From NCBI GenBank assembly GCA_914767715.1, contig OU612072.1, forward strand, positions 22,942,001-23,006,000: DNA of 64,000 nucleotides, given 5' to 3'. The first letter of the stretch is position 1; every line of letters starts with the position of its first letter. Shown here piece after piece: positions 1 through 64,000 of the stretch. The translations under genes and the position numbers were made by a program. The notes beneath the pieces are model-generated. The model had not been told where the DNA came from. It was given only the letters and a program-made list of their open reading frames with translations, and searched no databases. This stretch comes from Membranipora membranacea. Its lineage: Eukaryota; Bryozoa; Gymnolaemata; Cheilostomatida; Membraniporidae.

Positions 1-361
1 TAGACCTCACCCTATGGGCGTTCAACGCCAAGAAAAATAACATTTAAGTGCAAGTGATCCAAGATTTGCCCTCTAAATTCAGCCACATCATAGAAAAGAA
101 ACCCTGTTATAAGTAATACCAATATCCCACTATATATGTGAATGTGTTAGATTCTTGCCTGAGTGCCCTGTCTGCTTCAATAAGGGATTGATTGAGATCA
201 CTTGGGCACACAGGCTAGTTAGATATAGAAACATGATCTAAATGGCGTAAAATGCGTAATTGAGTCCAACACACTGCTTTTCTCAGGGATGGTAGAATTC
301 ACAATGATAAAAAAGAAGAAGGCTGGATCTCGGCTGAAAGGAGGGCAGAATGTAGAATTAC

Positions 362-415
362 CTGAATCTGCGTCGACGTTTACCAGTGACATTAAACTGT
401 CGGCTGGCCCTAAAT
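362..415 (-). CDS. possible RAPGEF1 exon 16 (54 nt); competing plus-strand ORF on the same bases
   Basis: On the minus strand a 54-nt phase 1-1 exon lies between acceptor TTTTGTGTGCAG and donor CAG/GTAATT, encoding LGPADSLMSLVNVDADS. Its phase fits exon 15, but it does not look like the expected REM continuation (…LVLYCEAFLTTYRTF), so it may be an alternative insert. The plus strand offers a competing exon, 287 to about 461, between CTTTTCTCAG and GTAAGC. That is a 58-codon open frame with a Lys-rich start and the ending KLEDELYTK. The sequence alone does not decide which strand is used. Confidence 0.35.
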
Positions 416-3400
416 CTGCACACAAAACACAGCTAAAGTTAGAGGATGAATTATACACAAAGTAAGCTTTCATGTTTATACCCCTCCAAATCTAATACCC
501 ACACATTTAGTATTTACTGAGACATGGACTCGGACCTGGTACATTTTAATGGTGGACTTCTATGGTACATTTATGGTTCTATAACCGGCAGCACAGTAGC
601 ATGAAAAGCTAGTTATTGGCAGCGGACGGTGTATGATGCTCATGACATATGAGTTTATACATGGATGAATGGTCTGTCTGTCTACAGAGAAGGCTTTTCG
701 ACTCTAAAACTAAGTCTGAGAACCGCCCATTCATAGAACATCCCTATGTAAACTCACATATGCCTACCGCAGGAAAATTGAGCGGCCGTTTCAAGCAGCG
801 AGTTGGCTGGTAGCAGAAAACAATATTAACAGTACTATCAGCAAAAAAAACACTGAAATCTAGCAGCGGGTCTATCATTATAGCAACTTAAACTGCAATG
901 CGATGACATGAAGTTACATTTGCCACCAGCTCAAATGCCAATTAAATGAGATGAGTTATAATTGTTTATCATACCGTGTTTTCCTACGTGTGTAGCGTAC
1001 ACTACAAGGGCGTCTACACTACCACCCTTCAGCCCTGACATGATCTTTGACGAGCCACCCTAAAAGCAAAACATTGGTAAGTGAATGAAATATACAGGCA
1101 TCGATACGAGCATCGGCAACTTACATCCAAATATTACACTAGAGGAGTTATGTATTTGCATGAGGAGAAGCTAGCCATTTCATATACTATCAAACTACCT
1201 GACATTCAACCTTAGCTAACATTTACTCACCTGCTTTGCTCCATATAGACTCCCACCTCAGGCAGCAAAAATATAGTGCAAGCTAACATTAAGTAACCCC
1301 TAAACCAGCTAAATTAAACTTTTCCTAACATTACTGATCTAGGGTCATTGTAAATTCAGCAATACAAACAGTTGCATAAGGGAAGGCAACTCCCATCCAT
1401 CAAATTAACAAAAATTAAGAAGCTAACATCCTATTGTATACATGAGGATAACAGTTTGTAATACAAGGACTCCGCTTCGCACATATTATTACAAGATTAC
1501 CTATTATCTACGTAGGAGAATAAATGTCAGCTAGATTCCAGTTTAGACTGTTTAGGGGTGACTTAATGTTAGCTACTGCCAATTAAGGCTAGCTAAAGTG
1601 GATGTGTAAATGTTAGCTAGCAATAATATTCACTATTCAAAGCATAAAAGCGAGTTTTTTCCTCCCTCAAATACCTTACTCATAGCATCTAGCATCTTGC
1701 GCCCCTAATTGTAGTACTGACCTTACGATGATGGTGATTGGTTGTTTTAGCAGTGCTGGAGGAGGCGGTACTCACCTTACGGTGATGGTGATTGGATGGT
1801 TTAGCAGCGCTGGAGGAGGCGGTACTTGCCTGACGATGATGGTGATTGGTTGGTTTAGCAGCGCTGGAGGAGGCGGTACTTACCTTACGATGATGGCGAT
1901 TGGTTGGTTTAGCAGTGCTGGAGGAGGTGGTAGTATTAGATGAGATACTACCGACAGCACTGTCACTGGATGTGCTACTACCTTCACTTTCTCTGACTAA
2001 AATAGAGATATTAGGTAAAGGTCAATGTTTACTGATAACTAACTATACTGCTATTATTCACAGGTGCTACGTTATTCACAGCCACTATATGCTACCTTAT
2101 TCACAGGAGAATGAGGTGGCTCAGTTGGTTGGAGCACCGGTCCTTTAGCATACAAATGTTGGGGTTTGGTTGCACCAAGGTGTTCTCCGATCTGCCTGCA
2201 AAGAGAGACCAACCCGGCGCGGATATTACGCCTCAGCCCCCTTTTTTAATCAAGTCACTATATTACAGACTTAGTATAGATCTAAAGTGATCTATGACTA
2301 AAATGGAGAGATCAATTCATGGTTTCTGTTTACTGAGAACCAAGTTTACAGCTAATATGTATGATATTTTACTATAATATTGTCTTAATTGAAGTAGGAT
2401 ACATCTCTGAAGGGCCATCATACACATTAAAAATGTACTGCTTGATAGACTGACTAGCTACATAAAACGCTAATATATATACATATATACATAGATTCAA
2501 ATCTGTGCTTTTAAGTGTTATCTGTGTGTATTTGGCCCCAACTAAGTGTCACTCAAAAATAAGGAGTCATTTTATATGACCCACAAAAAAATCATGTCTT
2601 AAATCCTCTTAAATAATCATGTTGGGCATCCTTAACCCAATAGTAATTAATGGTAGATAAAGAAGCCTGACATGGTCGGACAACTCCAATGCAATGATTT
2701 GCCCTACTGAGTCATTCATATATATGAATCACTCATTGTCCAGGGTTTTTATTGCACAAATGTGTGTATATATATATCGCTGAAGCCACATAATTGTCAG
2801 ACTTTGAGCATGTTTGGGATTATGAGACTGATAGTCTGCAGTAACGCCTGAGATTGGTATCTTATGAATCCTCCTGTCAGGAGTAGTTCTATGTGTCAGG
2901 CAACAACCTTCCTCTGTCCCGCCCGATGGTTGGCCCTGTTGTGCCAGGCTGCAGTCGGACAAGCGCCAGGAAATGGGCCACATCACATATAGTGACGCAA
3001 AAGTTGATTGTAATAAGGAGACACCAAACTCCCCCCCCCCCCCCAACATAAGATAAGACACCGGAGGGGCACTTACTGAGAAGTTCTCTCACATCCACCA
3101 TATCCAGAGGATTCAGCTCGGCGTACTCAGGGTCCTCAGGCTCGGTGTCTGAGAGAGCTAGTGATGATCTCTGTGAGGACGGGCCGTACGACTCATCACC
3201 CTCACTCACCTACAGCATATTATAAGAAACTAGGTTATAGTGAACAGAAGGGTTACTGATGGCAAAAGAATCTTCCATCCTGTGTATGGGATTTTTTATT
3301 GATTATTAAATATCAATTTTCTCTCCACAGCACATGTCGGCTTTTGCCTATTATCCAATTTGTTGAATTTGAATAAATTTTTATTTATCATGAACCGATG

Positions 3401-6400
3401 TGACATCTTCTCTTTCTCAAGTAGTTGGTTTGACAGTGCCAGTAAAATATTTTATGTTTTCAAATCCAGATTCTGACCTCAGTGAGATTTTTTGCTGCCG
3501 CTCCCTCAGTCCCCTCCATACCATCATGGAGCATCATAGCATGCCTGTGTTCTGGACACTGATGTTGCGGGTGGTACATGTAGCCCCCGGCTCCGCCATT
3601 GTGCATCAGCATAGCCTGTCAACGAACACAATTCATTACAGTTCCAATTATCATTAGAAGTTCACTATACATTCATAAAAAACACAGACAAATTGGCTTA
3701 TATCCAAAGAAAGCTATCACATAATTGGAAGCCTGTAATTCATATAGACCACTTTATATTCATAATGATATAGTCTACCATATGAGGGGAACTTAATCAT
3801 ATTAACCAGTAGTCTTAGCCCCCAAGAATCTTGCCCCCCCCCTCGTCCGACGGGGGCAAAGTCTGAGAACTATGTAGGAGTTTGCCCCCCCTCGTCCGAC
3901 GGCGGCAAAGTCTGAGAACTATGTAGGAGTTTGCTAAAATTGTCTGCTCGTGTAAAATACAAGTACTTAAGAGAGAGATCTTCTAAATCTGCTGCAATAT
4001 CTTTTGGGTTTTACTCCTTCCTGAAGAAAGATGATATTCTGTGGGCCAACATTGAAATGTGTGCATCTTTTGTATACCATCTACAACTCTAAATATCCCC
4101 AGAAGAAGCTAAGGGACAAACGCCAATGTAGTCTGGGCCCTCCAGACCTTTGCCCCCGCCCGATGGCCCCGGTGAGGGAGTCTCCACTGTCTTTATTTAG
4201 TAACCTCGTCACGCGGCTCCTTTTTTTGGTTAGGGGAAAGTAGCTGGGTGACAAGGCTATCTATGTAGTATTAAGTATGTTTGCCGTAGCCTGTAATTTG
4301 GACATGATGACCTAATGACTGGATTATGGATAACATCTGCAGACAGTGAGATCCAGTCAAATATATCACTCTGACCTGAGCTGACTTGATATATGGGGGT
4401 AAAGTCTTATAAGGCTTCCTGCACTACAAACTAGCCTAGTGCCATATTATAATGCACAACTAAATGTTCTAAATGTTTGCTATGTCGAGTATTTAGATTT
4501 TTAGTGTGTGGTTATATGGTGTATTAAGTGAGAGCGCAGTGTCAAAAGTTAATCCATTTTTGGTAAGCAAGGCTGCCACATTTTCTGAAATGGCAGGTTC
4601 AAATCAGAGACAGCAACAGAAGTTCAGGGGCGTGTCTGGGGTGACTGTCCAGCAGGGGTCGAGAGTCTAGGGGCTCAGACTACAGATGACATATAGTCAA
4701 GTCAAAAATAGATGATATTCTTTGGATTAAGCAAGCCTCAGGCGTTTATGTAAAACAGTGTGCTCAAACATTGTCATGTGGACCCTACACAGCCAATGAC
4801 CGACTAAATAATGCACATTTGGAAGTCTCTGTACTTTGTGACCTCTTGTTTGGATAACGAGATTTACTCACATGATGCTGGAAGAGTTCCCGCTGATGTT
4901 GCTCTTGCATGTGGAGGTAAAATTGACGTGATGTAAAACTGTCGACAGGATTGAACTCCGATAGTTGTGTTTCAGTGCCGAACACATGCATGTATGACTC
5001 AACTGTGAAAATATGAGAAAATAGTGATGGTTAAAACAAAGTATAGTATTCGGAATAATGTTAACTTAACCTATCCAAGTTCCTAATCATGTGTAGTCAA
5101 TATATCATCTCCCCCCCCCTATAGGTAGAGGGCGGGGTAAGATAGCGGATCGTCGCTAACTAACTACTGTATGGAGCCTGTGAACAGAAACTAACAAATC
5201 ACTCTTAGATAATGTCAATCAGGTACGCCTTGATCAAAGTTGCAAACCGAAATACCCTGAGCCACAATAGATTGACAATAAAAAGCATACACATAAAATA
5301 GCATAAAAAATTATTTTTGTAGATAATTTACTAAAGTTATACCAAGTTTAGAGATAGTTGGTTTCTTTTTGTGCGCCATGTCGCATCTGCTCACAAGTTT
5401 ATGACTTCTGGAGTCTAGAGACAATCCTAGTGCACTTTGTTACATCTCCAAACTCAAAGTGTCAAGAATATGACGCGAACAATACATTATTATCTTAATA
5501 CCAGGTTAATTACAAATTATATTATCCGACCTCACCAATCATGACTTGTGTAACAAACTCTGAACCAATCAGAACTCAGTTCAAAATGCTCAAAACAATA
5601 CATTGTGGTGGGGAAACTATCCAAATATTCTATTGCCTTTATCTAACCGGGATAGATAAATTAGAATATCCCAAAACAAAGAACAACCAATCAGTGATCT
5701 TGATTACAGAAATAAACCTAGAATAAAATATCAGCCAGTTGATTGTAACCTTGTCTCCCAGCACATAACCAACATGCACGACATGAATAATTGATGCCTA
5801 TGAGCTCTTGGTCATCCTCGTGACACTTAGGAGTTGATGAGAGAATCTGCATTAACATAGTATTATTATTTATAAGTCGTACTTTGACTATCTCATGGAT
5901 AATCTAGAGTTTGAATCTTTGATTAATGCATCAGTGCAGGCTTGAAATTGCAAATGACATGCAATTAGGATTGGTTAGGTCATATGGTATAAGATTTTCA
6001 GTATGAATCCATAATTCGTGCATGTTATTTGTCAGGTAATTTCTAGACCACGTTTGATCCAATTGCATGCATTTGGAGTTGCTCCCCTTCGCTAGTCATA
6101 CATCAGGCAATAAGGCTTGCCTGGGGCAGACCAGTTTAAGTGGAGCAAACTAAAATGCAGGTAAAATGGATCATTGATCTTAGTATGCTGATGCCCCCCA
6201 CACCACCAACAAACAGAGCTTGTCACAGCAGGTTAGTATGACCCAAGTTCAGACATAGCTTGAGTAACCTAAACTGAATAGGGATGGTTATGGCGCATCT
6301 AGCTACACCTTAGGGCTAGGCACTCAGGCTAACACTCACCATGTTTTCTCTTCGGTGGTAGCGGTGGTGGCTGAAACTGTCCGGAGATACCAGATAGTCT

Positions 6401-9400
6401 GTGATTGTCCCTCATAACCACCGGTACGCTTGCACTCGATGGTGGTCTGCTCGCTGGGCCGTGACTGCTCTCAGTGATCACCCTTAGTGATTCACTAGAG
6501 TTAGTTGTAGTGTGTACAGTGAGAGAGCTGGCGTGTCTCAGAGTTCCGGCAGCGGCCATACTGTTCAGATACGCCTGACCGGACATCTAGAAGAGAGAGA
6601 GGGAGGATAAATGATGGTTATGGCAGGGTGGAATACAAGTCATGTGGACCCTATCTTAGTCTATAATACGGCTAAAAAAATCATGATATTGGGCAACAAC
6701 CATCATGTTTTGACTGTACAATCTGTCCCCCAATGTCTATTGAATTTGCCCGATGGGGAGGCCGCATCAGTTGCGTTCACAAATTAGTTTTAAACTATTG
6801 GACATTTTTGGCCTTAGTCTTATTTGGAGTTGTACCCTCCCAACAATAGGTGAGTCATGTAATCCAAAAGTTGACATTTTTTTCGTAGAAATGTTTCCGG
6901 ACAGATTTTGCAGCCTCTCCATTATCTTTTTCAGACAGTAATTAATTCATTTTGATGTTTGATTTCATGTGTAGGGATTGGTTCTGTGTCAACTACACAG
7001 AGCCCGAGCTTATAGCTACATATATATTGGAATAAGAACCTTCTGCAGTTTGTTTAATTTTCACCATATTGTTAATCACGATTACATCAGTAAGATAACA
7101 CCGTAGTTACTGGTTAGTTCATACAAGGTCACCAAACTGCTCTCAACCTTATACAACTAAATTAGCTCTCAAATTAAAACCCTGAACCGAATACAAACCA
7201 TGAGCATTACTAGGGCTTCATAAAAAAAACCCAGCCAAATGCCACCACCATTATAAGCCAGATACACACAACATCCAAAGCAGATACTTCCAACCAATTG
7301 TATAACTATACAGGCCATGTTATAACACCAAGATATTCAGCCATAAGTTAAAAGGCAACAAATATAACTACCGCACACCAAAATCACATAAGATAGGCTT
7401 TGTCAGCTATAATATCATAGATAGGGCTCTATAAGCAGGACTTTTCACAAAAGTCTGCTCGTCAGAATAAGTGATATAGTGGCTAAACGACAGCCAACAT
7501 CATCAAAGGTAGTTACAGCTAAACGCCCGTTTGGAGCAGTTATTCCCCTACACAACTATCTACCCCAATACCTCACCTATAAGGCGGCTATAAGAGAGGA
7601 GCATATAGGCGCGTCTATCATTTGAAGCATTTTTATATTTATCTTGGACCAGATCCATATGCTACAAGTGAGGCTGAATAGTGCATAAAGCGGTTCGAGT
7701 GCAGTTCGAATCCCATCCAAGCCATTTGTTTTCATAGCTGTGGGGTGCATTACAACTGGAGCATTTAAATTTTTTCCAAGGGAGGTGCTTCACTTATAAG
7801 GCCGGTGCCTTATAAGTGAGGTATTACGGTACACACAAGATAACCCAGCCCACCGATCTATTACCTGAACCTTGTGTTGTGAAAACGATTCCTCATAAAA
7901 GAATCTGGTACTCTATAAACAATTATAACAAGGTATGTATTAAAAATATGATCCTTATAATTACGGATTACCATCTCTTGGCCAACACAAGATAGCTCCC
8001 ATCACCTACTTTCACTAGTCTAAAATCTTTGACACAGCTTTTGGGAGAAGGATTGGGGGGGGGGGGGTCCCAGCTCCCCGTAAAACTTAGTGGCCACATG
8101 TCAAACCTATATTATGAGGCAGGTATGATGGCCATGATCAGCTGACGCCGGTACATAATTGAGAAGTTGTACATCCATTAGATAAAGCTGCACAGCTAAC
8201 TTCAGTCATTTACCCTTCACAACAATGACACTGTTACGGAGACAAGCAACGAGCTGCTGTGTTTACATAATGATGCACACACAATTAGACTAAGTTACTA
8301 CTGAGGGTCAAGGTGAACAGCGGTACGTCATCAAAGGTACCATCCTACTATCAATCGCTGTCAGTAAGACTGGGCAAAGAAATTGACGCCAATGGGTAAT
8401 GCTCACCATGGGATAGTATTCAAATTGCTTCATGGAGCATTACAAACCAAGCAATAATTAAACCGATATTGTTACACCGAGTAATATGAAAGGCGATAAA
8501 CCACTGACTCAGACTAGCATTGAGAGACACCAAAGCACCCAAATTACTACATGCTGACAGCATTTAAGCGGCTTGATTCACTTCAAATACAGCGAATATT
8601 TAGACGGCTTCTTTCAACACGACCAGCTTAATAGATGGTAAACCAAAGCAGACAAGTACTCGAAACCGTGAGCCCCTAAAAACCCGAGTAGTACAATATA
8701 GGTACACAGGCTTCAGCACAGCACAAGAACAGCACACAGGATACTGATTCTTTTCTCTTGATCATTTTATCATTAGGAGTTTTAGTAACAACTTAAACAC
8801 AATAATGGGAAGCAATCAGTTTGAATCCTCTCATCATTGGGGATTAAACAAAACTATAGACAACACAACATATTTCAAGTAGGACTATGTTACTCTGTTA
8901 TATAGAGATAACTAATTTGTATTCATTAACAGTTGATGGTGTTCGGTTTTGTGGGTTATAGAAACGATGATTTAGTAAGGATAGGGAGACGAGATTATAT
9001 AACATTGGTGGTGGTTGGGAAATAATATCAAAAACTTATAATCATAAAAAGGCTTCAACCAATCATAGAACACAATTTGAGATCGGCTCAAAAGAATACC
9101 AGATCAAAAACCTATAACTTGAATTTATGGATTTGAAAATCGTTTATGAACTTTTCAAGTGGCGGATTCAGAGTTTTGGCTGGAGGGGGTCTGTAGGGGC
9201 AAACGGTTGCAATGTGTGATGTTATTCAGCTATCGTCACTATATCAGTATCCGATTGGTGGTGATTTCACATTTATCAACTGGGATAACAGCAAAATTAT
9301 TTTTTTCTGTTTTTGTATATTTATCGTTAAAATAGGGGAAGGGGAGCCTGCGCTCTTTAGATCCACCACTAGCTAACATATAGGCAGCAGACATTGTGTT

Positions 9401-12400
9401 ATAATAGGAAAGGCTTGTGGCTCTCATACCTCATAACATGATAGGCATTTGATTTTCCTGCTCGGCTGTAGGGAATAAAGATTTAGCTGGTTGATAACAA
9501 TGAAGCGTGGGTATATGGATCATAAAGTCACCACCAGGAATGCTCAATTCATACGGTATGAGTAGTGCTACCGTCAGCTCGATGCCTTCAATCACTGCTG
9601 ACACAGTTGGGCTTTGCCCAGCAGAGCTACCAGCCAAGAATTTAAATAGAGGGTTGTGGCATCAAAACATCTAGCCAGTAGCTTTGCATAGAGTTATATG
9701 AGCTCCCAAAATGTAGGGAATATCTTATTCCCCAGCCATCAACCATTAGTGATGACAAAAGTTGACCCTGACCAATCAGGTTCCTTTAAATTCCAGCTGA
9801 GATCCAACATTTTTATTAGTGTCGGATCTCAGCTAGATTTCAAAGGCACCTGATTGGTCAGGGTCAACTTTTGTCATCACTAATGGTGGTTGGCTGGGGA
9901 AGAAGATACTCCTTCCATTTTGAGAGCTCATATAACTCTATGCAAAGCTACTGGTTATATGTTTTGATGCCACAACCTCTATTTAAATTTTTGACTGGTG
10001 GCTATGCTGGGCAAAGCCCAACTGTGGCAGCAGTGGTTTAAGAACAGTACGTCCTAATGATATGGGACTCAGTACCAGCAGGCTATATATACAGATTGCT
10101 TTGTGGTATAACTTAAACAAGGTATACTGTGAAGTGACTATGTTGCACTGATTCTATCGCGAGCTGAATCTTGGAATGGACCGTCTGACCGAACCCTTGA
10201 TTTGGTTACTTATTCACATAAATTTACTATAAAGAGGGCAATTTGACCTTTCTGGCCAAACTGAGAGATGTAAACTGACTGAAAGTAACAATCTGGAACT
10301 TCAGTTTTCCTCTATATAATAGCATTGGCCGTTAAATATGACCCGTATGAAAAAATTCTGAAGGTAAAAAACTTATTGAAAGGCCAAACTCTCACCTGTT
10401 GTTGGTGCCACTGGTTGACAGACGGCAGACCAGCAAAGCTTCTGTTCATCAGATTTCTGTCCCCGCTGGGGGTCCAAGAATCAGAGGCAGCCATCATAGG
10501 CGTTACAGCCGGAGAGTTGGTGTTACTGTCATAAGAGGCTGCTCATAAAAATTAAACGAAATTAATGATGTTTATACAACAGAACTCAAGTGTTTTTTTC
10601 TAGTGATTTGCTAAGGAAAATTCTTGACCTGCAATGAGGTTTCTTAGCTCTCAGTACTGACAATAGATAGTTCCTGAGTGATGTGGTTTATCCTAGTTTG
10701 CTGGTAGGGGCATTCCATCATCATTCATCAACGGTCAATAATGGAATATAACTACAAGCAGCTCTGGCAAAGTTTAACAGAGTAAATGGACAATTTTATT
10801 AGAGAAAATTAAGTGACTAGGCTCCTCAAGTTAGCCTTGTCCTGGTGCAAAGTTATCGATTATCCTTACAGCCATTGCTGACGTTATCATAATCAGAGCC
10901 TATTCTTGATCTGTGTTTTCTCTCGGAGGTCGAGGGTGGGTGAGATAAATTAGGGGCTGTCCCCTTCTGTCCTGTAGCAGAGTTAGATATGAAGCCCATC
11001 GTTAACTGGTCTATTCTGCTTGTGAGATCATTCAAATCGACAGGTGCTCCCCTATAATCAGAAGGATAAAAACGCATGCATTGTAGCTTTATGTTGGAGT
11101 TGCCCCCTTAATGTCAAAGAGGGCACAACTTTTAGTGGTTTTGTGTAGCAAGTCAAGTAGTTGAATGTATACTTATAGTTATGCAAATAATGTTATGATG
11201 AAATGAACTTAGCTAGAGCAAGTGCGAACAAGGCATGAACAAACTAAATATACCACACAAACTATGTCAATGATAATGACTGCTATTCCTCATGCAAAAT
11301 GGAATAAAAATATATCAGTTTACAGACAAAGAATAACTTACATATATCCAGTACCGGTAGCAGCTCCAGCAGGTCTGAGAATCGGTTGTATGGGGGACAA
11401 ATCCTCGCTCTGAGCCAGCGGTGCTTGTAGGTAAGTTTTACCATCTGGTCCCATAACTACATTATACCTCATAGACTGAGAGCCACAGCCGGCACTCGAT
11501 TGTGATGAGTTAGAGATCATACTTGCTCTTTTACCAGCAGCAGAGATAATAGGGCCATCTATTGAATCCCTAGATGCGCACAAACTGGAGCCACCTGAGC
11601 GATTACTGCTTGTGTCGAATCGTGTTAGATAGTGTCCAGATAAAACAGCAGATTTAGGTCGGGAGTTGATGTCAGAGTTATTGTCCAGGCTGTCTATTGA
11701 TGAGCTGTATGCTAATGCTTGTCCCCGAGCCAGTAGAGGGCGCTGCTTAGACTGTTTTACTGGCAGCTCTGGTGGAGTCTCCATCGAAGAAGAGCGTGAC
11801 CTGCAATATATACAAAGTTATCAGTAGATGGGAGTCGATGGCCATGTTGCATTTAGAACTTCACAGGAAGATCCAATGTTGTGGGGTCAACAAAATAACA
11901 ATAGTCGTTTAAGACATCCAATTTCAAACCAATAAGAGTGAGCATATCTGACTGCTTACTACTCACAGAGTTTTTCTTAGACTGAACTCTGGCGGTAGAT
12001 AAGGCTTGGGAGGGGGCGCCTCTAGGTCCTCATCTATAGCCTGAGCTAGCTGACTTGGTGAGGTAGGGGAGATGGGCTCAACTCTCTCTAAGGCTAGTGG
12101 ATTGTCGAATGCTCCGAGGCTAGTTTCTCTCAGTATCGTTTTTTCTCTCGGTGTTAGCGGAACTTCAGGCATAGAGTTACGCTTAGCTCTGTCAAAACAA
12201 TAATAGAAGTTAGGTCATCAAATTCATGGACCACACTCAATTACCAGCATGGATGAGTGTCAACTTGAGCAAGTAAGAAATAAAATAACACAACTACAAA
12301 TTAGAAATTGTCCCTTCAGAAGAAAGGAGTGCAGAGGGCAGACAAGTCAAATGATGTGTTGACACTTCTAGACAAGAGGACTAATAAAAAACCAAAATTC

Positions 12401-15400
12401 TTATTCATGTCATCCTAAAATTGTACTTTCTCAACACAAAAAATTACTGGAGACTTTATATAGATATAATGCATAATTGTTGTAATATAATTATGATGGG
12501 AACTTGACAGGGAGTTGTTGACATTTGATTGATGAGGAAGAATATAATCAAGAATTACAGTTCTGTAGATGGACAGAGGAAGGCGACTATCCATGACAAA
12601 TACCTACAATGATTATAATACACCTACAGTACTCAATTAGAAATGCTTGTACCCTGTAGAGCAGTGATACCATGTACATAACTGAAGAGTTACAAACTTG
12701 ATTACCAGACCATATAGATGTTTGAGCCTATCTAGAGTGAAAATTGAATCAATGCATTGAAAAATCATTGTGTAAGATTATAATTTCTGAGATGTATGTC
12801 AATCAGAGTAGGTATATTATAAGAGCAATCGAATGTGGTAATTTAACCGTATCCTATCAGAGTGCAGCTCACCTATCTTCAGGAGTCGGAGCGGAAGCTC
12901 GCTTAGATCCAATCTTCCTAATAGTTCAACATAACAATGAGTACAAAGTTACTAAGAATTAGGCTATCGGCAACATTGAAGGAGGGACATCAATATTCAA
13001 AATTCAACATTCAAATCCTACAGTAACCATAAATGCCAAAGATGTGCTTCAAACATCTTAAAATACTGTTGGCCTGTGATGTCAGACTCATACACTTTAT
13101 CAACTGTAAACCACAGACTGATAAACATCTGGGTCGCTACCATTATACATAGCCAGTGTGGTTATGTCAACAGTTTTACCACGTCACTTACCTATCCTCA
13201 GCGGTCTGAGCGGCGGCCCGCCTCTGTCTCGATTTACTCGGTAGTGTCATGGTGTAGTTATTAGTTGGAGTTATTTGTACTTTGATATGTTTGGCCACTT
13301 CACATGTAAACTCTGTGAGGTCATCTACTGATGTCTCGATACCTCGTATCACTCTCCTGTCATAAGGAAGTCATTGTAGAAATCAATTAGAAGTTTCAAC
13401 CAGTATGATATATAATTTATCCAATGTGTTGGAATGATTGGTGCCTGGGATAACTAGTAGCTAAGGAATGCAAAGCAAACATTTGAACCCATGTTATAAT
13501 ACTGTTATATTAATATTTGACTTTTAAAAACAAGAGCCAAAGTAAGGAACTACTAAGGACTAATAATTATCTTAAGGGACCTTCGTATATCAACGATATC
13601 AATTCTCAAATTTTCATTGCATTTCTGTAAGTCTACAAGGAACAAAAGTTTCCTCATCTACAGAACCCTGACTCACTTCGCATTGTTGACATCTAGTTGA
13701 GTTTTTATATCCATGAGCATGACGGTGTCAGCCCACTCTATGAGCTCAGCCAGAGCATTATATGTCTGCTGTAGGTAATAAGTCAGCTCAGCGCTACCAA
13801 AATAACAACAAAGAGAATATAGCAGTGTTTATACTAGACATGCCAATATTTAAATTGCCAAACACACAACATATCTTTATTTATCAATGTTTGGAGTGTT
13901 GGAGGCAAGGAGTAAGAGACAACTCCTAACTCTAACTCCTAGGTGGAGGTAATCGCACAACCCCTACTGTTACAAAATTATCATGTCTAGTCTATTCCTG
14001 GTTGCTGCATTAATTGTGATCAAAGTTAACTTCTAGGGGGCTGATTGTGGGGGGAGTGGCGAGGTAGAGGGTTTGACAGAGTTTAAGGGTGCAAAGTGTC
14101 ATCATTAACCAGTGAATGATAGAGACGCCTGCAATCCTCCCTGACCGGATTCTTTTAAATTGAGATCAGAGCTTGATAAATTATGAAATAAACAGCTCCA
14201 TTATCTGCGCTGCACATCTAGATGATCTGAATTTTCATTGAATTCACTGTCAAAGCTTTAGCTGCACGAAACCAAACTACGGTTGATACTCTATCATGCT
14301 GAGGCACCCTAGAGTTGCCATTCCGTGTTGAAGCCCCCTAGGGCCTCCTTTCCTCACTAACCTGGGATCCTCATTAGACATAAGACCGGTGATAAGAGTG
14401 ATAAGTCCGAATATCTCCTCCAGAGCTACAGTAGCAGAGCCAGGTAATAATATCATGTTACTCTTATCTATAGCAAAGTTTATATACTTGAGAGCCTGAG
14501 TTACCTTCCTCTTTTCATTCTGTACCTTCCTGACATTCTACAAGCACACAATCAGTGAATGAAAACTACGCTCCCACCATGCGGCAAGTTAATGAATATT
14601 TTAGCTGTGTTATCATTAGTCACATAGAAAGCGAGAAATTAGCATAATGTTTCAAGATTATTCGACCTCATCACTGAATTTTCCTGACCCCAACAGGTAG
14701 AGGGGCTGTGACAGGAGCGATCATATGCATCAACGGGTGCTGGGGGCTAGGACAATCAACCTTGAAAGATCCCCAGTTAACCAGGCTAACCAACTGCGCT
14801 AACCAGTGACCACTATTTGTAGATGCAGCAAGTTATTTAAAAAAAGTGTTATTCACAGGAACCAACATGCACCAGCTGATATCTTTTAGACAGCGAGATT
14901 ATGGGATTATATTTCTAGCCTATTCTAGCTGTCCTTTTCTGACACCAAAGACGTAGAGGCTGTGACACATGAAAAATAGTCCCTCAGAGCAGGGACTTTG
15001 CAGAGCATAGTCCCTGCTCTGAGAATTCTGAGCAAAATGCTCAGAGCATTTTAAGATCTGAATTTCCAAATAATGATACGCAGAGCATAAATGTATCTAG
15101 ACTGTGCTCAAACTAGCTCAGACTAGCGCCCATGTTAACAAAGATATGAACCTCATTCCTCCAATTTACAGGTTATATACTGCCTACTACAGACACGAAA
15201 TTTCAACTTTCTACCCAAACTCTATAAATAAAGCCACCACAGTACTGCCTATAATATACATTCCGATGGAATACAAGGAGGAAGTTATCTAATTGTACGC
15301 CTACTTCAAATAGATAGGTCATATTAGAGTTTTATGATAACTTCAGTGTTTCTCGAGCCGGCGATTTTTGTAAATGGATAAGTTTTACTCCTAACAGTTA

Positions 15401-17588
15401 TATATTTCCTCTTCAGTTTGCTCTCTTATTTCAGTTTTTGGATTACATGGAGATAAACTTCCCCGAAACAAGCAGGAATATTATCTTCATAACTTATACT
15501 CCTATTATGTTTAACATCACAAACTTGTTTGCCAATTCTCTCCTATCTATAGAGGAAGGTCAAGTGGCATTCCTTAATTCCTAACAACCAGGGGGGTCTT
15601 TCAATTAGAAAGGGCGATCCTTTACTAAAGCAAGTTATCACTATCACATCGCTCAAAATTATTACTCACTTGGTCTTTCAAATAGACAAAATCGCTTCCA
15701 AATCGCTCACTCAGAATTTATATAGTTCCATCATGTGAGTGAGCGATCTGAAAGCGAGAGCCTAGCAGGTATCACTCACTCAGTGAGTGAGCGATCAGAT
15801 TGCGATTTTGGCTGTTTCTAATTGAAAGACCCCCCCCCAGTATAGAAGTACAAAGGAGACAACTCCCAGTACTTTATTTGGGTTTTTATTCACCCGCTGA
15901 CTGTCAGAGTGTATGAGATATTCATACCCTGTGATCACTGATCATACCTGCAGATGTTTGTACTGACACTGCGGAATTTGCTGGGTGATATCATCTTACT
16001 GTATGAGTGTGACAATGTTATATAATACTTACATGTTAGCTGATACTTATACTGGTACTATGAGCAATAAAAATATTTGTAACAAGTCTTTTTCACTGCT
16101 TAAAAGAACATCAAAGTAGTTGAGGTTCCAGCTACAATGACATCTATTAGCCATCATCATGATGTGACCACCACATCAGCCACCAATGTTGTATTACCAA
16201 AGGTCAGGCCTTAATAGATAAATGTTTGCCACCCTCTGGTACCTAGGAGTCTAATAATCCATTGAAACATTTTCAACCTGCATTATAACTGGATTGTGTT
16301 TTGAGTTTCTGATTTTGGCTCTACTTCCCATCAGCGAAATCTAGAGCAAGCTGCATTTTGACAGAATCAGGATCCCTGGGCAGCATTTGCCCAAAACTAG
16401 AAACCTGATTAGAGTATAATACTCTAATCAGTATAATACTCTAAACATTAACTTTCTTTGCAGTTGGCATTCAGTAATATCTCATGATAAATCACGACTC
16501 CGAATTTGAACGCTGTTATTATCTAGCATGGCTAGTAAGCTTTGGACCTACAGATAGTTTTGATAACAAAGATATTTTTTGTACAACAGCATCAGGCACT
16601 GCAGCTAAAGCTCATATTTATGATAGTCTGTGCAAGTAGTAATTTACACAGCATGCTACAATGATTGTTGATTTAGATAATTGAGTTAGCATTGAGTGAC
16701 AGAAAAGTCATTTTTTTGTCAATTGTCTAAACAATCTATATTCTTTCCACATTAACACAATCTATACAGTGGGCTCGCTAAATTAATCAACTTACTACTG
16801 CCTAACTCCCCAGGGCGCATGGCATCCTATAAGTCAAAACTAGCAATGTGATATTATGACACTATTGTAAGTAGCTGATTGAGGCTCCTGCTGTGACCCA
16901 GGATAGGGTCTACTACCTAACAGGATTAACTTTGGGGTGCTGATATGTAACTTTGACTGATAAGGCCATTGTCATAATAATCCTTTTTAGGCTGCTACAA
17001 AAAATGCCACTCCTATATTGTATCAACATAACTTGTCTACTATAACGCAGTTTGAGGAGTTGCGTCTGAATTACTTTTTAGTGCCATGTCAAAGTTATAT
17101 GAACAGTCCTGCATTGTGCGCTCGTTGATAAGGCTAGTTGTTCCAAGGAACTCTGAGAGCAACTTTCCAAGAGCACTCTTGGAACACAAGCAATCCAAAT
17201 CAATTCAAACGATGTGTAATATCTATTGAGAGGCAATCAAACCGTTGGAATGACCTACAGATGGATTGATGAACCGATCAGTGATAAAATCATCTGAGAG
17301 TCATTCAATGATCTATAAAATGAGACTTACCGGATGTACAGACTCAGCATTCAACAGACTCAAACTCTTCTCATCAGAGCAGAGCTTAGTAGGCCTAGTT
17401 CCTCCTCCAGCCACCTCTCCATTCTCTGCCTGCTTGTCGGGGGTACCTGCATCGCCCCGCTTCCTGTCTTTACCAGTGATAGAGAGACTTCGGGCTAGCG
17501 TTGCCCTAAGAGCAGAGGTTGATGCTGAGGCCCTGTTGAGAGCGCCTCGTCTAAACTTTTCTCGGAATGATTTCGCCTTCTTGAGCAT
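362..17588 (-). CDS. RAPGEF1: RAPGEF1/C3G-type Rap guanine nucleotide exchange factor, N-terminal part (partial gene)
   Basis: C3G is a cytoplasmic exchange factor that loads GTP on Rap1 and related GTPases and is recruited by Crk-family SH3 domains. Sixteen minus-strand exons join in a consistent phase from the ATG at 17,588. In order they encode a basic N-terminus, the conserved helical region (MILLPGSA, LIEWADTVML, EVPLTPREKTIL), a long Ser/Pro-rich region with two Crk-SH3-like motifs (PPELPVK, PPPLPPKRK), a YDNVS tyrosine motif, an acidic stretch (ELNPLDMVDVRELL) and the start of REM (GGSVDALVVYATHVGKH). These follow the order of the vertebrate protein. The rest of REM and the RasGEF catalytic domain are off the left edge. 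The pre-REM part is roughly 870 residues, longer than in human C3G, mostly from Ser-rich insertions. Identification rests on remembered family sequence and motif order, not a search. Confidence 0.92.
416..974. other. intron of RAPGEF1, no recognised content
   Basis: No exon, repeat or RNA gene is recognised here on either strand. Confidence 0.5.
975..1059 (-). CDS. RAPGEF1: RAPGEF1 exon 15 (start of REM domain)
   Basis: The exon is 85 nt, phase 0-1, with acceptor TTTGCTTTTAG and donor GTATGA. It encodes GGSSKIMSGLKGGSVDAL followed by VVYATHVGKH. The second half aligns with RGGSGDILLVHATETDRK, the start of the REM (RasGEF_N) domain in C3G. The phase matches every exon-14 donor. Confidence 0.88.
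1717..1932 (-). repeat. coding minisatellite, four 54-bp units
   Basis: Four tandem 54-bp units (1717-1770, 1771-1824, 1825-1878, 1879-1932) differ at only a few positions each. Each minus-strand unit encodes an 18-residue Ser/Ala/Thr and His-His-Arg-rich repeat, and each unit contains a potential 5' splice site at the same offset. Confidence 0.95.
1722..1996 (-). CDS. RAPGEF1: RAPGEF1 exon 14, repeat-built, with up to four alternative 3' ends
   Basis: The acceptor is TATTTTAG at 1,997-2,000. The frame from exon 13 reads IRESEGSSTSSDSAVGSI, then Ser/Thr-rich sequence, then four 18-residue repeats of the type VSTASSSAAKPTNHHHRK. Candidate donors follow Lys/Gln codons at exon ends 1884 (GTAAGT), 1830 (GCAAGT, a GC-type site), 1776 (GTGAGT) and 1722 (GTCAGT). 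They are exactly 54 bp apart and all phase 0, matching exon 15. If none is used, reading continues a few codons to a TAG near 1,690. The strongest by consensus are 1884 and 1776; actual use cannot be seen. Confidence 0.82.
2105..2235 (+). mobile_element. tRNA-derived SINE-like insertion
   Basis: TGGCTCAGTTGG at about 2,115 fits the pol III A-box consensus TRGCNNAGYNGG exactly. A weak B-box-like stretch follows about 40 bp later, and the body is GC-richer than its surroundings. It lies in a RAPGEF1 intron. A closely similar A-box sequence occurs at about 36,430. Confidence 0.45.
3077..3209 (-). CDS. RAPGEF1: RAPGEF1 exon 13 (acidic pre-REM segment)
   Basis: The exon is 133 nt, phase 0-1, with acceptor TGCTGTAG and donor GTAAGT. 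It is acidic: SEGDESYGPSS, then DTEPEDPEYAELNPLDMVDV and RELL. It occupies the position of the EEEVDELSLIDHNEIMSRL segment of vertebrate C3G just before REM. Confidence 0.9.
3478..3615 (-). CDS. RAPGEF1: RAPGEF1 exon 12 (His/Met/Gly-rich)
   Basis: The exon is 138 nt, phase 0-0, with acceptor GTTGACAG and donor GAG/GTCAGA, and it fits exactly between exons 11 and 13. It encodes AMLMHNGGAGGYMYHPQHQC followed by PEHRHAMMLHDG. The density of His and Met is unusual. Being symmetric, it could be an alternative cassette. No counterpart is recalled from vertebrate C3G. Confidence 0.72.
3831..3932. repeat. tandem duplication of a ~51-bp C-rich unit
   Basis: Two adjacent copies of a unit contain CTCGTCCGACGG, then GGCAAAGTCTGAGAAC, then TATGTAGGAGTTTGC. 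They are nearly identical apart from the length of the C run. The location is intronic. Confidence 0.9.
4872..5002 (-). CDS. RAPGEF1: RAPGEF1 exon 11
   Basis: The exon is 131 nt, phase 1-0, with acceptor TATTTTCACAG and donor GTGAGT. It encodes ESYMHVFGTETQLSEF, then FYLHMQEQHQRELFQHH. Directly after PPLPPKRKH this corresponds to the vertebrate segment MLAYMQLLEDYSEP...FYQ. Confidence 0.9.
5003..6339. other. RAPGEF1 intron 10, no recognised element
   Basis: The stretch contains a poly-C run near 5,110. An open segment around 5,750-5,850 on the minus strand was tested as an exon and fails on phase. Nothing else was recognised. Confidence 0.5.
6340..6586 (-). CDS. RAPGEF1: RAPGEF1 exon 10 (second Crk-SH3 motif)
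   Basis: The exon is 247 nt, phase 0-1, with acceptor CTCTTCTAG and donor GTGAGT. It is Ser/Thr-rich and ends QPPPLPPKRKH. PPPLPPKRK is a near-ideal Crk SH3 ligand and corresponds to the PPxLPxK series that defines C3G. Confidence 0.92.
7567..7825. mobile_element. MITE with ~20-bp terminal inverted repeats
   Basis: The left end AATACCTCACCTATAAGGC and the right end GCCTTATAAGTGAGGTATT are inverted repeats with one difference. The 259-bp interior has no ORF, but it contains a B-box-like AGTTCGAATCCC, so part may derive from a tRNA or SINE. It lies in the 3.8-kb intron 9, which otherwise shows only a poly-G run near 8,060. Confidence 0.65.
9430..9465 (-). CDS. possible 36-nt microexon of RAPGEF1
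   Basis: This is a phase 0-0 stretch between a good acceptor (TTTATTCCCTACAG) and a GAG/GTATGA donor. It would insert PSRKIKCLSCYE between exons 9 and 10 without changing frame. No homology supports it, and a chance match is plausible. Confidence 0.2.
9593..10035. repeat. 443-bp near-palindrome (foldback/MITE)
   Basis: Arms 9593-9807 and 9822-10035 are reverse complements at high identity, separated by about 14 bp. Ends read CACTGCTGACACAGTTGGG and its complement CCCAACTGTGGCAGCAGTG. No target-site duplication is evident. Transcription of this intron would yield a long hairpin. Confidence 0.9.
10396..10538 (-). CDS. RAPGEF1: RAPGEF1 exon 9
   Basis: The exon is 143 nt, phase 1-0, with acceptor ATGAGCAG and a strong CAG/GTGAGA donor. 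It encodes SYDSNTNSPAVTPMMAASDS and ends WHQQQ. It is polar and probably disordered. Confidence 0.87.
10870..11051 (-). CDS. RAPGEF1: RAPGEF1 exon 8 (YDNVS motif)
   Basis: The exon is 182 nt, phase 2-1, with acceptor GATTATAG and donor GTAAGG. It encodes GAPVDLNDLTSRIDQLTMGF near its start and SDYDNVSNG at its end. YDNVS parallels the YDNIS tyrosine motif of vertebrate C3G and is a candidate phosphorylation site. Confidence 0.9.
11342..11800 (-). CDS. RAPGEF1: RAPGEF1 exon 7 (Ser-rich, first Crk-SH3 motif)
   Basis: The largest exon in the window: 459 nt, phase 2-2, acceptor TATTGCAG and donor GTAAGT. It opens SRSSSMETPPELPVKQSKQR; PPELPVK fits the PxLPxK consensus bound by the first SH3 domain of Crk. 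The remainder is Ser/Asn/Asp-rich and probably disordered. Junction phases with exons 6 and 8 are exact. Confidence 0.9.
11967..12188 (-). CDS. RAPGEF1: RAPGEF1 exon 6
   Basis: The exon is 222 nt, phase 2-2, with acceptor TTTTGACAG and donor GTGAGT. It begins AKRNSMPEVPLTPREKTIL, aligning with the PLTDREVEIL motif of vertebrate C3G, and ends in an acidic-proline segment (DEDLEAPPPKPYLPPEF) that matches DEEVAPPKPPLP in the family. Confidence 0.93.
12873..12917 (-). CDS. RAPGEF1: RAPGEF1 exon 5 (45-nt symmetric exon)
   Basis: This is a 15-codon exon, phase 2-2, between acceptor ACTATTAG and donor GTGAGC. The product KIGSKRASAPTPEDR resembles the last residues of exon 4. Its symmetric phase means it can be skipped without a frameshift, so it is a candidate alternative cassette. 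Confidence 0.75.
13192..13356 (-). CDS. RAPGEF1: RAPGEF1 exon 4
   Basis: The exon is 165 nt, phase 2-2, with acceptor ATGACAG and donor GTAAGT. It encodes RVIRGIETSVDDLTEFTCEV, matching the helix GVIKAVLDGVKELVRL of vertebrate C3G. The basic C-terminal tail ends AAAQTAEDR and resembles exon 5 (see findings). Confidence 0.92.
13677..13793 (-). CDS. RAPGEF1: RAPGEF1 exon 3
   Basis: The exon is 117 nt, phase 2-2, with acceptor TTTTGGTAG and donor GTGAGT. Its product AELTYYLQQTYNALAELIEW continues into ADTVML, which parallels the conserved YQSLANLIRWSDQVML helix of vertebrate C3G. Confidence 0.93.
14362..14537 (-). CDS. RAPGEF1: RAPGEF1 exon 2
   Basis: The exon is 176 nt, phase 0 to 2, with acceptor TTGTAG and donor GTTAGT. 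It encodes the amphipathic segment with MILLPGSATVALEEI and ends NEDP. Vertebrate C3G has MLPGSA...EAI...NDPR at the same place. This is one of the best anchors for the family assignment. Confidence 0.92.
14690..14830 (-). mobile_element. tRNA-derived SINE-like insertion
   Basis: On the minus strand TAGCGCAGTTGG (14,801-14,790) matches the pol III A box exactly, and GGTTGATTGTCC about 40 bp later is a degenerate B box. No cloverleaf is complete, so a functional tRNA gene is unlikely. Confidence 0.5.
14983..15022. repeat. short perfect hairpin
   Basis: CTCAGAGCAGGGACT and AGTCCCTGCTCTGAG form 15-bp arms around a ~10-bp loop. No promoter or gene context suggests a terminator or a processed RNA. 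Confidence 0.7.
15591..15836. mobile_element. ~246-bp MITE with G-rich terminal inverted repeats
   Basis: The left end GGGGGGTCTTTCAATTAGAA and right end TTCTAATTGAAAGACCCCCC are perfect inverted repeats of about 20 bp. The interior holds multiple short inverted copies of AGTGAGTGAGCGAT. There is no ORF. The C run blurs the right boundary, so no target duplication can be assigned. Confidence 0.8.
17331..17588 (-). CDS. RAPGEF1: RAPGEF1 exon 1 (start codon)
   Basis: This exon has 86 codons from ATG at 17,588-17,586 and ends SVHP before a GTAAGT donor, phase 0. The N-terminus is very basic (MLKKAKSFREKFRRG) and then rich in Ala/Ser/Thr, as expected of a disordered tail that may bind membrane. 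An AG lies one base before the ATG but its pyrimidine tract is weak, so either an upstream 5'UTR exon exists or this is the first exon. No promoter element could be assigned. Confidence 0.82.
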
Positions 17589-17589
17589 T

Positions 17590-20500
17590 CTACAATCGTA
17601 AGTTCCACGTAAACAATTAAATTAAATATAGGCATATTAGGCCAGCACACCCTAAAAAGCTGTGCCAAGCCATGGCTAATAAGCCTAAATGGCTCATTTT
17701 GAATTATTGGTGGCCCATTCGCTTGTTTCACAATTGAGATAGAAAGTCACAGCCTAGACTTTTCAGTCGGCCAATATTATAGAGCTTTAGCTAGGCCACA
17801 CAATGGTTAGCATAAGTTTGGAAGATCATCTCTTAATCAAAACATCTGATTCAGTTTAAGTTTTAACAAGCCACAGATCAAAAACACAAATGACATATAA
17901 TATCTCAGACCAGATAGGACTCAGGACCCCCCCCCCCTCCCTGCTGTTAGATTGCTGGTACCTTATTACTGAGCGACTATATAAATGATGTACTCCTGTA
18001 GTTTTGGATAACTCTGCAGCAGCAGGTTTTAGCAGCACATTACATACACAACAGGGATGTTGTGCAGATTATGATTACATCCTTCACAAGGTTCTAGAAA
18101 AGAAAACAGACGAGATAATTATACTAGGCTTTCAAAACATGACAGGCAAAATCACTTCTTACTGCCTTGTCAGTTTTAATTTTCTGCCCAGGTATACATT
18201 TGAGCGTTGTTACACAGTGCTCGGGTCTGATGAGTTTGATTTGACTTCTCATCGAAAACCATAGCCCTACTTTGACCAATGAACTCTCTCTTCATTGCTT
18301 TGACAGAGTGAATTCTCATCATAAGCCTGTGTGCTTACTTTCAGCACTCAGGAAGACATGGTCTTTGTATCAACTTATAACAAATAACTGAAACTATGTA
18401 TCTTGCAAGGTTTCTTATGTGGAGACACATAAATAATTATACCTTTCAAACCTGCAATATTAGCTACTGAGATTACACTTTGATATAAACCCAAACAGGT
18501 GACTAATGAACTGTAAAAATCTCAACTGATAAGTGAGCATAACCCACACAGGGTAGCATACTATAGAGGAGGCTCAATATTGAATATTGGTCTCGATCAG
18601 GATGGACTACTAAACTATGGGACATTTTACTGAGATATATCAAACAGTGGTACAAACTAGGTGCTATATGTTACCTACAATTACCTACAAACTGTTCGTA
18701 ATAAGTACCTGAAGGCTTTGGCTGGGAAGGTGATTTTGGGGCTAGATAAATCTCTATATAAAAATAATACCTGCTGCATTGAACGAAATGAGTCAAACTA
18801 TATAACTGACTAAACCCACAATGACTAATCTAAGATATGAAATATACACAGACAATCCTCTTACTAAACAAACACAACAAATCATAAAATAATCACTTTT
18901 ATTCTTCTGTAAAGCAACACACACTAATCTGATATATAAAATTTTATGCTGTCCATGATCAGCAGCTATCTGATGTATTTCTGTTTTAGTGGATCACACA
19001 GTCATTACAGCTTAGTACTAAATTCTATACATTTTCTTATTGTTGGTCTTTGATACCAGGGAAAGTGGGGGACACCTTCGACTCAAACTATTATTTGTCC
19101 GGCCCTTACAATCTGACCTTAATACTAAATACTAATACTAAATACTAAATATTCCCATTGTTGATTACTGCAGGATTAGGGATGTTAATTAGGCTTGTCT
19201 TTATTTACTCATCATCATCATTAGGCGATGGACTATCAGAGCTAATAATAATTTGAGTTCAGCCAAATTTATAATTACTCTCTTGGATGAGAGAACTTAG
19301 ATACTGAAAGACAGGGTATATCAATGTAATGTTTTATCTATTTAGCGGCTGCTAAACCCACATCACAGACTTGGACAATGTAGAGGGTTTATGACCCACA
19401 GATTGAATCGGGTACAAATTTATATCTGTAGCTTTTCACCACTCTATACTCACATATTTAGCTCCGCTCAGGACAAGCAGATATTCCCTGAACTAAAAAA
19501 GTGTCTGCGTGACGAGGCTAAAAGCCAAGCTGCTTGAATACGTCATCCAAACCTCAGATTTATGACCTGCACAATATGTTGGTGATTTTCATTCTATTAT
19601 CTTTTAAAGTATAGTGACTGATTCAACTTTGGTTCTTCACATTCTGTTGACCTTTTATATCGGTAACTAACTTAGTGTTATGATAGTAAGCAAGTGGTAC
19701 TAGGTCATCCTCTATAATACTGAATGTAACCTCATCCTGAATCAGCTCGCTCAGTGGTAGATTTAAGTATCAGAGAAGTAAGAAGTAAGTAAGAAGAATT
19801 TAATAACAGCTTAAGAACGATTGGTTGGGTCAGTCACCTACTACAGGGATATCAGTAGCTTAAGAGATGAGAAAGCAAGACACCAGAGGTCACGCCATCC
19901 AAGAACTTTTGTTCTGTGCGGCTCTGAGTAGAGTAGAACTCACTAAACTATGACATGATACATTGTATAGAAGTGGGAAGACAACCTTCCTGGTTCAAAT
20001 TTCACCCTGATTACGGAGCGTTTTCACGCTCCGCCGGGCCTGACCTCACTCCCAATGTCAGAGCACTGCCTTATCACTTAGGGTATGTTTCATGCTTGAG
20101 AAAATTACTCCAATGCCGCCAGTTTTGGTTGTGAACTGGCAGGTAAATTCCTCTATGTACTGGAGCAAGAAAGCAAACACTATCCAGGTGTAAGGCCTAC
20201 CTCCTGCAGTGCAGTCAGTACTACATATATGATATAATTTTATTATGATTAATGGGCCCTAAAACTCCATGATCAAACATTCCTCTAAGTCATACAGAGT
20301 CATAGGAGTGTGTACGCTAAACTAATGAAGTTACAATCAATGTCTGTATTATTTATTGAATACAAGACAATGATAACAACGACGTCTCTATCTATGTACA
20401 CAAATAAATAGGTGTGTGAGATGGCTGTGTACCTAACAAGATAAATGTATAAGAGGTGGGGTATCTTATGATCTTGTTGTTGTCTGGATAACTAATTATG

Positions 20501-21915
20501 AGCAGCACATATAACTACCTAGCCTCTAGGCCTACAAGAATAAAATATAATAAAAGGAAAAAATGATAATAATAAATCGTTTTCAGTCAGGGTGGAGACT
20601 GGAGGGATTTATTGTTCTAAGACTCACCTCAGTTGTAACCTAACTCTTCTACTTAATCCAGTCTTTGTTGTGAAGTCAAACAAGTTGAGCTCCCATTACA
20701 TGAATGCAGCGACTTGCATCAATAAAGATGATCAATCTGTTGTTTGGATAAGAAATATTTTTCACTCTCTCATCTTTGCCATAAAGCAGACTGAATAGTG
20801 CTGCAAATGTCGACCTTGACAAATTGTACAATTATCTAATTGGTTAAATTTGGTCACATGGTATCTGTGATGTCGAAAAGCGCCAAATCCTTCACATGCT
20901 CAATGCATGTAGCAGTTTCGCTTTCATATGGTAGCCTGTGTAATATATTACACAGCTGCAAGGTGTTAGAGTTTACGGACTCTATGAAAGAAAGAGCTGA
21001 GTCCATTTGCAGACAAAATTGATCTGTCCATTGTCACTAAGGATTTTCATCTAAAAGATAAAAATGATAAATCAAGAATCAGACTGTGGTCAAGACAAAT
21101 GAAAACATGTTATTTTAGCCCTGGCAGGCTGTCTGGAATGGGTGGAGGGAGGGGGCAGGGGCTAAGCTTAAGCAGTAAGGCATATGGTCCAAGATGTGCT
21201 GAGCAATGAACTAAATAAACTAGGTTTAGATTTAGTTCATTGTGCTGAGCACCTCATATGTTCAATCAAATTTTCTAGTAAATCATTTAATCAAGATAGC
21301 AAGTGACTGTAGGTATCAGTGCCACAAGCTAGTCCATAAAGGCAGTCATCATCGTATAGACTCTCTAGTCAAATGAAGGACAATTTTTTTTGAGGGAAAC
21401 ACTCTATAACACAGAAAATCATTTTTCCTTGATGGCACCAAGAGATTTTTATGAAATCCAATTCCAATTTTACCAGTGTCCGTCAACTGTTTTATTCAAT
21501 ACCCCACGGTATTTCAAGTGGAATATAAATAAATCTTCGAATCTGTAATCTGAATCTTTTTGTTACAGGGAAATCCTATGCATTTTCACTCCGCTCCACT
21601 TAACCCGCGTAGAAAGGATCTACAACAAAGACATTTAGCCAAAACCACAATGATAGTCTGAAGTCCCCAATAAGAGCATCAAATGGACACCGGAACTCTC
21701 ATCGAGATATCACTCCTAACACCACATACCAGCACCGATAACATGTTATAGTCTAATAAGCTACTGTGCATTAACTGTGTTGGAGGTTATGGGGGTGATA
21801 ACTTCCAACACAGTTAATACACAGTAGCTATAGTCTAATAGACTTTTGAAAGCATTTAAATTACAAACTATATACAGATTATTCGTGATAAGTTTCTTAA
21901 TGTCATATCTGATGA
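17590..21915. other. intergenic region upstream of RAPGEF1, no gene recognised
   Basis: Short open frames occur (for example 18,004-18,264 and 20,592-20,798, plus strand) but lack convincing splice context or family motifs. A SINE-like B-box sequence (TTGGTTCAAATTTC type) lies near 20,010 beside a GC-rich hairpin (CGGAGCGTTTTCACGCTCCG). Exons of an unrecognised gene cannot be excluded. Confidence 0.4.
21758..21832. repeat. ~75-bp palindromic element
   Basis: GCTACTGTGCATTAACTGTG and its reverse complement flank a short loop (about 12 bp of G-rich sequence). TAGTCTAATA occurs on both sides and may be a target-site duplication. Confidence 0.7.
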
Positions 21916-22063
21916 GGCTGTAGCCAGGATCTCCAGGTTGTTACCTGGGTTCCAAGGCTCTAGCCAGGCTTACCCGGCTGCAGCCTTGGTTCAAAGGCTT
22001 TACCAGGGTTTCCAGGATGTAGCCAGGGTTCCCGAGTTGTAGACAAGGTGTCAAGGCCGCTAC
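21916..22063. repeat. degenerate 20-bp minisatellite, about 7 units
   Basis: Units start at 21,916, 21,936, 21,956, 21,976, 21,996, 22,015 and 22,035 with consensus GGCTGTAGCCAGGGTTCCCA. One unit is 19 bp; the others are 20 bp. The periodicity is clear although units differ at several positions each. Confidence 0.8.
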
Positions 22064-22084
22064 TCTGCCTTACATCTTAATCAT

Positions 22085-22175
22085 GGAGTCAGGAGTTGTC
22101 TGATGGTTAAGGGTAAGGACTTGTGATCTTGTGATCCAGTTTCGATTTCTGGCGCCTGTCATCATTTCTGATTCG
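22085..22175 (+). mobile_element. tRNA-derived SINE-like fragment
   Basis: GTCTGATGGTTAAGGG resembles an A box, and GTTTCGATTTC about 40 bp later resembles a B box, followed by an acceptor-like segment. It is too degenerate to be a working tRNA gene. Confidence 0.4.
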
Positions 22176-23760
22176 ACACAGGCAAGCCACTCATCCTAGA
22201 TCCATAAATAAAGGAGGTCTTTTGTGCACTTGCCTCTTCGATTAAAGAGTAACCGGCGACGGCAGGCAAGGGTATAAGTTGGTGATCCCACACGAGCAAC
22301 CCGAGCTTAAGGGGGCCCGTTGTATAGGGCGACCAAATAAGACTTAGCGTATGGGAATAAGACCATATTAAAGTTTGCTTTTCATGCAAGCGCAGCAAGG
22401 ATACACCTGGCTTAATTTGTATCTGGTTAAACCGAAGCAGCTTGATGTTTATTTGCACAACCATGATATTTTCTGGTAGCATAGTGTCATATTACATAAG
22501 ATGAAATAGCGGGCAAAGTGGGAATTCAAGACTTTAGTGGCAGCAACTTTGATCCTTATCAACTGAGCTAACAGGGCAGATGATGTAACGGTATTAAACT
22601 GATTATTCCAACAAAATTTTTTACTTAAGTCAAAAAATATTTTCCGATATCTCAAAATAACTTCAACTAAAAACACCCATATGATATGGCGGTGATGTCT
22701 TAAGGTGTTTCCAATAATTGTTTTAGACATCATCATCAAATTCAATATGAATAAAAACCTTTTTCCGTCTTTTCGAAATTAGCGGAAAATAATTTTCCGC
22801 TGTGAAATCGATTTACTGCCTTATCCACGCTTTCCAGAACCCGGTTATAAACAATGACTTTTAGTCAACCCTAACGTTGAAACAATTATTGGTGAAAGTT
22901 CCTGCTTGTAAAATTCTATTGAACTTATAAAGTTTTAGATACCACAAGGCTTCAATTTTGATCGAATTGATGTAGTATATTTTAAACTACAAAACAGTGT
23001 TTTGTCAGCGGGTTTGTTTTAAACTTTGAACTTCAATATTTATTCATAACTCAAATAAAATGGCGTTATATTTTGAATTCTATGGTGTAAAACGCCCATC
23101 ATGGTTCGCTTTGCTTGCTTCGCTTAGTTAGCTCTGTAGAGAGTAGCGTTGTAAAATATAAATTGACTGAATGCCATTCATATCTGATAATCTGATCATC
23201 CATCTATAGTGAGATATTTTTTTATGGGTTGATGCAGATAACAATATGAGAAATGTTCAACATATTATGAACACCATGGTATATATTTTAGAATCGAGCA
23301 ATTTTTTCTCATGAAATATTCTGTGAACCTTGAATATGCATTGACCCCAATGATTAGAATGCTCCGCGCTGCAGGGCCCATTGACAGGCAGAAGGTTTGG
23401 GCCATACATACTCCAATTAACCCACGAGATTCCCTGATAGCACAACAATTTTGGTTTGAAATATTGAACTTTATTTTCACGCTGAAAGCCATGATCAACT
23501 CAGTTTCCGGCCGATGACCTGCATACAACTGAGCAGTAGGTCTTCACAAGCCCACTAGACGGGATGTAAGGTTGTGATAAGTACCATTCACTGATTTATA
23601 ATACATGTATTATAAATCAGTGGTACCATTACATTGTTAGTCTCAAGTTATCTCCTCCGATGATATACAGATGAGAATTTACCTAAAGATTTACACAAAT
23701 AGCGACAGGAGCAGTGGATAATCATACAAAAAAGACGAGCTGCGCTTGATAAAATATTCA
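22176..23760. other. no gene recognised
   Basis: Open frames on the minus strand at 22,162-22,745 and 23,257-23,528 show no motif or splice structure. A short perfect palindrome (CTGATTTATAATACATGTAT and its complement) lies at about 23,591-23,622. Confidence 0.4.
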
Positions 23761-24870
23761 AATAGGCGGTTGGAATGAAAGTTGGCAGGACCGAACGTCA
23801 ACGGGATTGAGCGTAGCTGGAATTAATGGCGACTGGGATGAGAGTCGAAAAACCCGGAACGGAAAGTGCTGGATTGGACGTTGATCACATTAGTTAGTAT
23901 ATAGAATAATTGGGGGAGCAACTCCCAAAAATAATTGTGTTATAAAAACCAGCATTCATCTTATAAAAAATGCTTGTCACAATCAAGGTTTAGGTTTAAA
24001 TTTATAATATATGATTATGCTAAGGTAATTGAATATTGCCATGCCAAACCACATGTGCTGCACATTTGGTACTATTTATATCCATATTTATTTATTTTTG
24101 TTTGGTACCAATAGCAGTGACCAAGTATTACCTAGACACTAATCCCCTATACTAATACCATATCTACGGTACTTACAAATTGTTACCATAGCTCTACCTT
24201 AAATATTGGGGTAGCGCCCTGACGGCAGAGTTTCTAAAGTAAGTAAGGGCGTAGAGTTAGTTGCCTACATTCTAAAGTAGTGTTTTTAATAACTTCAGTA
24301 AAGACCTTTGACAGTGATGGGACTTGACAGAACTCAACATGATTTTGATATGTTTCCATAAAATGTACATAGGTGATAGATAATACATATCTTTATGTTC
24401 TTATCCCAGACATGTCTGATGTGCTAACTACACTGTATTGGTGATTTGAGTTAGCTAGCTCGTTAAATGATGACTGGTGGACAGCGCGCAGGACAAACTT
24501 GTGCACCGTCACAATTACAATTGCAAAAATGAAGGATCATAAATAACTATAAACTACGCATAATTAGTTGCACTTAACTACCATTTCAGTTTCTGCAATA
24601 CATTACTGCTTGATTTCCATCTAGCCATCAGAAATTTTCTAACCATCATGATAAACAGATGTGAGTGCCTTTGTGAATGATCATCATTAATTTACTCAAC
24701 TATTTTGGGGAGTTGCGCTCCCAACGATTCTTAATACCATCTAATGTTATCTACGTTCAATCCAGCACTTTCGACGTTCATTCCAGGATTTTCGACTTTC
24801 ACACCAGTCTATGTTCATCCCGGCTACGTTCAATCCCGTCGAGGTTTGGCCCAGCCAACGCTCCTTTTAA
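23761..24870. mobile_element. ~1.1-kb element with ~160-bp terminal inverted repeats
   Basis: Bases 23,761-23,930 and 24,704-24,870 are inverted copies. Both contain the same array of short motifs (GGATTGAACGTAG, TGGAATGAACGTCGAAA, AAAGTGCTGGATTG), and each arm is itself built of similar ~20-bp words. The interior of about 770 bp has no transposase motif, so it looks non-autonomous. Identity between arms is moderate, so it is old. Confidence 0.7.
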
Positions 24871-26350
24871 AATTATTCAAAACAGATACCAATACAATAC
24901 TCATAAACTATAGAAATGCCAGCAATTTTTGGAAATTTAGCGTTGTTGTTTGCAAAGAATGAGGCCTAACATTGGCCTTGGTGTGACCCTTTGAAATTTT
25001 TAACTTAGAACTCTTATCAATTTTAGTGAGGTTTTATGGTCAATATTACTTTATGAAGTAGGGTTATATTCATAAATGAATTGTACCATTCTGCACAATG
25101 CTACCACTTATCTTATCTAAAGTCAACAAGGATCACGCCATATACTAATGGTGAACCTCACATAAACTTTGTACAGGATTATATAGTAGTGGATTGAGTC
25201 AAGCGACACACCTACATAGGAAGCGAGAGCAGGAACATAAAATGTCTGATCTGCTAGGAAGATGACAGAATATAACCTGTGAGGGAATCAATAACCTGAG
25301 GTGAGATTTTACTTTAATGCTTCTGCTGACACATTTTAGTCTTGTCATATTCTTTCTGCTTACTACTCATGGCCACATTAGCTGTTGTCCTTGGTCAGAG
25401 TAGTGTGTGTTTTTGATATACTGGTCTCTACCTACTAATTCAGTTATGTATACTTGACAGTCGAGGCGGACAAACTTGAAGGGTAGGGGTGAAGATAATC
25501 AGGTTGGCAAAAACAATACAAATAAGGTCTGTGTAATGATTGACCCGGCTAGCGAATGAACATCATCAACTTTTCCTCTTTTTGGGACTTACAGATGACA
25601 CAATCTGTTAGCAGACTGGTATTTCAGTAGAATTTCTGCCACCTGAGTGATTGATTTCAGCAAAATTGACTGATTGTTTCAGGCCAAGCAACCCTGTGTG
25701 GTTTGACTTAATTTCTGATCTGATACAGATTGCCTACATGAGTTGGTAAGGCAGAGCTTAGGCTAACCAAAGGGAACTTCATACGTCACATGTATGTATC
25801 GATGTGAACTGATAACCACTTAGTATGATTGAGCAAGTAAAACGAAATGTGCTTCACTTGGCTGTGCCATACAAATTAAAATAAACACTTTGGTTAATAA
25901 CTTTTATTCAATCATAATTTTTGCTTAGCCTGTATTCTATAGAAGTCCTAGGGTTAGTAACTTGGTTTGTTATGTGTAGCCTCTATGGTCACTTTTAGTG
26001 AAGACAAAATATGTGTGGCCGCATGACAAGGCTAGTTGACCTCTACCTAGTGCCCTCAGGGTCACTCAGCTTCCGTTATCATTAAGAGAGTTTATTTACT
26101 GCGGCATCATTCTGCCCTTATCTATAGTAAACAATGATCACACCATACATCACATGTTTATCATCACGCACACATTGTTCCGGTGTGTGTATGTGTATGT
26201 GCATGTACTTTCATTATCTCAGGGGTGATTGAGAAATAAAATTCTGGTCTGCTGCGGTAAAAAATTATTAATAAAAATGCTGATGTCTAAAACTGTTAAT
26301 GATTGCATAAAAACGATTTGTAGTTTATATAGAATACAACAACACAACAA
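24871..26350. other. intergenic, no gene recognised
   Basis: Nothing beyond simple AT-rich sequence and a GT-rich stretch near 26,180. Confidence 0.4.
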
Positions 26351-28450
26351 GGTGGAAAACAAACTAAAAGAGTGATTTATTCAAAATACAGATAGTCTGA
26401 GATCTAAAACGGTTTCTACAGAGATTAATGCGGTAGCATAGAGACTTAAAACGGCCAGATGGTAGTGTGTCGAAGGAGAGTAGGGGGTTAAGTACATTAG
26501 TGGCAACCATTCTGAGGGATTTGGTTTTAAATCTGTGCTCAATAGTATCTGCTAGTTGGGGGAGAGGGGCTTTGGACAACTTCTCGGATCACTTGGTGAT
26601 TTTGTACAGATCAGAGCGTTCTTGGGCCGAGAGATGATAGTATATGGCTAGTAGGTTGTGCACTATTCCGCTTGTTACCATAAATGTCGTTTTTTTCATT
26701 ACACGCAGCTTCTTACGAGCTTTCTTAACAAGATTTCCAGTGTTTTTGAGGAATTTTACTTTGTTTGTTATCGTGGTTCCTAGATATTCATATTCCTCAA
26801 CTCGCTCAATGACGACACCACTGAGAGATAACTCCTCTTGACTGGGATTGTCCCTCGCATTAGATAAGATAAGTTCTTTGGTCTTGTTCTTATCCAATAT
26901 GAGATGGTTTATCGTTGCGCCATTGCACCAGTTGTCTTCTCTTGCTGCATAGTTGAAGGTTGGTTTTGGGCTAGATTTCGAGAAATGATAAGTCAGCATA
27001 TTAATACTGGATGGTGCTAGCTGATCTGTGGGCTTCCTGTTGATGTTGTAGCTTATGATGATGAGGTGAGGTTGGTACTAACTTTCTGCTGGCGGTTGGT
27101 GAGAAAGTTAAAGGTCCAGCTAATAACATTTGGACGGATTTGAGCTTCTCTATTAGTATTGCAGGGCATATCGTGTTGAATGGTGATGTTAAGTCAAGGA
27201 ACTACCCCTTTTGTAGCTGGTAGCATTAGCGCCAAGTGTTTTTGAGATGGTTTAAAGCGGTATTATCAGTGTATCTTCTGTTGAACGGTGCTGGCGGTAG
27301 GCGGACTGGTTGTTGTCAGTTACCAGGGGGTGTAGATAGGTGATGACCAGCCTTTCAAGACACTTAGCTAGATGGGAGGTCAGTGCAATGGGGCGGAAAT
27401 CTTTTGCTTCCTTGGCGCCTTTGGATTTTGGTATGGGGACAATATTAGCTGATTTCAAAAGTTATTGAGTACAATCTGGACTGGTTCACATAGGGTGTGT
27501 GCGGCTAGTTTCAACAGTCTGGCTGGTATGTTGTCGGGCCCTGGACTCTTACGTACATTGATTGAGCTTAAAACACGATATACTTGGTCAGTAGAAAGAA
27601 ACTTGTCAGCTAATTCGCATGTATCAGGCAAAATGGGTGGATCAAAATTTCTCTCAAATCTAGAATAGAAAAAATTCAGAGAGTTAGCACCAACATTGTG
27701 TTAGGTGATCCCACAGCAACAGAGTCATTATTATTAAGGGCGTTGCACCTGTCTGCTATGAGTCTCCAGATTTTGCTATTCATCCAGTTCTGGTCACAGC
27801 GGTTGCATATCTAACTGATGGTATACATTTGTCGACGCAGTAGTTTGGGTAGTCTCTAAGGATGAGGTGACTTGGATGTTGACATCAGGATCATCTAGAA
27901 GTACTGGCCAGCTGAGCAGATTATCGGTGTTCTCTGATGACCAGATCTTCTTGCTTACATATTTTGGTGGGGTTTTACTATTGGGTTTTACTTTGGGATT
28001 AGCATCACTGGGTCATTATCTGAGCTTCCAACACTAGGGAGTTTATTACATTTGCAGCTGCCTTTTGGGGCAGTCACATAACACTTGTCTAGTTGTCTAT
28101 CTTTCCTAGTGGAGCATGTCACTTGATTGAGGTACTGTTGAAGTCTCCTAGGGCATACATGGTTGAGTTAGGATAGGTTTTTTCCAGTGTGTCAAGTTGC
28201 TCATAATTTTGTTTAATGTTTCCTCTGATGTGGGAGGAGCAAATACTATAGCATGGATTAGCAAAAATATGATCCAGCCTGGGAGTCCAGATTGGTTGGA
28301 CGGTAAGAACCATTTTCTCTAGTTGTTGGTTGATATGTGTCGCTTCAATCTTAATTGATTTGGCCCATCTATTGTTTATGTAGCTTAGTAATCCTTCTCC
28401 TATTGTTTTCCCTGATTTGTCGAATTTTCTACAATTTAATTTAGCAGTTC
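26350..28450 (-). mobile_element. decayed non-LTR retrotransposon (LINE): endonuclease, reverse transcriptase, C-terminus
   Basis: Read on the minus strand, 28,313-28,119 carries an endonuclease/exonuclease-type fragment with RLDHIFAN and the GDFN motif. The reverse transcriptase N-terminal motif is at 27,458-27,252 (VPIPKSKGAKEAKDFRPIAL, with QSAYRQHRSTEDT following). The C-terminal thumb/connector is at 26,999-26,589 (LSGVVIERVEEYEYLGTTI), and a tail follows to 26,364. Order and motifs fit the EEP-endonuclease LINE groups (CR1/Jockey-like). Frameshifts and missing central RT motifs mean it is dead. It sits just upstream of the LRR gene start. Confidence 0.85.
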
Positions 28451-28683
28451 TTCTTGTGAACCCTCTATGTTGAAGTGTTAATCTGTAACAGGGGAGATAA
28501 CATACTCTAGACCCTTTTAGACCCAGGGTTTTTGCATTTTAAGTTAGGTTACATTATTCAATAATGTCCTTCTGTGAAAAAAAATTCTTTTTTTGTGCAT
28601 TGCTATGACAAAGCTTCAAAATGAACAGTTGTAGTTTTTTGCTTTCCTAAAAACTTTAATGAACCTTTTTATTTCTTTTACAG

Positions 28684-28761
28684 CTTGTTCAGTTACTTAC
28701 ACCTTACAACCACCTATCATGGAGCAGAATAGAGGAAACGTAAAGGTCGGCACAGAGAAAA
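28684..28761 (+). CDS. LRR gene exon 1 (start codon at 28,719)
   Basis: Acceptor TTTCTTTTACAG precedes 28,684 and donor AAAA/GTGAGT follows 28,761. The ATG at 28,719 opens 14 codons and ends phase 1, matching exon 2. The frame is also open upstream to the acceptor, so the start could lie in an earlier exon. Confidence 0.65.
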
Positions 28762-31700
28762 GTGAGTTTTGAAACAAATTGGGAGAATTGTGAGAGCAGG
28801 CTCAAAGTATACTGAATGGTGAACTTGACCTCCAAGTATATTCTGCTTGCTAACCATGAAACACAGCGGTAATAAAATGCTCTCCAAGTATGAACCAACC
28901 CATTTAGTAATCCGCTCGCATCCTTAGAATGCGGAGGAGATAAACCAGATAACCTGAGCCCATGAACGCAATATTGTTTGGGCCTCTAGTAATTTGAATT
29001 TGGGTTAACTTTTTGACTACACATGTATGTATGGTGATACTGAGAGTCTAGATGCGGTCCATATTTTTATGATTTCGCCAGCTACCATTTTGCACTGTTG
29101 TCCTGCATCATTTATGTAGACAAAGTCTTTGTCTTCACGTGTAGACCTATGGTGTAGCTTATTAGTTTCGTGAAAACGCAAAACGTTCTGGTGGTCAACG
29201 AGAATGGTGTAGGCAGATTTATGTACATCAACCCCCTTCTAAGTCCCACATGAAATACCAGGAATACACTGCTCACTCTATTTGAACAGGTCATTCATGA
29301 TGAATTCTTTCCATTGATAGAGGAGAATGGGTAGCTATCATAGACAAAACACACAACACTAGACTGGACAATAGGGCTCCTATTGTGTCTCCAATAATTA
29401 TTATGACGCAACGACATCTCACTGTGGTAGGAAAAGCGATGATGCGTGTGTTTTTCGGAGTAATCTCCCTTTGATGCAGATAATTGTATAAATTTTATAG
29501 AATTTGATACAGAATAGCAGCAGCAATCTTTTGCAGCACAGGTAAAAGCTTTGTCTATATTCTGTCTAACTCATCACTTATTTTGTTTGAGAAAAAATGA
29601 CACAGAAATATTAGTTAAACAGCATATCATACTTGCCAAGTAATCTAAATTAAAAAGTGGGAGATTTCAATTTACAGCGATACTGCACGTCATCGCAATG
29701 CTCCGAGCGTGCGAAGTTCTTGAGCGATCCACCTGGGGGTTTGAGGGCAGTGTGATGCCCCAACAGGGTCCGGGATAGAACCTGGCTGCTGATGCTCTGA
29801 GAGCAATTCTAGCCACTAGGAAGGGCTAAAAACGCTCTGAGAAATATGAAATTATTTGGGATCAAGACCAGTCACTCATCGACAAGTGCTTGGAAAGTTA
29901 CTAAAAATTGTGATAGGGCTGTTTTCTCTCAAATCTGGAGGAAATAGTGCATGAGAATTGTTAAACAGTGATTGTAAATATAATGCTGATACTTGCTACC
30001 CATTGGAGCCTAAATCATGGTACTTAACATTTTGAATACGTAGATGAATGTACCTGCTCGCTACACTGCCATGATAACAGATGTAGCTATTTGCTTTGAA
30101 CACCATTGTTCTAGTGGCTAGAAACGCTCTCAGAGCATCAGCGGCAGGGTTCTATCCCGGACCCTGTTTGGGGATCACACTGCCCTCAAACCCCCAGGTG
30201 GATTGCACGGGTACTTCGTACCCTCGGAGCATTGCGATGACGTGCAGTATCGCTGTAAATTGAAATTTCCAATTTTTGAATTTAGATTACTTGGCAAGTA
30301 TGATATGCTGTTTAACTTATGTTTCTATGTAATTTTTGCTCAATCAAAATAAATGATGAGTTAGACAGAATATAGACAAAGCTGTTACCTGTGCTGCAGA
30401 AGATTGCTGTTGCTATTCTGTATCAAATTCTATAATTCTATAAAATTATCTGCATCAAAAGGAGATTACTCCGAAAAAACACATGCATTATTGTTTTTTC
30501 TACTACAGTGTGATGTTGTTGAGTCACCGAATATGCAGTAATTATTGGACACATAATGCTTCAGTGATTTTACTGTGTATTGTCCAGTCTAGTGTTGTGT
30601 GTTTTGTCTATGGTAGCAATCCCATAATTGTGCGTTGCTGTGTTTAATTGATTGACCAGTTTTGGGTACCTCATTTTTTGACGGCCCAGTTTGCGGACTG
30701 AAGCTCCACCCACTGTATACATGTTCCGTATCAACTAGAGGATTTGTGACTGCATCACTGACATTATTATTTTCTCAAAGTACACTAGAACATGGCTATG
30801 AACATCATGAAATTGACAGAGGCACGATATTTGGAGGACAGAAGCATGAAGATATTGATTAACCAGTCACTTTGGATCCTAATATTTTAACCCTCATGCC
30901 TGGTTACTGCAAAATATCAGTCAGGCGCAAAAAAATTGATTATAGAGATTTTTGGCTGGCACTTCAGTTTTCATTTTCGTTAAGGCATGTGTGCACCACT
31001 CCAATTTGAAAATAAATTTGTCTAGCCCTTTGCATCAAGAGTAAACTAATTTCACAAGAATCTTTTCCTTGGCAATTAATTATGCTAGCGTGAATGGCAT
31101 GATATCACTAACTCATGCCCTGTGTGTATAATGCATGTAGTATTTCTTGTGGATGGAAATATCTGAAACAGAATTTGGATCATAAATAACGACAAGCTTC
31201 ACTAAAAACATAAATATAATCCATGCATTCTAGTGGTCCTATCAGGACCATTTTATTATTTTGCTTCTGATTATTACAGGATACAATGTGGCTTGGGTGG
31301 AGCAGGGTGACAGTAACTGGGATGATCCTCGTGTACGGGGACAAACCTGGGAGCGATTAATAAGCAGCGAAAGAAAGCTGACTATAGTAGAGCTGGAGAG
31401 AGAGACAGCTTCAGCTGGTCAGATAGCTTTATTCTTTAATGGTGACGCACCTGCAGAGTTATCAGAGAGACTATCTAAATCAGTGATATATCTGTGGCTC
31501 CAACAAATACCAGGAAGTAGCCTTAAAAGTCTGAGGTTAGTAAACTCAGTTATAGATAAGAATTATTTTAATTTGAGATCTAAAATGATGCTGACTTCAC
31601 TGTTGGTATCACTAACAAGTTGGCATGCAGAAGTTTGATCAAACCATGTTAATCACCATGCATTCTCCAATCGCAGGAAAGCAAATGTAAGGTGATGAGG

Positions 31701-34700
31701 TAATTTCTAATGCAATTGACATAATTAATGTAAGTGTATCTGTATTGGTATGCTTTAGATTATCGGAGATGACATCACTGAAGCATCTATTTGTTGCCTG
31801 GTGTAGAGGTGATGAGCTGAATCTGTGTCTATCCACACTGACAGATCTGGTATCTCTGAGTCTGTTGCACTGTAATCTGACTAAGATACCTGAGAGGTAA
31901 ATAGTTCATAACAATATAAATACAAGCTGAGTGTAGGATTAACACCTCACTTCATTATAATATATAACAAGTGTTTAATATAATACAGAAAATCTATATC
32001 CTGCTATAAACCTAACGATTAAGCCTGACATCTACTGTGCTATGTATGTTGTCTTTATTATGTATATAGTATTATCAATAATATCATTATCCTGTTCGTA
32101 TAAAGCTAATGGTATAACATACTATAGTAATTATTACAATTTGAAATTATCTGAGCAGCACAGATAATTGTCCGTCATTGTATGATTACTATACGCCCGT
32201 TATCAGTAAGGTAAGCGATAGTTCTGAGTTTTGGTTTAAATACATATTTTTCATAATTTATGTAGTACCATCATCAGGGTAAAGATTTATTAATATTTGA
32301 GCTGGTTATTATTTGTAATAGATATATATATATATATTTATTTAGTGAGGTAATTAAAAATGATCAAATATTGATTTTACAAAGTTGATAACCCAATGGT
32401 GAAGTAGTTACAGTATAGGCACCTCACCAGGTACATTAGGGACAAGCAGCATTAATGTAGTGATATTCTAAGGTTTAAACCTACTGTAGGTGGTTCAAAC
32501 TAACGGGAAAAGTTTTTATTTGTCAGACTTTCAGTTTGATCTTATTGTGATCACTAATTCCGGTTTTATAGCATATGCATTTACCCTACTTGATCAATAT
32601 ACACAATATATGCGGTGATCAAAATTCAGGATGCTCACAGTATTATTAAAAAGTATACATGTAAGAATCTGTTCGCAGAGAAAAACTTATTTAGTAATTT
32701 AATGTAATTTCATGTTGATACATCATTAAAATTTGCAAAAAAATCAAACATTACAGCCTATATTTTTTTATAAACAACCGATTTGTGTATTTTTGTTGTC
32801 GAGACAGCCAAAGCACCTTATTTAACTCTGTAAGACGAATTACCAAGTTAGGTCCATTCGCCTGATTTAGAATTGCTCCCCATGCGAGAAAACTGAAATT
32901 GCAAGCGGGCAGAATGGATCAAACTTGAACTTAGAATACACTGCATTTTAGGAAGATCCCATGATGAAAGAAATCAAAGTGACTCTGGGCTGATAGAAAA
33001 ATAATTGTATCAAACTGGGAATAATGTGAAAATCATATTTCTTTGTCTGCAGCATCGCTAAGATCACAGCATTGAAGCAGCTAGAAATAGGTTGTATTGA
33101 TCTCAGCAGAGATGATCAGCTGGGTCAGACATTGTCAAAACTCACTAATCTGGAGATGCTGGACCTGAGTAGATGTAAGCTGACTAAAATACCTGAAAGG
33201 TAAGGAAACCTCTAGATCAGTACATCAGTTATTCATCTTTATCTGATTTTTGTCAGTATTGAGATCATGGCATATGAAAGATATTCTTTATAGAAACGCA
33301 AAATCTCACATTTGGCACAGGAAATATGTGTAAAAATGTTAAATAGAATGGGAGTTGTCTGAAACCGTCAAATAATTCCATTCAGCTCTCCTATTTTGAC
33401 AACAGTTCATGCATCACAATTGAAAAGCCATTCTTAGGGTTGTGTGAAATATTTAGTCTTGTGTTGCTACTCATTAAGTCTTTGGCAATGCACACTAATA
33501 TGCAACAAGTTTTTGCATTACTCTGCGGTGAAATCTATAAAGGCTATACAAAATCAACTGTCTCTGGTTGGTTAAATGGTTAAATCACTGACATCGCCTG
33601 AACAGCAAAACACTACTTGGCCTTGTTTTTTTGTGTTGATACATCACGCAATTTTCTAAAAAAAAATCAAGACAAGACTGCACTTTTAAGATTTCCTGGG
33701 CAGTATTGGTTTGATAAAATCTAAGTAATAACTATTGCTGCATTACACATAAAGGATATAACCAAAGTTGTCCTTCGAAAAGTGCGACAACGTATTATCA
33801 ATGATGCTATGGTCTAAACAAACTGACAGAGGTTGCAACCTCAGAGGAGCCTCTAAGAGTTTGTATATACTCATTAACCCTCCAGGGATCAGCTGGCCGA
33901 GAACCGAACCCTGGGGAGCACCGATCATGACAGGCAGTAAACCGACTTAATTCATTTACCAATAAAAACTGTTTTCTATTTAAAAGATAATTTTCTAACA
34001 GTCGCTATGAGGGGGATAATATCTGAAAAAATATCTGTTTACTTATTAGAACGATTAGAAGATTTATTGTATCAAAAACTTTTGAAAGATATAAAATTAA
34101 ACCCTGGGTGATTCTTCCATCAATAAAATGGCCGTAAAGTTGTTCCATTATAATGTTGATTTTTGCTTATTTTGTGAAGTTTAGTACCCTCTTTGGTGAG
34201 TGTAAATAACTGCTTAGTCATCCAAGGTTTCTTGATAGTAGGACGTTGTTGCTTTCTGGCACTAATTTTGTTGCTGGCATTATCAATGCATGAGCTTGGT
34301 TTTCCATTGAAAGATGGTGTCAGATATTTCTGTAACAATTTTGTTATTGTATAATTTCTTATAATAACACATTAATTTATTTTAGTTGTGTTCATCCGTA
34401 AGGAATTATCGATCTGAAATGTTTAAATCTAAGGTGCACATTTTTATGTTCGGAATTAATAATAGTAATAGATAATATAAAATAATTATGTTGGTTTCAC
34501 AAATTCTGGTTCGGTATCTAATAAGAATATAAAAATATTGGCTTCAACTCAACTTGCTTTAGTCTTTTGAAGCTAAGTCAAAATTTTTTTCTGGACTCAA
34601 ATCAATGTTGATGTCACCAACAATAAGGCAGTTTGTGGGGAGCTAAATCCTCCAAAAAGCTGCCAAAGAGCCCAAGGGTGCCGGTAGACAGCGAGCACAG

Positions 34701-37700
34701 CGCACGCATCTCGTGAAAACTCACCATCTGCACGCGTAACGCCTCATTGAAGAACTTAAGTTTTATTTGAGCCTATTTTCTCTGCTACAACAATGTAAAG
34801 ATTATTTTGTACTCAGGTAGGGTTGGTCTGTATATGTGGTTTGTTTTATTTTTGAATAAATTTGTAAGTTACACTTCATGCGTATCACTACCCACTGATC
34901 CCATTTTCTCTTTTGCTGCAAATACCATTTGCTATTTATATAACATGGCAAGACAAAATCATTGCACCACCAACACAGCAGACGGATGGTTCACAAACAT
35001 GCCTTTAGTTGATATTTGCGCTAAGCAAAGCTCCAAAAAATTGCATCTTTGCAAGTCTAAAAGAAGGTGGAAGATCAATATCAATATTTTTCACATCATT
35101 TATGTGTGAGAAGTATATAGTTCTTATGTGCAATTTATTTGGTAACTGGTAAGTGATAAATGACCAAGTTTACTGCTGTGCCGTCTTCACCTATCTCTCT
35201 GCAAACCTCACACCATGTGGAAAATTCTATCATTCGATTATAGTGGATCAATGTAATACATTGCAACACAGAGATTGTGAAGTGCCTTCTATACTAATCA
35301 TTCCATCTTCATGCCATTACCATTTCGCTCACTCATTATCCTGTCATGGTTGATATGCATACTATGCACCAATCTCTAAGAAAAGAAGTTGTCCACTTAC
35401 CTGACAGTGGAGGATAACTCCTCAGATGAATCAGTTGACCAAACTGTACAATTATCACTTATTTAACTATGCTCTATAGAGTGACATTATCAAGTGTTCA
35501 TGACATAATGTCATATACAGAAGTCTCGATGTGCACCATGCCATGAAAATTTATCTGCACTTGCTATCAAAGTAGTTTGTCTTTTCCTTTCTAACAAAAT
35601 AAAAAAATGGCAGCTCAGTTGAGGCTTTTGCCATCCAACAACCCTGGTGGAAGGAAAATGCACTTTCAGGGTTTTTCATACACTGAGAGGAGCGACACAA
35701 ACATATCAATTTTTAGGCTTTGCTCAGAAAGAGTGAACTTTGGATGTAAAGGGACGCTAAGGACAAACAAAGACCTCACAAATCCCCAGGTATATATTAT
35801 ATGTGTGTACATCGTATGTATTGCATACTATTACTTTTGTCTGAAAGCACAATATGTATTGCTGTATGTGCTGTGCTGCATCATGCCACAGGTTAGCTTT
35901 GAGAAATAAGGATAACTTGTGACAGAATTTGCGGCTAAGTTGTGACCAAGCTGGCTGTGTTTCAAACAAACAATCTCATAGATATCTTTGGATATGACAT
36001 AGTAGATCCTGAGAAAGCCACAATTTTACCGAACTGAATTGTAGTGATTGGCTTGATTCTCTCTTGAAAAACTCAATATGGTTACTGGGGTGAAACCTTC
36101 GAGGGACATATTTTTTCTCCCCATGTGATTTTTCCGTGTCCAATAATTTTCACTTTGTTACAGCCGCTTATCCCACACATCATGATGCTGACGACCGCAA
36201 GATTGATGTCGATCTGGGAAGGACAGAGTTGAAGCGAAGGGCCGCTGATACCAGAGATAAGCCGGGGACAATCAGAACCATTGTACTACAAGACATGCCT
36301 GATGCCAGTAAAACTGTAAGCTCATTCAAACTAATCTTCTCCTGCAAATTTAGGATCTGACTGAATAAATAAATAGTGGCGATAATTCATAGGGCTCAGA
36401 TATTTCATGTTGTGAGAAGGATTACAAGGTGGCTCAGTCGGAAAAATCATTGGTTGTGAATGTCTGTGTCACAGGCGGTGCATCAACCTGTCTGCAAATG
36501 CCAAGTGTGCACAGATTGTACTGTCTCACCATCGAGTCTCCAAGAATTATAAATCAATGAAAATGTTTTCAGATGTCAATTGCCTTCTAACAAATCCACA
36601 TGAGGTTACAAATATATTGTACGTTGTATACCTTAGGATACAATACATGAGAATGCTTACGCAAAACAGTTAGATTCTATACCCACCTGTATCCAAGCCA
36701 TACACCTGGAAAAATGAATGGAGGATAACTATCAGCCTCACTTTGAAACTGTGTTTTTTTCGAAATATCTAAGGTCTATCAGTTTTGTGAGGGAAAAATT
36801 AAAAAGAAGCCCGACTCCTAACCAATACACCACCCTGCTACCTGAGCTTTCAATATGTCAATATGAAGTATACTGTTGTATTTTTTTATCATTATTATTA
36901 CAGTTATTGTTTTATTAATTGTTTTTCCTCATTTTTTTCAGGAATTCGTTTCCAACAACGCCTAAAGGAAGACAGTACAGAGAGCTAGAGCTCTGCAGCT
37001 TCAACCACTCCCCCAAGATATGGAGGTTATTGAAATCCCACACATTTTACGGCAGACAATTGGTGATGTACCGTTGCCATTCTTGCTGCATGATAATAGG
37101 ACATAGGGAAGGCGGCTTATTATATTTGCTTCTCGACAATGTTTGCAGCAGCTCAGTGAGGCAAGTTCATGGTAAGTGTTTGCAGTTAAAGTTAAAGGCA
37201 TTGACCTATATTAATCGTGTCTGATTAATTGAACATTAGATCTACAGTGTCAGAATTAAGCCAAAACTGTAATGCTGGAGATGTTATTCCAAAATCGATT
37301 ATCAGCCTGTGCGATTTGGCTTTGCATCAATAACTGCATCAATAGACGGAGTAGGTGCTTTTTAAGGTTATTTTGCACGCTATCAGAGATTCACAGCTTG
37401 TAAAAGTAGGCTTTCAATTATTTCTACCCAATATATTCAATAGCATTTTCTTAAATATGAATTGTAATTTTAGGTTCATGGATGGAAATTTTGGAATGCC
37501 ACCCCACATTTAACCAACATATGTTATGTATGATAACTTGTTCACCAACTAACTCTGACTAATTTCAACCTTGTTTGATGATTTTTCTATTTTCTATATT
37601 TCATTGGTCTCCTTATTTCAGAGTACGTGGCGGCATGTACAAATGATAAATGGACTGGTTCAACAGTATATGGCATATGAAGAAGTCAAGCTCTTCGTGG

Positions 37701-40700
37701 GGATGGTTGATGGCCTAGCATTCCTACCAGAAAATGATGTTGTTGGAGGAATGAGGTTGCTAAGAAGGATAGTCCCTAATATCGAAGATATTTGCAGATG
37801 ACAACACATATGGTTGGCGTTCAATGTACCTACAGCAAACTTGTGCTGCAGTCGTCATTTGTTTTGCATAAAAACCATAGTTGATCTCATTTGGTAGTCC
37901 CAGTCAATGGCTTAGGCTGGGGTTTATGATGTCCGTGTGTTGGAATTCAGATCAAATTCTTTTCATTAATACTTTTATATGTCATTGAGTATATCATTTG
38001 TTCATGGTGTTGGGTGGCATGGAAATATGGGAATTGTTAGATGTTTGTTAAGCTCCATGAAAAAAAAAAATGATGTTTTATGCTCACAAACTGTTGTCAT
38101 TTTGAAATAATAGAAGACATTTAAGGCTATACAACATGATGTGTAATACTAACAACTCCTTCATGGCACATGGAAGATGCTCAACTCCTAATATGATGTT
38201 AATTGCAACTCAAATTTTTTTAGGATTACCAGACCTTCTGGACTATTTTGACACTAACTATGTATGTGGTCCTCTGATAGCGCAGCCAGCGGCAAATGGA
38301 TTAGGATTCTTGGCAAGGAGGAATGGGGAGCCTCGCTTTCCTCCAAGCAAGTGGAATATGCATGAGATAACAGTGAATGACCTACCACGGACGAACAACT
38401 CTTGTGAGTCCTGGAATAGTAGGTGAGAAACAAAGCATAAACAATACATCATCTGCGACACTTTGTAACTTGTAGAACAAATAATGTGTCAGCCAAAACC
38501 ATATTGACTCATAAAGGACAATTACAAAGTGAATTTTATGCAGAGAAATAAAAAAAGCTGTTATCTTGAAACGCTCGCACAGAAGCTTAGTTAATGTTCA
38601 TCCGGATTGTAGTATATTTTCAGATTTGATCATCACGAATTGGCAAATTGATATTTATTTGACCAATTTATTGAATTACTTAACTAGAATATAACCCTTT
38701 GCACTTTCAGAATGAAGAAGCTCAAGGGAACAGACCATCCAACTCTGTGGGATCTCCTGAAAACCCTAAGAGAAGAGGAAAGTGTGGCCAGACTCGATAT
38801 TAACAATACCGCCATCAGCAACCCTCCAAAGAAGGTTGTCAAACGGGTATATCAAGAACTAACAACCAGGCTCAAGGAACTGTGCAGGCAGTGCGATGCA
38901 GGAGATGTCAGTATGGAGGTCTTTCTCCGCCGAATAGGGCACAACATTCTTGACTACATAGCTTGACTACTTTTGTACTACTACATTCCACTTGTTAATT
39001 TATTTGATTACATTTTAAGAGTTGTCTCATTTGATAAAAGTAACAGACAACTCCCATTTTGGTCATAAACTGTTTAAATATATAACCCTAACAATATATA
39101 TCTCAACCTACTCTGAAAGCTTTGAATGAATGATCCTCGTCAAACACCCAAGAGTCCCAATACAAAGATAAATAATAACAATAGGGTAGGGGCCATTTTG
39201 TGCAAACCAAAAGCAGATGATAACGAAGTTTATCTAATGCAAAAAACATTTTCCTTTTCCCTTAAACTATAAAGTGTATATATGGCAACGGATTTATGAC
39301 TTATAACCACATACATGACAATATTTCTGTTGAATATCTTCTCTTTAAAATCTATTGAAATATATTAATACAATTGGTATCGACAGCAGTATCCTTGTGT
39401 CACAAATAATGCATCAAACTTTATATTTGCTAATTATACATAAATGTGAGATGATAGTGGTCGAACAGTGTTCTTGATTCTCCTTAATTTGTCAGAAGAA
39501 CTATTTCACATGGAAACATCGGTTCTCTGCTCTTTTTAAAATTCATGGTCAGCAGTTCCATTCCCAGATGGATAAAATACTCTTTAATTTATCGCTCCTG
39601 TACCTTGCAATGTAGGTATGCCTCAGGGCAGCGTACTAGGCATGATGTTGTTTAACTGTGTGATTGCCTCATTACCTAAGCTCCTAGATACTATCGGGGT
39701 GAAATGCCACTGTATGTTGATGACACTCGGTTCTGGGTGAGTTTCTGTGCGCGTGATTTCATCAAAAAATGTGAAAACAGCAATTGGTCGATAGTCAGGC
39801 AAGCTTTCTCCATCATCCCTCCTTCATGGTAAATAGCCATTTAAGACTGCGCTATTTAAGACTGAACACCACAAAAAAACCCAATTCACACCACTTTCAC
39901 TCAAGAATCAATGATTTCTAGACGTTTTACAAATAAACTTCCTTATTATTATTATTATTGAAGCTTTAATGACCAATGAATAAAAGTTGTGACGCGTGGG
40001 ACTAAAAATTAGTAGTATCACAATTGGAAAGAATAATTCTGCATAAAATGTGTTGCAGAGTTAAAACTTCCAATGAGCACAAGCAGGCTCAATCCCATCA
40101 TAAAACATGTTTGAATAGTTTCTGTTCTCCACTCAAAATCAAATGTGAAATCAAACAGAAAAAAGTGGGATGCTTGATCAAGGAGTAAGAGACAACTCCT
40201 TGGCATGACTAATGTATAATTTAATATCCTGTACGCCGACCTGCGCATCACAACACTGGTGGGTTATAGTTTGGCATACATATCGGTATAGGAGAATTTT
40301 GTTCTACACTACAATAGTCACACATTTCGTTATATTAATTAATTTAATTTACACAAGTTTTGTTATAGCTTGTTATAAGTTTGTCAGTATGTTTTCAGTC
40401 CGGTGGGTAACAAAATAATCTTTTAATTCACCAATATTTCTTAATTTTGTGGCATAGGTTCTGTATAACAAGTTCTTTGCTGTGTATTACAGCTTAAATG
40501 CTTGTGCTATCTGAATGGTTATTGTTAGATTTTCCATAGTAAATATGACGTAATTGTGTGTCCTGTGGATTTTACGCAGTCCATTACAGGTGGAAGGCAA
40601 CTTTGGTGATTTATCGTAATTAAACCAGTAAATTTTTGGTGTTGAACATATAAAATTCTCAACATTCTTTTTAAATGGAATCAAAATAAGTTACATTACA

Positions 40701-43700
40701 TAACTATTTAAGGGAAACAAAAGCTCTGCATAGTAACACCACATTTTGACATACGGCTCTGTAGACTATGTAGCTTTTATACCCTCGAGTAGGAAAACAA
40801 ACTTTGTTGAATGTGTATATGGTCAGAAGAGATGTTAAAAACTTATCCATATCCATCATCATTTACATTAAATTTACAACATGAAATTCAAGTTGTGAAC
40901 ATCCTGTGAGTCACAAGCCCCTAATAAATGACTTTGCTGAAAACTATGGCGATGGCCTAACCGTGAGAGCTCATTTTGGGTGAACAGAGTTTTTCCTTCC
41001 TGTTAGTTGTAACTGTAAATTTTTATACAACTAATAAATACAGAGATAACCTGCTCTATGTTCAATCATCGTAGTCTTATCAATGTAATTAGTAAGCATG
41101 AGTCTCTAGAGCAGCGATGAGTCAAGACTTGGCTTTCAAAAAAAAGTTGGTAAAAATCCAAAGTTATTTTGATATTATTCTAAAGAATGGTTGGGAAATA
41201 TTTGTTACAAGTCACTGGCTCTCAGTTTGTGGATCCCAACATACCCAGATATCATTGAAATTGAACGAAGAAACTTCGAGACTTGATCAGTGAAAGAGAT
41301 GGCTCTAACCAACTGAACCAGCCCCTACTCTGATCAGGCAACCCGCAGCTGTAAAGTGACTAAAAAAAAAAACAATGTGGCTTGATCTCCTTTGGTTATA
41401 TATTATGGCATTTTGACAATGGTATTTTGGGATATGGTATGTTGTCCCGCATGGTATTATGTCCAATCTGGCTTTATATCCACTGGTATTTTGACACATC
41501 TGGCTTTATATCCACTGGTATTTTGACACAACTGGCGTTTTGTACAACTAGTATTTTGGCATTGGTATATAGTGCAGTGGTATTTTCACCTATGGCATTA
41601 TGGCCATGGCATTATGACAATGGCATTATGGCAATGGCACTTTGTCCCAATGGCGTTTTGGCCATGGCATTTTGACACGGAATCCAATCCGACCTAACAA
41701 CCCAGAAGAGGACCCTGAGGCAGTGACTGGAGGTCAGTCACACACCCCAGACCCAGGAGTTGATGTGTTGTTGTCACAGCGAAGGTGTTATTAGCTAGAC
41801 TGGCAACAGATACTTAATTCACAGCGATTGTACCAACAGTAACAGCCACAGCATTAGTATGGGCACACCACTGACTGGGACAAGAGTTGATACTTCTTGC
41901 AGCTTTAAGATGAAGAAAAGGAGGAGCTGGATCGAGTCGGCCCTTGTATAACTAAATGATAAGCTGTCCCTTCTGTTATCCCAGATGAGTCAAAGTCATT
42001 GTCTGCCCTCAAGTGGATGTGTCCATTCCAGCAAAAAAATTGTGGTTAACTGATACTGGGAGCGAACCAAGTCTTTGTGAAAGCAAATACACAGCAATCG
42101 TGAAACATTAAAAATGATCAATAATTTTGAAAAAAGATCTGGCATTATATAGTAGGATAGTAGATACAAGTTATCTAATCATTCCTTCCAATTTTTGCTC
42201 TTCGAGTTTTTTTTGACACCAGCCCCTCTTGCTAGAGCTGCCAAAACTCCAAAGCTATGACCAATCCTCACTTCCCTCTGCTGAAAGTCAGATCATTTAT
42301 GACCTCACAGAGTGGCCTGGGGCCCTATTCCTGGCACTCATAGCATGCAAATTTCTCACCCTTGATGGTCTGCCGACATTCATTCCTCACAGCGCCAGAT
42401 GTTCTTTTCTCTCTGCTTCTCCTTGTCAGCATTTTGCTTGCGTTCTGGAACCACCTCTACAGGCTCAGTAAGTAAGAAGTCGGTTCCAGGAATATTGAAC
42501 TTCATTGAGTTAAAATCTGAAATAAAAGATTACAATGATTGACCAGACACAAAGCTTGCCTATGTTTCTGCCAAAAATACCACTACAATGAATGTTTGCG
42601 ATTACGTCTAACGACAGAAGGACCAACCTGCACCAAGTAGACTTGTGGGGTGGTGTCAGCTTTAACTAAAACCCATTCACGACCCCGATCAGACTTAAAC
42701 CCAAACTCGCTGATTGGGCTTTAAAGGATATAAAAACTAAGCAAGAAATCTCTCATTCCATTTTTTCTCCCTCGACTCACATTGTCGCCTTCAACCTCTT
42801 CATACAAATCATAATTGACCAAGAGTACTCTATTTAACTTAATGGAGACCTTAAACTTCCACCAAACCTCAATTCACCAGGTGTAAACACAGGATTCAGA
42901 GGAGGGGTTCAATGTGACGTCATACAAGAATCATGTTCGCTACATTTTCGAACCAATCTCTCGACAACACCTACAGATCTTTCAGCTAACCCGTTAGATT
43001 AGAGCTACTGGTTGCATGACTTAAGCCATAGTCACTTGCAAACTGTCGGAATTCCAGCACTTTAATACCCCGGAATATTGTCATTATACGGAGGTTTCTA
43101 GCGACTCCAAGAGTGGAAAATACTCTCTTGAAGGCACCTATAATTCCTAGGCTCGTCTGCGCTGGTATAGGCACAGCTTCAATCCACTTACTATATAATA
43201 GTCTACAAGGATGCAGTACAATTTGTTTTTGGAGTCAATGACATCAGATGTAATTTCAACCCAATGCCCAGAAGGCAATGGGGTTTCATGACAAGGCTCA
43301 TATGTCACTCTAATGTCTCTGATACAAGCATTACATTGATAGATGTAAGTCTCTATATGATTGAGCATGTTAGGCCACAGGGCCACCTCTCGAGTAAGTC
43401 TACAGGTTGTACCAGTGCCCTGGTATCCAGCATGTGCTCTCTCAATATAGACACTATGCAGACTAGCAGGTACACGAAGTCTGCCATTAAACATAAAACA
43501 ACCTTTGTGCACATACAATTTATGACGGCAATTATGTAAACACTTCAAATCACCTGTTTGCTGCTCGTATCTTGGCGAACCTTCGACCTGATACTGCTTG
43601 CATTGAAGTTAAATGCAAGCAGCATCAGGTCAAAGGTTCTCCAAGATACGATATAATACTCAATATTATGCTGGATTAACTTTGAACCTCGTTGAGTTGG

Positions 43701-46700
43701 CTCAAAGTATCAGCAACAAACAATTTAAATTTAATGAAAGATTTCATATCCATACCTCATCATCCTCATTTTGAATCACTCAGATCTTTTCCAAACTTTT
43801 CAATCTTTTGACCTATCAGAACTTCTCACAAGCCCATGTGATGGTGAGAGCTTCCCTCTCCACCATCCTATAGCCCATCTCAGTTTCAGTCATCTTAGGG
43901 GAGACATACTCTACTGGTTGCCAGATATATTCACCAGATTCCTGGAGTAACACAGCACCAAGTGCAAGCTACTGGCATCGGCTGACACACTACGTATTTT
44001 AGACATATCAAACGCACACAACAAGGAAACTGACAGTAGTGGTTACAAACTCGCATTTGTCTTTTCTCAAGTTCAAACCAACATGATTACATATATCTAA
44101 GATTAATTCCAGTCTATCCCAATGAGTTGCCTCATCCTTAGCATAGATCAAAATGTCATTCATAAGACATATAACTCCTTGAAGGCCATTTAAGATCTTA
44201 TCCATGCAACGCTTGAAAAACTCTGTGGCAGAGGATATTCCACATTTTGGAGCAATAAATTATTTCCCACCTTTGTAGGGTCCTCTCATTGCTTAGCATC
44301 GGAACATTTAATGGCTTGTGAATAACTTACAGGTTCTACTATTTACTAAACTACCAGTAAGCATGCTCTACTTCTATATTAGTATACTTATCACTGCCAA
44401 ACCTGACTGGAGGTTGACGCACACAAGAGTCACCCTGTTCACTCACAGGTGGGTTGCTACGACTCCCACTATCATCTATAACATCAGGTTGTTTATCAGG
44501 GTCAGGAATCATCACCTCATTGTCACACTACTCAGCACTCTCTTTAGTTGGCACACATGGTAAGCCATCCCTTGCTCATCCCAATATATCCTACAAAAAC
44601 CAACCTCTCAGCCCTATCATCAAGCTTACTATGAAGCTGAGGCGGCACATGACTAAGCACAGTTGCGCCAAACACTCAAATATGACTCACATTTGGCTTG
44701 TGTTTGTTATATAACTCATATGTAGTCGTCCCCACTTTAGATATTGGTGGGCAGTCTATTCCTGAAGTGAGCAGCTTTGGCTGCAGCTTCAGTCCAAAAG
44801 CGCTTAGGCATACCTGACTGTAGTACCATGGCGCGCGTTGACTCGACTATGGTACGATTGTACCGCTCTGCAACACTATTTTGCTCAGGTGTGTACCGCA
44901 CAGTAAGCTGGTTTTGTATGCCTCGACCAGAGATATAGCGCTCAAAATCTGTCCCTACATACTCCTCACCATTATCACTACATAGTGAAAAAATATTGAG
45001 CCATTCTCGCAGATAAAATGCACTTGGGCAAATCTAGAATAGTCATCGATAAATGTCAAACAATAAATCCTCATAATCCTCATTCACCAATAAAAGCCAT
45101 TTATAAATATAATCCAGAGGGAACGCTGGATTTCATCTTACACCACAACCCGACAAAGCATATTGGTAGGGTATTTACCAACAGGCGTGGAACAATTGAT
45201 GAAGAGCTTAGCAGTCTTCATTGTTGATGGGCACTCATCTAATATGCTTGGGGGATTTCCTTACAAAATTGCTGACATGTGGGTTTATATAAGATAAATT
45301 TAAACTCTGTATAAATTGATGGAAGCCAGACAAACTGTAAGATTAAATCAGATTAAGCTACATTTGGCTATGTGGGGATTGAAGGCCTTTATTGCAAATG
45401 TTACACATTTTTGTTTTTATTAACAGCATGCTGAGTCAGGTGTTTTTAGAGTTGTCATTTCATTTTTGACTCAGATATATCTGATGAGACAGGTACTAGA
45501 TAAATAATGAATCAATTTCCCTTAAACTGTATGACACTTGAATGTTTCATCTACCTGTAACTTAATTTACAACTTAATGTTTCGTTTCCTGCAAGTTATT
45601 TTATGTCTGCTTAATAACAACAGATGATAAACCCTTATTTAACTCTGTAAGACGAATTACCAAGTTAGGTCCATTCGCCTGATTTAGACTTGCTCTCCAT
45701 GCGAGAAAACTGAAAATGCAAGCGGGCAGAATGGATCAAACTTGAACTTAGAATACACTGCATTTTAGGAAGATCCCATGATGAAAATAATCAAAGTGAC
45801 TCTGGGCTGATAGAAAAATAATTGTATCAAACTGGGAATAACGTGAAAATCATATTTCTTTGTCTGCAGCATCGCTAAGATGACAGCATTGAAGCGGCTA
45901 GGCATAGGTGGTACTGATCTCAGTGGAGATGATCAGCTGGGTCAGACATTGTCAACACTCACTAATCTGGAGATACTGCACCTGAGCAACTGTCAGCTGA
46001 CTAAAATACCTGAAAGGTAAGGAAACCTGTAGATCAGTACATCAGTTATTCATCTTTATCTGATTTTTGTCAGTATTGATATCATGGCATATGAAAGATA
46101 TTCTTTATAGAAACGCAAAATCCCACATTTGGCAACAGGAAATGTATGTAAAAATGTTAAATAGAATGGGAGTTGTCCGAAACCGTCAAATAATTCCATT
46201 CAGCTCTCCTATTTCGACAACAGTTCAAGCATCACAATTGAAAAGTCATTCTTAGGTTTGTGTGAAATATTTAGGCTTTGTTGCTACTCATTAAGTCTTT
46301 GGCAATGCACATGAATATGCAACAAGTTTTTGCATTACTCTGCGATGAAATCTATAAATGCTATAAAAAATTAACTGTCTCTGGTTGATTAAATGGTTAA
46401 AACACTGACATCGCCTGAACAGCAAACACTACTTGGCCTTGTATTTTGTGTTGATACACCACGCAAGTTTCTAAAAAAAAATCAAAACATCACATCCTTA
46501 CTTATTTCTAATCAATTTTTTGATTTATTTTTGTTGACAAGACTGCACCAGCAACTTATTTTAGCTTTTTAAGATTTCCTGGGCAGTATTGGTTTGATAA
46601 AATCTAAGTAATGTCTTTTGCTGCTTTGCACATAAAGGTTATAACCAAAATTGTCCTTGAGAATGCGACAACGTATTATCAATGATGCTATGGTCTAAAC

Positions 46701-49700
46701 ATACTGACAGAGGTTGCCACCTCAGAGGATCCTCTAAAGAGCTTGTATATACGCATTAATCCTCCGAGGATCAGCTGAGGCATATATGTTATTAATGTGA
46801 CATCATGCAAACCATATGCACTCTGAGGTTGCAACTGATGATCGAATCTCTTAGGGTTAGCTGAGGCTGCTGTATGCTCACTGAGAGGAATCCGGAAGCG
46901 GGTTTAACTTCGGGTATTATTTAGCAGTGCCCTTATTTGGTTAGTCAGAATACCCAAAATGCCCTTACTTTTTGAAGAAGTCAAACGAGTCCCTCTCTGT
47001 GTTGCTCTATTACACATTACTATACATTAAAACATTTCGACAATACTGTAATTTTGATAATGAAAATTGACTTGGTCACCCCAACCTTTCAAAATAACCA
47101 GGTGACAAGAGCAGTTTTTACAATATTGCTGGTTTTGGACCCTGCCACTGGTTAAATGAGCTATGTGGCCATGTCAAGTTGTCATTAGATTTCTTTGAAT
47201 TAAGCAAGGAATGCTTGCCAGGAGTGACCGCACTAACCACTTGGGTGACTGACTGAGGCCGCAAAGCAACATCAGGGCAATCCTCCTACTCAGCAGTAGA
47301 GGACAACTTCTGGTGCTCATAATGAACAGAATACTAGTCCCCTCTTCTGCATCACTTACATTCATAGCCTCCATAATCAGACTTGCTTCACTAACATCAC
47401 TAGCTTGTGATGCAGCAGTCCGACGGTACCCGGCCCTAATGCCATGGCCTAAATGCCATTGGGACAAAATGCTATTGCCATTATGCCATTGTCATAATGC
47501 CATGGCCATAATGCCATAGGTGAAAACACCACTGCACAATATACCAATGCCAAAATACCAGTTGTACAAAATGCCTCATTGAAGAACTTAAGTTTTATTT
47601 GAGCCTATTTTCTCTGCTACAACAATGCAAAGATTATCTTGTACTCAGGTAGGGTTGGTCTGTATATGTGGTTTGTTTTATTTTTGAATAAATTTGTAAG
47701 TTACACTTCATGCGTATCACTACCCTCTGATCCCATTTTCTCTTTTGCTGCACATACCATTTGCTATTTATATAACATGGCAAGACAAAATCATTGCACC
47801 ACCAACACAGCAGACGGATGGTTCACAAGCATGCCTTTAGTTGATATTTGCGCTAAGCAAAGCTCCAAAAAATTGCATCTTTGCAAGTCTAAAAGAAGGT
47901 GGAAGATCAATATCATTATTTTTCACATCATTTATGTGTGAGAAGTATATAGTTATTATGTGCAATGTATTTGTTAACTGGTAAGTGATAAATGACCAAG
48001 TTTACTGCTGTGCCGTCTTCACCTATCTCTCTGCAAACCTCACACCATGTGATAAATTCTATCATTCGATTATAGTGGATCAATGTAATACATTGCAACA
48101 CAGAGATTGTGAAGTGCCTTCTATACTAATCATTCCATCTTCATGCCATTACCATTTCGCTCACTCATTATTCTGTCATGGTGGATATGCATACTCTGCA
48201 CCAATCTCTAAGAAAAGAAGTTGTCCACTTACCTGACAGTGGAGGATAACTCCTCAAATGAATCAGTTGACCAAACTGTACAATTATCACTCATTTAACT
48301 ATGCTTTATATAGTGACATTATCAAGTGTTCATGACATAATGTCATATACAGAAGTCTGGATGTGCACCATGCCATGAAAATTTATCTGCACTTGCTTTG
48401 ATAGTTCTATCAAAGTAGTTTGTCTTTTCATTTCTAACAAAATAAAAAAAATGGCAGCTCAGTTGAGGCTTTTGCCATCCAACAAGCCTGGTAGGAGGAA
48501 AATGCACTTTCAGGGTTTTTCATACACTGAGAGGAGCGACACAAACATATCAATTTTTTGGGTTTGCTCAGAAAGAGTGAAGTTTGGATGTAAAGGGACG
48601 CTAAGGACAAACAAAGACCTCACAAATCCCCAGGTATATATTATATGTGTGTACATTGTATGTATTGCATACTATTACTTTTGTCTGAAAGCACAATATG
48701 TATTGCTGTATGTGCTGTGCTGCATCATGCCACAGGTTAGCTTTGAGAAAGAAGGATAACTTGTGACAGACTTTGCGGCTATGTTGTGACCAAGCTGGCT
48801 GTGTTTCAAACAAACAATCTCATAGATATGTTTTGATGTGACATAGTGATCCTGAGAAATCCTCAAATTTACCGAACTGAATTGTAGTGATTGGCTTGAT
48901 TCTCTCTTGAAAAACTCAATATGGTTACTCAATATGAAACCTTCGAGGGACATATTTTTTCTCCCCATGTGATTTTTCCGTGTCCAATAATTTTCACTTT
49001 GTTACAGCCGCGTATCCCACACACTCATGATGCTGACGACCGCAAGATTGATGTCGATCTGGGAAGGACAGAGTTGAAGCGAAGGGCCGCTGATACCAGA
49101 GATAAGCCGGGGACAATCAGAACCATTGTACTACAAGACATGCCTGATGCCAGTAAAACTGTAAGCTCATTCCAACTTATCTTCTCTTGCACATTTAGGA
49201 TCTGACTGAATAAATGAATAGTGGCGATAATTCATAGGGCTCAGATATTTCATGTTATCCGAAGGATTACAAGGTGGCTCAGTCGGAAAAATCATTGGTT
49301 GTTAATGTCTGTGTCACAGGCGGTGCATCAACCTGTCTGCAAATACCAAGTGTGCATAGATCGTACTGTCTCACCATCGAGTCTCCAAGAATTATAAATC
49401 AATGAAAATGTTTTCAGATGTCAATTGCCTTCTAACAAATCCACATGAGGTTACAAATATATTGTACGATACCTTAGGATACAATACATGAGAATGCTTA
49501 CGCAAAACAGTTAGATTCTATACCCACCTGTATCCAAGCCATACACCTGGAAAAATGAATGGAGGATAACTATCAGCCTCACTTTAAAACTGTGTTTTTT
49601 CGAAATATCTAAGGTCTATCATTTTTGTGAGGGAAAAATTAAAACGAAGCCCGACTCCTAACCAATACACCACCCTGCTACCCGAGCTTTCAATATGTCA

Positions 49701-52700
49701 ATATGAAGGATACTGTTGTATTTTTTTATTATTATTATTACAGTTATTGTTTTATTAATTGTTTTTCCTCATTTTTTTCAGGAATTTGTTTCCAACAACG
49801 CCTCAAGGAAGACGGTACAGTGAGCTAGAGCTCTGCAGCTTCCATCGCTCCCCAAAAATATGGAGGTTATTGAAATCCCATACATTTTACGGCAGACAAT
49901 TGGTGATGTACCGTTGCCATTCTTGCTGCATGATAATAGGACACAGGGAAGGCGGCTTATTATATTTGCTTCTCGACAATGTTTGCAGCAGCTCAGTGAG
50001 GCAAGGTCATGGTAAGTGTTTGCAGTTAAAGTTAAAGGCATTGACCTATATTAATCATGTCTGAATAATTGAACATTAGATCTACAGTGTCAGCATTAAG
50101 CCAAAACTGTAATGCTTTCCTCCAAACAAGTGGAATATGCATGAGATAAGAGTGAATGATTATGTTATTCCAAAATCGATTATCAGCCTGAGTGATTTGG
50201 CTTTGCATCAATAACTGCATCAATAGACGGAGTAGGTGTTTTTTAAGGTTATTTTGCACGCTATCAGAGATTCACAGCTTGTAAGAGTAGGCTTTCAGTT
50301 ATTTCTACCCAATATATTCAATAGCAGTGTATGACCTACCACGGACAAACAACTATTGCGAGTCCTGGAATAGTAGGTGAGAAACGAAGCATAAACAATA
50401 CATCATCTGTGACAGTTTGTAACTTGTAGAACAAATAATGTGTCAGCCAAAACCATATTGACTCATAAAGGACGATTTCGAAGTGAATTTTATGCAGAGA
50501 ACTAAAAAAAGCTGTTATCTTGAAACGCTTGCACAGAAGCTTAGTTAATGTTCATCCGGGTTGTAGTATATTTTCGGATTTGATCGTTACGAATTGGCAA
50601 ATTGATATTTATTTGACCTATTTATTGAAATACTTAACTAGAATATAATCCTTGGCACTTTCAGAATGAAGAAGCTCAAGGGAACAGACCATCCAACTCT
50701 GTGGGATCTTCTCAAAACCCTAAGAGAAGAGGACATGGTGGCCAGACTCGATATTGACAATACAGCCCTCAGCAACCCTCCAAAGAAGGTTGTCAAACGG
50801 GTATATCGAGAACTAACAACCAGGCTCAAGGAACTGTGAAGGCAGTACGATGCAGGAGATGTCAATATGGAGGTCTTTCTCCGCCTAATAGGATACAACA
50901 TTTGGTGGAAAGCACCAGCCCACCATATTGAGCATTGACGAGTTAATAGCTTGACTACTTTTGTACTACTACATTCCACTTGTAAATTTATTTGATTACA
51001 TTTTAGGAGTTGTCTCATTTGATAAAAGTAACAGACAACTCCCATTTTGGTAATAAACTGTTTAAATATATAACCCTAACAATATATATCTCAACCTACT
51101 CTGAAAGCTTTGAATGACTGATCCTCGTCAAACACCCAAGAGTCCCAATACAAAGATAAATAATAACAATAGGGTAGGGGCCATTTGGTGCACACCAAAA
51201 GCAGATGATAACGAAGTTTATCTAATGCGAAAAACATTTTCCTTTTCCCTTAAACTATAAAGTGTACATATGGCAACGGATTTATAAATAATAACCACAT
51301 ACATGACAATATTGCTGTTGAATATCTTCTCTTTAAAATCTATTGAAATGTATTAACACAATTGGTATCGACAGCAGTATCCTTGTGTCACAAATAATAC
51401 ATCAAACTTTATGTCATCCAATGGATGTTCACAGGCGATATTTGCTAATTATACATAAATGTGAGATGATTGTGGTCAAACAGTGTTCTTGATTCTCCTA
51501 AATTTGTCAGAAGAACTATTTCACATGGACACATCTGTTCTCTGCTCTTTTTAAAATGCATGGTCGGCAGTTCCATTCCCAGATGCATAAAATACTCTTT
51601 ACTTTATCGCTCCTGTACCTTGCAATGTAGGTATGCCTCAGGGCAGCGTACTAGGCACGATGTTGTTTAACTATGTGATTGCCTCATTACCTAAGCTCCA
51701 AGATACTATCGGGGCTAAATGCCACTGTATGCTGATGACACTCGGTTCTGGGTGAGTTTCTGTGCACGTGATTTCATCAAAAAATGTGAAAACAGCAATT
51801 GGTCGATAGTCAGGCAAGCTTTCTCCATCATCCCTCCTTCATGATAAATAGCCATTTAAGACTGCGTTATTTAAGACTGAACCCCACAAAAGACACAATT
51901 CACACCATTTCACCCAAGAATCAATGATTTCTAGACGTTTTACAAATTAACTTCATTATTATTATTATTATTGAAGCTTTAATGACCAATGAATATTAGT
52001 TGTGACGCACGGGACTAAAAATTAGTAGTATCACGTTTGAAAAGAATAATTCTGCATAAAATGTGTTGTTGCAGAGTTAACACTTCCAATGAGCACAAGC
52101 AGGCTCAATCCCATCATAAAACATGTTTGAATAGTTTCTGTTCTCCACTGAAAATCAAATGTGAAATCAAACAGAAAAAAGTGGGATGCTTGATCAAGGA
52201 GTTAGAGACAACTCCTTGGCATGGCTAATGTATAATTTAGTATCCTGTGTGACTTTGCTGAAAACTATGGCCATGGCCTAACCGTGAAAGCTCATTTTGG
52301 GTGAAAAGAGTTTTTCCTTCCTGTTAGTTGTAACTGTAACTTTTTATAGAACTAATAAATACAGAGATAACCTGCTCTATGTTCAATCATCGTAGTCTTA
52401 TCAATGTAATTAGTAAGCATGAGTCTCTAGAGCTGCGATGAGTCAAGACTTGGCTTTCAAAAAAAAGTTGGTAATAATTCAAAGTTATTGTCATATTATT
52501 CTAAAGAATGGTTGGGAAATATTTGTAACAAGTCACTAGCTCTCAGTTTGTGGATCCCAACAAACCCCAGATATCATGGAAATTGAACGAAGAAACTTCG
52601 AGACTTGCTCAGTGAAAGAGATGGCTCTAACCAACTGAACCAGCCCCTACTCTGATCAGGCAACCCGCAGCTGTAAAGTGACTAAAAAAAAAAACAATGT

Positions 52701-55700
52701 GGCTTGATCTCCTTTGGTTATATATTATGGCATTTTGACAATGGTATTTTGGGATATGGTATGTTGTCCCGCATGGTATTATGTCCAATCTGGCTTTATA
52801 TCCACTGGTATTTTGACACATCTGGCTTTATATCCACTGGTATTTTGACACAACTGGCGTTTTGTACAACTAGTATTTTGGCATTGGTATATAGTGCAGT
52901 GGTATTTTCACCTATGGCATTATGGCCATGGCATTATGACAATGGCATTATGGCAATGGCACTTTGTCCCAATGGCGTTTTGGCCATGGCATTTTGACAC
53001 GGAATCCAATCCGACCTAACAACCCAGAAGAGGACCCTGAGGCAGTGACTGGAGGTCAGTCACACACCCCAGACCCAGGAGTTGATGTGTTGTTGTCACA
53101 GCGAAGGTGTTATTAGCTAGACTGGCAACAGATACTTAATTCACAGCGATTGTACCAACAGTAACAGCCACAGCATTAGTATGGGCACACCACTGACTGG
53201 GACAAGAGTTGATACTTCTTGCAGCTTTAAGATGAAGAAAAGGAGGAGCTGGATCGAGTCGGCCCTTGTATAACTAAATGATAAGCTGTCCCTTCTGTTA
53301 TCCCAGATGAGTCAAAGTCATTGTCTGCCCTCAAGTGGATGTGTCCATTCCAGCAAAAAAATTGTGGTTAACTGATACTGGGAGCGAACCAAGTCTTTGT
53401 GAAAGCAAATACACAGCAATCGTGAAACATTAAAAATGATCAATAATTTTGAAAAAAGATCTGGCATTATATAGTAGGATAGTAGATACAAGTTATCTAA
53501 TCATTCCTTCCAATTTTTGCTCTTCGAGTTTTTTTTGACACCAGCCCCTCTTGCTAGAGCTGCCAAAACTCCAAAGCTATGACCAATCCTCACTTCCCTC
53601 TGCTGAAAGTCAGATCATTTATGACCTCACAGAGTGGCCTGGGGCCCTATTCCTGGCACTCATAGCATGCAAATTTCTCACCCTTGATGGTCTGCCGACA
53701 TTCATTCCTCACAGCGCCAGATGTTCTTTTCTCTCTGCTTCTCCTTGTCAGCATTTGGCTTGCGTTCTGGAACCACCTCTACAGGCTCAGTAAGTAAGAA
53801 GTCGGTTCCAGGAAGATTGAACTTCATTGAGTTAAAATCTGAAATAAAAGATTACAATGATTGACCATACACAAAGCTTGCCTATGTTTTTGCCAAAAAT
53901 ACCACTACAATGAATGTTTCCGATTACGTCTAACGACAGAAGGACCAACTTGCACCAAGTAGACTTGTGGGGTGGTGTCAGCTTTAACTAAAACCCCTTC
54001 ACGACCCGGATCAGACTTAAACCCAAACTCGCTGATTGGGCTTTAAAGGATATAAAAACTCAGCAAGAAATTTCTCATTCCATTTTTTCTCCCTCGACTC
54101 ACATTGTAGCCTTCGACCTCTTCATACAAATTATTATTGACCAAGAGTACTCTATTTAACTTAATGGAGACCCTAAAATTCGACCAAACCTCAATTCACC
54201 AAGTGTAAACACAGGATTCAGAGGAGGGTTTCAATGTGACGTCAATAATAATGTTCGCTACATTTTCCAACCAATCTCTCGACAACACCTACAGATCTTT
54301 CAGCTAAACCGTTAGATTAGAACTACTGGTTGCATGACTTAAGCGATAGTCACTTGCAAACTGTCGGAATTCAGCACTTCAATACCCCGGAATATTGTCA
54401 TCTATAACATCAGGTTGTTTATCAGGGTCAGGAATCATCACCTCATTGTCACACTACTCAGCACTCTCTTTAGTTGGCACACATGGTAAGCCAACCCTTG
54501 CTCATCCCAATATATCCTACAAAAACCAATCTCTCAGCCCTATCATCAAGCTTACTATGAAGCTGAGGCGGCACATGACTAAGCACAGTTGCGCCAAACA
54601 CTCTAATATGACTCACATTTGGCTTGTGTTTGTTATATAACTCATATGTAGTCGTCCCCACTTTAGATATTGGTGGGCAGTCTATTCCTGATGTGAGCAG
54701 CTTTTGCTGCAGCTTCAGTCCAAAAGCGCCTAGGCATACCTGACTGTAGTACCATGGCGCGCGTTGACTCGACTATGGTACGATTGTACCGCTCTGCAAC
54801 ACTATTTTGCTCAGGTGTGTACCGCACAGTAAGCTGGTCTTGTATGCCTCGACCAGAGATATAGCCCTCAAAATCTGTCCCTACATACTCCTCACCCTTA
54901 TCACTACATAGTGAAACAGTATTGAGCCATTCTCGCATTTGCAAATGCACTTGGGCAAATCTAGAATAGTCATCGATAAATGTCAAACAATAAATCCTCA
55001 TAATCCTCATTAACCAATAAAAGCCATTTATAAATATAATCCAGAGGGAACGCTGGATTTCTTCTTACACCACAACCCGACAAAGCATATTGGTAGGGTA
55101 TTTACCAACAGGCGTGGAACAATTGATGAAGAGCTTAGCAGTCTTCATTGTTGATGGGCACTCATCTAATATGTTTGGGGGATTTCCTTACAAACTTGCT
55201 GACATGTGGGTATATATAAGATAACTTTGAACTGATATAAATTGATGGAAGCCAGACAAACTGTAAGATTAAATCAGATTAAGCTACATTTGGCTATGTG
55301 GGGATTGAAGGCCTTTATTGCAAATGTTACACATTTTTGTTTTTATTAACAGCATGCTGAGTCAGGTGTTTTTAGAGTTGTCATTTCATTTTTGACTCAG
55401 ATATTCTGATGAGACAGGTACTAGATAAATAATGAATCAATTTCCCTTCAACTGTATGACACTTGAATGTTTCATCTACCTGTAACTTAATTTAGAACTT
55501 AATGTTTCGTTTCCTGCAAGATATTTTACTTCGGCCTAATAACAACAAATGATAAAGAGTTTTTAATAGCACTAAATGTCAGTAAAGAGAAAGAGTAAAG
55601 GGCAAACCATCACAGTCATGACTTTTAGAAAAAAAGGATACAAATTCACTACGATGCAGAGAGGGTTAGGGGGAGAAAATAGATGCCATAGACAAGTTGT

Positions 55701-58700
55701 TGTCAGAAATCTTTAGATCTTTAAATTTAGAGAGATTTGGATTTGGTGCACTCTCTTTTCTCACTTTTCACCTTTTTCTGTTTGAAGATGATCTGTAAAA
55801 GTATTAAATTTCTTTCTAGTGGTTATCTTCTTTTCCCATTATTAATCCAGCTGCTATAGAGGGTGAAATCCTGAGGTAACGTCCTTTTAGGATGTACACA
55901 ACATACTGAAATGATTATCCAATCAACTCATAGTGGGTGCACTGCTCACTCAACCAAGCTTGCGAGCTTTGTGCAAAACACCGCATGGCATAACAATGAC
56001 CTGTCTTTAAGAAGCCAAGGATTATTTCGAATCTGATTCTGATATTTGACTGTCCCTCCCGGAATACAAGTTAACTCCTCCTTTAACTGGAAAAAAGTGA
56101 ATTAAAAATTGGCAAGATCAGAGAAGTCCTAATTGAAAAAAAAACAATTTGTCAAAAAAGTGTACATTTTATTGGTGTTTTGTACAATATTAAATCTGGT
56201 TGTAACTTTGTCTTTGTCTTTAGTTATATCACCGTCGGGCGTTGATGCTCCTCTATAGTGACTTACAGCTGGTCTGTACAGTGATTGGTAAGGCAGGTAG
56301 TCAGTGACAGCTGAGTGTCCAAAGAAAATGGCAGGATCAAAGTTGCAGTTTTTAGGAACAGTTTATAGCAGCCGGAATTCCACGACTCACAACTAGATCA
56401 CAGTGTGAGATTGAGATTGACCAGAAGCTTAGATTTGAAGCCCACATCCAAAATGTTGTTCGTAAGACAAATCAAAGAATGTGTATAATTAAAAACTTTC
56501 TGTATTTGAGTACCAAGCCACTAGCATGAATGCTTTTTCAAAGTTTTATTGTTTCTCTTATAATGTATTGTCTACCAGTCCTCTATCCTGCCATTTATCA
56601 ACAAGATAAGAAGGACATGCGCAAAATATTTAAAGATGCTTCCTCGCTAGGATTACAGCTTAATTATGATCTTGGCACTCTAGTTAACACTCATTTAAAA
56701 AATCGTGTAATGCAGATATTCACTGACGACGAACACTTTATCCAGAACTACCTCGAACGGTGCCCCTCAAGGCGGCTTAGACACCCTAAATACCGCACTG
56801 CCTGGGGCAAAGACTGTTTTTTAAGACACCTGTGCATTGATATTAATAATACAATTTTTTAACTACTTTTTAATAATACTATTTTTGCAGGCAAGGCAGC
56901 TTCACTATTTTTTAACAGAGTACGTGTACCAGCTACCTTTTTCTCGCAACTCTTACAGTTAGTGATAGAATACAAATCAATCAATCAATCAGTGAAGTAT
57001 GTGAAAAAGACCCTGATTACAGAAGGAGAGTTTCGAATCTCAAACCATAGTGTGGGCGGTTAATCGGGTTTGAGGGGTAATAATCCTCAAGATGTTTTAG
57101 GATCAGTAAGTTGGTAGTACAAACCCATTCGCATGCAATAGAGATAGAAACATGGACGGATCGTACGAGACCACCGGCCTGAAAAATCTCTCAGTGGCAC
57201 ATCTGAAGGAATTGTGCATGCCTAGGCATATATGAGGTGTGAAATTCAAATACGCAATTATGAGGAAAATATCACAGAGAACAATTATCAATATTGCAGA
57301 CACAAATTAGCACACTGGAATGGGGAGGGAGTAGATGGGCTGTCGGGTAAGGTCTGGTCAGGGAGCTCTGTGTACATACCTGTCAAGTATCCCGATTTGG
57401 TCGGGACCCTCCCTATTTCAAGACCCTAATCGCTCTCACTCCCTATCTCCCTATAACCTCCCTATTTCAGCCTCAACATACCGGAAAAAACCAGTTTCTG
57501 TTTACACAGGTGCTATAGAAACAAGTTAGTTACATCCTGGTCATAAAGTGGGTACAAAAGTCATGAAGTGAATAGACTGATGTAATTAGCAAACAACTGA
57601 TAGGAAAATAATAAAGAATCAATGTGAGATGACCTCAATTCAAAACTGTCTGACAGTCTATGAAAAATCGAAATCCCAAGGAATAATAAGGCACTTGTTG
57701 ACGACAAAATATTCTACACATGCATGTGACTGACTGGTCTAGTAAAAATAAAATTTTGAACATGTCTTCACCAACAAGAAAGAGACCCTATCAACAAGCT
57801 GAAAAGTGTTCTTCCCATTATCAAAAAGGGTGGGAAACAAAATATACTTCTGTCAAGCAGTCAGGGAAGGGAGATACATATTTTACATGTACCATTTGCA
57901 AGAAAGATCTGAGCTGTAGCAATGGTGGAGTAAATGATGTGACTAAACACCAAGCCACTAAAGGCCACTCAGAGTTGGAGTCTCAATTGAAAAGAACGGC
58001 TAAGCTTACAATCAAAAACATCCAAGTAAAGAGTAATGAATTTGATAGAAGTGTTTTAAATCCTCTAAACCTCAATCAATTCAATTTGGAGATCAAGTGT
58101 AGTTTTTCTGTTTCTGTGTTTATATGTTATAGTATAGACAATGTGAGCTTCAACTGAATACAATGTACACATCATCATGCAGAATTTAAAAATAACACAT
58201 CTGTTTGACTTTCCTCCTAGAATGCTGTAGATGCTGTCTTCACTGAAATATGACCTAGAACAAAAATCTGGGGTGCTCAAATTGCTCATATGCTTCGGCG
58301 GTCGGGGCTGCCCCAAACCCCCCAGGTGTTTGTCTCAGCACTTCGTGCCTCGGCCAGGACGCAAAGCGTCCTGGAAGTGTCACATCACCTTAACTCCCTA
58401 TTTTTATTCACAGCTACTTGACAGGTATGTCTGTGTAGTCGATTGGTGAAAAAGTACTTCTTCACATCGGTGTTTATGTTTCCCTTGGTGCCTCCGTCTC
58501 TTGTCGAGTGTTCATCTGCTTGGCGTGGTAGAAATCGCTCTTTATCAAGAGCGACCTGACCTGTAACAATTCTAGCGTACATAGAAAGATCACAGTCAGC
58601 TCTTTCTTGTTTTTGTGAAACAACATAAGAAGAGGAATACTATCAAATTTATTCATGCCATAACACCAACGAAAAGCTTTCTATTGCAATTTATTTTCAA

Positions 58701-61056
58701 GTTGAGGTGAGATTCTGCTAGCAAAGCTGAATTGATTTGATTAAAGGCACAGTGCGCGTTTGTATCGCGTTTCAGGCACCGATATTACAGAGGATATCGC
58801 CTGACAGCTCAAATCAGGTGACCTTTCTATTGCAAAGGCTTCAATCTGTTGAAATCCGCCATCAACCAGCAAGTTGTGGACTCAATTGGTCTGAAAGGGC
58901 ATCTGCAAAGTATGACTTTTTGAGGTAATTTTAGCGTTTTGTTTTGGAATTGTCACCATATGTGGAATTATCCTCTCTTTCCCTATTTGCCTATTTCCTA
59001 ACTACATCACCGATGTCTTGGTGTCAGTTTTATTATATGTCTGTTATGTACATGTTACAATTGACTTTTATTTTTGTGGGTTGGCATGCCCTAACCAGTT
59101 CTTGATTGTTAATTAACTGTTTCATGTTAACACAATCTTTCACTTCGGCAATCATCAAAATCATATCCGTCAAACTCAATTGTCATGATACACCATCACT
59201 AGCTGCTACACACTATGACATGTGCAAATGATTATGAAGTAGGTTTACTAGCCATAGTAGTGTGTAGCAGCTAGTGATGGCGTAGAATAGCAATTGAATT
59301 TGACGATGTGATTTTGATGATTGCCGACAGTGAAAGATTGTGTTAACATGAAACAGTTAATTAATAATAATCAATAAATGGTTAGCGCATGCGCAACCAA
59401 CAAAGCTAAAAGTTAATTGAAACATATACATACCAGACATATAATAGAACTGACACCAAGACATCGGTTATGTAGTTAGGAAATAGTCAAATAGGGAAAG
59501 AGAGCATAATTCCACATATAGTGACAATTCCAAAACAAACGGCTAAAATTACCTCAAAAAGATGGTTAAACCAGTGTACAGACAGCACCTGAACAGCAAA
59601 ACATTACTTGACAATGTTTGTTGCGTTGATACATCATCCAAATTTGCAAAAAGATCAAATCATCACAGCCTTAATTTATTTCTAAAAGATTGTATCATGT
59701 ATTTTTGTTGTCTAGACAGCCAAAGCCCCTTATTTTACTCTGTAAGACGAATAACCAAGTTTGGTCCATCTGCCCACATTAAGTGTTGCTCCCCTATGGG
59801 TGCAAATTGAATACAAGGGAAAAATGCATCAAACTTGATATAAGAGTACACTGCATTTTAGGAAGTCCCTGTTAGGTGAAGAAATCAAAGTTTCCCTGGG
59901 ATTTCCAAAAAATATTTGTATAAAACTGGGAATAATGTAAACATTATATTTGTTTGTCTGCAGCATCTCTAAGATAACATCGCTGAAGCAGCTGAACTTA
60001 CACGGTAACAATCTAAGTAGAGGTGATAAGCTGGGTCAGTCATTGTCAGAATTTACTAATCTGGAGATACTGAAACTGGGGAGCTGTCAGCTGAACAAGA
60101 TACCTGACAGGTAACGACACCCATTGACCGAAGCCTCAGTATATTATTATCTTTATCCTACTGTTGTCATCGGTGAGGTTTATGCCTTGTGAAAGATAAT
60201 CTTCATTAAGATATAAAAAACCCACAATATCTCAGAATGTTAAATTGGGTGGGAGTCGTCCCATCACTGAAACTGTCAAATGATTTCTCAAGGCGAAGTA
60301 GTCATGCGTTTAATTGCCTGACAGATAAAAAGTGTTTCTAAATGTTTGTCTCAGACAGTCATCATACGCTGAGAAATATTTATGTTTTTGTTGCCCCTGT
60401 TTTAGTGTTGGGTAGTGAACGCTTATATGCACAGTTTTTTGCATTGCTAAGTTGAGAAACCTAAAGTAGCTATACAACATTTCTGTCTCTGGTTGATAAA
60501 ATGGTTTAACCAGTGTACGGATAGCAGCTGAAAAGAAGAATATTACTTATTGTGTCCTTGTTTTTCGTGTTGATACATCATCAAAATTTGCCAAAAATCA
60601 AAACATTACAGCCTTTATTTTTTTGTAAACAACCGATTTGTGTATTTTTGTTGTCGTGACAGCCAAAGCCCCTCATTTAACTCTGCAAGACGAATTACCA
60701 AGTTAGGTCCATTTGCCTGATTTAGAATTGCTCCCAATGGGAGAAAACTGAAAATGCAAACGGGCAGAATGGATCAAACTTGAACTTAGGATACACTGCA
60801 TTTTAGGAAGATCCCTTGATGAAAAAAATCAAAGTGACTCTGGGCTGATAGAAAAATAATTGCATAAAACTGGGAATAATGTGAATATCATTTATTTCTT
60901 TGTCTGCAGCATCGCTAAGATTACAGCATTGAAGCAGCTATACCTAGGTGATAATGATCTCAGTAGAGATGATCAGCTGGATCAGACATTGTCAACACTC
61001 ACTAATCTGGAGATACTGGACCTGAGTAACTGTCAGCTGACTAAAATACCTGAAAG
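28719..61056 (+). CDS. leucine-rich-repeat protein with tandemly amplified LRR exons (5' part of gene)
   Basis: Seven exons join in frame: 28719-28761, 31280-31535, 31759-31896, 33053-33199, 45870-46016, 59964-60110 and 60910-61056. The first supplies the ATG (MEQNRGNVKVGTEK), the second about 85 residues of no recognised fold, and the rest LRRs. The last four exons are paralogues of exactly 147 bp, all phase 2-2, each with about two LRRs (ITALKQL..., LTNLEILDLSNCQLTKIPER). No signal peptide, transmembrane segment, NACHT, TIR or death domain is visible, but the gene runs past the window end and a 5' exon may be missing. The protein is probably intracellular as far as seen. LRR arrays of this type bind proteins; an immune-recognition role is an inference from their variation. 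Introns of 12.7 and 13.9 kb are swollen by transposons. Confidence 0.8.
29333..30617. repeat. 1.28-kb foldback element in LRR-gene intron 1
   Basis: Arms 29,333-29,822 and 30,111-30,617 are inverted copies of about 500 bp around a 290-bp spacer. Outer ends read GCTATCATAGACAAAACACA and, inverted, GCTACCATAGACAAAACACA. Arms contain CACCTGGGGGTTTGAGGGCA. No ORF with a transposase motif is present. It lies in the sense-transcribed intron, so an RNA hairpin is possible. Confidence 0.88.
30618..31279. other. LRR-gene intron 1, remainder
   Basis: The open frame 30,662-30,862 has no splice context or motif. Nothing else was recognised. Confidence 0.4.
31280..31535 (+). CDS. LRR gene exon 2 (N-terminal domain of unknown family)
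   Basis: The exon is 256 nt, phase 1-2, with acceptor TTATTACAG and donor GAG/GTTAGT. It encodes YNVAWVEQGDSNWDDPRVRG followed by QTWERLISSERKLTIVELE and ends SVIYLWLQQIPGSSLKSLR, which already has LRR-like hydrophobic spacing. The first about 60 residues match no family I recognise. An LRR capping region is one reading. Confidence 0.75.
31759..31896 (+). CDS. LRR gene exon 3
   Basis: The exon is 138 nt, phase 2-2, with acceptor TGCTTTAG and donor GAG/GTAAAT. It encodes LSEMTSLKHLFVAWCRGDEL then LTDLVSLSLLHCNLTKIPER. It is a diverged relative of the 147-bp cassettes, three codons shorter. Confidence 0.85.
31897..32714. other. LRR-gene intron 3, upstream part
   Basis: AT-rich, with a TA microsatellite at about 32,321-32,340. 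No element recognised. Confidence 0.45.
33053..33199 (+). CDS. LRR cassette exon 1 of 4
   Basis: The exon is 147 nt, phase 2-2, between TTTGTCTGCAG and GTAAGG. Its two repeats are ITALKQLEIGCIDLS and LTNLEMLDLSRCKLTKIPER. Flanking intron sequence (about 340 bp upstream, about 700 bp downstream) is shared with cassettes 2 and 4. Confidence 0.9.
33895..34739 (-). mobile_element. LINE fragment replacing the left end of MULE copy 1
   Basis: On the minus strand, near 34,640-34,580, an endonuclease motif reads NCLIVGDINIDLS. At 34,338-34,120 the endonuclease-RT linker reads RPTIKKPWMTKQLF, and at 33,928-33,880 the RT motif GAPQGSVLG is seen. Large parts between are deleted. Its edges coincide with loss of homology to blocks 2 and 3. 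Confidence 0.75.
35607..38966 (+). pseudogene. MULE transposase with FLYWCH zinc finger, copy 1
   Basis: The exons are 35607-35789 (FLYWCH start: KMHFQGFSYTERS, then GCKGTL), 36164-36315 (His pair of FLYWCH and linker), 36942-37171 (MULE N-terminal region: IEIPHILRQTIGD, RRLIIFASRQCLQQL), 37622 to about 37799 (GLVQQY...LAFLPENDVV), 38224-38422 (LLDYFDTNYVCG, RFPPSKWNMHEI, LPRTNNSCESWN) and 38711-38966 (DHPTLWDLLKTLREE, FLRRIGHNI). These are family signatures of FLYWCH-MULE transposases. Defects are a 1-bp deletion in exon 2, two stops in exon 3, and absence of the exons that should hold the DDE core after 37,171. Confidence 0.88.
36425..36545 (+). mobile_element. SINE-like insertion inside a MULE intron
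   Basis: TGGCTCAGTCGG fits the pol III A-box consensus. It is present in MULE copies 1 and 2 (second at about 49,270-49,390), so it predates their duplication. Confidence 0.4.
39612..39740 (+). mobile_element. reverse-transcriptase fragment (LINE), block 1
   Basis: VGMPQGSVLGMMLFN followed by SLPKLL and a degenerate metal-binding motif region matches the RT core of non-LTR elements. It is shared with block 2 at 51,627-51,755. Confidence 0.7.
40225..40930. other. ~0.7-kb segment present only in block 1
   Basis: Block 2 passes directly from TATCCTGTG to GACTTTGCTG. ATCCTGT occurs at both ends of the block 1 segment, so a microhomology deletion in block 2 is the simplest reading. No recognised content. 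Confidence 0.6.
41220..41335 (-). mobile_element. tRNA-derived SINE-like sequence, block 1
   Basis: On the minus strand GGGGCTGGTTCAGTTGGTTA followed by GAGCC resembles the 5' half of a tRNA, with a weak B box about 45 bp on. Also present in block 2 at about 52,542-52,657. Confidence 0.5.
41392..41675. repeat. right terminal region of MULE copy 1, repeat-built
   Basis: Made of variants of ATGGCATTTTGACA and ATGGTATTTTG. The outer ~140 bp (41,536-41,675) is the reverse complement of the left terminal region of copies 2 and 3. Confidence 0.85.
41676..42480. other. ~0.8-kb segment between MULE right end and gypsy remnant
   Basis: Short open pieces (for example plus-strand NNPEEDPEAVTGGQ near 41,700) look like a fragment of a protein gene, but none is identifiable. 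It is base-for-base identical to block 2 up to 42,434. Confidence 0.5.
42480..44300 (-). mobile_element. Ty3/gypsy retrotransposon remnant, block 1
   Basis: On the minus strand, 44,205-44,008 is the RT segment (MDKILNGLQGV, then NDILIYAKDE and LNLRKDKCEF; the usual DD is ND). Bases 43,548-43,400 hold the integrase His-Cys zinc motif (ERAHAGYQGT ... CNACIRD). Bases 43,174-42,986 hold core integrase (GAFKRVFSTLGVARNL, EFRQFASDYGL), and the integrase C-terminal end lies near 42,700-42,600 (YLVQVGPSVVRR). RNase H and part of RT are missing and frames are broken. No LTRs were recognised. Confidence 0.82.
43566..43650. repeat. 85-bp inverted repeat within the gypsy remnant
   Basis: Arms of about 37 bp (CGTATCTTGGCGAACCTTCG outward) flank a short loop. 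A small foldback insertion upstream of the integrase segment. Confidence 0.75.
44466..45062 (-). mobile_element. Ty1/copia integrase remnant, block 1
   Basis: The minus strand holds SDNGEEYVGTDFE, QLTVRYTPEQNSVAERYN and FWTEAAAKAA, typical copia integrase core, followed by HKPNVSHIRVFGATV and RAERLVFVGY. The segment between the first and second catalytic Asp is shortened. It ends within 30 bp of an unexplained plus-strand open frame. Confidence 0.82.
45090..45227 (+). other. unidentified open fragment next to copia remnant
   Basis: The plus-strand frame reads YNPEGTLDF, HNPTKHIGRVFTNRRGTIDE and ends ELSSLHC before a stop. It is preserved in block 2 (about 55,029-55,156). It resembles a real protein C-terminus preceded by an AG acceptor-like site, but no family is recognised. 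Confidence 0.3.
45870..46016 (+). CDS. LRR cassette exon 2 of 4
   Basis: The exon is 147 nt, phase 2-2, with the same splice sites as cassette 1. The repeats are MTALKRLGIGGTDLS and LTNLEILHLSNCQLTKIPER. By eye it differs from cassette 1 at 15 of 147 bases, of which 13 change the amino acid. Confidence 0.9.
47171..47330. other. ~160-bp segment present only in block 2
   Basis: Block 3 goes directly from GAGCTA to GTCCCC where block 2 has about 160 extra bases. Insertion in block 2 or deletion in block 3 cannot be distinguished. No target duplication is clear. Confidence 0.5.
48451..50839 (+). pseudogene. MULE transposase with FLYWCH zinc finger, copy 2
   Basis: The exons are 48451-48633, 49008-49160 (intact here: PHTHDADDRKIDVDLG completes FLYWCH), 49782-50011 (in-frame TGA near its start), then a scrambled region, and the last exon from 50,665 with a stop at 50,837. 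The WN..RTNN exon is split: a ~47-bp copy of its first part lies at about 50,116-50,162, and the RTNNYCESWNS part sits at about 50,333-50,377, with intron sequence between. About 0.9 kb equivalent to 37,447-38,370 of copy 1 is deleted. Confidence 0.85.
51627..51755 (+). mobile_element. reverse-transcriptase fragment (LINE), block 2
   Basis: Same MPQGSVLG core as the block 1 copy at 39,612, with minor substitutions. Confidence 0.7.
52542..52657 (-). mobile_element. tRNA-derived SINE-like sequence, block 2
   Basis: Block 2 copy of the element at 41,220-41,335, with the same tRNA-like head. Confidence 0.5.
53800..54390 (-). mobile_element. Ty3/gypsy remnant, block 2 (truncated)
   Basis: It retains only the integrase C-terminal part and the start of the integrase core. 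At 54,395 it joins directly to the copia remnant: about 1.39 kb present in block 1 (43,080-44,470) is deleted, with TCAT shared at the breakpoint. Confidence 0.8.
54395..55015 (-). mobile_element. Ty1/copia integrase remnant, block 2
   Basis: The minus strand has FIDDYSRFAQVHL, SDKGEEYVGTDFE, NSVAERYNRTIVE and FWTEAAAKAAHIRN in one open frame to 54,663, then HIRVFGATVLSHV and LVFVGY. The conserved SDNG is SDKG here, and the stretch between the catalytic Asp residues is too short for an active enzyme. Confidence 0.85.
55554..56340. other. unique sequence after block 2, no gene recognised
   Basis: No repeat or coding signal recognised in this part of the LRR-gene intron. Confidence 0.45.
56341..57000 (+). 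mobile_element. 3' end of a LINE (RT C-terminal region) with AATC-repeat tail
   Basis: The plus strand encodes LRFEAHIQNVVRKTNQRM, then MYCLPVLYPAIYQQDKKD up to a stop at about 56,860, typical of the region after the RT core in CR1/Jockey-like LINEs. One in-frame stop precedes 56,530. An AATC repeat near 56,976-56,992 is consistent with a LINE 3' microsatellite tail. The 5' part is truncated. Confidence 0.75.
57367..58437 (+). mobile_element. hAT-superfamily element with 8-bp target-site duplications
   Basis: The 15-bp terminal inverted repeats CATACCTGTCAAGTA (57,375-57,389) and TACTTGACAGGTATG type (ending 58,429) are flanked by identical TCTGTGTA at 57,367-57,374 and 58,430-58,437. An 8-bp duplication is the hallmark of hAT transposition. 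The element itself is 1,055 bp, too short for a full transposase, so it is non-autonomous or internally deleted. Its right part has GC-rich hairpins (for example AGGACGC/GCGTCCT). Confidence 0.88.
57720..58157 (+). pseudogene. BED/hAT-like zinc-finger fragment inside the hAT element
   Basis: A 145-codon open frame from ATG 57,720 (a second ATG at codon 15 is also possible). Residues C57 and C60 (FTCTICKKDL) and H77 and H83 (DVTKHQATKGHSE) form a C2H2 finger of the BED-like type found at the N-terminus of many hAT transposases and domesticated relatives. No catalytic DDE or dimerisation domain follows. The last about 20 residues become hydrophobic and unlike a transposase, probably read into non-coding element sequence. 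Confidence 0.7.
58916..59561. repeat. 646-bp foldback element
   Basis: Ends CTTTTTGAGGTAATTTTAGC and its inverse are perfect. Arms of about 300 bp are highly similar inverted copies around a ~35-bp spacer, with a few small indels. No ORF. It lies just upstream of the intron module of LRR cassette 3. Confidence 0.9.
59570..59963 (+). repeat. intron module preceding LRR cassette 3
   Basis: Shares TTGATACATCATC, then GACAGCCAAAGCCCCTTATT and CTGCATTTTAGGAAG with the introns upstream of cassettes 1, 2 and 4, but with more substitutions. This shows all four cassettes share one ancestral exon-intron unit. Confidence 0.8.
59964..60110 (+). CDS. LRR cassette exon 3 of 4 (most diverged)
   Basis: The exon is 147 nt, phase 2-2, between TTTGTCTGCAG and CAG/GTAACG. 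The repeats are ITSLKQLNLHGNNLS and FTNLEILKLGSCQLNKIPDR. Its introns are recognisably related to the other cassettes but clearly older, and no MULE follows it directly. Confidence 0.88.
60910..61056 (+). CDS. LRR cassette exon 4 of 4 (in window)
   Basis: The exon is 147 nt, phase 2-2, between TTTGTCTGCAG and GTAAGG. The repeats are ITALKQLYLGDNDLS and LTNLEILDLSNCQLTKIPER. Its downstream intron runs into a third MULE copy. Confidence 0.9.
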
Positions 61057-62307
61057 GTAAGGAAACCTCTAGATCAATACATCAGCTATTCATCTTTATC
61101 TGATTTTTGTCAGTATTGAGATCATGGCATATGAAAGATATTCTTCATAGAAACGCAAAATCCCACATTTGGCAACAGGAAATGTATGTAAAAATGTTAA
61201 ATAGAATGGGAGTTGTCCGAAACCGTCAAATAATTCCATTCAGCTCTCCTATTTTGACAACAGTTCATGCATCACAATTGAAAAGTCATTCTTAGGGTTG
61301 TGTGAAATATTTAGGCTTTTGTTGCTACTCATTAAGTCTTTGGCAATGCACACTAATATGCAACGAGTTTTTGCATTACTCTGCGGTGAAATCTATAAAA
61401 GCTATAAAAAATTAACTGTCTCTGGTTGATTAAATGGTTAAAACACTGACATCGCCTGAACAGCAAAACACTACTTGGCCTTGTTTTTTGTGTTGATACA
61501 TCACGCAAGCTTCTAAAAAAAAATCAAAACATCACATCCTTACTTATTTCTAATCAATTATTTGATTTATTTTTGTTGACAACACTGCACTAGCAACTTA
61601 TTTTAGCTTTTTAAGATTTCCTGGGCAGTATTGGTTTGATAAAATCTAAGTAATATCTTTTTCCTGCTTTGCAGATAAAGGTTTTAACCAAAATTTTCCT
61701 TGAGAATGCTACAACGTATTATCAATGATGCTATGGTCTAAACAAACTGACAGAGGTTGCCACCTCAGAGGATCCTCTAAAGAGTTTGTATATGCACATT
61801 AATCCTCCGAGGATCAGCTGAGGCATATATGTTATTAATGTGACATAATGCAAACCATATGCACTCTGAGGTTGCAACTGATGATCGAATCTCTTAGGGT
61901 TAGCTGAGGCTGCTGTATGCTCACTGAGAGGAATCCGGAAGCGGTTTTAACTTCGGGTATTACTTAGCAGTGCCCTTATTTAGTTAGTCAGAATACCCAA
62001 CATGCCCTTACTTTTTGAAGAGGTCAAACGAGTCCCTCTCTGTGTTGCTCTATTACACATTACTATACATTACAACATTTCGACAATACTGTAATTTTGA
62101 TAATGAAAATTGACTTGGTCACCCCCACCTTTCAAAATAACCAGGTGACAATAGCAGTTTATACAATATTGCTGGTTTTGGACCCTGCCACTGGTTAAAT
62201 GAGCTAGTCCCCTCTTCTGCATCACTTACATTCATAGCCTCCATAATCAGACTTGCTTCACTAACATCACTAGCTTGTGATGCAGCAATCCGACGGTACC
62301 CGGCCCT

Positions 62308-64000
62308 AATGCCATGGCCAAAATGCCATTGGGACAAAATGCAATTGCCATTATGCCATTGTCATAATGCCATGGCCATAATGCCATAGGTGAAAACACC
62401 ACTGCACAATATACCAATGGCAAAATACCAGTTGTACAAACTGCCTCATTGAAGAACTTAAGTTTTATTTGAGCCTATTTTCTCTGCTACAACAATGCAA
62501 AGATTATCTTGTACTCAGGTAGGGTTGGTCTGTATATGTGGTTTGTTTTATTTTTGAATAAACTTGTAAGTTACACTTCATGCGTATCACTACCCTCTGA
62601 TCCCATTTTCTCTTTTGCTGCACATACCATTTGCTATTTATATAACATGGCAAGACAAAATCATTGCACCACCAACACAGCAGACAGATGGTTCACAAGC
62701 ATGCCTTTAGTTGATATTTGCGCTAAGCAAAGCTCCAAAAAATTGCATCTTTGCAAGTCTAAAAGAAGGTGGAAGATCAATATCAATATTTTTCACATCA
62801 TTTATGTGTGAGAAGTATATAGTTCTTATGTGCAATTTATTTGGTAACTGGTAAGTGATAAATGACCAAGTTTACTGCTGTGCCGTCTTCACCTATCTCT
62901 CTGCAAACCTCACACCATGTGAAAAATTCTATCATTCGATTATAGTGGATCAATGTAATACATTGCAACACAGAGATTGTGAAGTGTCTTCTATACTAAT
63001 CATTCCATCTTCATGTCATTACCATTTCGCTAACTCATTATTCTGTCATGGTGGATATGCATACTATGCACCAATCTCTAAGAAAAGAAGTTGTCCACTT
63101 ACCTGACAGTGGAGGATAACTCCTCAAATGAATCAGTTGACCAAACTGTACAATTATCACTCATTTTACTATGCATTATATAGTGACATTTTCAAGTGTT
63201 CATGACTTGACAGAAATCTGGATGTGCACCATGCCATGAAAATTTATCTGCACTTGCTTTAATAGTTCTATCAAAGTAGTTTGTCTTTTCCTCTCTGACA
63301 AAATAAAAAAATGGCAGCTCAGTTGTGGCTTTTGCCATCCAACAACCCTGGTGGAAGGAAAATGCACTTTCAGGGTTTTTCATACACTGAGAGGAGCTAC
63401 ACAAACATATCAATTTTTTGGGTTTGCTCAGAAAGAGTGAACTTTTGATGTAAAGGGACGCTAAGGACAAACAAAGACCTCACAAATCCCCAGGTATATA
63501 TTATATGTGTGTACATTGTATGTATTGCATACTATTACTTTTGTCTGAAAGCACAATATGTATTGCTGTATGTGCTGTGCTGTATCATGTCACAGGTTAG
63601 CTTTGAGAAAGAAGGAGAACTTGTGACAGAATTTGCGGCTATGTTGTGACCAAGCTGGCTGTGTTTCAAACAAACAATCTCATAGATATGTTTTGATGTG
63701 ACAGTAGATCCTGAGAAAGCCCCAAATTCACCGAACTGAATTGTAGTGATTGGCTTGATTCTCTCTTGAAAAACTCAATATGGTTACTGGGGTGAAACCT
63801 TCGAGGGACATATTTTTTCTCCCCATGTGATCTTTCCGTGTCCAATAATTTTCACTTTGTTACAGCCGCGTATCCCACACACTCATGATGCTGACGACCG
63901 CAAGATTGATGTCAATCTGGGAAGGACAGAGTTGAAGCGAAGGGCCGCTGATACCAGAGATAAGCAGGGGACAATCAGAACCATTGTACTACAAGACATG
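62308..64000 (+). mobile_element. FLYWCH-MULE DNA transposon, copy 3 (left part)
   Basis: The left terminal region at 62,308-62,442 matches copy 2. The body is collinear to the window edge. The right end is outside. Confidence 0.85.
63311..64000 (+). pseudogene. MULE transposase with FLYWCH zinc finger, copy 3 (partial)
   Basis: FLYWCH exon 1 starts at ATG 63,311 (KMHFQGFSYTERS, then WVCSERVNF) and has an in-frame TGA after VNF caused by a single substitution. Exon 2 starts near 63,868 (PRIPHTHDADDRKIDVNLG) and is open to the window end. The lesion differs from those of copies 1 and 2. Confidence 0.82.

Follow-up and report, generated by a model that had tools for sequence, protein, structure and literature searches.

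Brown algal LRR-ROCO genes were reportedly the subject of an earlier study by Zambounis in 2012. In the accessible part of a later paper, these genes are described as having shuffled LRR exons of one length and in phase 2, with sites under positive selection on the concave face of the LRRs, and they are proposed to be immune receptors; LRR-ROC-COR is reported there as the only structure, and splice-variant data exist (PMC11378527). In Tetrahymena, LRR genes contain arrays of 90-bp phase-2 exons, with ectopic recombination and transposons near the repeats, and the phrase "positive selection" does not occur in the text as retrieved (PMC6564038, in part).

In animals, the Roco proteins MFHAS1, LRRK1/2, and DAPK1 possess Roc followed by COR, with LRRs in front in two of the three groups. 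The retrieved part of a review lists three Roco topologies, none with a caspase, and four genes in vertebrates, and the word "caspase" is absent from that text (PMC6337361). In the mollusc Aplysia, TIR-ROCO combines Roc-COR with an immune-signalling domain (PMC9334734, in part). In human NLRs, frame-preserving repeated LRR exons permit alternative splicing, for example in NLRP3 (PMC6642158, in part). Among the matches listed in a literature search, no title or abstract start described an LRR-Roc-COR-caspase family, with the caveat that this is not proof of absence.

The DNA analysed here (the window) is a stretch of 64,000 nucleotides from the bryozoan Membranipora membranacea, located at C8:22942001-23006000 of a 339-Mb assembly with 18 contigs. 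It contains four paralogous LRR exons, referred to as cassettes. Judged from sequence, each encodes two LRRs, and they probably (about 0.78) belong to a single gene of an expanded LRR-Roc-COR-caspase family whose contact surface diversifies rapidly; the window appears to hold the sensor half of that gene. The exons are as follows.

31280..31535, + strand: exon A, a cap preceding the LRRs, phase 1 in and phase 2 out; AG..GT and frame were read directly
31759..31896, + strand: exon B, the first LRR exon, 138 bp, phase 2-2
33053..33199, + strand: LRR cassette 1, two LRRs, 49 codons, phase 2-2
45870..46016, + strand: LRR cassette 2
59964..60110, + strand: LRR cassette 3, an older copy with flanks 20-35% diverged
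60910..61056, + strand: LRR cassette 4

The first-pass annotation had described four open 147-bp LRR exons in phase 2-2, all correctly spliced. The four exons were found as described, each flanked by AG and GT, and correct splicing is likewise predicted here. Cassette 3 is the older neighbour of cassette 4, and the two are 946 bp apart. Exon A matched no Pfam family and its region gave no match in a protein search. It has eight paralogues (69-76% identity) in the other loci sampled, where the counterparts of exon B are 132 to 141 bp long.

Downstream of the window, an open frame of 732 codons is found at C8:23020825-23023020. It contains the next predicted exon of the gene.

C8:23021010-23022961: Roc-COR exon, 1,952 bp, joining the cassette 4 donor in frame

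Read from its predicted acceptor, this exon starts with LRRs that continue the solenoid, followed by Roc and COR-B. The Roc part contains the P-loop GRKEAGKS; it scored 28.3 bits with PF01926, above the cut-off of 21.9, and 26.9 bits with PF08477 (E 6.1e-6), just under the cut-off of 27. COR-B (PF25497) directly follows Roc with 28.3 bits (E 1.8e-6), above the cut-off of 27, and COR-A was not significant in this exon (E 0.071). Both features of Roco membership, Roc with a P-loop and COR after Roc, are therefore present in it. Caspase exons lie about 0.6-1.1 kb past the Roc-COR donor. The peptide joined from these exon pieces matches the caspase family PF00656 (E 2.6e-20), and its SHGDDG and QSCSGG align in register with SHG and QACRG of a caspase-6 chain, so the catalytic His and Cys are kept. 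A caspase (peptidase C14) fold with both catalytic residues is predicted.

The gene model from cassette 4 through the Roc-COR exon and a linker to the caspase has 892 codons and no stop, with GT-AG at all four joins and matching phases of 2, 1, 0, and 0. The Roc-COR exon is entered in phase 2, the same as the cassettes, and its L023/L031 paralogue can be entered in this phase too.

A genome search with Roc-COR gave 77 rows (61 of 241 candidates scored), which were collapsed by reading to at least 61 loci, and the caspase search gave at least 150 matches (150 of 206 candidates scored). Among the matches listed, 56 of the 61 Roc-COR loci have a caspase within 6 kb. Either side was searched, and all 56 caspases are downstream and on the same strand, at a spacing of 850-2039 bp by listed coordinates (median 1,473). 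The other five scored loci have no caspase within 6 kb among the matches listed. Of the scored Roc-COR loci, 20 are on C8. Among the matches listed, cassettes precede Roc-COR on its own strand at all 18 of those between 19.9 and 24.3 Mb, and the opposite strand has no cassettes within 60 kb; for the remaining two (18.3 and 18.7 Mb) the list contains no cassettes.

The LRR array, Roc-COR, and caspase could also be separate neighbouring genes travelling together, since the Roc-COR frame reaches a stop about 60 bp beyond the predicted donor, which could end the protein. This is unlikely, given joins that all match in splice sites and phase without a stop, an exon that itself begins with LRRs extending the solenoid, and the constant order and strand at 56/56 loci with a caspase and 18/18 loci of the C8 cluster among the matches listed. 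For the single-gene reading, an open, phase-matched series of predicted exons demonstrably runs from cassette 4 to Roc, COR, linker, and caspase, and the same order recurs at most scored Roc-COR loci.

The listed caspase-exon matches are on C1-C5 and C7-C11, and the listed LRR cassettes are on C8, C2, and C10 only. Roc-COR-caspase loci on C1, C9, and C11 may therefore have other sensors. In protein searches the listed matches are LRR proteins of at most 41% identity, and the best five matches of the longer search carry Roc according to precomputed domains (four of the five were rescanned).

The cassettes themselves are numerous. The cassette peptide had at least 150 genomic matches (150 of 485 candidates scored), and among those listed 145 are at C8:19.89-24.54 Mb, 2 on C2, and 3 on C10. 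Array length varies from 2 to 12 cassettes among the matches listed within 60 kb of C8 Roc-COR loci, as anticipated by the first-pass annotation, which had stated that symmetric phase permits exon gain and loss. Spacing is about 970 bp at many loci, near the period of cassettes 3 and 4. Some cassettes have no nearby Roc-COR among the matches listed, e.g. around C8:21.31 and 24.42 Mb. The latter is an array with the following features.

C8:24419598-24429820 (L029/L030): nine 147-bp cassettes, repeating every 1,260 bp or so; 9/11 variable residues at contact positions; no Roc-COR close downstream among the matches listed

An NLR (NACHT-LRR) identity was rejected, as the LRRs are predicted to lead into Roc-COR and no NACHT was found in the open frames scanned upstream. 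Human NLRs possess a NACHT ATPase, and in them the caspase is recruited, not fused. RI-type LRRs are 28-29 residues long, and here two LRRs together occupy 49 residues. In 59 open frames (48 at window positions 17989-31006 and 11 upstream of exon A elsewhere) the best Pfam E-value was 0.0099 and neither NACHT nor a death-fold was detected, with the caveat that short or split exons could escape. At three loci an open frame of 98 codons, with 92-94% identity, is found shortly before exon A.

L020 574-867, + strand: 98-codon open frame
L026 7694-7987, - strand: 98-codon open frame
L027 7534-7827, - strand: 98-codon open frame

None of the three had a convincing Pfam match, and the frame could be an intron repeat or an N-terminal exon.

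Three of the window cassettes belong to segmental duplications, identified by blastn self-comparison.

32816..45631, + strand: unit 1, with cassette 1, a FLYWCH/MULE-like element, and retroelement pieces
45632..55556, + strand: unit 2, with cassette 2 and the same kinds of element
60563..64000, + strand: third copy, with cassette 4 and a FLYWCH/MULE-like element, extending past the window
35595-38963, 48379-51075, and 62200-64000: FLYWCH-like + transposase-like element, one per unit (FLYWCH E 0.04-0.08)
43150-44259, 44740-45033, and 54473-55064, - strand: retroelement pieces with integrase zinc-binding and reverse transcriptase matches and a Copia-like integrase

The first two units measure 12.8 kb (cassette 1) and 9.9 kb (cassette 2), and the unit of cassette 4 is cut by the window end. 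The transposase-like element is presumably a MULE, and the integrase is taken to be Copia-like. A repeated stretch terminates exactly at the unit junction 45631/45632. Divergence of the aligned blocks is 1.9 to 5.7%. Differences of only about 2-6% are possibly within the allelic range of marine invertebrates, and the three near-identical cassettes could then be an assembly or allele artefact. This is highly improbable: the window sequence contains no N bases, the three copies carry different insertions, and the selection result reported below is obtained without the window.

Other features lie in the same region. Window positions 1-17621 contain, on the - strand, exons with a proline-rich PPPLPPKRK piece and LKGGSVDALVVYAT. 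This gene is taken to resemble RAPGEF1/C3G, although the pieces of it that were tested had no Pfam match. Together with the animal-type caspases, this neighbour points to an animal as host. Farther along, some 50-60 kb past the window, L013 6879-7487 and L014 1099-9859 contain long open frames with a weak Pox_A32-type ATPase match, presumably of a large Maverick/Polinton-type element.

Within the window, cassettes 1 and 2 differ at 15/147 exon bases vs 6/233 upstream and 21/447 downstream, with 12.5 replacement and 2.5 silent exon differences by the Nei-Gojobori method. Cassettes 1 and 4 differ at 14/147 exon bases (12 replacement, 2 silent). This recount agrees with the earlier hand counts of 15/147 vs about 6/233 upstream and of 14/147 with 12 replacements. 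Cassettes 2 and 4 differ at 11/147 exon bases, and the excess over the flanks is not significant (p 0.13). When 170 overlapping 147-bp segments were scanned between cassettes 1 and 2, the most divergent one was almost wholly exonic (15 differences; next 13). In the three-way comparison of cassettes 1, 2, and 4, an intron segment close to where the block ends downstream has 22 variable columns vs 19 in the exon.

Likelihood tests of cassettes 1, 2, and 4, with p-values by chi-square approximation, gave omega 2.95 (p 0.087) for the exon alone and 2.9 (p 0.0005) with introns as the neutral reference. The latter loses significance without codons 12-16 (p 0.28), and with the far downstream intron as the only reference it is not significant (p 0.096). 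Twelve exposed codons (9, 10, 12, 14, 15, 17, 35, 36, 38, 40, 41, and 43) were defined from the LxxLxLxxNxL motif. These motif positions are exposed on the concave face of LRR proteins. Omega is 7.2 for the exposed codons and 1.5, not significant, for the other 37. Replacements fall in 7/12 exposed codons vs 6/37 others (p 0.008), consistent with the earlier proposal that they cluster at exposed beta-strand positions. Cassette 3 as a whole has a dN/dS of 0.47-0.78, with dN not greater than dS. Taken by itself, the window gives genuine but slender evidence of selection.

The analysis was extended to 23 loci outside the window (222 kb) together with the window, where 79 profile matches yielded 73 exons that have both splice sites and a reading frame. 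The exposed codon set had been fixed before the cassettes outside the window were examined. The 63 cassettes of exactly 147 bp, minus identical copies and three terminal exons, left 57, and 54 of these were covered by 27 disjoint pairs of nearest cassettes, none with more than 30 differences. With rates as uncorrected proportions and with pairs that may share converted segments, pN was 0.201 at exposed codons and 0.035 at the others, and overall pS was 0.069. The first-pass annotation had proposed dN/dS at the exposed positions as the test of its claim. Run here beyond the window, it gave exposed replacement at 2.9x the silent rate (p ~1e-16), while the other 37 codons had a pN/pS of 0.51, below silent (p 7e-5).

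The window is not needed for this result: 26 pairs from outside it gave ratios of 2.87 (exposed) and 0.48 (other). Leaving out the 24.4-Mb array as well reduced the set to 21 pairs, with ratios of 2.67 and 0.47. Replacements are not spread evenly: the nine fastest codons are all within the exposed 12, with exposed codons 36, 35, and 9 outside the fastest nine. Codon 14 is occupied by 15 different amino acids and codon 41 by 14.

Two further sets add an intron yardstick, although they are not independent of the 27 pairs because the sets overlap. The first consists of the nine regularly spaced cassettes among the 11 sampled from the 24.42-Mb array. There, 9/11 variable residues are exposed (p 5e-6), and pN is 0.224 at exposed and 0.011 at other codons, with intron divergence of 0.034. 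The second is a recent duplication between L019 and L020, a 1:1 block with 98.6% identity across 7.1 kb and five cassettes. Differences between the two copies are found at 10/180 exposed-codon bases, 1/555 bases of other codons, and 76/6381 intron bases (exposed vs intron p 1e-4). The earlier claim that the exon diversifies faster than its own introns therefore holds for the exposed codons but not for whole exons generally, as variable columns in the array number 20/147 in the exon vs 126/974 in the intron (p 0.79) and whole exons of L019/L020 differ at 11/735 bases vs 76/6381 in introns (p 0.48). The exon thus combines a slowly evolving scaffold with rapidly changing contact positions.

Instead of selection, the fast appearance of the exons could come from a mutational hot spot or from gene conversion with old cassettes as donors. 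In this direction point a branch-length pattern of cassettes 1, 2, and 4 that changes within the exon (max chi-square p 0.019), the uneven divergence of the duplication blocks, and silent change in the nine-copy array that is somewhat raised at exposed codons (pS 0.103 vs 0.034 at other codons). Either process would also raise silent change, and across the 27 pairs silent change is not raised at exposed codons (pS 0.072 vs 0.068). The other 37 codons are moreover slower than introns in L019/L020. This explanation is therefore disfavoured and considered very unlikely.

Relaxed constraint, with surplus LRR exons drifting toward pseudogenes, is extremely improbable. A few of the at least 150 listed cassette matches do have a stop or a partial sequence, and in the first scan 8/78 matches lacked an intact exon frame as scored, some of them truncated by locus ends. 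However, the scaffold is constrained below the silent rate, 63/73 framed exons are exactly 147 bp, and loss of constraint cannot push exposed codons above the silent rate, as is observed. The exposed beta-strand positions are thus shown to be under strong diversifying selection, and the scaffold to be constrained. The suggestion of positive selection on a recognition surface is supported beyond the window and at a larger scale than the first-pass annotation had stated; ligand binding by this surface is what we infer.

The introns were also compared. Two stretches are relevant.

32816..33052, + strand: intron block before cassette 1, also found before cassettes 2, 3, and 4; conserved, with a predicted fold across the 3' splice site
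6047-6186: distant copy of part of this block (E 1.7e-5) with an internal inverted repeat

The distant copy is probably a foldback element. In the predicted fold of the four window cassettes, the acceptor is base-paired to an arm lying about 215 nt before it (P 0.92-0.985; 0/100 shuffles each). Paired columns are better conserved between cassette 3 and the other cassettes, and 97% of cells stay paired, with little covariation. A stem P of at least 0.8 was obtained in 9/49 cassettes, the window's four included. In the 24.4-Mb array 0/11 reach 0.8 and 10/11 reach 0.5, and at first or terminal LRR exons 0/12 reach 0.8. A structured splice-site lock as a mechanism of the family is rejected on this family test (9/49), and the predicted stem may be relevant in the window gene.

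LRR-Roc-COR-caspase proteins are probably sensors that trigger proteolysis or death. The LRR solenoid would bind a varied and changing set of ligands, and binding would switch the Roc-COR GTPase or its dimer. In other Roco proteins, Roc-COR is a nucleotide-dependent switch. The attached caspase domains would be gathered and would cleave either themselves or other proteins, which would start cell death or inflammation-like signalling. The LRR partner could also be self or non-immune. Cassette diversity is at least germ-line, through duplication, loss, and mutation of phase-matched exons. Unequal cassette exchange in the germ line, aided by the common phase and flanks, would alter array length and reshuffle variants; within the window, ectopic exchange is weakly indicated by the same max chi-square test (p 0.019). 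From the phases, a choice among cassettes by splicing is possible.

A more speculative and doubtful extension is that sensor, GTPase switch, and executioner protease on one chain, in at least dozens of copies, draw on a pool of some 150 or more exchangeable two-LRR exons, with splicing as a further means of choosing among them. Cells or individuals would then have different detector sets, a cytosolic counterpart of Dscam- or VLR-type repertoires.

If the main reading is true, large germ-line collections of LRR exons under diversifying selection are maintained in animals as well as in plants, algae, and ciliates, and LRR-Roc-COR-caspase is an added topology in the Roco family, which is best known for LRRK2. 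With sensor and protease seemingly fused, one protein would allow the study of ligand binding, GTPase switching, and caspase firing together, and for ligand searches the residues at the exposed codons are a ready starting list.

Compared with the known systems, as far as the retrieved parts of the sources describe them, this family shares some features with each. At least 61 Roc-COR loci were found here vs the vertebrate set of four Roco genes (PMC6337361). Aplysia TIR-ROCO has TIR in place of the caspase and no cassette arrays in the text retrieved (PMC9334734). The frame-preserving repeats are similar to human NLR LRR exons, but the LRR class differs (PMC6642158). As in the LRR genes of the ciliate Tetrahymena, LRR exons of the same length and in phase 2 are very numerous, although the exons there are 90 bp and Roc-COR-caspase is absent from the part retrieved (PMC6564038). 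Brown algal ROCO genes differ in their exon, which is 72 bp with one LRR vs 147 bp with two LRRs here, and a predicted caspase follows Roc-COR here, where LRR-ROC-COR is the only structure reported for the algae. They are nevertheless the nearest parallel, with the same LRR-ROC-COR order, repeated phase-2 exons, and selection on concave-face residues, the positions here being assigned by motif (PMC11378527).
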